From assembly GCF_000768675.1 (NCBI RefSeq), contig NZ_AVPI01000030.1, forward strand, positions 1 to 48,036: a stretch of 48,036 nt of DNA. The letters are read 5' to 3'. Positions 1 to 48,036 of the stretch are shown one piece after another. Below the pieces are notes generated by a model, which was not told the DNA's origin, did no database searches, and saw only the letters and a program-made list of their open reading frames with translations. Source of the stretch: Knoellia flava TL1 (GTDB taxonomy: Bacteria > Actinomycetota > Actinomycetes > Actinomycetales > Dermatophilaceae). The first letter of the stretch is position 1. The number at the start of each line of letters is the position of its first letter. The position numbers and the translations under genes are program-made.

Positions 1-908
1 CCACCGTGCCCCGCGAACCCGCCGGATCCGCCCCGACGCCCCTGGTCGCGTCCGGACCTCCCGCGTCCCTGACCGCCGGGTCCTCGCCCGGGACCGCGGC
101 CACGCTCCCGCCCGACGTCCCCACGGCCGCTGTCGAGGTGGCGGGTGCTCCCCCGCACCCAGCCGTCGTCGGCGCGGCGCTGCTCGGCGCCGCGGATCGC
201 CTGGACGAGCTCGGGGTTGACCCGTGGCGTCGACCCGTCCTCGCGAGGCTCGGCGGTCTCGTCGACGAAGAGGTCGAACATCGAGGTGCCGACGAGCATG
301 TGCTGCCAGAGCGGCACCGGCCGGTGCTCCGAGACGACCACCGCATGGTTGCCGCGCACCTCGGCGAGCCAGTCGCCGAACTCCTCGGCGTTGCTCACCG
401 TCGCCGACAGCGAGACGACCTGCACCGACTCGGGCAGGTGGATGATGACCTCCTCCCAGACGGCGCCGCGGAAGCGGTCCGCGAGGTAGTGAACCTCGTC
501 CATGACGACGAAGCCGAGTCCTCGGAGGGTGGACGAGCCGGCATACACCATGTTGCGGAGCACCTCGGTCGTCATGACGACGACGGGAGCCTCACCGTTG
601 ACCGACGCGTCGCCCGTGAGGAGGCCGACCTTGTCGGGTCCGTGGACGGCGACGAGGTCGTGGTACTTCTGGTTCGACAGCGCCTTGATGGGCGTCGTGT
701 AGAACGCCTTGCGTCCCGTCGCCAGCGCGAGGTGGACGGCGAACTCGCCGACGATCGTCTTGCCGGCCCCCGTCGGTGCCGCGACGAGGACCCCCTGTCC
801 TGCCTCGACGGCACGACACCCCTCGAGCTGGAACTCGTCGAGGTCGAAGCCCTGGGAGGCGACGAAGGTCGCGAGGTGCGAGGACGGCTCCGCAGTGGGC
901 TCGCTCAT
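1..908 (-). CDS. Ski2-like DEAD/DEAH-box RNA helicase, N-terminal part (cut by window edge)
   Basis: About 302 N-terminal residues of a superfamily 2 helicase are present; the reading frame stays open to base 1. Visible motifs in order are Walker A APTGAGKT (44-51), motif Ia TTPIKALSNQKY (71-82), motif II DEVH (137-140) and motif III SAT (168-170). The DEVH box and the Ia wording fit the Ski2/Mtr4-like helicases that actinobacteria usually carry next to tatC. The family unwinds RNA with ATP hydrolysis; the bacterial substrate is not settled. ATG at 908 lies 9 bp after the lipid kinase stop, so the gene is probably the last member of the pafB-pafC-tatA-tatC unit. The C-terminal helicase lobe lies outside the window. 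Confidence 0.9.
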   Translation of the reverse strand, partial: MSEPTAEPSSHLATFVASQGFDLDEFQLEGCRAVEAGQGVLVAAPTGAGKTIVGEFAVHLALATGRKAFYTTPIKALSNQKYHDLVAVHGPDKVGLLTGDASVNGEAPVVVMTTEVLRNMVYAGSSTLRGLGFVVMDEVHYLADRFRGAVWEEVIIHLPESVQVVSLSATVSNAEEFGDWLAEVRGNHAVVVSEHRPVPLWQHMLVGTSMFDLFVDETAEPREDGSTPRVNPELVQAIRGAEQRRADDGWVRGSTRHLDSGRGDVGRERGRGPGRGPGGQGRGRSGRDQGRRGGSGGFAGHG

Positions 909-917
909 GCGGTCAGG

Positions 918-1814
918 CTACGTCAGGACGGTCACTGCTCCGGGGACGACCTCGCACTCGATCGGCAGCGGTTCGAACCGCTCGCCGTCGGCGTAGGAGA
1001 CGATGCCCTTCGCCTCGAGCCGCACATGACGGCCGGTCAGGATCTCGACGGCCGGATGGTCGACGTGCGCGCCCTTGAAGACCTTGGGGAAGACCTTGAG
1101 CAGCGTGGGGATCGACACCTCGTGGAGGATGAGGACGTCGATCATCCCGTCGTCGTAGGACGCGCTCGGGACGACCTTCATGCCCCCTCCGTATGCCGGC
1201 CCGTTGGCGACCGCGACCAGCATCGCCTTGGTCTCGTGCCGGGTGCCGTCGATCTCGACGACGTAGGGAATCGGCCTGAAGACGCCGAGCTCGCGCGCGA
1301 TGGCGAGGTTGTAGCGCATCTGGCCCTTGGGCCAGCGCCACCCGTTGGCCCGCTCGTTGACGACGGCGTCGAAGCCGGCGGCGAGGACGCCCACGAACCA
1401 GCGCGGGTTGCCGTGCGGGTCGAGGACGCGGACCGCGTCGATGCGCCTGGTCGCGCCGCGGGTGATCCGCTCGACCGCCTTGGCGGCGTCCCGCACCGGC
1501 AGTCCCAGCTCACGGGCGTTGTCGTTGCCCGTGCCCGCGGCGATGATGCCCAGCGGCACGTCCGTGCCGGCGACGAGGTTGACGCCCAGGTGGACCATGC
1601 CGTCGCCACCGGCCACGACGAGGACGTCGACCGACCGGGCCTCGATGGCGGCCCGGGCACGCTCGACGGCGTGCGCGCCGTCCATGGCCGAGAGGTCGAC
1701 GACCTCGTGACCGGCGGCGGCGAGCAGCGACGCGGCCTCCCTCCCGATCCGGGCGCCGGTGTTCTTGCCGGCCGTCGGGTTGATGACGAGGCCGACGCGC
1801 AGGTGCGCGCTCAC
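918..1814 (-). CDS. Diacylglycerol/lipid kinase family protein (YegS/DagK type)
   Basis: 298 aa. The diacylglycerol-kinase catalytic signature is seen: NPTAGK near the N-terminus (12-17), GGDG (69-72, here GGDGM rather than GGDGT) and AAGTGND (92-98), which form the nucleotide site in this family. Members phosphorylate diacylglycerol, sphingoid bases or other lipids; the exact substrate cannot be read from sequence. The GTG start at 1814 overlaps the tatC stop by 4 bp (GTGA), which indicates translational coupling. The change of Thr to Met in the glycine-rich loop is a small oddity. Confidence 0.88.
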   Translation of the reverse strand: MSAHLRVGLVINPTAGKNTGARIGREAASLLAAAGHEVVDLSAMDGAHAVERARAAIEARSVDVLVVAGGDGMVHLGVNLVAGTDVPLGIIAAGTGNDNARELGLPVRDAAKAVERITRGATRRIDAVRVLDPHGNPRWFVGVLAAGFDAVVNERANGWRWPKGQMRYNLAIARELGVFRPIPYVVEIDGTRHETKAMLVAVANGPAYGGGMKVVPSASYDDGMIDVLILHEVSIPTLLKVFPKVFKGAHVDHPAVEILTGRHVRLEAKGIVSYADGERFEPLPIECEVVPGAVTVLT

Positions 1815-2653
1815 AGCGTCGAGGCCTCGTCGTCCGACGTCTGCAGCCAGTCGGGCCGCTCCTGCTCACGGCGCCGGTCGAGCAGGCGCGCGATGCCGTA
1901 GGCGACGAAGTAGAGGACGACGAGCGGGGTCGCCAGCAGGAGCATCGTGTAGGGGTCAGGCGTCGGCGTCGCGATCGCGGCGAAGAGCACGATGAGCACC
2001 ACCGCCGGGCGCCAGCCCTTGAGCATGACGTGTGAGGGCAGGACCTTGGCGACGTTGAGCGCGACGAGGACGACCGGGAAGAGGAAGGCGATCCCGAAGA
2101 CGAGGATGAAGCGTGTGACGAAGGAGAAGTAGAGCGCCGCCTCGGGCAGGTTGGCCGCTCCCTCGGGCGTGAACCCGAGGAGGATCTCGACCGCCTTGGG
2201 CAGGGTGACGTAGCCGAACCAGCAGCCGCCGAGGAAGAGCGGGACGATCGCCGCGATGAACATCAGCGAGATCCGCTTCTCCTTCTTCGTCAGCCCGGGG
2301 ACGATGAAGGCCCACGCCTGCCAGAGCCACATGGGCGCCGACATGATCGTCCCCGCCCAGATGGCCAGGCTGAGGCGCTGCGAGAAGGCGGCCGTGAGTC
2401 CGGCGTAGTTGAGGTCGATGAGCGACCCCTCACCCCGCTGCTCGGCAATCGTCGCGATGGGGCGGGTGAGGTGCTCGTAGATGATGTCGAAGAGGTACCA
2501 CCCGACGACCGAGCATGCGATGAGGGCCGCGGCGGCGATGAAGAGCCGTCGCCGGAACTCGCGCAGGTGGTCGCCCAGCGACATCCTGCCCTCGGGGTCG
2601 CGCCGGCGCCGTCGGGGCAGCCGAGGGCGACCGGGTCTTGCAACTCGGGCCAT
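1811..2653 (-). CDS. tatC: Sec-independent protein translocase subunit TatC
   Basis: 280 aa multi-spanning membrane protein and core of the twin-arginine translocase, which exports folded proteins. The N-terminal cytoplasmic signature SLGDHLREFRRR (25-36) and the long hydrophobic segments with a conserved Pro/Glu pattern are typical of TatC. The start is uncertain. ATG at 2653 gives a basic leader ending in RDPEGRM, common in actinobacterial TatC, but has no clear ribosome site. An internal ATG at 2584 (MSLGDHL) has GAGG upstream. It lies 14 bp after tatA and overlaps the lipid kinase start, so tatA-tatC-kinase form one unit. Confidence 0.95.
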   Translation of the reverse strand: MARVARPGRPRLPRRRRRDPEGRMSLGDHLREFRRRLFIAAAALIACSVVGWYLFDIIYEHLTRPIATIAEQRGEGSLIDLNYAGLTAAFSQRLSLAIWAGTIMSAPMWLWQAWAFIVPGLTKKEKRISLMFIAAIVPLFLGGCWFGYVTLPKAVEILLGFTPEGAANLPEAALYFSFVTRFILVFGIAFLFPVVLVALNVAKVLPSHVMLKGWRPAVVLIVLFAAIATPTPDPYTMLLLATPLVVLYFVAYGIARLLDRRREQERPDWLQTSDDEASTL

Positions 2654-2667
2654 GTGGGGTGGGCGGG

Positions 2668-2967
2668 TCAGGCGGTGGTGCCGGAGGTGGGCCCGGACGT
2701 GTTGTCGGTCCGCGGCGCGTTCTCGTCCACGGCGGAGGTGCGCCGCGCCGCGTCGACATCGGCCTCGCGGTGCACGGTCTCGCCGGGGACGGTCTCGGAC
2801 TTCTTGTCCTTGCCGTCGTTCTTCATCTCGTCGACCTCGGACTTGAAGACGCGGGCCGAGCGTCCGAGGCTGCGCGCCGCGTCGGGCAGGCGCTTCCAGC
2901 CGAAGATCACGATGAGCAGGACCGCGATGATGATGATCTCGGGGGCGCCGAGTCGGCCACCAAACAT
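2668..2967 (-). CDS. tatA: Sec-independent protein translocase subunit TatA
   Basis: 99 aa. A single N-terminal transmembrane helix (about 8-23) is followed by the hinge [14 protein letters not shown] and an amphipathic helix, then a long charged, Ser/Thr-rich tail; this is the TatA/E layout. TatA oligomers form the transport path opened by TatC. ATG at 2967 is preceded by GAAGG at a good distance. It follows pafC (30 bp gap) and precedes tatC, the standard actinobacterial order pafB-pafC-tatA-tatC. No separate tatB is seen nearby. Confidence 0.95.
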
Positions 2968-2996
2968 GAGTTGCCTTCTTCCGGTGAGGGTCGCTG

Positions 2997-3965
2997 TCAG
3001 TCTACGTCGTGGGTCTGTGGAGCCAGGGCTGCCGAGGCCCTCGCGGCGATGCGCTCCCTGAGATCCTCCGGTGAGGTGACGAGCACGTGGCCGCCCATGC
3101 GGAGGACGAGCCGCTCGAGCCAGGCCGTGTCGGCGGTGCGCAACGTGATCGTGCGCGAGCCGTCGGGCTCGTCGGTCGCGGACTCGACGGGGTAGTAGTC
3201 GCTCACCCACAACGCGCCCGGCTGGAGGCGCAGGGAGACGAGGAGGTCGGACTCGGTGGGGCTGAAGATGCTCTCGCCGAGCTCGCGCGGGGCCGCGCCC
3301 TCGGGCGGCGTGCCGTCCTCGTCGAGGAGGTCGAGGGCCTCGACCCGGTCGAGCCGGAACATCCGGACGCCGACGGCACGGTGGCACCAGCCCTCGAGGT
3401 ACCAGTGGCCCTCGGCGGCGATGACCCGCATCGGGTCGACGTCGCGCTCGGTCGACTCGTCGCGTCCGGGCACGTGGTAGGTGAGGTGGAGGCGGCGGTG
3501 CCTTTCGACCCCCTCGCGGGCGCGCGCCAGCACGCCCGCGTCCACGGCGTCGGTGAGGTCGACCGAGACCCGCGACGCGGGCTCGGCGGCAGCGCCCGCC
3601 GCGGCCTCGAGCTTGGCCAGGGCCCGCTCGATCGCGTCGCGCTCGGTGAGGCCGGGCACGTCGAGGAGGGTGCGCAGACCGACGATGAGGGTCACCGCCT
3701 CGTCCACCCCGAGCCGCAACGGGCGCGAGATCGTGTCGGCGTTGCCGACGAAGACCCGGCCGCCCTCCCAGTCGGCCTCGATGAGCTCGTCCGGCATCTG
3801 GCCGTAGCCGCAGAGGAAGAGCAGGTTGAGGTCGGACTCGAGCTGCTCGACGCTCACGCCGAGCCCGGCCGCCGCCTCCTCGAGCTCGATGCCCTGGCGG
3901 TTGACGAGCCACGGCACCATCGTGAGGAGCCGGGTGAGCCGGTTGGTCGCCGTCTCCGCTGCCAT
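2997..3965 (-). CDS. pafC: WYL-domain transcriptional regulator PafC
   Basis: 322 aa. It has an N-terminal winged-helix-like region (about 1-60), a middle WYL domain with the sequence HWYLEGWC that names the family, and a C-terminal WCX extension. In mycobacteria PafC pairs with PafB to activate the RecA-independent DNA-damage response; the same role is inferred here. ATG at 3965 overlaps the pafB TGA by one base, so the two are translationally coupled, consistent with a heterodimer made in equal amounts. Confidence 0.93.
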
Positions 3966-4954
3966 CACGCACCTGCCTCGTGGACGGCGAGCACGGCCCG
4001 CAGCTGGCTGCGTACGCGCTCGGCGAGCTCCTCCGGCTCGACGACCTGGACGTCGTCGCCGTGGCCGGTCACCTCGGCGGCGAAGCCGTCGACGTCGTGG
4101 AAGTCGAGGGTGAGCTCGGACCAGCCGCCGTCGGTCTCGGTCGTCGACGTCGCGCGGCGACGCAGGCTGTGGCCCGCGCCGGGGCGCACGAGCAGGCGCG
4201 CCACTCGGGCGTCGCCGCGCGGCGCCGAGCTCTCGACGAGGACCCGGGCCTCGAAGCCGTCGGGGACGTCGAACGAACCCGCACGGCCCGCGGTGCGGAC
4301 CGTGCCGTCGATGCGCGAGAGTCGGAAGACCCGGGTGTCGTCGCGGTCGAGGTCGTGGCCGGCGAGATACCAGCGACCGTGCCACTGGACGAGGGACCAC
4401 GGCTGGACGGTGCGCACCTGCGCCTCCGCCCGCTCGGGTCGCCGGTAGCCGAAGGTGATCGGAGTCCGGCTGAGCACGGCGTCCTTGACGGCGTCGAAGG
4501 CCGGCTCGGTCGTGCGCAGGCGCGGCTCGATGCCGATGAGGGCGGCGTCGTCGCGCTCGACACCGGCGGCGCGCAGCTTGCGCAGCGCCTGGGCCGCGGG
4601 GCCGGCCATCGAGGCCTGCGCCCAGCTCCGGCTCGCGAGACCGAGGACCGCGAGCTCGTCGGGCTCGAACTCGATGTCGGGCAGGGCGTAGTCGCGCTGG
4701 TGGATGCGGTAGCCCGGCTCGTCCTCGTGCAGGACGTCGATCTCCTCGGTGACGAGCGGGACGCCCAGCGCTCGGAGCTCGTCCTTGTCGCGCTCGAACA
4801 TCCGGTCGAAGGCCTCGGTCGACGCGGTCTCGCCGTACTGCGGCACGAGGCCACGGATCTGGGCCTTGGCGAGCGGGCGTCGCGTGTAGAGGAGGACGAG
4901 CACGAGGTTGAGCAGCCGCTCGGTCTTGGCCGCGGGCCCCTGCGCTGCACTCAT
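3965..4954 (-). CDS. pafB: WYL-domain transcriptional regulator PafB
   Basis: 329 aa, with an N-terminal helix-turn-helix (about 8-70) and a WYL domain containing GRWYLAGHD, partner of PafC. A longer frame opens upstream to 5083 but would run antisense through DUF3866. ATG at 4954 (MSAAQG) gives the family length. A TACCGT hexamer ends 8 nt before this ATG with no ribosome site, so the mRNA is probably leaderless. Transcription is divergent from DUF3866, with only 32 bp between the starts. Confidence 0.93.
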
Positions 4955-4962
4955 GATGTCCG

Positions 4963-4968
4963 ACGGTA
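4963..4968 (-). promoter_or_regulatory. -10 element of leaderless pafB promoter
   Basis: TACCGT on the minus strand ends 8 nt before the pafB ATG. There is no Shine-Dalgarno sequence in between. Confidence 0.4.
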
Positions 4969-4973
4969 GTCGA

Positions 4974-4979
4974 TACCCT
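4974..4979 (+). promoter_or_regulatory. -10 element of leaderless DUF3866 promoter
   Basis: TACCCT ends 7 nt before the GTG at 4987. It sits back to back with the pafB -10 element (4963-4968), so the two promoters share about 20 bp. Confidence 0.45.
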
Positions 4980-4986
4980 GCCTCCC

Positions 4987-6090
4987 GTGATGCAGTGGCG
5001 CGAGGGCGTGGTCGTCCGACAGATCCGTGAGTGGCCCGGAGCCGTCGAGTATGCCGTGACGCTCGCTCCCGCCGCCGACGCACCGACCGAGGTGCGCGCC
5101 CTCGCCTACACGGCGATGGTGGGCCGGCCCGAGGTGGGCGACCGAGTCGTCCTCAACGCCTCGGCGCTGCTCAAGGGGCTCGGTACCGGTGGGCTCGCCT
5201 TCGTCGTCGCCGTGCCCGACCGGCTGCCGGCCGACGCCCCCGACTCCCCCGGCCACATCGTCAAGGCCCGCTACACCCCACAGCAGCAGATGTTCCTCGC
5301 CGTCGACGAGCAGGACAGCCCGCACCACCACGTCCTGCGTGACGCCGAGTCGGTCGAGGGCATGCCCGTCGTCGTCGCGGATCTCCACTCGTCCCTGCCC
5401 GCCGTCATCGCAGGCGTGCGCACGGTCGACCCCGACGCGAGGGTCGCCTACGTCATGACCGACGGTGGTGCCCTCCCCCTCGCCTTCTCGCGCGCGGTCG
5501 CCGGGCTCAAGGAGGCGGGGTGGCTCACCTCGACGATCACCGTCGGGCAGGCCTTCGGCGGTGACCACGAGGCGGTCTCGCTGCACAGCGGGCTGCTCGC
5601 CGCCAAGCACGTCGCGGGCGCCGACGTCACGGTCGTCACCCAGGGGCCGGGCAACGTCGGCACCGGCACGCGCTGGGGCTACTCCGGTGTCGCCGCCGCA
5701 GACGCGCTCCACGCGACGACGGCCCTCGGGGGCACTCCCGTCGCCGCACTCCGCGTCTCGGGAGCCGACCCAAGACCGAGGCACCGCGGGATCTCGCACC
5801 ACAGCACGACGGCATACGGGGATGCGCTCTTCTCCCCGGCGGTCGTGCCGGTCCCGGCAGGCGGGGGCGAGCTGGCCGCGCTCGTGCGCTCGCAGGCGGC
5901 GACGCTCGCCGAACGCAGCCGTGCCGACCTCGAGGTCGTCGAGGTCGGCACGGAGGGCCTGCTGGAGGCGCTGCGCTCGTCCCCGGTCCGGCTGTCGACG
6001 ATGGGTCGGGGCCTCGAGGAGGACCTCGCCGCCTTCGTCGTCAGCGCCGTCGCCGGGGTGTGCGCGGCGCAGCGGGTCAGCGCACGCTGA
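4987..6090 (+). CDS. DUF3866 family protein
   Basis: 367 aa, function unknown. The protein starts GTG-ATG (MM) and shows the family pattern: an N-terminal beta-rich region with KARYTPQQQM, a central segment in which a conserved YVMTDGGALP precedes GQAFGGDHEAVSL, and TQGPGNVGTGTRWGYSG. The Gly-rich and His/Asp motifs look like an enzyme active site, but no reaction is known to me. The gene is regularly found beside pafB in actinobacteria. Its 3' end overlaps the convergent FKBP gene by 14 bp. Confidence 0.9.
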   Translation: MMQWREGVVVRQIREWPGAVEYAVTLAPAADAPTEVRALAYTAMVGRPEVGDRVVLNASALLKGLGTGGLAFVVAVPDRLPADAPDSPGHIVKARYTPQQQMFLAVDEQDSPHHHVLRDAESVEGMPVVVADLHSSLPAVIAGVRTVDPDARVAYVMTDGGALPLAFSRAVAGLKEAGWLTSTITVGQAFGGDHEAVSLHSGLLAAKHVAGADVTVVTQGPGNVGTGTRWGYSGVAAADALHATTALGGTPVAALRVSGADPRPRHRGISHHSTTAYGDALFSPAVVPVPAGGGELAALVRSQAATLAERSRADLEVVEVGTEGLLEALRSSPVRLSTMGRGLEEDLAAFVVSAVAGVCAAQRVSAR

Positions 6091-6463
6091 CGAGGTCCAC
6101 GACGAAGATGAGGCTCTCGCCGGGCTTGATGACGGCGCCGGCGCCGCGCTCGCCGTAGGCGAGGTCGCTCGGGATGAGCAGGCGGCGACGGCCGCCCTCC
6201 TTCATCCCGACGATGCCCTCGTCCCAGCCACGGATGACCTGACCGACGCCGAGGCGGAAGTCGAGCGGCTCGCCGCGGTTCCACGAGGCGTCGAACTCCT
6301 CGCCGGTCGAGTGGGCGACACCGACGTAGTGGGCCGAGACGGTCGAGCCGACCGTGGCCTCGGCGCCGTCACCGACGGTGATGTCCTCGATGACGAGCTC
6401 GGTGGGAGCCTCGTCGCCCGGGAAGTCGATCTCCGGCTTGGTGGTGTTGGGGTCGAAGCCCAT
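6077..6463 (-). CDS. Cytoplasmic FKBP-type peptidyl-prolyl isomerase
   Basis: 128 aa single-domain FKBP. It catalyses cis-trans isomerisation of Xaa-Pro bonds. Family landmarks are AHYVGVAHSTGEEFDASW (44-61), GQVIRGWDEGIVGMKEGG (74-91) and the IPSDLAYGERG segment (97-107). There is no signal peptide, so it is cytosolic. ATG at 6463 has AAAGGA upstream. It sits downstream of the FKBP lipoprotein and pafA, a common arrangement in actinobacterial Pup loci. Confidence 0.93.
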   Translation of the reverse strand: MGFDPNTTKPEIDFPGDEAPTELVIEDITVGDGAEATVGSTVSAHYVGVAHSTGEEFDASWNRGEPLDFRLGVGQVIRGWDEGIVGMKEGGRRRLLIPSDLAYGERGAGAVIKPGESLIFVVDLVSVR

Positions 6464-6496
6464 GAGGGGTCCTTTCGCGAAGGGTGGCTCGGATGG

Positions 6497-6537
6497 GTGC
6501 AGCGGTGGTGCGGTGCAGCGGTGGTGCGGTGCAGCGG
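6497..6537. repeat. 16-bp tandem repeat, 2.5 copies
   Basis: The unit GTGCAGCGGTGGTGCG occurs at 6497-6512 and 6513-6528, with a third partial copy at 6529-6537. It fills most of the gap between the two FKBP genes and ends 1 bp before the stop codon of the lipoprotein gene. Confidence 0.85.
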
Positions 6538-6538
6538 G

Positions 6539-7486
6539 TCAGACGGCGCCGAGGATGTCGACGACGAAGACCATGGTGTCGGTGCCCTTGATCTCGCCCT
6601 GGCCCTGGGCGCCGTAGCCGTCGGCGGGCGGGACGACGAGGAGCAGGCGGCTGCCGACGGTCTGGCCGACGATGGCCTTGTCCCAGCCGGGGACGACGGC
6701 GCCGACGCCGATGGCGGTCGGGTAGCCCGTCGCGTTGGAGTCGAAGACCTTGCCGTCGCGCCACAGGGCGCCGGTATAGGCGACCTTGATCGTCTGGCCC
6801 TTGGCCACCTTGTCGCCCTTGCCGGTGACGAGTGGCTGGTTGACCAGTGCCGTCGGTGGGGTGGTCTTGGGCATCGTGATCGTGGCGGCCTTGCCCGGGT
6901 TCATCTTCACGGTCGGCAGGCCGGCCTTGGGCGCGACGGCCGCGCCCTCGGCCTCCTTGAGGGGCGTCGACACCTTGACGACGTCGACGACGAAGAGGAT
7001 CGGGTCCTCGGCCTTGAGGCCGAGGTTGGTGTTGCCCTGCGGGCCGTAGACGTCCGAGGTCGGGGCGCCGATGAGCAGGCGCGAACCGGGCTTGGAGCCG
7101 GGGAGCTGGGTGGTGAAGAGCGGCAGCATCTGCTGGTCGGTGAGGTCGATGCCGAGCGTCTGCCCCTCCTTCCACGTGCTCGTGACGACCTTGCCGTCGG
7201 TGCCGTTGACGATCTGGGCCTTGATCGAGACCATGTCGGTCTTCGCTGCGGCCTGGCCCTGGCCCTCGGTGACGACGCGCTTGGTCTCACCGGTGAGCTT
7301 GAGCGGCTTGGGGGCGATCGTGACGGTCGGCTCCTTGGCAGGGTCGGAGCCCTCGACCTTGACCTGGGCGAGCGGGCCGGACCCGGCCTCGGAGTCGCCG
7401 GAGCCGGTGGACTCGCCGCAGCCGACGAGGGCGACGGCGCCCAGGGTCAGGGCAGCGACGAAGGGGGTGAAGCGTGCGCGGGACAC
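6539..7486 (-). CDS. FKBP-type peptidyl-prolyl isomerase lipoprotein, two tandem FKBP-like domains
   Basis: 315 aa from GTG at 7486. The N-terminus is a lipoprotein signal peptide: basic start, hydrophobic stretch, then lipobox LVGC at residue about 23, so the mature protein is probably anchored on the outer face of the membrane. Two FKBP-like halves follow. The second (about 200-315) keeps VAYTGALWRDGKVFDSN and VPGWDKAIVGQTVGSRLLLVVPP, while the first is more degenerate. GTG at 7486 was chosen because GAGG lies 9 nt upstream; an in-frame ATG at 7531 is possible. It follows pafA by 59 bp. A role in folding exported proteins is inferred. Confidence 0.88.
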   Translation of the reverse strand: MSRARFTPFVAALTLGAVALVGCGESTGSGDSEAGSGPLAQVKVEGSDPAKEPTVTIAPKPLKLTGETKRVVTEGQGQAAAKTDMVSIKAQIVNGTDGKVVTSTWKEGQTLGIDLTDQQMLPLFTTQLPGSKPGSRLLIGAPTSDVYGPQGNTNLGLKAEDPILFVVDVVKVSTPLKEAEGAAVAPKAGLPTVKMNPGKAATITMPKTTPPTALVNQPLVTGKGDKVAKGQTIKVAYTGALWRDGKVFDSNATGYPTAIGVGAVVPGWDKAIVGQTVGSRLLLVVPPADGYGAQGQGEIKGTDTMVFVVDILGAV

Positions 7487-7545
7487 AGCGAAGTACCTCG
7501 GATCGAACAGGGGGTGGGATCGCCCCACCATAACCACACGACCTG

Positions 7546-8907
7546 TCACATCCCTGAGATGAGCCGCTCCACCCGGGGGTCCTCGTTGCGGAACGGGTCC
7601 TTGCACAGGACGGTGCGCTGGGCCTGGTCGTTGAGCTTGAGGTGGACCCAGTCGACGGTGAAGTCGCGCCGGTGCTCCTGCGCCGCGCGGATGAAGTCGC
7701 CACGCAGCTTGGCCCGGGTCGTCTGCGGTGGCCGGACCTTGGCCTCGAAGACCTCGGGGTCGGTGACGGCGCGAGCCGCCCTCCCCCGCGCCTGGAGCAG
7801 GTAGAAGAGCCCGCGGTGTCGGGTGATGTCGTGGTAGGCGAGGTCGATCTGTGCGAGCCGCGGGTGCTCGAGGTCGAGGCCGTGCCTCGTGGCGTAGTCG
7901 TCGAGCAGGCGGTACTTGATCATCCAGTCGATCTCGGTGTCGACGGCCGCGTGGTTGCCGGTCTCGATGGCGTCCAGCGTGCGCTCCCACAGGTCGAGGA
8001 CCGTCTTGTGGTCGGGGTCGCGTGCGCCCTCGCGCTCGACGTATGCCGTCGCGGCGGCGAGGTACTCGCGCTGCAGGTCGAGGGCGCTGAGCTCCCGGCC
8101 GTTGGCGAGACGGACGAGCCGCCGCCCCGTCATGTCGTGGCTGATCTCGCGGATCGCCCGGATGGGGTTCTCGAGGGTGAGGTCGCGCATGACGACGCCG
8201 TCCTCGATCATCCGGAGCACGAGGTCGCACGACCCGACCTTGAGCATCGTCGTCGTCTCGCTCATGTTGGAGTCGCCGACGATGACGTGGAGGCGCCGGT
8301 ACTGCTCGGCGTCGGCGTGCGGCTCGTCGCGGGTGTTGATGATCGGCCGGCTGCGCGTCGTCGCCGACGAGACGCCCTCCCAGATGTGGTCCGCCCGCTG
8401 GCTCACGGCATACTCCACGCCCTTCGAGGTGCGTACGAGCTTGCCTGCGCCGCACGTAATCTGGCGGCTGATGAGGAACGGCAGCAGGGTGTCGGAGAAC
8501 ACCTGGAAGTCGCCGCCGCGCCCGACGAGGTAGTTCTCGTGGCAGCCGTAGGAGTTGCCGGCGGAGTCGGTGTTGTTCTTGAAGACGTAGATCTCGCCGG
8601 TGACGCCGTCCTCGCGCAGCCGGGCCTGGGCGTCGGCGACGAGCCCCTCGACGACCCGCTCCCCCGCCCGGTCGTGCGCGACGAGCTGGCGCAGCGAGTC
8701 GCACTCGGCGGTGGCGTACTCCGGGTGGCTGCCGACGTCGAGGTAGAGCCGCGAGCCGTTGGCGAGGAAGACGTTGCTCGAGCGACCCCAGGCGACGACC
8801 TTGCGGAAGAGGTAACGGGCGACCTCGTCGGGCGTGAGTGTGCGCTGGCCCTCGGACGAGGCGGTGATGCCGTACTCGTTCTCGATCCCGAAGATCCGTC
8901 GCTCCAT
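7546..8907 (-). CDS. pafA: Pup--protein ligase PafA
   Basis: 453 aa. PafA uses ATP to join the C-terminal Glu of Pup to substrate lysines. The carboxylate-amine ligase fold starts with [13 protein letters not shown] (Glu9 in the Mg-ATP site); [17 protein letters not shown] (54-70) carries Asp57 at the place of the conserved catalytic Asp. [20 protein letters not shown] is the second family signature. The Dop-specific loop is absent, which separates it from dop in this window. ATG at 8907 is 6 nt after a TAGGGT hexamer with no ribosome site, which suggests a leaderless transcript. Two plus-strand genes separate it from prcA. Confidence 0.97.
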
Positions 8908-8913
8908 GACGTC

Positions 8914-8919
8914 ACCCTA
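8914..8919 (-). promoter_or_regulatory. -10 element of leaderless pafA promoter
   Basis: TAGGGT (minus strand) ends 6 nt before the pafA ATG. A weak -35, TTCGCA at 8936-8941, sits 16 bp upstream. Confidence 0.5.
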
Positions 8920-9011
8920 GTCTCGGCGGGTCTCGTGCGAAGGCGGGTCGGCGCCGTGTCCGGTCCAGCATCCGGGACGGCGGTACCAGCATTCGGCCCC
9001 TAACGGCATGT

Positions 9012-9040
9012 TTGATTTTCGACAACGCTGTGTTATCGAT
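9012..9040 (+). promoter_or_regulatory. Possible peroxiredoxin promoter
   Basis: This is an unusually AT-rich island between pafA and the peroxiredoxin gene. TTGATT (9012-9017) and TATCGA (9034-9039) are spaced 16 bp apart and lie just before the GAGAGG ribosome site. Confidence 0.35.
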
Positions 9041-9053
9041 GAGAGGACCCCAC

Positions 9054-9689
9054 ATGGCCACGCTGCGACTCGGCGACACCGCCCCGGACTTCACCGCCGA
9101 GACGACCGAGGGGGAGATCAGCTTCCACGACTGGAAGGGCGACGGCTGGGCCGTCCTCTTCAGCCACCCGGCCGACTTCACGCCCGTGTGCACGACCGAG
9201 CTCGGCCGCGTCGCCGCGCTCAAGGACGAGTGGGCCGACCGCAACGCCAAGGTGCTCGCCGTCTCGGTCGACGCCATCGACGACCACGAGGCGTGGAAGA
9301 AGGACATCGAGGAGGTCGGTGGCTCGGCCGTGACCTACCCCATCGTCGCCGACAAGGACCGCAAGGTGGCCGAGCTCTACGACATGATCCACCCGGGCGA
9401 GGGCGACACCTCGAGCGTCCGCTCGGTCTTCCTCATCGACCCCAAGGGCAAGGTCCGGCTCACCCTCACCTACCCGAAGAGCGCCGGCCGCAACTTCGAC
9501 GAGGTGCTCCGCGCACTGGACGCCCTGCAGGTCAACGACGCCGGACCCTTCTCGACGCCGGCCGACTGGAAGCAGGGTGAGCGCGTCATCGTCGCCCCGA
9601 CCGTCTCCACGGTCGAGGCCCGTGAGCGGTTCGCGGACGTCGAGGAGGTCAAGCCCTACCTCCGCTACGCCGCCGCACCCTCCGCCTGA
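9054..9689 (+). CDS. 1-Cys peroxiredoxin (Prdx6/AhpE-like)
   Basis: 211 aa thioredoxin-fold peroxidase reducing hydrogen peroxide and alkyl hydroperoxides. The active site HPADFTPVCTTE (38-49) gives the peroxidatic Cys46. It is the only cysteine in the protein, so it needs an outside thiol for recycling; mycothiol is a plausible donor since mshC is in the window (inference). Length and the C-terminal extension fit the Prdx6 class. ATG at 9054 follows GAGAGG; an upstream in-frame ATT/ATG region is not needed. The gene is divergent from pafA and sits inside the Pup locus. Confidence 0.93.
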   Translation: MATLRLGDTAPDFTAETTEGEISFHDWKGDGWAVLFSHPADFTPVCTTELGRVAALKDEWADRNAKVLAVSVDAIDDHEAWKKDIEEVGGSAVTYPIVADKDRKVAELYDMIHPGEGDTSSVRSVFLIDPKGKVRLTLTYPKSAGRNFDEVLRALDALQVNDAGPFSTPADWKQGERVIVAPTVSTVEARERFADVEEVKPYLRYAAAPSA

Positions 9690-9693
9690 AGCC

Positions 9694-9759
9694 CTCGACT
9701 TCTTGCCCGGATGCGACAGCGAGCGCCAGCGAGCTGGCGCATCCGGGCCAGAAGTCGAG
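9694..9759 (+). terminator. Large hairpin after peroxiredoxin gene
   Basis: Arms 9694-9715 and 9738-9759 pair over 22 bp with a single non-Watson-Crick position. An inner alternative stem, GCGCCAG (9723-9729) with CTGGCGC (9734-9740), competes with it. It begins 4 bp after the peroxiredoxin stop. There is no clear U-run, so it may be a terminator, an mRNA-stabilising structure or a repeat element. Confidence 0.6.
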
Positions 9760-9769
9760 CAACAGAGAC

Positions 9770-9810
9770 GTATGCCGTGTGGTCCCGGTGGACGGGACCA
9801 CACGGCATAC
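9770..9810. promoter_or_regulatory. Perfect 17-bp palindrome built from two facing octamers, just ahead of the hydrolase start
   Basis: GTATGCCGTGTGGTCCC (9770-9786) is the exact reverse complement of 9794-9810, with a 7-base loop. Both outer ends are the recurring octamer GTATGCCG/CGGCATAC. The right end lies 10 nt before the ATG at 9821, and no Shine-Dalgarno sequence is seen. It could be an operator, a terminator or a structure controlling translation. Confidence 0.6.
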
Positions 9811-9820
9811 GTTGGTGTCC

Positions 9821-10525
9821 ATGAACGACATCAGCCTCGACGTCCCCGCAGACCTGCTCCTGCCCGAGTCCGGCACCGGACCGGGCATCGTGCTCTTCCA
9901 GGAGATCTTCGGCGTCACCGACTACATCCGCTCGCGGGCGCAGGACCTCGCCGACCTCGGCTACGTCGTCCTCGTCCCGCACCTCTACGGACGGCTCGGC
10001 GACCCGGTCGTCGAGGAGGGCGGTGACGGTCTGCCCCGCGCGATGGCGCTGCTCGAGGAGCTCGACTGGCAGCAGGCGGTCGAGGACGGAGTCGCAGCCG
10101 TCGCCGCGCTGCGCGAGCACCCGTCCGTCGAGGGCGGGGTGGGCGTCCTTGGCTTCTGCTTCGGCGGCGGGATGGCCTTCAACGTCGCCGCGGTGGCCCG
10201 GCCCGCGCCCGACGCGCTCGTGAGCTACTACGGCTCGGCGCTGCCCAACCTCCTGGGGCTGGCGCCGGACGTCACGACGCCGAGCCTGCACCACTTCGGC
10301 GACAGCGACGCCTACCTGCCGCTCGCCACGGTCCGCGACATCGAGCGCGCCGTCACCGAGGGGCACGACGACGTGACGGTGCGTGTGCACCCGGGCGGCG
10401 ACCACGCGTTCGACAACCCGTCGCCGATGTTCCACCACGCCGAGGCCTCGGCGACGGCGTGGGAGGAGACGACCCGCTGGTTGGAGTCGCACCTGCCCGT
10501 GGAGGCCCCCGCGACCAGGCGCTGA
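9821..10525 (+). CDS. Dienelactone hydrolase family protein
   Basis: 234 aa alpha/beta hydrolase. The nucleophile motif GFCFGG places Cys113 where this family has Cys rather than Ser. Asp161/Asp163 (FGDSD) and His195 (GGDHAFD) complete a Cys-His-Asp triad, and QEIFG (27-31) carries the Glu that positions the Cys in the family. The substrate is unknown; the family hydrolyses dienelactones and other esters. ATG at 9821 matches the family start, while an earlier in-frame ATG at 9779 falls in the palindrome. It ends at a strong hairpin facing prcA. Confidence 0.9.
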   Translation: MNDISLDVPADLLLPESGTGPGIVLFQEIFGVTDYIRSRAQDLADLGYVVLVPHLYGRLGDPVVEEGGDGLPRAMALLEELDWQQAVEDGVAAVAALREHPSVEGGVGVLGFCFGGGMAFNVAAVARPAPDALVSYYGSALPNLLGLAPDVTTPSLHHFGDSDAYLPLATVRDIERAVTEGHDDVTVRVHPGGDHAFDNPSPMFHHAEASATAWEETTRWLESHLPVEAPATRR

Positions 10526-10530
10526 CCCGG

Positions 10531-10566
10531 AGCCCCGACGCCGACGGTTCAGTCGGCGTCGGGGCT
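10531..10566. terminator. Bidirectional terminator between hydrolase and prcA
   Basis: AGCCCCGACGCCGAC (10531-10545) pairs perfectly with 10552-10566 across a 6-base loop, giving a 15-bp stem. It lies between convergent genes. Part of the right arm (TCAGTCGGCGTCGG) is repeated twice more, at about 10579 and 10594, where it encodes the end of prcA. Confidence 0.75.
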
Positions 10567-10593
10567 ATCGGCGTTTCGTCAGTCGGCGTCGGG

Positions 10594-11403
10594 TCAGTCG
10601 GCGTCGGGCGTGGGCTCGTCCCCGTGGCGCTGGGTCTGCGGGTTGCTCGCGGCCTGCCGCGGGGTGTCGTGGTCGACCGGTGGCACGTCGTCGGTGGGGT
10701 CGTCGTCGGAGAGCAGCTGGCCGAGCAGGTCGCCGTTGATCCTGCGGAAGGTCCGGCGGGTGCGCGTGCGGTCGAGCACGGCGACCTCGAGCTGGTCGGG
10801 GCCGAGCTCGCGGTCGGGCCCGCCCGCCGGGTCGTGCGCGAGCCCGTCGACGGCGAGCCGGAGCGCCTCGGCGAGTGTGAGACCGGGCTGCCACTGCTCG
10901 GTGAGCCGCTCCTCGATCTGGTCCGACGCACCGCCCATCGCGACGAGCCCGTGCTCGTCGGCGACCGAGCCGTCGTAGGTGAGGCGGTAGATCTGGTCGC
11001 TCTCCGCGTCACGGCCGACCTCGGCCACGACGATCTCGACCTCGTAGGGCTTGGACTCCTGGGTGAAGACCGTGCCGAGCGTCTGCGCGTAGGCGTTGGC
11101 GAGACCCCGGGCGGTGACGTCGCTGCGGTCGTAGGAGTAGCCGCGCAGGTCGGCGTAGCGGACGCCGGCGACCCGAAGGTTCTCGAACTCGTTGTACTTG
11201 CCGACCGCCGCGAAGGCGATGCGGTCGTAGATCTCGCCGATCTTGTGCAGGCTGCGCGAGGGGTTCTCGGCGACGAAGGCGATGCCGTGGTCGTAGCCGA
11301 GGACGAGAACCGAGCGGCCGCGAGCGATGCCCTTGCGAGCGAAGTCCGCCCGGTCCTTCATGAGCTGCTCGGGCGAGACGTAGAACGGCATACCGGCTGT
11401 CAT
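10594..11403 (-). CDS. prcA: 20S proteasome alpha subunit PrcA
   Basis: 269 aa. The alpha rings gate the proteasome core. The N-terminus [29 protein letters not shown] has the alpha-subunit H0 helix and lacks a catalytic Thr propeptide; the C-terminal tail is acidic/Gln-rich and presumably disordered. ATG at 11403 overlaps the prcB stop by 4 bp. A second in-frame ATG (residue 5) lies inside an octamer copy and begins the conserved MPFY, so the true start could be either one. Confidence 0.96.
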
Positions 11404-12242
11404 GACGCACTCCCGTCGCGGCGGCCGCCGGCGTTGCCCCGGCGGTGCTCGATGATCGCGTCGACGACGGGAGCGACCGCGTCGTCGGCGACGAAGCGCG
11501 CGCCCTCGGCGGTGACGAGCGCGACCGTCGGCCAGATGCGCCTGCCGACGTCGGGGCCGCCCGTGGCGGAGTCGTCGTCCGCCGCGTCCCACAGGGCCTC
11601 GACCGCCACGCGAAGCGCCTCGTCGGGGCCCATACCGGGGCGGTAGAGCTTCTTCATCGCGCCGCGGGCGAAGAGCGAGCCCGAGCCGACGCTGTGGTGG
11701 TCGTGCTCCTCGTAGCAGCCGCCCGTGACGTCGTAGCTGAAGATCCGGCCCAGCGACGACTGATGGTCGTAGCCGGCGAAGACCGGCACGACGCTGAGCC
11801 CCTGCATCGCCATCCCGAGGTTGCCCCGGATCATCGAGGCGAGCCGGTTGGCCTTGCCCTCGAGGGACATGAGCGTGCCCTCGATCTTCTCGTAGTGCTC
11901 GAGCTCGACCTGGAAGAGGCGGACGAGCTCGATCGCGAGCCCCGCCGTGCCGGCGATGCCGACGACCGAGAACTCGTCGGTCGCGAAGACCTTCTCCATG
12001 TCGCGGTTGGCGATGATGTTGCCCATCGTCGCCCGGCGGTCACCGGCCATGAGCACGCCGCCGTCGAAGGTCAGCGTGACGATCGTCGTCCCGTGGGGCG
12101 CGTCGATCGTCGCTCCCGGCGGCAGGCCGCGCCGTGAGGGGATGAGGCTCGGCTCGTGCTCGGCGACGAAGTCCGTGAACGACGACGAACCGGTGCGGAG
12201 GTATGCCGCGGGGAGACGGCCGCCGTCGGGCACCGGGGTCAC
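11400..12242 (-). CDS. prcB: 20S proteasome beta subunit PrcB
   Basis: 280 aa including a propeptide of about 51 residues. Cleavage before Thr52 ([10 protein letters not shown]) exposes the catalytic N-terminal Thr. GDRRAT and the lysine region of the active site follow ([12 protein letters not shown], 58-69). It forms the inner beta rings that degrade pupylated proteins unfolded by Mpa. The GTG start at 12242 overlaps the pup stop by 4 bp (GTGA), and its own stop overlaps prcA, so pup-prcB-prcA are tightly coupled. Confidence 0.97.
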
Positions 12243-12427
12243 TGGCCGCCCTTCTGGACGAACCCGCGCACGAACTCCTCGGCGTTGGTCTCGAGCACGC
12301 CGTCGATCTCGTCGAGGATGTCGTCGATGTCGGTGTCGGCGACCTGGGCCTGCGGGGCCGCGGGCTCGGGGGCGTCGTCCGGACCGTCGTCGCGTCGCCC
12401 GGGCTTGATCTGTTCCTGGCCGGCCAT
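12239..12427 (-). CDS. pup: Prokaryotic ubiquitin-like protein Pup
   Basis: 62 aa, mostly disordered and acidic. The C-terminal half ([20 protein letters not shown]) is the helix that binds the Mpa coiled coils, and the tail ends VQKGGQ. The last residue is Gln, so Dop must deamidate it to Glu before PafA can attach Pup to lysines. ATG at 12427 has a strong AGGAGG about 6 nt upstream, unlike many genes here that look leaderless, which suits high expression. It sits between dop and prcB. Confidence 0.97.
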
Positions 12428-12479
12428 CGGGTCCTCCTCGTGTCGCCGCCGCACCTCGCGGGTGCCTGTGCCTCCGAGC

Positions 12480-14006
12480 CTAGTCGGAGGGTCCGTCGGC
12501 GACGGCGAGCGACGCGAGCAGTGACCGGATGTCGGGCGCTCCCTCGATGAGGTCGCCCACCGCGGCGCGCGTCCCACGCAGGGGCTCGAGGATGGGGATC
12601 CGCTGCAGCGACCGCTCCCCCGGGACCTCGACGACGACCGAGTCCCACGACGCTGCCACGACCGAGTCCGGGAACCGGCGCAGGCACTCGCCCCGGAACC
12701 AGGCGCGCGTGTCCTCGGGTGCGCGGTCCATGGCGGCGGCGGCCTCCTCCTCGGGGACGAGCACCTCGACCCGGCCGGTGGCGGCGAGCCGGTGCGCGAG
12801 GCCGCGGTCGGCGCGCACGTCGGACCACTGGATGTCGACGGCCCGGAGGCGAGGGTCGCCCCAGCCCAGCGAGTCGCGCTCCCGGTAGCCCTCGAGGACC
12901 GCCAGCTTGGCGACCCAGTCGACCCACCGGCGGGCATCCATCGGGTCGCCCTCGAGCGCCGTGAGGACGCGGTCCCACCACGTGAGGACCTCGGTGGTCT
13001 CGGCGTCGACGTCGCTCCCCCACTTCTGCTCGACATAGGCGGAGGTGAGCTCGAAGTAGGTCCGGAGCAGCTCGACGGGCCGGATCGAGCGCCCGTCGGC
13101 GAGGTCGATCGTCGACTGCAGCGTCGGGTCATGGCTCACCGCCTGGAGCGTGCGCACCGGGGCGAGCACCGACAGGTCCTGGGTGAAGGCGTCGTCCTCG
13201 ATCATCGCGAGCACGAGCGAGGTCGAGCCCATCTTGAGCAGGTTGGCGACGTCGCAGTGGTTGGCGTCGCCGAGGATGACGTGGAGGCGGCGGTAGAGGT
13301 CGGCGACGGCGTGCGGCTCGTCGCGGGTGTTGATGATGGGCCGCTTGAGCGTCGTCTCGAGCCCGACCTCGGTCTCGAAGAAGTCGCTGCGCTGGGCGAG
13401 CTGGTAGCCGGGCGTCCGCGAGTCGACGCCGATGCCGACGCGCCCCGAGCCGCACATCACCTGGCGCACGACGAAGAACGGCGTGAGCTGGGAGATGATC
13501 CGCGCGAACGGCGTGCGCCGCGACATGAGGTAGTTCTCGTGGGTGCCGTAGGACGCACCCTTGCCGTCGGTGTTGTTCTTGTAGAGGTTGACCCCGGGCG
13601 GGACCGTGGCGAGCCGCTGCACGGCCTCGCGCATGACGAGCTCGCCGGCCTTGTCCCAGACGACGGCGTCGCGCGGTGTCGTCACCTCGGGCGAGGAGTA
13701 CTCCGGGTGGGCGTGGTCGACGTAGAGGCGGGCGCCGTTGGTGAGGACGACGTTGGCCATCGTCGGGTCCTCGACGTCGGTGAGCTGGCTCGGGTGCGCC
13801 GCCCCGCGTCCCATGTCGAACCCGCGGGCGTCGCGCAGCGGCGCCTCGTCCGCGTAGTCCCACGAGGCCTGCGCGGGGCGGATGCCCCGGCTCGCGGCAT
13901 ACGTCGTCACGACGTCGCCGGAGAGAACCATCGGGTTGGCGCCGGGTGCACCGGGGACGGAGATGCCGTACTCGGTCTCGATGCCCATGACCCGTCGGAC
14001 CGTCAT
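12480..14006 (-). CDS. dop: Pup deamidase/depupylase Dop
   Basis: 508 aa. Dop converts the Pup C-terminal Gln to Glu and also removes Pup from substrates. It shares the PafA fold: GIETEYG (8-14) in the ATP site and LYVDHAHPEYSSPE (94-107) with Asp97 at the conserved catalytic position. It carries the extra Dop-loop region (about 40-80) that PafA lacks, plus NLYKNNTDGKGASYGTHENYLM. An upstream ATG at 14060 would add 18 unlikely residues; ATG at 14006 (MTVRRVMGIETEYG) matches the family. The pup ATG is 52 bp downstream. Confidence 0.96.
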   Translation of the reverse strand: MTVRRVMGIETEYGISVPGAPGANPMVLSGDVVTTYAASRGIRPAQASWDYADEAPLRDARGFDMGRGAAHPSQLTDVEDPTMANVVLTNGARLYVDHAHPEYSSPEVTTPRDAVVWDKAGELVMREAVQRLATVPPGVNLYKNNTDGKGASYGTHENYLMSRRTPFARIISQLTPFFVVRQVMCGSGRVGIGVDSRTPGYQLAQRSDFFETEVGLETTLKRPIINTRDEPHAVADLYRRLHVILGDANHCDVANLLKMGSTSLVLAMIEDDAFTQDLSVLAPVRTLQAVSHDPTLQSTIDLADGRSIRPVELLRTYFELTSAYVEQKWGSDVDAETTEVLTWWDRVLTALEGDPMDARRWVDWVAKLAVLEGYRERDSLGWGDPRLRAVDIQWSDVRADRGLAHRLAATGRVEVLVPEEEAAAAMDRAPEDTRAWFRGECLRRFPDSVVAASWDSVVVEVPGERSLQRIPILEPLRGTRAAVGDLIEGAPDIRSLLASLAVADGPSD

Positions 14007-14062
14007 GAACCCATCCCAGCGACACCGGATCTCGACATGAGCCAAGCCAACCATGACCACGG

Positions 14063-14068
14063 CATACT
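14063..14068 (+). promoter_or_regulatory. -10 element of leaderless alpha/beta hydrolase promoter
   Basis: CATACT ends 6 nt before the ATG at 14075 and includes the right half of an octamer copy (CGGCATAC, 14060-14067). Confidence 0.45.
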
Positions 14069-14074
14069 CCCGGC

Positions 14075-15043
14075 ATGCGCTCGTACCGCGGGATGTCCCC
14101 GCTCACCACCGCGACAGTCGCCCTCATCGACCGGATGCGGGTGCCCGTCGAGGAGATGACCGAGGAGCAGCGCCACGAGGCACGCGGCGCGACCTACCCG
14201 ACGAAGCCCCCGCACTCGTGGGTGACCGGCGTCGCCGACCCGGCCGTCGGGATCACCTTCGGGACGGCGCCGGCGCGCGACGGCTACGAGATCCCGCTGC
14301 GGATCTACCGGCCCCGCGCGATCCGCGACGCCCAGGACGACGTGCCCGTCATCGTGTGGTTCCACGGCGGTGGCTGGGTGCTCGGCAACGTCGTCAACTA
14401 CGACCCGATCTGCACCCACCTCGCGTCCGAGGTCGGCGCCGTCGTCGTCAGCGTCGACTACCGCCTCGCCCCCGAGCACCCGGCGCCGACGGCGGTGCAC
14501 GACGCCGTCGACGCGACGACGTGGGTGGCCGCCCAGTCCGACGTGCTCCGGGCCGACGCGCACCGGCTCGCCGTCGCCGGCGACTCGGCGGGCGGCAACC
14601 TCGCGGCCGTCGTCGCGCAGGTCGTCTCCTCCAGCGGTGCCGAGTGGATCCGGCACCAGGCTCTGCTCTATCCGGCGACAGACCTCACGATGGCGTCGCC
14701 GTCGATCGACGAGCACGCGAACGCTCCCATCCTCACCCGTGACTCCATCCTCGCGTTCCGCGACCACTACTGCCCCGGCGGTGACTACGAGAACCCGCTG
14801 CTGTCACCGCTCTTCGGTCCTCTCGAGGGCCTCCCGCCCGCGCTCATCCAGACCGCGGACCTCGACCCGATCCGGGACGACGGGACCCGGTATGCCGTCG
14901 CGCTGCGTGACGCGGGCGTGGACGTGCGTCTCACGAACTACCTGCGGGTCCCGCACGGGTTCGCGAGCTTCCCTGGGGCCGCTGCGGCGGGTGCCCAGCA
15001 CCGTTGGGAGCTCGTCAGCGAACTGCGGCGCCACCTGACCTGA
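14075..15043 (+). CDS. Alpha/beta hydrolase of the hormone-sensitive lipase family
   Basis: 322 aa esterase/lipase. The oxyanion-hole motif HGGGW (97-101), the nucleophile elbow GDSAGG (Ser171), an Asp in ADLDP (264) and His294 in VPHGF complete the HSL-type triad. No signal peptide is seen, so it is probably a cytoplasmic carboxylesterase; the substrate is unknown. It is the first gene of a three-gene plus-strand group inserted between dop and mpa. ATG at 14075 lies 6 nt after a CATACT hexamer with no ribosome site. Confidence 0.92.
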   Translation: MRSYRGMSPLTTATVALIDRMRVPVEEMTEEQRHEARGATYPTKPPHSWVTGVADPAVGITFGTAPARDGYEIPLRIYRPRAIRDAQDDVPVIVWFHGGGWVLGNVVNYDPICTHLASEVGAVVVSVDYRLAPEHPAPTAVHDAVDATTWVAAQSDVLRADAHRLAVAGDSAGGNLAAVVAQVVSSSGAEWIRHQALLYPATDLTMASPSIDEHANAPILTRDSILAFRDHYCPGGDYENPLLSPLFGPLEGLPPALIQTADLDPIRDDGTRYAVALRDAGVDVRLTNYLRVPHGFASFPGAAAAGAQHRWELVSELRRHLT

Positions 15044-15052
15044 CCTGTGGCC

Positions 15053-15058
15053 TAGGGT
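15053..15058 (+). promoter_or_regulatory. -10 element of leaderless PRPP synthetase promoter
   Basis: TAGGGT ends 6 nt before the ATG at 15065. It lies in the 21-bp gap after the hydrolase stop, so the synthetase gene probably has its own promoter. Confidence 0.5.
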
Positions 15059-15064
15059 CGCACC

Positions 15065-16054
15065 ATGCGAGAGATCGTCGTCTTCTCCGGTAGCGCGCAC
15101 CCGGCCCTCGCCTCGGCGATCTGCGACCAGCTCGGGGTGCCACTCTCGCCCAGCGACATCAAGCGGTTCAGCAACGACTGCCTCCAGGCGCAGCTCCTCG
15201 CGAACTGCCGCCAGCGCGACGTCTACATCGTCCAGCCGCTCGTGCCGCCCACGCAGGAGCACCTCATGGAGCTGCTCCTCATGATCGACGCGGCCCGGGG
15301 TGCATCGGCGGCCCAGATCACGGCGGTCATCCCGCACTTCGCCTACGCCCGGTCGGACAAGAAGGATGCCTCGCGCATCTCGCTCGGTGGCCGGCTCGTC
15401 GCCGACCTCATCTCGACCGCCGGCGCCCACCGGGTGCTGACGATGAACCTCCACGCGCCCCAGGTCCACGGCTTCTTCTCGGTGCCGGTCGACCACCTCA
15501 CCGCGCTCGGGGTGCTCGCCGACCACTTCCGCGGCACCGACCTCACCGACTCGGTCGTCGTCTCCCCCGACCTCGGCAACGCCAAGGAGGCGACCCAGTT
15601 CTCGCGGCTGCTCGGCCTCCCTGTCGCCGCCGGCAGCAAGAAGCGCGAGAGCGACGACAAGGTCGTCATCGACTCGATCGTCGGCGACGTCCGTGGCAAG
15701 CGGGCCATCGTGCTCGACGACGAGATCGCCACGGGCGGGTCCATCGTCGAGCTGCTCGACCGGCTGGCCGACTTCGGAGTGACCGAGGCGGCGGTGGCGT
15801 GCACGCACGGGCTCTTCGCCGGTCGTGCCGTCGAGCGGCTGCGCAACCACCCGATGGTGAGCCAAGTCGTCACCACGGACACCGTGCCCGCCCCCGGCGG
15901 CTGGCCCGAGCTCCAGGTGCGCACCGTCTCCGGCCTCTTCGCCGAGGCGATCACCCGGATCCACGAGGGCGAGTCCGTGAGCATCCTCTTCGACGGCGTC
16001 GACCCGACGCACGCACCTCCGCAGGGCTCGCTCTTCGACCGGGTCGGGAGCTGA
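15065..16054 (+). CDS. prs: Ribose-phosphate pyrophosphokinase, divergent type
   Basis: 329 aa. PRPP synthetases join ATP and ribose 5-phosphate for purine, pyrimidine, His and Trp synthesis. Seen are YARSDKK (94-100, flexible catalytic loop), MNLHAPQVHGFF (127-138) and the PRPP-binding loop DDEIATGGS (218-226). The usual loop reads DDMIDTGGT, and DLGNAKEA replaces the common DxGGxxRA. The protein is therefore clearly in the family but not the standard housekeeping type; a second, main prs may be elsewhere (inference). The DUF3054 start codon lies 1 bp after its stop. Confidence 0.85.
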   Translation: MREIVVFSGSAHPALASAICDQLGVPLSPSDIKRFSNDCLQAQLLANCRQRDVYIVQPLVPPTQEHLMELLLMIDAARGASAAQITAVIPHFAYARSDKKDASRISLGGRLVADLISTAGAHRVLTMNLHAPQVHGFFSVPVDHLTALGVLADHFRGTDLTDSVVVSPDLGNAKEATQFSRLLGLPVAAGSKKRESDDKVVIDSIVGDVRGKRAIVLDDEIATGGSIVELLDRLADFGVTEAAVACTHGLFAGRAVERLRNHPMVSQVVTTDTVPAPGGWPELQVRTVSGLFAEAITRIHEGESVSILFDGVDPTHAPPQGSLFDRVGS

Positions 16055-16055
16055 C

Positions 16056-16403
16056 GTGTCGCGTCTGGTCGCACCCCTGCTCGACCTGCTCGCCGTCCTC
16101 GTCTTCGCGCTCGTCGGGCGTCGCTCGCACGCTTCCGGCATCACGCTCGGTGGCGTGCTCGAGACCGCGGCGCCGTTCCTCTGCGGCACGGCGGCGGGCT
16201 GGCTGCTCGCCTCGCTCGCCCTCGACGCCTCGCCGCGCTCGTGGCAGTTCGGCGCGATCGTCGTCGCCGCAACCGTCGTCATCGGGATGCTGCTGCGCAG
16301 GCTCGCCGCGGCGGGCACCGCGCCGTCGTTCGTCGTCGTCGCCACCCTCTTCCTCACCGCGACGATCATCGGCTGGCGCCTCCTCACCCGCTGGCTCGCC
16401 TAG
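16056..16403 (+). CDS. DUF3054 membrane protein
   Basis: 115 aa with four predicted transmembrane segments (about 5-20, 35-53, 65-83 and 92-110) and few charged residues. It matches the small actinobacterial DUF3054 family; the function is unknown. GTG at 16056 follows the PRPP synthetase stop by one base, so it is cotranscribed. It faces mpa convergently across a 130-bp gap holding two hairpins. Confidence 0.82.
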   Translation: MSRLVAPLLDLLAVLVFALVGRRSHASGITLGGVLETAAPFLCGTAAGWLLASLALDASPRSWQFGAIVVAATVVIGMLLRRLAAAGTAPSFVVVATLFLTATIIGWRLLTRWLA

Positions 16404-16447
16404 ACCGAGGAGCTCAACACGCGCCATGCGGTCGCGCCCACGCTCGA

Positions 16448-16501
16448 GTGGAGGATCGCAGGGACCATGACCCCGGCGATCCTCCACCTGAGCGGTGGAG
16501 G
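16448..16501. terminator. Two overlapping, mutually exclusive hairpins between DUF3054 and mpa
   Basis: Stem A pairs 16448-16459 (GTGGAGGATCGC) with 16476-16487 over 12 bp. Stem B pairs 16481-16488 (CCTCCACC) with 16494-16501 over 8 bp. The shared arm 16481-16487 can join only one stem at a time. The position between convergent genes suggests a terminator for each direction. Confidence 0.65.
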
Positions 16502-16533
16502 TGCGGGCGGCGCCGCTGGTGCGGGCGGCCTGC

Positions 16534-18198
16534 CTAGAGGTACTGGCCGGTGTTGGCGATGGTGGAGATGGAGCGGCCGGGCTCGTTGCCCTCCTTGGTC
16601 TTGATGAGGGTGCGGATGTAGACGATCCGCTCCCCCTTCTTGCCGGAGATGCGCGCCCAGTCGTCCGGGTTCGTCGTGTTGGGCAGGTCCTCGTTCTCCT
16701 TGAACTCGTCGACGACGCTCTGGAGGAGGTGGTCGACCCGCAGGCCGCGCTGACCGGTCGTGAGGAAGTCCTTGATGGCCATCTTCTTGGCCCGGTCGAC
16801 GATGTTCTGGATCATCGCGCCGCTGTTGAAGTCCTTGAAGTAGAGGACCTCCTTGTCGCCGCCGGCGTACGTCACCTCGAGGAACTCGTTCTCCTCGTCC
16901 TCGGTGTACATCCGCGTGACGACGGCGTGGGTCATCGCCTCGACGGTCGCCTCCGGGGAGCCGCCGTTCTCGGCGAGGTCGTCGGCGTGCAGCGGCAGGT
17001 CGGCGGTGAGGTACTTGCTGAAGATCTCGGTCGCGCTCTGCGCGTCGGGCCGCTCGATCTTGATCTTCACGTCGAGCCGGCCGGGTCGCAGGATCGCCGG
17101 GTCGATCATGTCCTCGCGGTTGCTCGCGCCGATGACGATGACGTTCTCGAGCCCCTCGACGCCGTCGATCTCGCTGAGCAGCTGGGGGACGATCGTCGTC
17201 TCGACGTCGCTCGAGACGCCGGACCCACGGGTCCGGAACAACGAGTCCATCTCGTCGAAGAAGACGACGACCGGGAAGCCCTCGGACGACTTCTCCCGCG
17301 CCCGTTGGAAGATGACGCGGATGTGACGCTCGGTCTCGCCGACGTACTTGTTGAGCAGCTCCGGGCCCTTGATGTTGAGGAAGTAGCTCGCGCCGGGGTC
17401 GCGACCCTCCTTCTCGGCGATCTTGCGCGACAGCGACGCGGCGACCGCCTTGGCGATCATCGTCTTGCCACAGCCGGGAGGGCCATAGAGGAGCACGCCC
17501 TTCGGCGGCTTGAGGTGGTGCTCGGTGAAGAGGTCCGGGTGCAGGTAGGGCAGCTCGACGGCGTCGCGGATGAGCTCGATCTGGCTGCCCAGGCCGCCGA
17601 TGTCGTCGTAGGCGATGTCGGGCACCTCCTCGAGGACGAGGTCGGCGACCTCGGCCTTGGGGATCTGCTCGTAGACGAAGGCACTGCGCGGCTCGAGGAG
17701 CAGCGCGTCACCGACGCGGAGCTTGACGTCGCCCAGGGAGGCGGCCACCCGGCATACCCGCTCCTCGTCGGCACGCGACAGGACGAGGACACGGTCGTCG
17801 TCGAGGATCTCCTTGAGCAGGACGACCTCGCCGGCGCGCTCGTAGCCGTGCACGGCGACGACGTTCATCGCCTCGTTGAGCATGACCTCGCGGCCGACCT
17901 CGATCTCGCCGGGCTCGATGGTGGGGCTCACGGCCACGTGCATCTTGCGTCCGCCGGTGAGGACGTCGACGGTCTTGTCGTCGAAGGTCTCGACGACGAC
18001 GCCGTAGCCCGACGGGGGCTGGCCGAGCCGGTCGACCTCGGACTTGAGGGTGACGATCTGCTCGCGGGCGTCACGCAGCGTGCGGACGAGGCGTTCGTTC
18101 TGGGCCGAGACGGTGTTGACCTGGGAGCGCAGGTCGGCGACCTGTCCCTCGAGGCGGCGCGTGGCGTCGCGGTCGGACGGAGGGGTGAACTCGGTCAT
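16534..18198 (-). CDS. mpa: Proteasome-associated AAA+ ATPase Mpa/ARC
   Basis: 554 aa. The hexameric unfoldase recognises Pup and feeds substrates to PrcAB. Domain order: N-terminal coiled coil (about 10-60), tandem OB domains (about 60-190) and AAA+ module with Walker A GPPGCGKT (239-246) and Walker [10 protein letters not shown], then a C-terminal tail ending GQYL, the motif that docks into the PrcA ring. ATG at 18198 has GAGGAGG upstream. It is separated from dop by three plus-strand genes, so the usual mpa-dop-pup-prcBA order is kept but not contiguous. Confidence 0.97.
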
Positions 18199-18231
18199 CG
18201 TGGCCTCCTCGGCTCGGCGTGCACCTCCACG

Positions 18232-19233
18232 CTAACCCGTGACGCTGCGCCGAACCTTCCTGACTCGCTTGTCGGACGGGACACGTTCTCCGATGGCCTC
18301 GGGCGTCCACTCCTCGGCGGTCGCGCCGGGGATGGTCTCGGTCGTCGTGCCGTCGGCGTCCTCGGACCCCTCGTAGCCCTTGCCGGGCCGGCGCTTGCGC
18401 AGGGGCGGGGTGACGCCCGGTGCCAGTCGACGGGTCGTGATGAGGAAGCCCGTGTGGCCGTGCATGCGGTGCTGGGGGCGGACGGCGAGGCCCTCGAGGT
18501 GCCAGCCGCGCACGAGCGACTCCCACGCCGACGGCTCGGTCCACTCCCCTGCGTCGCGCATGGCCTCGGCGACCTTGGACAGCTGGGTGGCGGTCGCGAC
18601 GTAGCAGATGAGCACGCCACCGGGGGCGAGCGCACGGCCGACGACCTCGAGGCAGTCCCACGGCGCGAGCATGTCGAGGACGACGCGGTCGACGGTGCCG
18701 GGCTCGACGTGCTCGGGCAGCGCCTCGACGAGGTCGCCGACGGTGACGGTCCACGCGGGGTGGTCCTCGCCGAAGTAGGCGCGGGCGTTGGCCCTGGCGA
18801 TGTCGGCGAAGTCCTCGCGCCGCTCGAACGAGTGCACCCGCCCCGTCTCACCCACCGCGCGCAGCAGCGACATCGACAGGGCGCCCGAGCCCACGCCGGC
18901 CTCGACCACGACGGCCCCCGGGAAGATGTCGGCCATGGTGACGATCTGGCCCGCGTCCTTGGGGTAGACGACCGCGGCACCGCGCGGCATCGACATGACG
19001 TAGTCGGCGAGCAGTGGCCGCAGCGCGAGGTACTCGAACCCGGCCGTGTTCGTCACCGTCGAGCCGTCGGGGGCGCCGATGAGGTCGTCGTGCTGGAGGT
19101 AGCCGCGGTGGGTGTGGAACTGCTTGCCCGGCGCGAGGGTGATGGTGTGGAGGCGGCCCTTGGCGTCCGTGAGCTGCACCCGCTCACCTTCGGCAAAGGG
19201 TCCACGTCGAAGGTCGGCACCGGTCGCACTCAT
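18232..19233 (-). CDS. trmI: tRNA (adenine-58-N1)-methyltransferase TrmI
   Basis: 333 aa SAM-dependent methyltransferase making m1A58 in the T-loop of tRNAs. An N-terminal beta domain contains GKQFHTHRGYLQHDDLIG (36-53), followed by the Rossmann fold with motif I VVEAGVGSGALS (109-120) and the family's DMLAPWD segment. The C-terminal 50 residues are charged and probably disordered. It is the standard neighbour upstream of mpa in actinobacteria. ATG at 19233 lies 8 nt after a TAGACT hexamer, so it may have its own leaderless promoter. Confidence 0.94.
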   Translation of the reverse strand: MSATGADLRRGPFAEGERVQLTDAKGRLHTITLAPGKQFHTHRGYLQHDDLIGAPDGSTVTNTAGFEYLALRPLLADYVMSMPRGAAVVYPKDAGQIVTMADIFPGAVVVEAGVGSGALSMSLLRAVGETGRVHSFERREDFADIARANARAYFGEDHPAWTVTVGDLVEALPEHVEPGTVDRVVLDMLAPWDCLEVVGRALAPGGVLICYVATATQLSKVAEAMRDAGEWTEPSAWESLVRGWHLEGLAVRPQHRMHGHTGFLITTRRLAPGVTPPLRKRRPGKGYEGSEDADGTTTETIPGATAEEWTPEAIGERVPSDKRVRKVRRSVTG

Positions 19234-19241
19234 GAGGCGGG

Positions 19242-19247
19242 AGTCTA
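19242..19247 (-). promoter_or_regulatory. -10 element of leaderless trmI promoter
   Basis: TAGACT (minus strand) ends 8 nt before the trmI ATG. It overlaps the last codon of the M50 protease gene. Confidence 0.4.
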
Positions 19248-20345
19248 GTTGCCCTCGATGACCCGGTTGACCGCCTCGACGCTGACGACGCCGAGCACCC
19301 GTCCGTCCTCGACCGCGACGACGACCGTGCTCTGTGCCTCCTGGATCGCGGTGACGACGGCCGTGAGGTCGTCGCCGCTCCGGGTGTGCGCGACCCAGCC
19401 CTCGGGCTGCACCCTCGCGAGCGCCGACACGGGTGTCGTCGACCACCGCTCGCGCGGCACCGACGCCGCGTCCTGTGCCCACACGAGGGCCGTCGGGCGT
19501 CCGGTCGCGTCGACGACGACGGCCTGGCCGGCGGTCGCGGCTGCCGCGGCGAGCGGGTCCTCGGGGCGCAGCACCGGCAGCGCCATGACGACCTGCGCGA
19601 CGGTGCCGCGCGCGAGCATCTGCCGGGCCTGACCCGTGCGGATCGCGGCCGTGGCCCCTTGCCACATGAAGAAGCCGATGAGCGCCATCCACACGACCTG
19701 CGTGAACGACGGCTGCTGCCCCGCGAGCAGCGGCCGCACGACGAACCACAGCACCACACCCACGGTGACGGCGCGCCCGGTCCACCCGGCCGCGATGAGG
19801 CCCTTCTCCCGGCGACCGGTGAGCCGCCACACGAGGGCGTCGACGAGCTGTCCGCCGTCGAGCGGCAGCCCCGGCAGCAGGTTGAAGACCGCGAGCAGCA
19901 CGTTGACGAACGCGACCCCGAAGAGCACGCGCTCCGGCACCTCGGACGTCATCGCGAGCGACGCGACCCACGCCACCGCGCCGAGCGCGAGGTTGGCGAG
20001 CGGTCCGACGACCGCGATGAGCGCCGCCTTCCCGGGTGTCGACAGGCGAGGGTCGTATGCCGTGTGCCCACCCCAGAGGTCCGCCTTCACCCGGTGGACC
20101 GGCAGCCCCACGGCCACCGCCGTCGCCGCGTGCGCGCCCTCGTGGACGAGCACGGAGACGAGGAGCGAGACGGCATACGCGATGCCGACGACGTAGGCGA
20201 GGGCGCCCAGCTCAGGGGCCCCGGAGCCGACGAGGAAGGTGATGAAGGCGGCGAGGAGGAGCCAGCTGGCGCCGATCTCGACGGGAACGCCACCCACCCG
20301 GGCGATGACCAGACCCGAGGAACGTGTCTCACGGGGGGCGGCCAT
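19245..20345 (-). CDS. Site-2 protease family (M50) metalloprotease with C-terminal CBS region
   Basis: 366 aa membrane protease. The zinc motif HEGAH (68-72) lies in one transmembrane helix, and [11 protein letters not shown] (155-165) supplies the third ligand, Asp163. Several further membrane spans precede a soluble C-terminal region (about 240-366) that resembles CBS domains. M50B proteases of this type cut within the membrane; the substrate is unknown. Upstream of trmI and mpa this is a common actinobacterial arrangement. TAGGGT ends 7 nt before the ATG. Confidence 0.92.
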
Positions 20346-20352
20346 GGGCGCG

Positions 20353-20358
20353 ACCCTA
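20353..20358 (-). promoter_or_regulatory. -10 element of leaderless M50 protease promoter
   Basis: TAGGGT (minus strand) ends 7 nt before the ATG at 20345. It lies in the 38-bp gap shared with the divergent metH promoter. Confidence 0.5.
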
Positions 20359-20370
20359 TACGTGCGGCGG

Positions 20371-20376
20371 CATACT
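20371..20376 (+). promoter_or_regulatory. -10 element of leaderless metH promoter
   Basis: CATACT ends 7 nt before the GTG at 20384. It includes the end of an octamer copy (CGGCATAC, 20368-20375). The gap is too short for a cobalamin riboswitch. Confidence 0.45.
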
Positions 20377-20383
20377 CGACCGG

Positions 20384-24208
<3,825 letters not shown>

Positions 24209-24228
24209 CACAGGCGCTCGTATGCCGT

Positions 24229-24245
24229 CCCGGCACCTCGCCGGG
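24229..24245. terminator. Hairpin between metH and marR
   Basis: CCCGGC (24229-24234) pairs with GCCGGG (24240-24245) across a 5-base loop. It lies in the 76-bp gap between convergent genes, just after an octamer copy (24220-24227). There is no U-tract. Confidence 0.5.
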
Positions 24246-24284
24246 GCGGCTCGGGGTCCGTGCGGGTCTCGGCTGCGTCAGCGC

Positions 24285-24794
24285 TCAGGCGTCGACGTCG
24301 TCCAGCTGCGCGATGACCTCCTCGAGGAGGCGGGCGAGCTCACCGCGCTCCTCGGCGTCGAGACCGCGCAGCACGTCGCTCTCGACGACGTCTGACTCAC
24401 GGATCGACGAGGTGAAGAGCTCCCAGCCGTCGGCGGTGAGCGAGACGAGGGTGCGGGTGCGGTTGTCGGCATCCGGTCGGCGGGCGACGAGGCCGCGCTG
24501 CACCATCTTGTCGAGACGGTGGGTCATCGACGAGGGCGCGACGCTCGTCAGCTCGGCGAGCTGGCTCGGGGTGAGGCAGTCCTCCCCGGCACGGGCGAGC
24601 GAGGCGACGACGGCCCACTCCCCCTGGGTGAGGTCGAGGTCGGCGAGCTGGCGGGCGTACCACTGGTCGAGCTTCTTCGTCACGCCGTAGAGCGCGGTGA
24701 TGACGCGCTGCACGGACTCCTCGCCACCAGCGGCGACGTAGGCCGCGACGGCGTCCCGGTGCTGCTGCGCTGCGGACCTCGGTCGTCGGGGCAT
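24285..24794 (-). CDS. MarR-family transcriptional regulator
   Basis: 169 aa winged-helix regulator. LTQGEWAVVASLARAGEDCLTPSQLAELTSVAPSSMTHRLDKMVQRGLVARR spans the helix-turn-helix and start of the wing (about 55-105), and DNRTRTLVSLTADG is the classic MarR wing. It is divergent from an MFS exporter across a region of TTCGAA repeats, so it probably represses that gene and itself until a ligand binds. GACAAT ends 6 nt before the ATG at 24794, so the mRNA is likely leaderless. Confidence 0.93.
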   Translation of the reverse strand: MPRRPRSAAQQHRDAVAAYVAAGGEESVQRVITALYGVTKKLDQWYARQLADLDLTQGEWAVVASLARAGEDCLTPSQLAELTSVAPSSMTHRLDKMVQRGLVARRPDADNRTRTLVSLTADGWELFTSSIRESDVVESDVLRGLDAEERGELARLLEEVIAQLDDVDA

Positions 24795-24800
24795 ATCCCG

Positions 24801-24806
24801 ATTGTC
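24801..24806 (-). promoter_or_regulatory. -10 element of leaderless marR promoter
   Basis: GACAAT (minus strand) ends 6 nt before the ATG of the MarR gene. The TTCGAA repeats start 11 bp further upstream, in the -35 region. Confidence 0.4.
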
Positions 24807-24816
24807 GCACGCGTTC

Positions 24817-24858
24817 TTCGAATGCTAACCTTTCGAAATCGAACGTTCGGGTTCGAAC
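24817..24858. promoter_or_regulatory. TTCGAA operator repeats between marR and MFS gene
   Basis: TTCGAA occurs at 24817-24822, 24832-24837 and 24852-24857, with the palindrome CGAACGTTCG at 24840-24849 between the last two. TTTCGAAA (24831-24838) and GTTCGAAC (24851-24858) are extended palindromes 20 bp apart. MarR dimers bind inverted repeats of this kind, so this is the likely operator controlling both genes. Confidence 0.6.
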
Positions 24859-24945
24859 TCTTCGGCATCGAAGCCGATGGAAGGTCCCGGTCCGGTGCGG
24901 TCGGGGTCTGTCTCCTGCCACACACCGGAAAGGTGGAACTTCGTC

Positions 24946-26205
24946 GTGCGCGCCAAGCTGCTCGTCCTCGCCTCGTCCATCGGCATGCTCGGGTGGGGTG
25001 CCGTCCTGCCCTTCCAGTACGCCTATGCCGCAGACACCCGAGGGTGGGGGGCGTTGGCCGCGGCCGCCGCATCGTCGCTGTTCTCGGTCGGGGCGCTCGT
25101 GGCGGCCCCGGTCGCGGGACGGCTGAGCGACCGGTTCGACCCGGTGGCGGTCGCCGTGCTGGCGCAGCTCCTCGGCGCGCTGGGTGTGGGCGCCCTCGTC
25201 CTCGCCGACTCCCCCTCGGCCTTCCTCGCGGGGATGTTCGTCTTCGGGCTCGGCCTCACCGCCGCCGTCCCGGCCAAGCAGGTCCTCGTGCTCCGCTGGG
25301 TCGACAGCGCGGACCGACGCAAGGTCTTCGCCTACAAGTTCACCGGTGAGGCCCTCGGCATGGCGGCCGGCGCCTACATCGCCGGGCACCTCGTCGACCT
25401 GCGCCAGCCGCAGGGTCTCGACTTCGGCTTCCTCACGGCCTCCGCCGGGTTCGTCATCTCCTCGCTCCTCATCGGCCTCGCCGGACGTGGTGCGGGCATC
25501 CACCCGGGTGCCGACCTCGTCACCGACGTGCACGCGCCGTCGAGCCCGCGGGAGTCGCTGCGCCTCATCTTCGCGAACCCGGCGCTGCGCTGGACCGCCG
25601 TCGTCACCGTGACCCTCGCGCTCGGGTTCTACGCGCAGTTCGAGTCCGGTCTCCCGGCCTACGGCCTCACCGTGCTCGACATCGACACGGCCGCCATCGG
25701 CACCGCCGCGGCCGTCAACGCGGTCGTCGTCGTCGCGCTGCAGGTCCTCGTCGTCCGGCTCACCGCCCACCGCAGCGCGCCCACGCTGCTCATGGCCGTC
25801 GGCGCGATCTGGGTGCTGTCCTGGCTCGTCCTGTCGTCGGCCCAGTTCGCGCCCGGCGTCGCCTCGGCGATGTTCGTCACGACCTTCGGCATCTTCGCCG
25901 TCGGCGAGACGATGTACAGCCCCGTCCTCAACCCGCTCACCGCGTCGCTGGCCCCGGCCGGCATGGTCGGCCAGACGCTGGGCATCTTCGGCGCCCTCCA
26001 GACGACCTTCTCGGCCGTCGGCCCGCTCGTCGCGGGTGCCCTTCTCGGCGCCGGCTTCGCGAACGGCTTCCTCGGGCTGCACCTCGCGATCAGCCTCCTC
26101 GCCGTGTATGCCGCGTGGCGCCTGCGCGGGGCCATGCGGCGAGCATCCACGCCGGCGGCCCCCGGTGCGCGGTCCGGTTCCGACGAGGCGGTCCTCGCAG
26201 CCTGA
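24946..26205 (+). CDS. Major facilitator superfamily transporter
   Basis: 419 aa with about 12 hydrophobic segments. Features include LSDRFDP in the loop after helix 2 (the MFS A-motif position), charged central linker and a second half with similar layout. Divergence from a MarR repressor suggests a drug or small-molecule exporter, but the substrate cannot be read. The start is uncertain: GTG at 24946 (VRAKLLVL) has AGGTGG 9 nt upstream, and an ATG at 24877 would add 23 non-membrane residues overlapping the operator side. It is followed by the 73-bp repeat array. Confidence 0.88.
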   Translation: MRAKLLVLASSIGMLGWGAVLPFQYAYAADTRGWGALAAAAASSLFSVGALVAAPVAGRLSDRFDPVAVAVLAQLLGALGVGALVLADSPSAFLAGMFVFGLGLTAAVPAKQVLVLRWVDSADRRKVFAYKFTGEALGMAAGAYIAGHLVDLRQPQGLDFGFLTASAGFVISSLLIGLAGRGAGIHPGADLVTDVHAPSSPRESLRLIFANPALRWTAVVTVTLALGFYAQFESGLPAYGLTVLDIDTAAIGTAAAVNAVVVVALQVLVVRLTAHRSAPTLLMAVGAIWVLSWLVLSSAQFAPGVASAMFVTTFGIFAVGETMYSPVLNPLTASLAPAGMVGQTLGIFGALQTTFSAVGPLVAGALLGAGFANGFLGLHLAISLLAVYAAWRLRGAMRRASTPAAPGARSGSDEAVLAA

Positions 26206-26226
26206 GGCGACCGGACGGCATACGGC

Positions 26227-26425
26227 CGCTTGCGTCCGCCACTCTGGTGGCCAGGTCGGCATCCTGCCGGACGCAAGGGGTATGCCGTCCGCTCACCAAC
26301 GCTTGTGTCCGCAACTGTGGTGGCCAGGCCGGCATCCTGCCGGACGCAAGGGGTATGCCGTCCGCTCACCAACGCTTGTGTCCGCCACTGTGGTGGCCAG
26401 GCCGGCATCCTGCCGGACGCAAGGG
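26227..26425. repeat. 73-bp tandem repeat array, 2.7 units, each able to form a hairpin
   Basis: Units begin at 26227, 26300 and 26373 (exact 73-bp period); the third stops after about 53 bp. In each, TTGYGTCCG near the start pairs with CGGACGCAA about 30 bp later, and the T/C change in units 2 and 3 keeps a G-U pair. An inner CAGG/CCTG pair is also kept. Units 1 and 2 end with an octamer copy (26280, 26353) and TCCGCTCACCAA. It fills the gap between the MFS and RecB genes. Confidence 0.85.
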
Positions 26426-26480
26426 CGCACGGCCGGTGAGGTGCGTCGGGGTGTCGGCGGGACGGCATACGGTGTGGTCC

Positions 26481-27326
26481 ATGGTTCCCGCCCTGTCCCC
26501 GAGCCGCGCAGCGGACTTCAAGCAGTGCCCGCTGCTCTTCCGGTTCCGGACGATCGACAAGCTCGACGGGCCCCCCTCGCCCGCCGCGGCCCGCGGGACC
26601 CTGGTCCACGAGGTGCTCGAGCACCTCTTCGAGCTGCCGGCTGCGGAGCGCACGCCCGAGGCCGCCCTCTCGCTGCTGCAGCCCCGGTGGGCCAGCCTCG
26701 TCGAGGAGCGCCCCGAGCTCGCGACGATGATCGAGGACGACGAGACGCTCGACGAGGACGGCTGGTTCGCCGCCGCCGGCGCGCTCGTCGAGCGCTGGTT
26801 CACCCTCGAGAACCCGCAGTGGTTGGAGCCCGCCGAGCGCGAGCTCTACGTCGAGACCGAGGTGGAGGGCCTGACGCTGCGTGGCTACGTCGACCGTCTC
26901 GACATCGCTCCCGACGGCGCGATGCGGGTCGTCGACTACAAGACCGGGCGTTCGCCGCGCGAGGCGTTCGAGGGCAAGGCGCTCTTCCAGATGAAGTTCT
27001 ACGCGCTCGTGCTCTGGCGCCAGCGTGGGGTCATCCCCAAGCAGCTCCAGCTCGTCTACCTCGGCAACGGCGAGATCGTCCGCTACGAGCCCGACGAGCA
27101 CGACCTTCTCGGTCTCGAGCGCAACGTCCGCGCCGTGTGGGAGGCGATCGTCCGCGCCAGCGAGACCGGCGACTGGCGCCCGCGCACGTCCCGGCTGTGC
27201 GACTGGTGCGACTTCAAGGAGCTGTGCCCCGAGTGGGGCGGCACTCCCCCGCCGCTACCCGCCGACGCCGGACGTCTCGTCCTCGACCCGAGCGTCACGG
27301 GCGAGGCGCTCGTCGGCGACGACTGA
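26481..27326 (+). CDS. RecB-family PD-(D/E)XK nuclease with predicted Fe-S cluster
   Basis: 281 aa stand-alone nuclease domain. GTLVHEVLEH (39-48) carries the family His, YVDRLD the acidic residue and VVDYKTG the D-x-K catalytic pair. Cys16 (KQCPLLF) and the C-terminal Cys240, Cys243 and Cys249 (LCDWCDFKELC) match the split 4-Cys set that binds 4Fe-4S in AddB/Cas4-like nucleases. A DNA-repair role is inferred. No helicase or cas gene is adjacent. ATG at 26481 was chosen over upstream in-frame codons, which would run through the repeat array. The 3' end overlaps the convergent HAD gene by 72 bp. Confidence 0.9.
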   Translation: MVPALSPSRAADFKQCPLLFRFRTIDKLDGPPSPAAARGTLVHEVLEHLFELPAAERTPEAALSLLQPRWASLVEERPELATMIEDDETLDEDGWFAAAGALVERWFTLENPQWLEPAERELYVETEVEGLTLRGYVDRLDIAPDGAMRVVDYKTGRSPREAFEGKALFQMKFYALVLWRQRGVIPKQLQLVYLGNGEIVRYEPDEHDLLGLERNVRAVWEAIVRASETGDWRPRTSRLCDWCDFKELCPEWGGTPPPLPADAGRLVLDPSVTGEALVGDD

Positions 27327-27962
27327 CACGAGGTCGTCCGGGGCCAGCCCACGCAGGCTCGGCAGCTGGACCGCCCCGCGCGTGACCGGCACCGGCACGA
27401 CGTGCGGCACGGCGATCGTCGGGACACCCGCGGCGACGGCCGAGCGGACGCCTGTCGGCGAGTCCTCGATCGCGATGCAGTCGCGGGCGTCGACCCCGAG
27501 CATCCTCGCGGCCGCGTGATAGGGCTCCGGGTGCGGCTTGCCGTGCTCGACCTCGTCGCCGGTGACGACCGCGGCGAACGTGTCATCCGGCAGTGCCTCG
27601 ACGACCGCACCCGCGAGCGAGCGCCACGACATCGTCACGAGTGCGTTCGGCACGCCCGCCTCGAGCAGCGCGGCGAGGAGCTCACGAGCACCCGGACGCC
27701 ACGGGACGTGCTCGCGGACCTGCGCGGTCACCCTGACGAGGAGCTCCTCGATGATCCGCTCCGGCTCCCACGTGATCGGGGAGTTGTCGCGGATGAACTC
27801 GGCGCTCACCATGAGGTCGTTGCCGACGAGCTGGTGGGCGAACTCGTCGGACCACACGCCCCCGTGCTCCTCGACGATGGCGTGCTCGGCCGCGATCCAG
27901 TAGGGCTCGGTGTCGACGAGGGTCCCGTCCATGTCCCAGAGAACTGCGGCAGGCAACGTCAT
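27255..27962 (-). CDS. HAD-superfamily phosphatase (beta-phosphoglucomutase-like)
   Basis: 235 aa haloacid-dehalogenase hydrolase of the subfamily with a helical cap. Motif I is LWDMDGTLVDTE (Asp10 nucleophile, Asp12), motif II is the Thr/Ser in ALVTMS, motif III the Lys in HGKPHPEPY, and motif IV IEDSPTGVRSA. Likely a phosphatase on a sugar phosphate or nucleotide; the substrate is not determinable. TAGACT ends 6 nt before the ATG (leaderless). It is divergent from the PAC2 gene. Confidence 0.92.
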   Translation of the reverse strand: MTLPAAVLWDMDGTLVDTEPYWIAAEHAIVEEHGGVWSDEFAHQLVGNDLMVSAEFIRDNSPITWEPERIIEELLVRVTAQVREHVPWRPGARELLAALLEAGVPNALVTMSWRSLAGAVVEALPDDTFAAVVTGDEVEHGKPHPEPYHAAARMLGVDARDCIAIEDSPTGVRSAVAAGVPTIAVPHVVPVPVTRGAVQLPSLRGLAPDDLVSVVADERLARDARVEDETSGVGG

Positions 27963-27968
27963 GCGTGG

Positions 27969-27974
27969 AGTCTA
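27969..27974 (-). promoter_or_regulatory. -10 element of leaderless HAD phosphatase promoter
   Basis: TAGACT (minus strand) ends 6 nt before the ATG at 27962. Confidence 0.5.
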
Positions 27975-28010
27975 CGAATAGGGTGGAGGCGTACCCACGA
28001 GGAGGATGCG

Positions 28011-28856
28011 TTGATCGAGCTCGACGACCTGCCCGACCTGGAGAACGCCGTGATGATTGCGGCCTTCGAGGGCTGGAACGACGCCGGCGAGGCGGCGACC
28101 GGTGTCATCGAGCACCTCGCCGAGCTGTGGGGTGCCGAGCCGGTCGCCGCGCTCGACCCCGAGGACTACTACGACTTCCAGGTCAACCGGCCGCGGGTCG
28201 TCGTCGAGAACGGCCGCCGGCGGATCAGCTGGCGGACGACGCGCGTCCTCGTCGCGACCGACACGCCCATCGGCCGCGACGTCGTCCTCGTCCAGGGCGT
28301 CGAGCCGTCCTTCCGCTGGCGCGCCTTCGCGATCGAGCTCATGGAGCTCGCTCAGGCCACCGACGTCACGACCGTCATCACGCTGGGCGCCCTGCTCGCC
28401 GACGTTGCGCACACCCGGCCGATCCAGGTGACGGCCACGTCCGACAACGAGGACACGCGCCACCGTCACGACATCGAGTCGAGCACGTATGAGGGCCCCA
28501 CCGGCATCGTCGGCGTCCTCGCCGACGCCGCGGTGCAGGTCGGGGTCAGCTCGATCTCGATCTGGGCCGCCGTGCCGCACTACGCCCACCACACGCCCTC
28601 CCCCAAGGCGACCCGCGCCATCGTGTCGTGCCTCGAGGACCTGCTCGACGCGCCGATCCAGCACGGCAGCCTCGACGAGGACGCCCGCGCCTGGGAGAAC
28701 GGGCTCGACGCACTCGCGTCCGAGGACGCCGAGGTGGCCGAGTACGTCGAGTCGCTCGAGGACGCGCAGGACACCGCCGAGCTCCCCGAGGCGAGCGGCG
28801 ACGCCATCGCCAAGGAGTTCGAGCGCTACCTCCGCAAGCGCGGCACCGAGGACTGA
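28011..28856 (+). CDS. PAC2-family (proteasome assembly chaperone-like) protein
   Basis: 281 aa. Recognised by AFEGWNDAGEAATGVIEHL near the N-terminus, PRVVVENGRRRISW, the TLGALLADVAHTRP segment and ISIWAAVPHYAHHTPSPKAT, all typical of the actinobacterial PAC2 proteins. Eukaryotic PAC2 helps assemble the proteasome alpha ring; whether bacterial members do so is unproven. The start is TTG at 28011, chosen because AGGAGG lies 5 nt upstream and no ATG fits. An ATG at residue 15 is an alternative. The 3' end faces mshC. Confidence 0.9.
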   Translation: MIELDDLPDLENAVMIAAFEGWNDAGEAATGVIEHLAELWGAEPVAALDPEDYYDFQVNRPRVVVENGRRRISWRTTRVLVATDTPIGRDVVLVQGVEPSFRWRAFAIELMELAQATDVTTVITLGALLADVAHTRPIQVTATSDNEDTRHRHDIESSTYEGPTGIVGVLADAAVQVGVSSISIWAAVPHYAHHTPSPKATRAIVSCLEDLLDAPIQHGSLDEDARAWENGLDALASEDAEVAEYVESLEDAQDTAELPEASGDAIAKEFERYLRKRGTED

Positions 28857-28859
28857 GCC

Positions 28860-28889
28860 GCCGGCCGAGCTGCCGGCCGAGCTGCCGGC
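28860..28889. terminator. GCCGGC repeat hairpin between PAC2 and mshC
   Basis: Three GCCGGC blocks (28860, 28872, 28884) are separated by CGAGCT spacers, giving a 12-bp tandem repeat that can pair with itself in several ways. It fills nearly all of the 39-bp gap between convergent genes. Confidence 0.45.
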
Positions 28890-28895
28890 ACGGCC

Positions 28896-30140
28896 TCAGA
28901 CGCGGACGCCGAGGAGGGCGTCGAGGGCGCGCGCGAGCACGCCCGGCGCCCCGGCGTCGTCACCCCCCAAGGTCAGGGTGTGGTCGACCCACGCGTCGAC
29001 CGCGGCGAGGGCGGCCGGCGCGTCGAGGTCGTCGGCCAGCGCCGCCCGCACTGCCGCCACGGCGTGGTCGGACGACCCGGCGGCGTTGACCGAGAGGGCC
29101 TCACGCCAGCGTGCGAGCCGGGCCTGCGCGGCGCGCAGCAGCTCGTCGGTGTAGTCCCAGTCGCTGCGGTAGTGCTGGGCGAGGAGGACGAGCCGGATCG
29201 CCATCGGGTCCACGCCGTCCTCCCGCAGCCGGGAGACGAGCACGAGGTTGCCGCGGGACTTGCTCATCTTGTGCCCGTCGAGCCCGACCATGCCGGCGTG
29301 GGCGTGGATGGCGGCGTAGTCGTGGACACCGACCGCGCTCGCCTGCGCCACCGTCATCTCGTGGTGCGGGAAGATGAGGTCCGACCCGCCGCCGTTGACG
29401 TCCATCGGCACACCGAGGCGGTCGAGCGCGATGGCCGTGCACTCGACGTGCCAGCCCGGGCGCCCCGCGGGCAGCCCCTCGAACTCCCACGACGGCTCGC
29501 CCTCGCGGGCCGCGCGCCAGAGCAGCGGGTCGAGCGCGTCGCGCTTGCCCGGGCGGTCGGGGTCGCCGCCGCGCTCGGCGAAGACCTCGAGCATCTGCTC
29601 CCTCGTCCAGCCGGAGACCGAGCCGAAGTCGCGCACCTGCGCGAGGTCGACGTAGAGGTCCGGTCCGGTCGCCTCGTCGGACGCCACCTCGTATGCCGTC
29701 CCGCTCTCGACCGTGCGCCGCACGAGGGCCGCGATGGTCGGCATCGCCTCGACGACGCCGACGTAGTCCTGCGGCGGGATGACCTGGAGGGCGGTCATGT
29801 CCTCGCGGAAGAGGTCGCCCTCGGCGGCCGCGAGGTCGCGCCAGTCGATGCCGTCACGCTCGGCCCGCTCGAGCAGCGGGTCGTCGACGTCGGTGACGTT
29901 CTGCGTGTAGTGCACGTCGTGTCCGTTGTCGCGCAGGACCCGGCCGACGAGGTCGAAGGCGACATAGGTCGCGGCGTGGCCCAGGTGGGTGGCGTCGTAG
30001 GGGGTGATGCCGCAGACGTAGAGGCGGGCCACCGGCCCGGGAGTGACCTCGCGCAGCTCCCCCGAGCTCGTGTCGTGGAGCCGGAGCGGCTCTCCGTGTC
30101 CGGGAATGGCGGGCAGGAACGGGGTGGGCCACGAGATCAC
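28896..30140 (-). CDS. mshC: Mycothiol ligase MshC (cysteine:GlcN-Ins ligase)
   Basis: 414 aa class-I synthetase-like enzyme that joins L-Cys to GlcN-inositol with ATP in mycothiol synthesis. It resembles CysRS but is shorter, lacking the anticodon-binding domain. MISWPTPFLPAIPG at the N-terminus and GITPYDATHLGHAATYV (44-60) are MshC signatures; Cys43, the HVECT cysteine and FPHHE supply the zinc site; KMSKS is present (GHKMSKSRGN). GTG at 30140 lies 6 nt after TAGGCT, so it is probably leaderless. It identifies the host as a mycothiol producer. Confidence 0.95.
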   Translation of the reverse strand: MISWPTPFLPAIPGHGEPLRLHDTSSGELREVTPGPVARLYVCGITPYDATHLGHAATYVAFDLVGRVLRDNGHDVHYTQNVTDVDDPLLERAERDGIDWRDLAAAEGDLFREDMTALQVIPPQDYVGVVEAMPTIAALVRRTVESGTAYEVASDEATGPDLYVDLAQVRDFGSVSGWTREQMLEVFAERGGDPDRPGKRDALDPLLWRAAREGEPSWEFEGLPAGRPGWHVECTAIALDRLGVPMDVNGGGSDLIFPHHEMTVAQASAVGVHDYAAIHAHAGMVGLDGHKMSKSRGNLVLVSRLREDGVDPMAIRLVLLAQHYRSDWDYTDELLRAAQARLARWREALSVNAAGSSDHAVAAVRAALADDLDAPAALAAVDAWVDHTLTLGGDDAGAPGVLARALDALLGVRV

Positions 30141-30146
30141 GGGGGA

Positions 30147-30152
30147 AGCCTA
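30147..30152 (-). promoter_or_regulatory. -10 element of leaderless mshC promoter
   Basis: TAGGCT (minus strand) ends 6 nt before the mshC GTG. Confidence 0.5.
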
Positions 30153-30162
30153 CGGCGGCCGC

Positions 30163-30954
30163 TCACATCGCCGGCCACGGGATGGCCGGCCAGCCCGGGG
30201 TCGGCAGCGGGTGGAGCCCGGTGGCGAGCAGTCGCTCGGCCCGCCGCCGCAGCGCGTCGACCTCGTCGGCGGTGAGGTGCTCGGTGAGCTCGGCACGCAG
30301 GGTGCCCTCGGCGAGGGCCTCCCGCACGCGCTCCACCCGCTCGAGGTCCGCGGGGTCGCACGGCTCCCCAGCCCAGCCCCACAGGACCGTGCGCAGCTTC
30401 GGTTCGACCCCGAGACTCACACCGTGGTCGACGCCCCACAGCCCGCCCCCGACGACGAGCAGGTGGCCGCCCTTGCGGTCGGAGTTGTTGATGAGCGCGT
30501 CGAAGACCGCTGCCGTGCGCAGGCGGGCGTCGTCTGCGTGGGCGACGACGACCTCCTCACCGTCGGGCGTCTCCCCCCTCAGCACCTCGCGCCAGCCATC
30601 GGGCACGGCGTCGGGAGCGAGGACGTCGACGACGAGGTCGGGCGCGACGTCCGGTCGGCCCATCCACTCCTGCGTCGACGCGGTCCCCCAGGGCCCGTCA
30701 TGCAGGACGGTCGTGGGGACGACCCCGAAGCGCCCGGCCTCGCTGACGACGTATGCCGCCCGCTCCCGTCCCGCGAGGGTGCCGTCGGGGTAGTCCCAGA
30801 GCGGCCGCTCGAGGGCGACCGGCTTGTGGATGGCGAGCCGGGACTCTCCGTCGAGGCTGACGCGCACGAGGACGGCGCCGTTGGACGAGTCGACGATCCG
30901 GCCCAGGAGCTCGACCTCGCCCTCGGCGAGCAGGTGCTCGACGTCGGCGGCCAC
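30163..30954 (-). CDS. SCO1664-family protein with a PI3K/HipA-like kinase fold (function unknown)
   Basis: 263 aa from GTG at 30954, which lies 4 bp after the DUF3090 stop; a longer frame to 31149 would overlap DUF3090. It matches the actinobacterial SCO1664 family. A kinase-like core is visible: AIHKP (Lys44), catalytic-loop-like DALINNSDRKGGHLL (152-166) and GVDHG (174-178), where Asp in NSDR and VDH would be the catalytic and metal-binding residues in PI4K/HipA folds. The phospho-acceptor is unknown. It is cotranscribed with DUF3090 and sits beside mshC. Confidence 0.88.
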   Translation of the reverse strand: MAADVEHLLAEGEVELLGRIVDSSNGAVLVRVSLDGESRLAIHKPVALERPLWDYPDGTLAGRERAAYVVSEAGRFGVVPTTVLHDGPWGTASTQEWMGRPDVAPDLVVDVLAPDAVPDGWREVLRGETPDGEEVVVAHADDARLRTAAVFDALINNSDRKGGHLLVVGGGLWGVDHGVSLGVEPKLRTVLWGWAGEPCDPADLERVERVREALAEGTLRAELTEHLTADEVDALRRRAERLLATGLHPLPTPGWPAIPWPAM

Positions 30955-30958
30955 GGCC

Positions 30959-31468
30959 CTAGCGCTTGTAGCCGTTGGCCCGGGGGCAGATGTGCCCCTC
31001 GGCGTCGAGGGGCTGCCCGCAGAAGGGGCAGGGAGGTCGACCGGCGGCGACGATCGCCTGGCAGCGGCGGGCGAAGGCGCGCGCCGTGGTGGCGTCGAGG
31101 ACGACCCGCACGCTGTCCGAGGGAGACTCCTCCTCGGGGTCGCGGTCATGGCACTCGATGACGACGGCCGAGCGGTCCTCGTCCCACGCGAGGCTCACGG
31201 TGTCGACCCGGAACTCGTCCTCGATGGGCGTCTCGAGGGCCTCGGTGTCGACGTGGTGCTCGGCGACGGCGTCCGAGCCCTCCGGGCCGCCGACGGAGTC
31301 GAGGAGGTCGACGATGCGGTCGGCGAGGATGCCGACCTGGACCTTCTCGATGGACACGGACACGAGCCGGCCCTGGCCACGCGCCTGGAGGAAGAAGGTG
31401 CGGCCTCCGGGTGGACCGACGGTGCCGGCGACGAACCGCTCCGGCGGGTCGAAGTCACTGAACGCCAT
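30959..31468 (-). CDS. DUF3090 family protein with C-terminal zinc-ribbon-like motif
   Basis: 169 aa, function unknown. The conserved N-terminus FDPPERFVAGTVGPPGGRTFFLQ defines the family. The C-terminus PCPFCGQPLDAEGHICPR holds CxxC and HxC groups likely to bind zinc. It precedes the SCO1664 gene by 4 bp and follows cbiO (9-bp gap, same strand). DUF3090, SCO1664 and MSMEG_4193 form a conserved actinobacterial trio; here the last is separated by the inserted cbiMNQO operon. Confidence 0.9.
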   Translation of the reverse strand: MAFSDFDPPERFVAGTVGPPGGRTFFLQARGQGRLVSVSIEKVQVGILADRIVDLLDSVGGPEGSDAVAEHHVDTEALETPIEDEFRVDTVSLAWDEDRSAVVIECHDRDPEEESPSDSVRVVLDATTARAFARRCQAIVAAGRPPCPFCGQPLDAEGHICPRANGYKR

Positions 31469-31477
31469 GCGCGCAGA

Positions 31478-32209
31478 CTAACCCGAGAAGCCCCAGGGCA
31501 TCTCGAGGCGGTGGGTCCGCAGCAGGTCGGCGTCGCCCAGCAGGTCCTTGGTGCCACCGTCGGCGGCGACGACCCCGTCGGAGAGCACGACGGCACGCTC
31601 GCAGAGCTGCAGGGCGAGGGGCAGGTCGTGGGTGACCATGAGCACGGTGACCTCGAGCGACTCGACGAGCTCGACGAGCTCCCGGCGCGAGGCCGGGTCG
31701 AGGTTCGATGACGGTTCGTCGAGGACGAGGATCTCTGGCTCCATCGCGAGGACCGTGGCGATGGCCACGCGCCGCCGCTGTCCGAAGGAGAGGTGGTGCG
31801 GGGCGCGTCCGGCGAGGTCCTGCATCCCCACGGCGACCAGCGCGCGGTCGACCCGGGCGTCGAGCTCGTCACCGCGCAGGCCGAGGTTGGCGGGACCGAA
31901 GGCGACGTCGTCGCGCACCGTCGGCATGAAGAGCTGGTCGTCCGGGTCCTGGAAGACGATGCCGACCCGACGGCGGACCTCGAGGAGGTTCTCGCGCCTG
32001 ACGGGCAGGCCGGACACCGACACCGAGCCGGCGCCCGCCTCGAGGATGCCGTTGAGGTGGAGGACGAGCGTCGTCTTGCCGGCACCGTTGGGTCCGAGCA
32101 GGGCGACCCGCTCCCCGCGGTGCACGTGGAGGTCGACGCCGAAGAGGGCCTGGTGGCCGTCAGGGTAGGCGAACGCGAGGCCCCGGACGTCGAGGACGGG
32201 GGTGCTCAT
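31478..32209 (-). CDS. cbiO: Energy-coupling factor ABC ATPase CbiO
   Basis: 243 aa ATP-binding subunit of a nickel/cobalt ECF importer. Walker A GPNGAGKT (39-46), Q-loop VFQDPDDQLF (the DPDDQ form typical of ECF ATPases), signature LSFGQ (140-144, in place of LSGGQ), Walker B ILVLDEP (160-166) and switch His in VTHD. ATG at 32209 overlaps the cbiQ stop by 4 bp. It is last in cbiM-cbiN-cbiQ-cbiO. Confidence 0.94.
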   Translation of the reverse strand: MSTPVLDVRGLAFAYPDGHQALFGVDLHVHRGERVALLGPNGAGKTTLVLHLNGILEAGAGSVSVSGLPVRRENLLEVRRRVGIVFQDPDDQLFMPTVRDDVAFGPANLGLRGDELDARVDRALVAVGMQDLAGRAPHHLSFGQRRRVAIATVLAMEPEILVLDEPSSNLDPASRRELVELVESLEVTVLMVTHDLPLALQLCERAVVLSDGVVAADGGTKDLLGDADLLRTHRLEMPWGFSG

Positions 32210-32967
32210 CCGGCATACCCGACGACGAGGGTAACGGTCGCGACCACGGCGGGCAGGAGCGCACGCGCCCAGTCGGCGGCGTCGGCGCGCAGGGGGTCCG
32301 TCACCGGCATGCGACCGGAGTAGCCGCGCGACAGCATCGCGAGGTGGACGCGTTCGCCGCGCTCGTAGCTGCGGATGAAGAGCGATCCGGCGCTCGACGC
32401 GAGGACCGGCCACGAGCCGAGGGAACGGGGGCGGAAGGCGCGCGAGTCCCGGGCGACCTTCATCCGCTGGGCCTGCGATCCGACGACACCGAGGTATCTG
32501 ACCATGAAGGCGAGGATCTGGACGAGGCGGTCCGGCACGCGCAGGTGCTGGAGGGCGCGGACGAGGTCCCGGCTCGACGTCGTCGTCGCGAAGGCGATGG
32601 CCATGAGCACACTCGTCGTGGCCGTGACGAGCAGGGCCAGGCCGGCGTCGAGGCCGTCCCGCGAGACGGTGAGGGGGCCGAGCGTCCGACGTGGGCCGGT
32701 GGCGATGAACGGCAGCAGCAGGGCGAAGACGACGAAGGGCACCTCGACGACGAGCCGGCCGAGGACGTGACGCGCCGGGACGCGGGTCGCGGCGACGACC
32801 CCGAGCGCCACCAGGAGCATCGTCAGGCGCAACAGGTGCGCCTCGCGCGGCAGCGCGACGACGAGGAGGACGAAGACGACGAGGCCGACGAGCTTGGTGT
32901 GCGCCGGGAGCCGGTGCACTGGCGAGTCGCCCTCGACGTGGAGGTGCGACCCGTGACCGGAGCCCAC
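32206..32967 (-). CDS. cbiQ: ECF transporter transmembrane subunit CbiQ
   Basis: 253 aa membrane coupling protein. About five hydrophobic segments and the cytoplasmic motif MVRYLGVV plus ARDSRAFRP near 170-190, which contact the ATPase in this family. GTG at 32967 lies 1 bp after the cbiN stop and was chosen over much longer upstream frames that overlap cbiN. The last codons contain an octamer copy just ahead of cbiO. Confidence 0.92.
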   Translation of the reverse strand: MGSGHGSHLHVEGDSPVHRLPAHTKLVGLVVFVLLVVALPREAHLLRLTMLLVALGVVAATRVPARHVLGRLVVEVPFVVFALLLPFIATGPRRTLGPLTVSRDGLDAGLALLVTATTSVLMAIAFATTTSSRDLVRALQHLRVPDRLVQILAFMVRYLGVVGSQAQRMKVARDSRAFRPRSLGSWPVLASSAGSLFIRSYERGERVHLAMLSRGYSGRMPVTDPLRADAADWARALLPAVVATVTLVVGYAG

Positions 32968-32968
32968 G

Positions 32969-33295
32969 TCAGTCGTCGGAACCGCGGCGACGCAACAGGT
33001 GCATGAGCCCGAAGGCGATGACCGCCACGACGACGACGCCGACGAGCCCGGCGAGCCCGCCCGACAGTCGTGGGCTCTCGACGCCGGAGGTGCCGTAGTC
33101 GGCGAAGGGCGATCCGGCGGTGCCGTGCTCGGTGGCCGAGTCGAGAAAGCCCAGGGTCTCGGCGACGTGCTCGAGGCCGTCGGGGTGACCCGAGGCCCAG
33201 GCCGAGACCACACCGGCGAGGAGGGCGCAGACGACGAGGCCGGCGACGACGAGGCGCGCGGTCGACACGCGGGCGCGGGGGGCGGGCGTGCTCAT
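32969..33295 (-). CDS. cbiN: PDGLE-domain protein CbiN-like
   Basis: 108 aa with a transmembrane helix at each end (about 14-32 and 80-100) and an external loop starting HPDGLEHVAE (PDGLE at 38-42), the family signature. It is the small accessory subunit of the Co/Ni importer that helps load metal into CbiM. ATG at 33295 overlaps the cbiM stop by 4 bp. Confidence 0.92.
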   Translation of the reverse strand: MSTPAPRARVSTARLVVAGLVVCALLAGVVSAWASGHPDGLEHVAETLGFLDSATEHGTAGSPFADYGTSGVESPRLSGGLAGLVGVVVVAVIAFGLMHLLRRRGSDD

Positions 33296-33984
33296 GCGGG
33301 GGCTCCTGTGCGGATCTCGAGCTCGTGGCGGGCCGCGAGGTCACGCGCGCCGTGCACGAGGTCGGGCCGGGTGGCGATGATGCTGCCGACGGCGAGGCAG
33401 GTGATCGCTCCCTCTCCGAGGCCGATGAGGGTGTGCCAGCCCAGCATCGCCGCGGTGAGCTCGGCGAGCGGGATCGGCGCGTGCCCGCCGACGGCATACA
33501 GGGCCGTGAACGTGAGCGCCGCGACCGGGACGGAGACCACGGCAGCGACCCCGGCGAGGGCGGGCACGACGCCCACCCCGGTCGGGCGCACGAGGCGGCG
33601 CAGGCCGACGAAGACGAGCCAGCCGGTCCAGACCCCGACCACCGCCATGAGGACGACGTTGGTGCCGAGCGCGGTGATGCCACCGTCGGCGAAGAGAAGG
33701 CTCTGGACGGCGAGCACGACGGTGAGGCAGAGCGTCGCCGTCCACGGACCCACGAGGACCGCGGCGAGGGCGCCGCCGAGGAGGTGGCCGGACGTGCCGG
33801 CGCCCACGGGGAAGTTGAGCATCTGGGCGGCGAAGACGAAGACGGCGACGAGACCGGCCAGCGGGGCGGTGCGGTCGTCGAGCTCGCGTCGGGCCCGGTT
33901 GAGCGCCAGGCCCACGGCACCCGCGGCCACGGCGGCCGTGGCGAGCGACGTGGGGGCGTCGAGGAACCCGTCGGGGACGTGCAT
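33292..33984 (-). CDS. cbiM: Nickel/cobalt-binding membrane subunit CbiM
   Basis: 230 aa substrate-specificity subunit. MHVPDGFLD at the extreme N-terminus provides the His2 and amino-terminal metal ligands needed in the family, and FPVGAGTSGHLLGGALAA contains the conserved inner His. Seven hydrophobic segments follow. ATG at 33984 has GGAAGG upstream. A Nur-box-like palindrome lies 12-35 nt upstream, so nickel-responsive control of the operon is likely. Confidence 0.94.
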   Translation of the reverse strand: MHVPDGFLDAPTSLATAAVAAGAVGLALNRARRELDDRTAPLAGLVAVFVFAAQMLNFPVGAGTSGHLLGGALAAVLVGPWTATLCLTVVLAVQSLLFADGGITALGTNVVLMAVVGVWTGWLVFVGLRRLVRPTGVGVVPALAGVAAVVSVPVAALTFTALYAVGGHAPIPLAELTAAMLGWHTLIGLGEGAITCLAVGSIIATRPDLVHGARDLAARHELEIRTGAPA

Positions 33985-33996
33985 GTCGCGCCTTCC

Positions 33997-34019
33997 TTGT
34001 TGCCAAGTGTTTGCAACAA
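33997..34019 (-). promoter_or_regulatory. Nur-box-like operator upstream of cbiMNQO
   Basis: TTGTTGC (33997-34003) and GCAACAA (34013-34019) form a perfect 7-bp inverted repeat around 9 bp. The core TTGCCA-AGTGT-TTGCAA (34000-34016) fits the TTGCAA-N5-TTGCAA consensus known for the nickel regulator Nur of Streptomyces. It lies between a possible -10 (TAGAGT, minus strand, 34020-34025) and the cbiM ribosome site. Confidence 0.65.
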
Positions 34020-34024
34020 GGACT

Positions 34025-34717
34025 CTAGCCGGTGCCTCCGCCGACGGTGGCGTCGCCCGGGGGCACGGTCGCCGGGCGGGAGGCGGCGCCCCGGATGGCC
34101 TCCCCGGACGAGTTCGTCGCGAGCACCATCGTCCGGTCGCCGGTGCGGCGGATCACCGACACCGACGCGGGGTCGACGTGCACGCGCTGGAGGCCGCCGA
34201 GACCGGCGCCCACGGCGTCGGCGATGACCGCCTTGATGGGGTCGCCGTGGCTCACCGCGACCCACACCGCGTCGGGCCCGCGCTCCTGCGTGACCTCGTC
34301 GTCGATCCGCCGGATCGCCGCGACCGTCCGCTCGGCCATCTCGGCGAGCGACTCCGAGGCGTAGGCGTCGCTCTCAGGGAAGCGGGCCGAGGCAGGGTCG
34401 TCCTGGACCGTGCGCCACAGGGGCTCGGAGGTGAGGTCGGCGAGCCGTCGTCCCGTCCACGCGCCGTAGCGGCACTCCCCCAGGTCCTCGACGACCTCGG
34501 CCCTCGCCCCGGGCAGGAGCAGCGCGGCGGTCTCGCGACACCGTTGGAGCGGGCTCGTGACGAGCCGGGCCACGTCGAGGTCGGCGAGACGGTCGGCGAC
34601 GCGCTGGACGTCGTCTCGTCCTCGGTCCGTGAGGGCGACGCCCTCGGTCCAGCCGGCGAGGACGGCGTCGGCGTTCGCCGTCGAGTGCCCGTGTCGGACG
34701 AGCAGGAGCAGAGCCAC
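34025..34717 (-). CDS. MSMEG_4193-family histidine phosphatase (phosphoglycerate-mutase-like)
   Basis: 230 aa from GTG at 34717. The catalytic phosphohistidine motif LLVRHGHSTAN is at the N-terminus; TSPLQRCRETA, ECRYGAWTGR and AVSHGDPIKAV complete the histidine-phosphatase active site. The substrate is unknown. It is a member of the conserved trio with SCO1664 and DUF3090. GTG at 34717 was preferred over TTG at 34738 and GTG at 34726 because TACAGT ends 7 nt before it and RHG then falls at the family position. Confidence 0.9.
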   Translation of the reverse strand: MALLLLVRHGHSTANADAVLAGWTEGVALTDRGRDDVQRVADRLADLDVARLVTSPLQRCRETAALLLPGARAEVVEDLGECRYGAWTGRRLADLTSEPLWRTVQDDPASARFPESDAYASESLAEMAERTVAAIRRIDDEVTQERGPDAVWVAVSHGDPIKAVIADAVGAGLGGLQRVHVDPASVSVIRRTGDRTMVLATNSSGEAIRGAASRPATVPPGDATVGGGTG

Positions 34718-34724
34718 GGCGCCC

Positions 34725-34730
34725 ACTGTA
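34725..34730 (-). promoter_or_regulatory. -10 element of leaderless MSMEG_4193 promoter
   Basis: TACAGT (minus strand) ends 7 nt before GTG 34717. It supports that start. Confidence 0.45.
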
Positions 34731-34746
34731 GGCAACAATTGCGCGC

Positions 34747-35730
34747 GTGATCATCGACAAGGCGCTCTATCGGAGCGGACGCCGTGACGCGTGCGGCGAC
34801 CTCAGCGACGAGCTCGAGGCCATCCGGCAGACCGGCTCGGAGACCGACTTCATCTGGATCGGCCTCAAGGACCCGACGATGGACGAGCTCGAGGAGGTCA
34901 ACGAGGAGCTCGGGCTCGGACTGCACCCTCTCGCCATCGAGGACGCCGTCAAGGGCCGCCAGCGCGCCAAGATCGAGTCCTACGGTCGCGCGGTGTTCGT
35001 CGTGCTCAAGACCCTCAGCTACATCGAGGCCACCTCCGACGTCGAGACCGGCGAGCTCATGGTCCACGTCGGCGAGCACTTCGTCCTCACGATCCGCCGC
35101 GGCGAGCTGTCACCGCTGGCCGGTGTGCGCCGCGAGCTCGAGGCGGACCGCGAGAAGCTCGCCCTCGGCCCGATGTCGGCGCTGCACGCGATCATGGACC
35201 GGGTCGTCGACCAGTACCGCGAGATCGACGTCGAGCTCGCCCGCGACATCGACGAGATCGAGGAGGCGGTCTTCTCCGAGGGGCTCGTCTCCTCCGATGC
35301 CATCTACCGCCTCAAGCGGGAGGTGCTCGAGTTCCGCCGCGCGATCACGCCGCTCATCGCTCCGCTGAGGATGCTCCACACCAGCCCGCGCACGGCGCTC
35401 CCCCACGACGAGCTGCGACTGCTCTTCCGCGACGTCGACGACCACCTGCACTTCGTCGCCGACCGCGTCGAGTCCTACGACCGACTCCTCAGCGACGTCC
35501 TCAGCGCCAACCTCGCAAAGATCTCGGTCCAGCAGAACGCGGACATGCGCAGGATCTCGGCCTGGGTCGCGATCGCCGCCGTGCCGACGATGATCGCCGG
35601 GATCTACGGCATGAACTTCGACAACATGCCCGAGCTGCACTGGCACTACGGCTACTTCCTCGTGCTCGGCCTCATGGCCACCGTGTGCGTCGGGCTCTAC
35701 GCCACCTTCAAGAAGGTGAGCTGGCTCTAG
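34747..35730 (+). CDS. corA: CorA-family magnesium/cobalt channel
   Basis: 327 aa. A large cytoplasmic domain rich in Glu/Asp is followed by two C-terminal transmembrane helices (about 265-285 and 298-318) with the loop signature YGMNFDNMPE, the selectivity filter of CorA channels. It mediates Mg2+ (and often Co2+/Ni2+) uptake. GTG at 34747 is divergent from the phosphatase; AACAAT ends about 7 nt before it. Its stop overlaps the convergent uppP stop by 4 bp. Confidence 0.95.
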   Translation: MIIDKALYRSGRRDACGDLSDELEAIRQTGSETDFIWIGLKDPTMDELEEVNEELGLGLHPLAIEDAVKGRQRAKIESYGRAVFVVLKTLSYIEATSDVETGELMVHVGEHFVLTIRRGELSPLAGVRRELEADREKLALGPMSALHAIMDRVVDQYREIDVELARDIDEIEEAVFSEGLVSSDAIYRLKREVLEFRRAITPLIAPLRMLHTSPRTALPHDELRLLFRDVDDHLHFVADRVESYDRLLSDVLSANLAKISVQQNADMRRISAWVAIAAVPTMIAGIYGMNFDNMPELHWHYGYFLVLGLMATVCVGLYATFKKVSWL

Positions 35731-36605
35731 GTCGCGCTGAGCCAGCCCGCGCCGAGCGCGAGGAACATCACCGCACCGAGCACGACGCGGTAGGCGATGA
35801 ACGAGATGAGCGAGTTGCTCTGGACGAACCTCAGCAGCCACGCGATCGAGGCGTAGGCGACGACGAAGGCGACGACCATGCCGGTGAGGATCGGCCCGAC
35901 GCCGAGCGCCTTGAGCGCGTCGACGTTGTCGAGGGTCTCGTAGATGCCGGCGCCGGTGAGGGCGGGGATCGCGAGGAAGAAGGAGAGCTCGGTCGAGGTG
36001 ACGCGGTCGATGCCGCGCATGAGCCCCGCCGAGATCGTCGCGCCGGACCGCGAGACGCCGGGGACGAGCGAGAAGCACTGGACGAGACCGATGACGAGGC
36101 CGTCCTTGATCGTCAGTGCGTCCTCGCCACGCTGGTCCCCCGCGGCCTCGAGCACGTCGTGGCGACGCTCGGCGACCCACATCACGGCGCTCCAGAGGAT
36201 GAGCGCGGCCGCGACGACCCAGAGGCTGCGCAGCGGGCCCGAGATGAGGTCCTTGAGCAGCAGGGCGGTGACGACGACGGGCAGCGACCCGACGATGACC
36301 GCCCACGCGAGCTGGTAGTCGTGCTCCCTTCGCGCCTCCGCGCTGCGCAGGCCGGCGACCCAGGCGAGGAAGAGACGGAGGATCTTCTTCCCGAAGTACG
36401 TGAACGTCGCGAGGATGGCCCCGATCTGGATCAGTGCCGTGTATGCCGTCACGGCCGGTGCGTCGACCGGCATGCCGAGGAGCTTCTCGGCGATCGTGAG
36501 GTGGCCCGTGGACGAGACGGGGAGGTACTCGGTGAGGCCCTCGACGATGCCGAGGACGACGGACTGGAAGTAGCTGAGCTCGACGGCGGGGTCGGCAACG
36601 ATCAC
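35727..36605 (-). CDS. uppP: Undecaprenyl-diphosphate phosphatase UppP
   Basis: 292 aa integral membrane enzyme that recycles undecaprenyl pyrophosphate for cell-wall synthesis; its overproduction gives bacitracin resistance. EGLTEYLPVSSTGHL (22-36) and PGVSRSGATI are the two active-site motifs of the BacA/UppP family, with about eight membrane spans. Its start overlaps the stop of the F420-type oxidoreductase gene by 4 bp (36602-36605), so the two are cotranscribed. Confidence 0.96.
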   Translation of the reverse strand: MIVADPAVELSYFQSVVLGIVEGLTEYLPVSSTGHLTIAEKLLGMPVDAPAVTAYTALIQIGAILATFTYFGKKILRLFLAWVAGLRSAEARREHDYQLAWAVIVGSLPVVVTALLLKDLISGPLRSLWVVAAALILWSAVMWVAERRHDVLEAAGDQRGEDALTIKDGLVIGLVQCFSLVPGVSRSGATISAGLMRGIDRVTSTELSFFLAIPALTGAGIYETLDNVDALKALGVGPILTGMVVAFVVAYASIAWLLRFVQSNSLISFIAYRVVLGAVMFLALGAGWLSAT

Positions 36606-37675
36606 GGTGTGGGGACTTCCTCGGCGTGGGACGGGACGAGCTCGGACATGACGCGCAGGGTGGAGAGCCGCTCCTCGACGGTGAGGGCGAAGGGCGAGAC
36701 GCCCAGGGTGGTGACGCCGGCCTCGGCGTAGCGGCCGACGCGGCTGCGGATGCGCTCGGGCGGGCCGATGAGGGCGGTGGCGTCGATGAACTCGACCGGG
36801 ACCGCGGCCGCCGCGTCGCGGTGCTGCCCGGCGAGGAAGAGCTCCTGGACCCGGGCCGCCTCCTCCTCGAAGCCCATCCGGCAGGCGAGCTGGTTGTAGA
36901 AGTTCTTCTCCCGCGAGCCCATGCCGCCGATGTAGAGGGCCGAGTAGGCCGCGACGGCCTGCGCGCCCGCCTCGACGTCATCGGTGACGACGACCGGCAC
37001 GGTCGGCACGATGTCGAACCCGGCCATCGGGTCGTCCTCGGTGCCCTTGCCCGCGGCACGCCGCCCGGTGGCGATCGACCCGAGGATGTCGCCGGAGTGC
37101 TCGGGCGAGAAGAAGATCGCGAGCCACCCGTCGGCGATCTCGCCGGCGAGCTCGAGGTTCTTGGGGCCGACGGCTGCGAGGTAGACCGGCACGTGCTTCT
37201 GGGTCGGCGCGATCGTCAGCTTGAGGGCCTTGCCGGGACCGTCCGGAAGCGGCAGCGTGAAGTGCTCCCCGGCATACTCCACGCGCTCGCGCGCGAGGGC
37301 GCGACGCACGATCTCGACGTACTCGCGCGTGCGGGCCAGCGGCTTGCCGAAGCGGACGCCGTGCCAGCCCTCGCTCACCTGTGGTCCGGAGACACCGAGC
37401 CCGAGGCGGAAGCGTCCGCCGGAGAGGTGGTCGAGCGTCGCGGCCGTCATCGCCGTCATCGCCGGGGTGCGGGCGGGGATCTGCATGACCGCGGAGCCGA
37501 GCCCGATGTGCTCGGTGCGGGCGCCGATCCACGACAGGAACGTCACGGCGTCGCTGCCGTAGGCCTCGGCGACCCACGCGGAGTCGTAGCCCAGCCGATC
37601 GGCCTCGGCGGCCAGGGCGAGCATGTCCTGGCTCGAGGACAGCCCCATGTAGCCGAGGTTCACCGCGAGTCGCAT
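36602..37675 (-). CDS. LLM-class F420-dependent oxidoreductase
   Basis: 357 aa luciferase-like TIM-barrel. LAAEADRLGYDSAWVAEAYGSDAVT, GSAVMQIPARTPAMTAMTAATLD and GRFRLGLGVSGPQVSEGWHG are the strand/loop patterns of the F420-dependent branch. The substrate is unknown. TACGGT ends 6 nt before the ATG, so the mRNA that also carries uppP is probably leaderless. Confidence 0.9.
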   Translation of the reverse strand: MRLAVNLGYMGLSSSQDMLALAAEADRLGYDSAWVAEAYGSDAVTFLSWIGARTEHIGLGSAVMQIPARTPAMTAMTAATLDHLSGGRFRLGLGVSGPQVSEGWHGVRFGKPLARTREYVEIVRRALARERVEYAGEHFTLPLPDGPGKALKLTIAPTQKHVPVYLAAVGPKNLELAGEIADGWLAIFFSPEHSGDILGSIATGRRAAGKGTEDDPMAGFDIVPTVPVVVTDDVEAGAQAVAAYSALYIGGMGSREKNFYNQLACRMGFEEEAARVQELFLAGQHRDAAAAVPVEFIDATALIGPPERIRSRVGRYAEAGVTTLGVSPFALTVEERLSTLRVMSELVPSHAEEVPTP

Positions 37676-37681
37676 GCGCCA

Positions 37682-37687
37682 ACCGTA
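37682..37687 (-). promoter_or_regulatory. -10 element of leaderless F420-type oxidoreductase-uppP promoter
   Basis: TACGGT (minus strand) ends 6 nt before the ATG at 37675. Confidence 0.5.
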
Positions 37688-37740
37688 GTCGGCGCGAGGT
37701 CGTCCGCCGTCACCGAGGGGAACGGTGGAGATCCGTAGGG

Positions 37741-38112
37741 TCAGCGGGCGTCGTCGTCCTCGTCCGAGTCGTCGTCCGAGTCATCGTCGGACTCGTCGTA
37801 CTCCTCGTCGTCGAGCCCGGCGTAGACGCCGTCATCGTCGTCGTCGTCCTCGTCGAGGTCCTCGTCGTCGTCGAGGTCGTCGCGCGCGTCCTCGTCCTCG
37901 TCGGTGTCGTCGCCGGTGTAGACGTCGAGCGGCGTCATCTCGCCGAAGGCCTCGTAGAGCGCGTTGTCGTAGACCTCGAAGGCATCGAGGAGGTCGTCGT
38001 ACGCCGCGGCCACGGTGGGGTCGTCCTCACCCCGGCGGCCCGAGCACGCCTCGAGGTGCCGCTCGAAGGCGGTGACGAGGGAGGACAGGGCGGCACGCGG
38101 GTCGGCGCTCAT
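37741..38112 (-). CDS. Actinobacterial protein with strongly acidic C-terminal tail (function unknown)
   Basis: 123 aa. The N-terminal 65 residues form a helical segment (DPRAALSSLVTAFERHLEA and DALYEAFGEMTPLDVYT), conserved in actinobacterial proteins sometimes labelled primosomal; I do not see a basis for that label. The remaining about 57 residues are almost entirely Asp/Glu with a few Tyr and Ser, encoded by monotonous GAC/GAG codons. ATG at 38112 lies 7 nt after TAGCGT. It is divergent from DUF5703. Confidence 0.85.
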   Translation of the reverse strand: MSADPRAALSSLVTAFERHLEACSGRRGEDDPTVAAAYDDLLDAFEVYDNALYEAFGEMTPLDVYTGDDTDEDEDARDDLDDDEDLDEDDDDDDGVYAGLDDEEYDESDDDSDDDSDEDDDAR

Positions 38113-38119
38113 GTGACAG

Positions 38120-38125
38120 ACGCTA
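38120..38125 (-). promoter_or_regulatory. -10 element of leaderless acidic-protein promoter
   Basis: TAGCGT (minus strand) ends 7 nt before the ATG at 38112. Confidence 0.45.
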
Positions 38126-38139
38126 TCGGACTCGTGCCC

Positions 38140-38145
38140 CACAAT
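38140..38145 (+). promoter_or_regulatory. -10 element of leaderless DUF5703 promoter
   Basis: CACAAT ends 6 nt before the ATG at 38152. Confidence 0.35.
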
Positions 38146-38151
38146 GTGGTG

Positions 38152-38337
38152 ATGGTGGAGTACGAGTACCGGGTCCTCGTCTTCGGCCGCGGGACGAGGC
38201 GCGCCGACATCCGTCGCGCCCTCACCGAGCAGGCCGAGTACGGCCACTGGGAACTGCACCGGACCCGCATCTACATGGGTGGGACGACGCGAACCTGGTT
38301 GCGGCGCAAGATCATCCGCGTCCCGCGCGCCTCCTGA
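38152..38337 (+). CDS. DUF5703 family small protein
   Basis: 61 aa, basic. MVEYEYRVLVFGRGTRRAD followed by ALTEQAEYGHWELHRTRIY is the whole conserved domain of this actinobacterial family; the function is unknown. ATG at 38152 was chosen over an upstream frame that runs through the divergent gene; GTG at 38149 is possible. It faces the M20 peptidase gene across 30 bp. Confidence 0.85.
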   Translation: MVEYEYRVLVFGRGTRRADIRRALTEQAEYGHWELHRTRIYMGGTTRTWLRRKIIRVPRAS

Positions 38338-38367
38338 GCTCCGCCCGGCCGGCGTCGGTCGAACCCC

Positions 38368-39696
38368 TCAGCAGGTCTCGATGAGCCGCTGGAGCACGCG
38401 CGTGCCGAAGCGCAGCGACTCGGTCGGGACGCGCTCGTCGATGCCGTGGAACATCGGCGCGAAGTCGAGGTCGGCGGGCAGGCGCAGCGGCGCGAAGCCG
38501 TAGCCGGTGATTCCCAGCAGCGACAGTGCCTTGTTGTCGGTGCCGCCGGAGAGGCAGTACGGCAGCACTTCGGCCTCGGGGTCCTCGGCGCGCAGGGCCT
38601 CGACCATGGCGTCGACCAGGGCTCCCTCGAAGGGCGCGTCGAGCGCGATGTCGCGGTGGAGAACCTCGACCTCGACGTGCTCGCCGACGAGCTCGCGGAT
38701 CGTCCGCATGAGGTCGTCCTCGTGCCCGGGCAGGAAGCGGCAGTCGACGTTGGCGTGGGCGTGCTGTGGGATGACGTTGTGCTTGTAGCCGGCGTCGAGC
38801 ATGGTCACGTTGCTCGTGTCCTGGAGGGTGCCTCGCACGAACCCCTGTGCTCCGCCGAGGTGGTCGAGCAGCTCGTCGATGTCCTCGTCCGAGTAGGCGA
38901 CGCCGGTGATCTCACTCAGCCCGTCGAGCAGGGTGCGGACCGACGGGATGAACTCGCGCGGCCACTTGTGGGCTGCGAGCCGGCTCAGCGCCTCGGCGAG
39001 CCGGGCGATCGGGTTCTCGTCGTTGGGCACCGAGCCGTGGCCGGCACGGCCGTGCGCGGTGAGCCGGATCCAGGCGATGCCCTTCTCCGCGGTCTGGAGC
39101 AGGTAGGCGCGCTTCTCGCCGCCGTCCGCCGTGGGGACGGTGACGCTGTAGCCGCCGACCTCGCTGATCGCCTCGGTGACGCCCTCGAAGAGGTCCGGTC
39201 GGTGCTCGACGAGGTGGTGCGAGCCGTGCACTCCCCCGGCCTCCTCGTCGGCGAAGAACGCGACGACGAGGTCGCGCGGCGGCACGATGCCCTCACGGGC
39301 GATGTGGCGCACGCACGCGAGGATCATCGCGTCCATGTCCTTCATGTCGACGGCCCCGCGCCCCCAGATGCAGCCGTCCTTCTCGACGGCCGCGAAGGGG
39401 TCGACCGACCAGTCCTCGGCGTTGGCCGGCACGACGTCGAGGTGGCCGTGGATGCAGAGGGCGCCGCGCGTCCGGTCGGCACCCGGGATCCGGACGACGA
39501 CCGAGGTGCGCCCGGGCTGGGACTCGACGGTCTCGGGGTCGAGACCCACCTCGCGCAGGAGGCGGTCGACGTGCTCGGCGGCCTCCCTCTCCCCCGGTCC
39601 GGAGCCGTCGCCGTAGTTCGACGTGTCGATGCGGATGAGGTCGCGGCAGATGCCGACGACCTCGTCCTCGGGGCGGCTCTTCGTCGTCTCCGTCAT
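38368..39696 (-). CDS. M20-family metallopeptidase (dipeptidase/deacylase)
   Basis: 442 aa di-zinc hydrolase. HGHLDVV (His85, Asp87), GRGAVDMKD (Asp117 bridging), DEEAGG (Glu151/152) and later SGGTDNK and FHGIDE give the full metal and catalytic set. A lid/dimerisation domain lies between about 190 and 310. The family cleaves dipeptides or N-acyl amino acids; the substrate is unknown. ATG at 39696 was chosen because the longer frame runs antisense through the tRNA gene, and TAGTCT ends 7 nt before it. Confidence 0.94.
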   Translation of the reverse strand: MTETTKSRPEDEVVGICRDLIRIDTSNYGDGSGPGEREAAEHVDRLLREVGLDPETVESQPGRTSVVVRIPGADRTRGALCIHGHLDVVPANAEDWSVDPFAAVEKDGCIWGRGAVDMKDMDAMILACVRHIAREGIVPPRDLVVAFFADEEAGGVHGSHHLVEHRPDLFEGVTEAISEVGGYSVTVPTADGGEKRAYLLQTAEKGIAWIRLTAHGRAGHGSVPNDENPIARLAEALSRLAAHKWPREFIPSVRTLLDGLSEITGVAYSDEDIDELLDHLGGAQGFVRGTLQDTSNVTMLDAGYKHNVIPQHAHANVDCRFLPGHEDDLMRTIRELVGEHVEVEVLHRDIALDAPFEGALVDAMVEALRAEDPEAEVLPYCLSGGTDNKALSLLGITGYGFAPLRLPADLDFAPMFHGIDERVPTESLRFGTRVLQRLIETC

Positions 39697-39703
39697 GGTT
39701 TCC

Positions 39704-39709
39704 AGACTA
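39704..39709 (-). promoter_or_regulatory. -10 element of leaderless M20 peptidase promoter
   Basis: TAGTCT (minus strand) ends 7 nt before the ATG at 39696. Confidence 0.5.
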
Positions 39710-39747
39710 GGCCGAGGGGTCGATTTCGCTCGGGCCGGTATGCCGTG

Positions 39748-39753
39748 TAAAGT
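39748..39753 (+). promoter_or_regulatory. Possible -10 element for tRNA-Leu
   Basis: TAAAGT is the most AT-rich hexamer in the 103-bp gap before the tRNA. It is 46 bp upstream of the tRNA 5' end and directly follows an octamer copy (39738-39745). The -35 is weak (TTCGCT, 39725-39730). Confidence 0.3.
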
Positions 39754-39799
39754 TCCCGCTCGTTGCAGGCACCGCCCCACCGGGGCTTGCAGACACCTC

Positions 39800-39887
39800 G
39801 TCCGGGTGGCGGAATTGGCAGACGCGCTAGCTTGAGGTGCTAGTCCTCGTATAGAGGGTGGGGGTTCAAGTCCCCCCTCGGACACCA
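39800..39887 (+). tRNA. tRNA-Leu (anticodon GAG)
   Basis: The acceptor stem GTCCGGG pairs with CTCGGAC (one G-U). The anticodon stem CTAGC/GCTAG encloses the loop TTGAGGT, giving anticodon GAG for CUC/CUU codons. A long variable arm typical of tRNA-Leu follows, then GGGGGTTCAAGTCCCCC as T-arm. CCA is encoded (39885-39887). A strong terminator starts 3 bp downstream. Confidence 0.97.
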
Positions 39888-39889
39888 CG

Positions 39890-39926
39890 ACGCCCCGAGT
39901 TCCTGCAGGTCAGGAGCTCGGGGCGT
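39890..39926 (+). terminator. Terminator of tRNA-Leu
   Basis: ACGCCCCGAG (39890-39899) pairs with CTCGGGGCGT (39917-39926) over 10 bp, and the inner TCCTG/CAGGA extends it. T-rich TTCCTCGTT follows. Confidence 0.75.
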
Positions 39927-40062
39927 TCCTCGTTCCGCAGGTCGCCATCGTCGGCTGTGGTCGCCGAGCCGGGGCCCGTTCGGGTCATTGACCGTCCACC
40001 ACACCCGGCGGGAGAGTCCGAACCGGGTCGCTGCCGACCGGGGCCGCCCGTGAGGAGGAGCC

Positions 40063-40878
40063 ATGGCGCGACGAGCACTCCTGGCGGTGACCGCGGCAGC
40101 CGCGGCGACCGCCGTTCTTCTCGGTGTGCCGGGTGGTGCCGCAGCCGACGGACCGGGTGCGACGGGAGTCGGGCTCCTTCCCGACGTCGTCGAGGAGGTG
40201 CCCTCGCACCTCCAGGTCCAGAACACCCAGCAGCGAGAGTGGCTTCGTTTCACGACCGTGCACATCAACATCGGCGTGGGCAACCTGCAAGTCCGCGGCG
40301 GCGGCCAGGTCGAGCCGTGCGAGATCGACGGCGAGAGCTACCCGCAGTGCACCGTCGCCACGCAGGAGATCCTCGACGCGCAGGGTGACGTCGTGCAGAC
40401 CCGACCGGCCGGCGTCGCCGTGTTCCACCCGGAGCACAACCACTGGCACCAGTCGACCGTGGCCGAGTTCGCCGTGCGCTCGGCCCTCGACGGGCCGAGC
40501 CTCGTCGACGGCGCCAAGATCACCTTCTGCTTCGTCGACGTGGAGTTCACCGGCGCGACGGGCTCGCTCAAGAAGGAGCAGCCGCGGACCTACTGGGAGT
40601 GCAACGGCGACCTCCAGGGCCTGGCCTCGGGCTGGGCCGACAGCTACCACCAGTCGACTCCACTCCAGGAGCTCGACGTCACCGGCCTGCCGGCCGGCAC
40701 GTACTACCTCACGCACCTCGCCGACCCCGACGACCACTGGCTCGAGAGCAACGAGGACAACAACTTCACTTGGGTGCGGTTCCGCCTCTCCCGCAAGGGA
40801 GCCAACCCCGAGGTCACGGTGCTCGACTCCTCACCGTGCGTCCCACAGGTCATCTGCGGCTTCGGCGGCAACCCCTGA
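40063..40878 (+). CDS. Secreted lysyl-oxidase-like protein
   Basis: 271 aa with a Sec signal peptide (MARRALL then a hydrophobic core, cleavage after GGAAA near residue 28). FHPEHNHWHQ (121-130) contains the HxHxH copper ligands, and SYHQSTPLQELDVTGLPAGTYYL matches the lysyl-oxidase segment around the quinone-forming Tyr. HWLESNEDNN resembles the family C-terminus. Animal members oxidise lysines in collagen; for a bacterium the substrate is unknown. It is preceded by 175 bp holding the tRNA terminator and a GGAGGAG ribosome site, and is flanked by unrelated genes. Confidence 0.85.
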   Translation: MARRALLAVTAAAAATAVLLGVPGGAAADGPGATGVGLLPDVVEEVPSHLQVQNTQQREWLRFTTVHINIGVGNLQVRGGGQVEPCEIDGESYPQCTVATQEILDAQGDVVQTRPAGVAVFHPEHNHWHQSTVAEFAVRSALDGPSLVDGAKITFCFVDVEFTGATGSLKKEQPRTYWECNGDLQGLASGWADSYHQSTPLQELDVTGLPAGTYYLTHLADPDDHWLESNEDNNFTWVRFRLSRKGANPEVTVLDSSPCVPQVICGFGGNP

Positions 40879-40890
40879 CGACCCTGTCCG

Positions 40891-40930
40891 GCCGCGCTCA
40901 GCCGCGCTCAGCCGCGCTCAGCCGCGCTCG
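40891..40930. repeat. 10-bp tandem repeat, four copies
   Basis: GCCGCGCTCA occurs at 40891, 40901 and 40911, with GCCGCGCTCG at 40921. The array spans the gap between the lysyl oxidase and transporter genes and runs into the transporter's stop and last codons. Confidence 0.85.
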
Positions 40931-41814
40931 GACGCGCGATCCCGGGACCGCTCCGCGACGAGGACCTTCCGGTTGCGCACGATCATCCCGAAGATGCCCG
41001 CGATCGGGAACATGAGGACGCCGTAGACCGCGGCCGGGATCGACATCTGCGCGTTGCCGAGGACCGTGATGGCCATGGCGATGGCGAGCGTGCTGTTGTG
41101 GATCCCGATCTCGAAGCCGCTCGCCACGGCCTGGTCCTCGGAAAGACCGAGGCGGCGCGGGACGGCATAGCCGATCGACAGCGACAGGATGCAGAAGATC
41201 GCCGCGATGAGTCCGACCTCGGCGAGGTAGTCCGAGATGTTCTCGCGCTCGGTCCACATGGCGGCGAGGACGACGAGGACGAGCATGACTGCCGACGCGG
41301 TGCGGACCGGCCGGTCCATGCGGTCGGCGAACTCGGGTGAGCGTCGGCGGACGAGCATGCCGATGACGACGGGGACCAGGACGATCGCGAAGACCTGCAG
41401 CAGCTTGTCGAGCTGCAGGCCGACCCGCTCCCCCTCGTCGACGAAGTGGCCGATCGCCCAGTTGGTGACGAGCGGGAGTGAGACGACGGCGATGATCGAG
41501 TTGATCGCGGTGAGCGTGATGTTGAGCGCCACGTCGCCGCGGAAGAGGTAGCTGTAGAGGTTGGCGGTGGTGCCGCCGGGCGACGCCGCGAGGATCATGA
41601 AGCCGACCGCGAGCAGCGGCGCGAGGCCGAAGAGCTCGACGAGGCCGAACGCGATGACGGGGAGCACGAGCAGCTGGCAGACGAGCGTCGTCGTCACGGC
41701 CCGGGGATTCTGCTTGACGCGCCGGAAGTCGGCGGTGGTGAGCGAGAGGCCGAGCCCGAACATGATGACGGCGAGCGGGATCGGCAGCCCGATCGTGAGA
41801 AGCGCGGAATCCAT
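40918..41814 (-). CDS. Bile acid:sodium symporter family (BASS) transporter
   Basis: 298 aa with about nine to ten membrane segments. FMILAASPGGTTANLYSYLFRGDVALNITLTAINS and EIGIHNSTLAIAMA are the two unwound-helix crossover motifs of BASS proteins, which bind Na+ and an organic anion. The substrate is unknown. The C-terminal tail ERSRDRASERG is encoded by the end of a 10-bp tandem repeat, so tail length may vary among strains. TACCCT ends 7 nt before the ATG. Confidence 0.92.
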   Translation of the reverse strand: MDSALLTIGLPIPLAVIMFGLGLSLTTADFRRVKQNPRAVTTTLVCQLLVLPVIAFGLVELFGLAPLLAVGFMILAASPGGTTANLYSYLFRGDVALNITLTAINSIIAVVSLPLVTNWAIGHFVDEGERVGLQLDKLLQVFAIVLVPVVIGMLVRRRSPEFADRMDRPVRTASAVMLVLVVLAAMWTERENISDYLAEVGLIAAIFCILSLSIGYAVPRRLGLSEDQAVASGFEIGIHNSTLAIAMAITVLGNAQMSIPAAVYGVLMFPIAGIFGMIVRNRKVLVAERSRDRASERG

Positions 41815-41821
41815 GCGCCGG

Positions 41822-41827
41822 AGGGTA
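41822..41827 (-). promoter_or_regulatory. -10 element of leaderless BASS transporter promoter
   Basis: TACCCT (minus strand) ends 7 nt before the ATG at 41814. Confidence 0.45.
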
Positions 41828-41844
41828 CCGCCCGGCGCTTCGGG

Positions 41845-43356
41845 TCAGGGCTGGTACGCGTCAGCCGCCTGGCGCAGTCTGTCGAACGGTTCGGCGAGGG
41901 CCGCGGCGCCCGGCTGGGTGAGCTTGCCGTCCTCCGCCGCCTGGCTCAGCTCCTTCTCGATGTCGTCCACGAGCGAGGACACCGCAGGAGCGTCCTCGTC
42001 GCGCACCTTGGCGTCGATGTCGCGCAGCTTGTCCGAGATGGTCCCGGCCACGTCCGCCTCGATGTCGCCGCTCTGCCGCGCGTCGCGCAGGCTCGACTGG
42101 AAGTCGGCGACCGCAGCACTCACGGCCGCGCCCGTGTCGGCCGGAGTCGTGGGGGTGGCGGACGGCGTGGGCGTCGTCGTGATCGTCACCGTCGGGTTGG
42201 GGGTCTGCGTCTCGGGCGTGGGCGTCGGCGTCGGCGTCTCCGACGGTGCCTCGGAGGTCTGGGACACGGTCGGCGTCGTCGAGGGCGTCTCGGCGCCGCC
42301 GTCGTCCCTGCCCTGCAGGAGGTACCACAGGCCGGTGGCAGCGAGTGCGAGGGCGAGCAGCAGCAGCCAGACCCACGCTCGCGACTCGCGTCGCTCGGGC
42401 TCGAGGTCCCGCCTGTATGCCGGCTCGACCCACCTCTCCTCAGTCGGCTCCGGTGGTGGCGCGACGGTCGGGGGCGCAACGCCGCCGGCGGCCGCCGGGA
42501 GCACCTCGGTGAGCGCCGGCGCCCGGTGGGCACGCAGCAGCTCGGCCACCTCCCGGCCGGACTGGGGCCGGTGGGCGGGGTCCTTGGCGAGCAGGCCCGC
42601 GATGAGCCCGGCGAGATCCGGGGGTGCGTCGGGACGCAGGTCGCGCACGTCGGGTGGGACCTCGTGGGCGTGCTTCATGAGGATGGCGACGGGCGTCGGC
42701 GCCGAGAACGGCGGCGTGCCGGTGAGCAGCGTCGTGAGGACGCAGCCGAGGGCATAGAGGTCGGCCCGGGCGTCGACCCGCTGGCCGGTGGCCTGCTCGG
42801 GCGCGAGGTACTCGGCGGTGCCGACGATCGTGTCGGTCATCGTCAGCTGGTGGCCGTGGCCGAGCGCCTCGTCGACGAGCTGGGTGATGCCGAAGTCGAG
42901 AACCTTGGCGGTGCCGTCGGCGGCGTAGGCGATGTTGCCCGGCTTGATGTCGCGGTGGACGATGCCCGCGTCGTGGGCGGCCTGGAGCGCACTCGCGACC
43001 TCCTCGCCGATGATCCGGACCTCCTCGACCGCGAAGGGCCCGGAGTCGCGCACCTGCTCGGCGAGGGTCGGCCCCGGCAGGAGCTCCATGACGAGGTATG
43101 CCGTGTGCTCCTCGACCCCGGTGTCGTAGACCGTGACGATGTGGGGGTGGTTGAGCGCGGCCGTGGCCCGGGCCTCTCGGCGGAACCGCTCCCCCGCGTT
43201 GTCGCTGTCGGGACCGGTGAGGTCGAGCGTCTTCACCGCGACCTCGCGGCCGAGCATCTCGTCCTGGGCACGCCAGACGACGGCCATGCCACCCCTCCCC
43301 AGAGGGGCTCCGAGTCGATAACGGCCGCCGAGCAGCCGTCCCTGCGTCTGGGTCAT
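41845..43356 (-). CDS. Transmembrane serine/threonine protein kinase (PknB-like)
   Basis: 503 aa. An N-terminal Hanks kinase domain has the Gly-loop LGRGGMAVVW (19-28), Lys42, HRDIKPGN (134-141) and DFG (154-156), plus APE in YLAPEQATG. A proline/charged linker leads to one transmembrane helix (about 330-350), then a Thr/Pro-rich stalk and a helical extracellular domain of about 90 residues. No PASTA repeats are seen, so it is not a canonical PknB. ATG at 43356 has GAGGAGAAGG upstream. Confidence 0.93.
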   Translation of the reverse strand: MTQTQGRLLGGRYRLGAPLGRGGMAVVWRAQDEMLGREVAVKTLDLTGPDSDNAGERFRREARATAALNHPHIVTVYDTGVEEHTAYLVMELLPGPTLAEQVRDSGPFAVEEVRIIGEEVASALQAAHDAGIVHRDIKPGNIAYAADGTAKVLDFGITQLVDEALGHGHQLTMTDTIVGTAEYLAPEQATGQRVDARADLYALGCVLTTLLTGTPPFSAPTPVAILMKHAHEVPPDVRDLRPDAPPDLAGLIAGLLAKDPAHRPQSGREVAELLRAHRAPALTEVLPAAAGGVAPPTVAPPPEPTEERWVEPAYRRDLEPERRESRAWVWLLLLALALAATGLWYLLQGRDDGGAETPSTTPTVSQTSEAPSETPTPTPTPETQTPNPTVTITTTPTPSATPTTPADTGAAVSAAVADFQSSLRDARQSGDIEADVAGTISDKLRDIDAKVRDEDAPAVSSLVDDIEKELSQAAEDGKLTQPGAAALAEPFDRLRQAADAYQP

Positions 43357-43400
43357 CCTTCTCCTCGCGTGGGGCGCTCCGTCGACACTAGTGCCTCCCA

Positions 43401-43406
43401 TAGGCT
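43401..43406 (+). promoter_or_regulatory. -10 element of leaderless HipA-like kinase promoter
   Basis: TAGGCT ends 6 nt before the GTG at 43413. It probably drives the four-gene unit 43413-45682. Confidence 0.5.
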
Positions 43407-43412
43407 GGGTCC

Positions 43413-44177
43413 GTGCTGCCCCACATCACCGCGACGCGGTTCGTCACCCCGCTGCGCGAGGGCGGGTCCCTCCCCGGCATCGTCGAGGGCTCGGACGACG
43501 GCACCTACGTCGTCAAGTTCCGCGGCGCGGGCCAGGGGCTCAAGGTCCTCGTCGCCGAGGTGGTCGTCGGCGAGCTCGCCCGGCGCCTCGGCATCCGCGT
43601 CCCGGAGATGGCGGTCATCGACATGCCGACGGCGATCGCGCGCTACGAGGCCGACGAGGAGGTCCAGGATCTCCTGAACGCGAGCCCCGGAACGAACCTC
43701 GCGGTCGACTTCCTGCCCGGCTCCTTCGGCTACGACGGCTCCCGCCCGCCGTCCGCCGAGGAGGCCGCCGACATCGTCTGGCTCGACGCCTTCACCGCCA
43801 ACGTCGACCGCACGTGGTCCAACCCCAACCTCCTCGTGTGGCACCGGCAGGTCTGGGCGATCGACCACGGCGCGGCGATCTGGTTCCACCACTCGTGGCC
43901 CAGCCGCGGCGCTGACGCCGCACGCTTCGCCGCGCAGCCGTTCGACGCGTCGCAGCACGTGCTCGGCGACGTCGCCGGCGACGCGGGTGCAGCACACTCG
44001 AGGGCTGTCGCCGCCCTGACGCCGGAGGCGATCGCCGACGTCGTCGGGCTCGTCCCCGAGGAGTGGCTCGAGACCGCTCCGGGACTCGACGACGCGGACG
44101 CGGTGCGCGCGGCCTACGTGGAGCACCTCACCCGACGGCTCGAGAACGCCGGTGCCTGGTGGGAGGCAGGGGCATGA
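43413..44177 (+). CDS. HipA-like kinase family protein
   Basis: 254 aa. It has a compact kinase core: VVKFRG (Lys35), DAFTANVDRTWSNPNLL (125-141, catalytic Asp in NVDR and Asn for Mg) and AIDHG (149-153). It lacks the HipA N-terminal domain and no hipB-like antitoxin is adjacent, so it is not a standard hipBA pair. The start overlaps nothing upstream; the stop overlaps the DUF3037 start by 4 bp, a pairing I recognise as recurring. The substrate is unknown. Confidence 0.87.
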   Translation: MLPHITATRFVTPLREGGSLPGIVEGSDDGTYVVKFRGAGQGLKVLVAEVVVGELARRLGIRVPEMAVIDMPTAIARYEADEEVQDLLNASPGTNLAVDFLPGSFGYDGSRPPSAEEAADIVWLDAFTANVDRTWSNPNLLVWHRQVWAIDHGAAIWFHHSWPSRGADAARFAAQPFDASQHVLGDVAGDAGAAHSRAVAALTPEAIADVVGLVPEEWLETAPGLDDADAVRAAYVEHLTRRLENAGAWWEAGA

Positions 44178-44554
44178 GCGGTCACCCCTACCAGTACGTC
44201 GTGCTGCGCTGTGTCCCTCGCGTCGACCGCGGTGAGTGCCTCAACGTCGGCGTCGTCCTCTACTCGCAGTCGGCCGGCTTCCTCCGGGCCGCGTGCCACG
44301 TCGACGAGGACCGGCTCCTCGCCTTCGCCCCGGGCGTGGACGTCGAGGCGGTCCGGGCGTCGCTCGCCGTCGTCGACGACGTGTGTGCCGGCACTGGCGG
44401 AGGTGGGCGTCCGACACTGTCGACGCCCGGGAGGCGCTTCGGGTGGCTCACCGCTCCGCGCAGCACCGTGATCCAGCCGTCGGGTGTGCACGGTGGCACC
44501 GCCGAGGACCCCGAGGCCGAGCTGCAGGCCCTGCTCGACCGACTCGTCCGCTGA
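44174..44554 (+). CDS. DUF3037 family protein
   Basis: 126 aa. The N-terminus YQYVVLRCVPRVDRGECLNVGVVLYS is the DUF3037 signature. The function is unknown. ATG at 44174 overlaps the HipA-like kinase stop (ATGA), so the two proteins are made together and may act as a pair. Confidence 0.88.
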   Translation: MSGHPYQYVVLRCVPRVDRGECLNVGVVLYSQSAGFLRAACHVDEDRLLAFAPGVDVEAVRASLAVVDDVCAGTGGGGRPTLSTPGRRFGWLTAPRSTVIQPSGVHGGTAEDPEAELQALLDRLVR

Positions 44555-44567
44555 CCACCGACGTCGT

Positions 44568-45113
44568 ATGCCGTTGACGAACCCGTGGCTGACCGGCCCT
44601 GCCCCGGATGCCGTCCTGCCGCGGGAGCAGCTGGAGGAGCGCATCCTCAACCTGCTGTCGAGCCACAACCTTGCCGTCGTCGCCACCGTGATGCCTGACG
44701 GGAGTCCGGCCGCGACACCGGTGCGCTACTCCAGCCTCGGCTTCGAGATCTTCTGGACGAGCTGGAACGCGTCGGCGAAGTCGCGCAACCTGCGACGCGA
44801 CCCACGCGTCTCGGCCGGCATCGTGGCTCCACTCGTCGGGCAGGCGAGCAGCCGCGGACTGCAGGTGTTCGGGACCGCACGCACACTCGAGCGCGACGAC
44901 CCCCAGGCCGGGGACTACTGGGAGGCGATGCGCTGGCAGTCCGACCACGTCGAGCGTGGGCTCGGTCTCGACGCGCCTCCCACGGACCCGCTCACGATCA
45001 TCACCCCGCACCGCATGCTCTACACGGAGCACTGGCTGCGCCGCAGCGGCTTCTGCCCACGACAGACCTGGCGACCGCTGGCGGAGGGCGCCTCGCCCAT
45101 CCATCAGACATGA
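44568..45113 (+). CDS. Pyridoxamine 5'-phosphate oxidase-family (split-barrel flavin-binding) protein
   Basis: 181 aa. NLAVVATVMPDGSPAATPVRYSSLGFEIFW (39-68) is the first half of the split barrel that binds FMN or F420 in this family, and KSRNLRRDPRVSAGIV follows. This looks like a general PPOX-type oxidoreductase rather than true PdxH. The ATG at 44568 lies inside an octamer copy (GT-ATG-CCG), 13 bp after DUF3037. The stop overlaps the next gene by 4 bp. Confidence 0.88.
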   Translation: MPLTNPWLTGPAPDAVLPREQLEERILNLLSSHNLAVVATVMPDGSPAATPVRYSSLGFEIFWTSWNASAKSRNLRRDPRVSAGIVAPLVGQASSRGLQVFGTARTLERDDPQAGDYWEAMRWQSDHVERGLGLDAPPTDPLTIITPHRMLYTEHWLRRSGFCPRQTWRPLAEGASPIHQT

Positions 45114-45682
45114 CCACGTATGCCGACCCCGACGAGCAGCAGGCGGCAGCCGCCCTCGAGGAGTTCCTGCGCGAGCGGTCCCCGGCTCTGCAGCACCTCC
45201 AGGCCACCGTGAACGACGCCGTCGACCTCGACGGGTCGGTCGAGAGCCTCGAGCCCCTGTGGGCCTGGGTCAAGGCGAGGCTCCGGCTCGGACCCAGCGG
45301 ACGGCAGCCCTCGTGGTCGAGGCTGGGTGTCGGGGAGCACGAGAGACTCGACGAGGCATCGCTCCAGCTCCTGGATGGCGTCATCTCCTACGTGATCGGC
45401 GTCGTCACCACTGCCGTTCCCGCGGCTACGTGGGAGGTGGCGACCGACCCGCACCCTCGGTACCTCGACCGGAACAAGCCGATGCTGAGAGCCGGCGACT
45501 GGGAACAACTGCCCGCGTCCGCGGTCGGCAACCTGGGTCGCCAGGTGTTCAGCGAGTGGCCTCCCGCCGACGACCGGTTGGCGACCATCGTCCGCTTCTG
45601 GCTCGCGAATATCCCTCGAGCTCCGGTCACCGAGGATGACGCAGTGCCCAGGCGGCGACGGCGCCGGCCGCAGCCACGTTGA
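45110..45682 (+). CDS. Hypothetical protein (not recognised)
   Basis: 190 aa soluble protein, acidic in the first half and ending in a very basic tail RRRRRRPQPR. No motif I know is visible; Trp-rich segments (PLWAWVKAR, ATWEVAT, FWLANIP) suggest a folded domain. It begins MTTYADPDEQQ with a 4-bp overlap (ATGA) on the PPOX-like gene, so it is part of the same unit. Its 3' end overlaps the convergent TrmH gene by 56 bp, encoding the basic tail. Confidence 0.72.
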   Translation: MTTYADPDEQQAAAALEEFLRERSPALQHLQATVNDAVDLDGSVESLEPLWAWVKARLRLGPSGRQPSWSRLGVGEHERLDEASLQLLDGVISYVIGVVTTAVPAATWEVATDPHPRYLDRNKPMLRAGDWEQLPASAVGNLGRQVFSEWPPADDRLATIVRFWLANIPRAPVTEDDAVPRRRRRRPQPR

Positions 45683-46439
45683 GCGAGTCCACTCCCCCGG
45701 CCATGGGGATCGTGACGACGACGTCGGCACCCTCGACCGTGCGCCGGCCCAGCCCGTCACCCTCGGTGCCGAGGACGAGGGCCAGCCGCTCAGGCGGGTC
45801 GGCGGCGAGCTCCTCGAGGCCCACCGCGTCGTCCGACAGGGCCAGCGCCGCGACGGTGAAGCCGCTCTCCCGCAACGTGTCCATCCCGCCGGGCCAGGGG
45901 TCGATGCGTGTCCACGGCACCTGGAACACCGTGCCCATCGACACCCGGATCGCCCGTCGGTAGAGCGGGTCGGCACACCTCGGCGTGACGAGCACGGCGT
46001 CCATGCCGAGGGCGGCGGCGCTGCGGAAGACGGCACCGACGTTCGTGTGGTCGACGACGTCCTCGATGACGAGCACCCGCCGCGCATCGGCGACGACCTC
46101 GGCGACCGGACGCAGCTCCGGGCGCTGCATCGACGCCAGCGCGCCCCGGTGGAGGTGGAACCCCGTGAACCCCTCGATGACCTCGTGGTCCGCGACGAGG
46201 ACCGGTATGCCGTCCGCCTCCGCCTGCGAGACGAGGTCACCGAGGTCGGTGAGCCACCTCTCGGCCATGAGGAGGGAGCGGGGCCGGTGACCGGCGGCGA
46301 ACGCCCGGCGGATGACCTTCTCGGACTCGGCGATGTAGAGCCCCCTCTCGGGCTCGCTCCGCCTCCGGAGCGCGACGTCGGTGAGCCCGACGTAGTCGTG
46401 GACTCGAGGGTCGTCGGGGTCAGTGATCCGGGTCGGCAC
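45627..46439 (-). CDS. SpoU/TrmH-family RNA 2'-O-ribose methyltransferase
   Basis: 270 aa SPOUT methyltransferase. An N-terminal substrate-binding part (about 1-105) precedes the knot domain with DHTNVGAVFRSAAALGMDAVLV, LVLGTEGDGLG and IPMAGGVDSLNVAAAGAV, the three SpoU motifs. It methylates tRNA or rRNA; the site is unknown. Start GTG at 46439 lies 6 nt after TAGCCT. An octamer copy at 46205 forces the rare ATA codon for Ile (DGIP). Confidence 0.93.
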   Translation of the reverse strand: MPTRITDPDDPRVHDYVGLTDVALRRRSEPERGLYIAESEKVIRRAFAAGHRPRSLLMAERWLTDLGDLVSQAEADGIPVLVADHEVIEGFTGFHLHRGALASMQRPELRPVAEVVADARRVLVIEDVVDHTNVGAVFRSAAALGMDAVLVTPRCADPLYRRAIRVSMGTVFQVPWTRIDPWPGGMDTLRESGFTVAALALSDDAVGLEELAADPPERLALVLGTEGDGLGRRTVEGADVVVTIPMAGGVDSLNVAAAGAVAAWALRHPR

Positions 46440-46445
46440 CCTGAG

Positions 46446-46451
46446 AGGCTA
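46446..46451 (-). promoter_or_regulatory. -10 element of leaderless SpoU methyltransferase promoter
   Basis: TAGCCT (minus strand) ends 6 nt before the GTG at 46439. It overlaps the end of the upstream TauE gene. Confidence 0.45.
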
Positions 46452-47171
46452 GAAGACGAGGGCGCGGACGAGGAGGCTGACTCCCGCGACGACGCAGAAG
46501 GTGAGGACCCACCGCCGGAGCCGCTCGCCGTCGAGACGGTGCCGCAGGGGTGACGCGACGGCATACCCGGCTCCGATGAAGGGGAGCCACACGAGCCCGG
46601 CGACGAGCTGCTCACGGGTGAACTCCCCCGCGAGCCCGAGCGAGCCGATTGCCATGACGGCGCCGAGGAGGAAGAAGACGGCGAGCGTGGACCGGATCCG
46701 CTCCGGCCGCTCGTGCTGGAGAACGAGCGCGAGGAAGGGCCCGCCGATGCTCGTCGCCGTGCCGGACACCCCGGCGATGGCGCCCGCGGCGACCGCGTTG
46801 CGGGCGTTCATCCGGACCTCGATGGTCGTGAGCGATGTCGCGACCGTGACGAGGATGAGCACCGCGACAGCGACCGAGATGACCCGTGTCGACAGCAGCG
46901 CCACGGCCACGACGCCCAGGGGTGTCGTCACCAGCCGGGCGAGGAGGGCCCAGCCCAGCTCACGCCAGGCGATGTCGAGTGGCGCGTGGGCGAGCTGAAC
47001 GACCGGGAGGGTGAAGCTCGTGACGAGGACCGCGCCGGGCATGAGGTCGGGCGCCGCGACGACGATGAAGGGCACGGCGACGACGGCCATGCCGAACCCG
47101 ATCATCGACTGGACGAGCGCACCGACGAAGACCGCCAGGCCGAGGCCCAGCAGGACCCACCAGGAGATCAC
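46449..47171 (-). CDS. Sulfite exporter TauE/SafE family membrane protein (copy 1)
   Basis: 240 aa with about eight membrane segments. The N-terminal repeat has FVGALVQSMIGFGMAVVAVP and the second half GAIAGVSGTATSIGGPFLAL, the duplicated motif of the family, which is linked to export of sulfur-containing organic anions. GTG at 47171 overlaps the stop of copy 2 by 4 bp (GTGA); longer frames upstream run through copy 2. Confidence 0.9.
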   Translation of the reverse strand: MISWWVLLGLGLAVFVGALVQSMIGFGMAVVAVPFIVVAAPDLMPGAVLVTSFTLPVVQLAHAPLDIAWRELGWALLARLVTTPLGVVAVALLSTRVISVAVAVLILVTVATSLTTIEVRMNARNAVAAGAIAGVSGTATSIGGPFLALVLQHERPERIRSTLAVFFLLGAVMAIGSLGLAGEFTREQLVAGLVWLPFIGAGYAVASPLRHRLDGERLRRWVLTFCVVAGVSLLVRALVF

Positions 47172-47956
47172 GGGGCGAGGACCATGCGGGCGATCGCGAC
47201 GACGCCGATGACGATGATGACCGCGCGCAGGACGTTCGGCGGCAGCCGGCGCCCGACGCGGCTGCCGACGACCCCTCCGACGAGCGAGCCGACCGCGATG
47301 AGCCCGGCCACGCGCCAGTCGACCTGCTCGGGGGCGACGAGCACGAACGTCAGGGCCGCGACCGCGTTGACGATCGTCGAGAGCACGTTCTTGATGGCGT
47401 TGAGGCTCTGCAGCGACTCGCTCGTGAGGGTCGTGAGCACGCCCATGAGGATGACGCCCTGGGCGGCGCCGAAGTAGCCGCCGTAGACCGCGGTCGCGAG
47501 GACGAGGAACGACAGGACCAGCGCCCGCCGCCGCGAGTGCTCGCCGAGCGCGGTCGAGGCCTCCTCGCCCCGCCGGGCTGCGCTCCACGCCGTGATGCGC
47601 GGCCCGAGCGCGACGAGGAGCACGCCCAGCCCGATGAGGACGGGCACGATCGCCCTGAAGGCGTCCGGGTCGAGGACGAGGAGCAGGAGGGCGCCGGTGA
47701 CCCCGCCGAGCAGGGACATCGGCATCCACCGCAGGAGTGTCGGCCGCATGCCTCCGAGCTCGTGCCGGTAGCCCCACGAGCCCGTGAGGCCGCCGGCGAT
47801 GAGCCCGACGGTGTTGGAGACGTTGGCGGTGACCGGCGCGTAGCCGAAGAACAGCAGCGTCGGGAAGGTCACGAGCGTGCCCGACCCCACGACCGTGTTG
47901 ATCGTGCCGGCGGCGACGCCGGCGAGGAGGATGAGCGCGGCCTCGGCGAGGCCCAC
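47168..47956 (-). CDS. Sulfite exporter TauE/SafE family membrane protein (copy 2)
   Basis: 262 aa, about eight membrane segments. AAGTINTVVGSGTLVTFPTLLFFG (16-39) and VYGGYFGAAQGVILMGVL are the paired TauE/SafE motifs. It differs clearly from copy 1, so the two are old paralogues that may form a heteromer, as their coupling suggests. GTG at 47956 lies 1 bp after the previous gene's stop. Confidence 0.9.
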   Translation of the reverse strand: MGLAEAALILLAGVAAGTINTVVGSGTLVTFPTLLFFGYAPVTANVSNTVGLIAGGLTGSWGYRHELGGMRPTLLRWMPMSLLGGVTGALLLLVLDPDAFRAIVPVLIGLGVLLVALGPRITAWSAARRGEEASTALGEHSRRRALVLSFLVLATAVYGGYFGAAQGVILMGVLTTLTSESLQSLNAIKNVLSTIVNAVAALTFVLVAPEQVDWRVAGLIAVGSLVGGVVGSRVGRRLPPNVLRAVIIVIGVVAIARMVLAP

Positions 47957-47957
47957 C

Positions 47958-48036
47958 TCAGCTCTCGCGCGGCGGGACCGCGTCGGCCGGCGGCGTCAGC
48001 GGCGGCTGCTGGCGGGCCGGCGGCGTGGCGTGGTCC
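47958..48036 (-). CDS. C-terminal end of a Pro/Ala-rich protein (cut by window edge)
   Basis: The last 26 codons of a minus-strand frame ending in TGA at 47958 read ATPPARQQPPLTPPADAVPP then RES. A low-complexity tail of this type is common in actinobacterial membrane or secreted proteins. The 1-bp spacing to the TauE/SafE gene supports an operon. The product cannot be identified. Confidence 0.6.
   Translation of the reverse strand, partial: DHATPPARQQPPLTPPADAVPPRES

Follow-up and report, generated by a model that had tools for sequence, protein, structure and literature searches.

What does a single octamer, GTATGCCG, do that recurs in 38 exact copies within 48,036 nt of Knoellia flava DNA (the whole stretch analysed, here called the window)? 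The copies, 20 forward and 18 reverse, are listed in Table 1 and include every start position given in the original prediction, whose claim of massive over-representation is borne out by expectations of 0.71 from dinucleotide shuffles and 1.56 from a third-order Markov model. The enrichment is not confined to the window, where a density of 0.79/kb is ordinary for this genome: the whole genome (3.56 Mb) holds 2,541 copies (713/Mb, about 1 per 1.4 kb), as against 94 of the reversed word. In an 864-kb sample, with the words masked from the background, 656 copies were observed and 4.4 expected. The excess also stands against a codon-aware null, with 226 genic copies in a 448-kb sample versus 18.4 (sd 4.6) after codon shuffling. 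Density in that sample was higher in intergenic DNA than in genes (0.98/kb and 0.67/kb); in a separate count it peaked between convergent genes (1.51/kb versus 0.72 in genes). The preferred word in the Knoellia flava genome is GTATGCCGT, the ninth base being T in 25/38 window copies and in 70% of 110 intergenic copies; this base aside, preferences in the flanks are weak, and one-mismatch words, summed, form a small cloud (541 observed, 403 expected).

Table 1. Exact copies of GTATGCCG in the window, and word-free gaps elsewhere in the Knoellia flava contigs
Feature	Position	Strand	Remark
Word copy	539..546	-	
Word copy	1191..1198	+	
Word copy	5049..5056	+	
Word copy	5810..5817	-	
Word copy	8041..8048	+	
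Word copy	8406..8413	-	
Word copy	9770..9777	+	outside called genes; inverted pair with 9803
Word copy	9803..9810	-	inverted pair with 9770
Word copy	11386..11393	-	outside called genes
Word copy	12201..12208	+	
Word copy	13895..13902	-	
Word copy	14060..14067	-	outside called genes
Word copy	14890..14897	+	
Word copy in mpa	17750..17757	-	frame GTA TGC CGG, rare GTA
Word copy	20055..20062	+	
Word copy	20171..20178	-	
Word copy	20368..20375	-	frame with rare ATA
Word copy in B12-dependent methionine synthase gene	22032..22039	-	
Word copy in B12-dependent methionine synthase gene	23205..23212	-	
Word copy	24220..24227	+	outside called genes
Word copy	26106..26113	+	
Word copy, local cluster	26216..26223	-	outside called genes
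Word copy, local cluster	26280..26287	+	outside called genes
Word copy, local cluster	26353..26360	+	outside called genes
Word copy, local cluster	26463..26470	-	outside called genes
Word copy	29691..29698	+	
Word copy	30751..30758	+	
Word copy	32211..32218	-	GTA frame
Word copy	33492..33499	-	
Word copy	36441..36448	+	
Word copy	37270..37277	-	
Word copy	39738..39745	+	ATA frame
Word copy in protein-kinase gene	42415..42422	+	
Word copy in protein-kinase gene	43096..43103	+	
Word copy	44566..44573	+	
Word copy	45118..45125	+	
Word copy	46205..46212	+	ATA frame
Word copy	46559..46566	-	outside called genes
Word-free gap	C1:30272-57738		one copy inside, at 49622
Word-free gap	C7:35821-55514		
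Word-free gap, accessory Tad locus	C41:2352-12384		contig C41 has 3 copies in 12.4 kb, none from 2360 to 12384
Fourth gap	C1:307210-313439		GC normal, genes ordinary-looking

Codon usage around the copies strongly supports the proposal that DNA rather than peptide is selected. In the context G-TAY-GCC-G, tyrosine is TAT 89 to 14, compared with 71 to 1521 for tyrosine codons without a following GCC; at Tyr-GCC in other contexts the ratio is 25 to 110, which points to a weaker pull there too. Alanine is GCA in 81/121 instances of CG-GCN-TAC, and in only 2/135 without the CG. The word is present in 170/321 amino-acid contexts that permit it. With a crude GC3 gene caller, 29/38 window copies are genic: 22 encode Tyr-Ala or Ala-Tyr, and the remaining 7 fall in different frames; the predominance of these two dipeptides had been described correctly, with counts of about 27 genic copies and three in other frames that are now revised. 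The rare GTA reported for the copy in mpa (16534-18198, a proteasomal ATPase) is present. At 46205 the frame was given correctly and the TrmH name was not upheld, the ORF (45636-46553) having no Pfam match and the caller setting a reverse-strand gene there. A Tyr-Ala-Tyr-Ala cited near 25020 exists as well; the octamer there is CTATGCCG and is therefore not one of the 38.

Massive enrichment, defined by our own thresholds with nine intermediate genomes counted as not high, was found in 110/186 genomes and 31/53 genera of the family around Knoellia, Pedococcus and Phycicoccus, which we take to be the Intrasporangiaceae/Dermatophilaceae. Outside it, none of 345 genomes of the order and none of 110 of the class reached this level. 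High status is patchy both between genera and within them, and sister genera use dialects: GTATGNCG (two genomes, G011 and G012), GAATGCCG (G020) and GGATGCCG (G024, from one 20-kb stretch). In Knoellia flava the longest word-free gaps comprise a low-GC island with an integrase-core transposase, a second island with C5-methylase, HNH, UvrD and transposase genes, and an accessory Tad locus.

The two strands carry equal numbers of copies (1268/1273 in the whole genome; 331 + and 325 - in 864 kb, balanced in each contig), supporting the predicted lack of chromosome-scale polarity. This balance, seen again in two separate 200-kb stretches of a complete genome (G003), is not that of an origin-to-terminus KOPS/FtsK signal. 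The accompanying hint that orientation is irrelevant did not survive, as same-orientation copies repel each other locally and opposite ones do not. At 250-1000 bp, observed/expected for same-orientation pairs in Knoellia flava (G000) was 0.27-0.38, whereas opposite-orientation pairs were near random and not depleted (70/65, 69/65, 73/66). The combination of same-orientation avoidance with opposite-orientation independence recurred in all three of G000, G003 and G169, where same/opposite pairs in this range numbered 57/204, 40/81 and 54/147; the C1 and C7 islands and contig C41 were left out for G000 (656 to 650 words), and nothing was excluded for the others. The pattern did not differ between convergent and divergent pairs. 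Orientation avoidance was absent from all 72 control octamers of similar abundance, a set that left out the word itself. Each strand thus bears its own evenly spaced set. In a toy drive simulation with hand-set parameters, single-strand reading reproduced the observed pattern, while orientation-blind reading made all pairs avoid one another.

Three other accounts were rejected. A rule of one word per gene fails because copies 150-1000 bp apart are depleted to a similar degree inside single genes (65 observed, 201 expected) and from one gene to another (50 observed, 131 expected). Directional loading at the word predicts depletion of divergent pairs only, and convergent and divergent pairs behave alike. 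Termination as the main function would require more than the modest excess of inverted pairs spaced 8-48 bp apart (28 convergent, 21 divergent; 11 expected of each), although the excess was larger in G003 (25 opposite pairs within 100 bp versus 10 expected).

The even per-strand spacing suggests that the word marks self-DNA and is read on one strand only, most probably in DNA uptake or recombination. We consider it probable that such a single-strand-read tag is spread genome-wide across the family, at about 1 copy per 2.5 kb per strand with a same-strand exclusion zone of about 1 kb. More tentatively, GTATGCCG(T) may be a dispersed family tag for self-DNA that is read on one strand and kept dense by biased DNA acquisition, natural transformation being the most likely process. 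Biased acquisition likewise maintains the uptake sequences of Neisseria and Haemophilus, from which the apparent one-strand reading would set it apart. The word would be read on single-stranded DNA, and the strand entering the cell, or being processed, would itself have to carry it. Transformation would proceed through ComEA/ComEC and a Tad-type pilus, and a drive from preferential uptake could have filled the codon-permitted sites; their occupancy, as given above, seems too high to be put down easily to small gains in repair. We know of no uptake sequence that depends on orientation and of no transformation assay for these genera, and both points count against this reading. The density in Knoellia flava lies inside the 500-800/Mb that a passage in PMC12616744 gives for Haemophilus-type USS, and is counted in favour of an uptake tag; uptake in H. 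influenzae is described as orientation-independent in part of PMC1939737, and this counts against a single-strand one. Among the functions first proposed, these data suit an uptake word or a motif for repair/recombination, and a nucleoid motif leaves the orientation effect unexplained.

Candidate machinery was surveyed across the family. ComEA-ComEC is present in Knoellia flava; ComEC occurs in 180/186 family genomes and T2SSE-family (PF00437) ATPases in 185/186, in word-rich and word-free genomes alike. Loss of ComEC was rejected as a cause of word loss: by a defect list drawn by eye, which breaks outside the Pfam domain escape, the domain is missing, split or weak in 14/110 high and 6/76 other genomes, with no association. 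Of three word-free genomes inside word-rich genera, one carries ComEC over two frames and with a TGA inside (G118), one has it intact (G065), and in G141 the match covers only residues 97-412 near a contig end and may merely be cut off; ComEC is also in pieces in the word-rich G138 and G064. ComEA does not discriminate either (present at 19/20 sampled loci; among word-free genomes, G022 has a shortened copy and G031 yielded none), nor does a Tad locus: the gene clusters shared most widely among 10 word-rich and 10 word-free stretches turn up on both sides, and the accessory Tad locus on C41 is itself nearly free of the word. The DUS/USS receptor is a minor pilin of the type IV pilus (ComP; ComN predicted). 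A classical type IV pilus of the PilM kind is unlikely here, PilM_2 occurring in 7/186 genomes and not in Knoellia flava. The PilM count, the non-discriminating ComEC and PF00437, the small one-mismatch cloud and a search that yielded no receptor candidate were all counted against an uptake tag. Another actinobacterium, Micrococcus luteus, takes up DNA via comEA, comEC and Flp/Tad pili, according to a passage in PMC6370729.

A Chi-like signal, the main rival to this reading, is in our judgement rather unlikely. Here a helicase-nuclease moving from a double-strand break would read one orientation and pass from degradation to recombination; each break end would need its own oriented set, so that the two orientations would be spaced independently, and directional reading does predict avoidance between same-orientation copies with independence of opposite ones. 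Acquired islands without the word fit as well. RecBCD was rejected as the reader, RecC (PF04257) being absent from 9/9 genomes of the genus, so that AdnAB would be the putative one. A PDDEXK_1 pair a few kb apart, AdnA/AdnB-like to judge from the arrangement, was found in 30/30 genomes tested, Knoellia flava included. This pair is present irrespective of the word, however (15 word-rich, 15 word-free), and RecC does not track it across the family (48/110 high, 41/76 other; Fisher p 0.18). E. coli Chi, run as a control, was polar (94 + versus 29 -), and its same-orientation copies did not avoid each other (2.22 at 0-250 bp; 1.68 at 500-1000 bp), whereas GTATGCCG has no chromosomal polarity, and a repair benefit seems too small to fill more than half of the permitted codon contexts. 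Part of PMC13309787 calls both the regulation of mycobacterial AdnAB and its substitute for Chi recognition unclear, and the regulation largely unexplored.

A classical uptake sequence, recognised as a duplex in either orientation in the manner of DUS and USS, is improbable, and the pair statistics already speak against it. It would accommodate the density, strand balance, dialects, family restriction, even spacing and word-free islands, and also the close inverted pairs and the peak between convergent genes, since DUS and USS likewise occur as terminators. Blind recognition nevertheless predicts avoidance among all neighbours, and opposite pairs in G000 are undepleted. Against the 57/204 same/opposite pairs of that genome, small Neisseria and Haemophilus samples gave 39/57 and 17/8 at 250-1000 bp, a weak form of the pattern at most and a weak comparison, since the contigs are phage-rich and were chosen for an inverted pair (119/88 stretches matched, 80 loci each taken, 49/32 with usable pairs; close inverted pairs dropped and repeated pairs counted once). 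At 250-500 bp the Neisseria sample leans as GTATGCCG does (9 same, 20 opposite), in favour of this reading.

We think it very improbable that the word is an asymmetric methylation mark, placed on one strand by a putative orphan methyltransferase and telling parental strands apart. Each strand would then need its own regular set, in keeping with even per-strand spacing and no chromosomal polarity, but a contiguous eight-base asymmetric site would be unusual for methylation. Finally, the idea that the word is a side effect of codon usage, of mutation bias or of a repeat element, for which nothing speaks beyond abundance itself, is already refuted by the codon-shuffled null, the higher intergenic density, the weak flanks beyond the ninth base, the slight one-mismatch excess and the 72 control octamers without avoidance.

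To our knowledge, uptake sequences are known only from Neisseriaceae and Pasteurellaceae. The literature searched yielded no actinobacterial case among the matches listed, and the matches listed for the word itself were unrelated by title. If the tag acts in transformation, it would, as far as our searches and knowledge reach, extend uptake sequences for the first time beyond the Gammaproteobacteria and Betaproteobacteria, and also be the first with single-strand recognition. An actinobacterial case would show that the trait arose independently in monoderms, in which single-stranded DNA goes through ComEC and no outer membrane has to be crossed. Should the tag act in repair, AdnAB would have found its missing Chi equivalent, and the word would bear on that enzyme's regulation. 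The same-versus-opposite pair statistic offers a cheap test, for any iterated motif, of one-strand against blind duplex reading.

How does GTATGCCG compare with known iterated words? Like HIP1 of cyanobacteria it is a highly iterated octamer in genes and intergenic DNA, but that analogy, raised in the original prediction, is weak: HIP1 (GCGATCGC) is palindromic and is tied to orphan methyltransferases in part of PMC4390886, whereas GTATGCCG is not its own reverse complement and its orientation matters. With Chi, read by RecBCD/AddAB, it shares genome-wide occurrence, the octamer length of the E. coli signal and apparently oriented reading; it differs in its higher density, its same-orientation avoidance, its lack of leading-strand polarity and the absence of RecC, and hence of reading by RecBCD, in the genus. 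It departs from DUS (Neisseriaceae) and USS (Pasteurellaceae) in its actinobacterial host, whose genome has no PilM match, in being a strict octamer, and in orientation-specific avoidance, which argues indirectly, from spacing, against orientation-independent recognition. With these uptake sequences it shares a set of genome statistics: a short, non-palindromic word in hundreds to thousands of exact copies far above chance, balanced between the strands and free of chromosomal polarity, evenly spread, confined among the genomes sampled to one family with dialects, and missing from recently acquired DNA (the C1, C7 and C41 gaps).

The octamer GTATGCCG (the word) was originally predicted to occur 38 times in the window, split 20 to 18 between the two strands, and our recount gave the same figures, against chance levels of 0.71 in shuffled sequence and 1.56 under a third-order Markov model. 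The excess extends to the whole of the own genome (3.56 Mb in 94 contigs), which carries 1268 + 1273 copies of the word and 44 + 50 of the same octamer read backwards (the reversed word). A background with the words masked predicts 4.4 copies in 864 kb of this genome, where 656 were found.

The word is selected as DNA, as the prediction had suggested in preferring DNA to peptide. Shuffling synonymous codons within genes over 448 kb of the own genome gave an expectation of 18.4 genic copies (sd 4.6), while 226 were observed; gene calls were all crude, and every ORF-based figure carries that error. Rare codons are chosen at the sites where they complete the word. For Tyr in the context G TAY GCC G, TAT is used 89 to 14, compared with 25 to 110 for Tyr-GCC outside this context and 71 to 1521 for Tyr codons not followed by GCC. 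Likewise, Ala in CG GCN TAC is encoded by GCA at 81 of 121 sites, a share that falls to 2 of 135 when the CG is missing. Across the two main frames, 170 of the 321 amino-acid contexts that permit the word contain it, and its density is higher between genes (0.98/kb) than within them (0.67/kb). The 24 one-mismatch words together reach 541 copies against 403 expected, with the excess chiefly in CTATGCCG (35 observed/6.6 expected), GGATGCCG (153/83) and GTAGGCCG (92/47), and the reader of the word therefore seems strict. Base nine is mostly T in the own genome; C is preferred in G169, a genome of another genus, where TATGCCGC occurs 13 times in one 20-kb stretch against 0.4 expected.

We analyzed the relative orientation of neighboring copies in 804.6 kb of core sequence from the own genome (650 copies). 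Same-orientation pairs are depleted, with observed/expected ratios of 0.27 at 250–500 bp, 0.36 at 500–750 bp, 0.38 at 750–1000 bp and 0.70 at 1000–1500 bp, whereas opposite-orientation pairs stand at 1.06 to 1.11 between 250 and 1000 bp. The two orientations therefore form two independent, evenly spaced sets. Neighbors switch orientation 445 times out of 638, with 324 expected (sd 12.5). The pattern recurs in two further genomes. G169 gave same-orientation ratios of 0.56, 0.51 and 0.41 in the three bins from 250 to 1000 bp and 273/386 alternations (193.3 expected). The complete genome G003 gave 0.43, 0.43 and 0.97, its 750–1000 bp bin being undepleted, and 197/288 alternations (144.8 expected). 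Opposite pairs in both lie near 1 (0.97 to 1.29 at 250–1000 bp), except that G003 has an excess within 100 bp (25 against 10 expected). At 250–1000 bp the same/opposite ratio is 0.30 for the word, against a minimum of 0.84 and a median of 1.19 for 72 control octamers of similar abundance. Gene boundaries do not affect the avoidance, and convergent and divergent pairs behave alike. This local polarity is a new finding. Our searches of open-licence papers turned up neither this word nor an uptake sequence from any actinobacterium.

Genomes were classed as high if they had at least 80 copies/Mb, at least twice the count of the reversed word and at least 300 copies. In the family around Knoellia, Pedococcus and Phycicoccus (186 genomes, 53 genera), 110 genomes are high, 9 intermediate and 67 background; 31 of the 53 genera include at least one high genome, and three word-free genomes (G065, G118, G141) fall within word-rich genera. 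No high genome was found among 345 from 19 other families of the order (376 sampled from the order) or among 110 further genomes of the class (118 sampled). A few out-of-family genomes, all of low density, reach two to three times the control; by eye, G500 (118 copies in 1.5 Mb against a control of 47) and G559 (386 in 7.5 Mb against 176) stand out most. At the mpa locus, 12–24 copies per 21.6 kb occur in Knoellia remsis, Pedococcus bigeumensis, Phycicoccus elongatus and one MAG, and the word is missing there from Phycicoccus avicenniae and Janibacter anophelis. Sister genera use dialects: GTATGNCG in G011 and, without the T form, in G012; GAATGCCG in G020; and, more weakly, GGATGCCG in G024.

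Other frequent octamers were seen in sampled stretches. In an Intrasporangiaceae MAG (L012), GGTATGCG and GTATGCGG occur 6 and 5 times (about 0.3 expected each) and GTATGCCG once; the former pair is possibly a further dialect. Word-free genomes carry CCCCCTTC/GAAGGGGG, with 14 copies against 1.3 expected in Janibacter L023, 7 against 0.7 in Janibacter L083 and 8 against 1.1 in L161, from the word-free G102. The overlapping octamers TTCGACGG, GTCGAACT and CGTCGAAC, present 27–29 times in L127 (G030:C1:1-20000) against 2–3 expected, look like a local repeat array.

We surveyed gaps in the word over 864 kb from the own genome and 400 kb each from G003 and G169. G003 has gaps of 9.3 kb (GC 0.685) and 6.7 kb (GC 0.643), and G169 a single one of 7.0 kb (GC 0.592). 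The acquired island on contig C7 has the look of a defence cluster, judged from its domain content. Outside the gaps, copies in the own genome are spread more regularly than expected at random, with a variance/mean of 0.59 across 5-kb bins whose GC is normal.

Gaps in the word on contigs of the own genome
Feature	Location	Length	Remark
Low-GC island with integrase-core transposase gene	C1:30272-57738		One word copy inside
Island with C5 cytosine methylase, HNH nuclease, UvrD-type helicase and transposase gene	C7:35821-55514		Long gap in the word
Part of this island (L217) with Pfam matches to C5 cytosine methylase, HNH nuclease, UvrD-type helicase and integrase-core transposase	C7, about 40500-54000		
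Accessory Tad locus	C41		Long gap in the word
Fourth gap		6.2 kb	GC normal

The densest cluster of the window comprises five copies within 365 bp (26106-26470), four of them outside called genes. It directly precedes the stretch, about 26493-27230, that encodes a RecB-like nuclease domain of the PD-(D/E)XK type, and may lie inside the 5′ part of that nuclease gene, whose start is uncertain.

Single copies turn over, density being retained and positions not. Among named relatives the nearest Mpa protein is that of K. remsis (92% identity), which shares 83% DNA identity with the window across 18.8 kb, so the own genome probably belongs to Knoellia. Of the 16 window copies that could be aligned to K. 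remsis, 11 are preserved, compared with 38.6% of three-A/T octamers. Intact copies number 3/15 in Pedococcus (control octamers 21%), 6/15 in Phycicoccus elongatus (20%) and 1/14 in one MAG (20%).

If duplex DNA were recognized without regard to orientation, all neighbors should avoid each other, whereas reading of one strand would limit avoidance to same-orientation neighbors. A toy simulation of word gain and loss, its parameters set by hand, yields both outcomes, and the data fit the single-strand one. Two processes read one strand: transformation, when single-stranded DNA enters the cell, and helicase-nuclease resection of broken ends. We favor natural transformation as the process behind the word, because the density, the heavy filling of sites that permit the word, its restriction to one family, its patchy loss and its dialects would all be expected from biased uptake acting as a molecular drive, and because the genome has ComEA/ComEC and Tad-type genes, like the transformable actinobacterium Micrococcus luteus (PMC6370729). 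A Chi-like signal read at broken ends by a helicase-nuclease such as AdnAB is a real alternative: the genus lacks RecBCD, the own genome has an AdnAB-like pair, and AdnAB regulation is called an open question (PMC13309787). None of the genes tested (ComEC, PF00437 ATPases, PilM, RecC and the AdnAB-like pair) tracks the distribution of the word.

Among known uptake sequences, the 12-base form of the Neisseria DUS, ATGCCGTCTGAA, has ATGCCGTC in common with the extended word GTATGCCGTC, an overlap that is probably coincidental. Same/opposite counts at 250–1000 bp were 39/57 for the DUS (9/20, 18/17 and 12/20 by bin), 17/8 for the Haemophilus USS and 57/204 for the own genome treated in the same way. 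Weak same-orientation avoidance in Neisseria is possible, since the DUS and USS samples were small, phage-rich and chosen via an inverted pair. Uptake by H. influenzae is reported to be independent of orientation (PMC1939737). E. coli Chi (123 sites in 500 kb) is strongly polar and lacks the same-orientation avoidance of the word.
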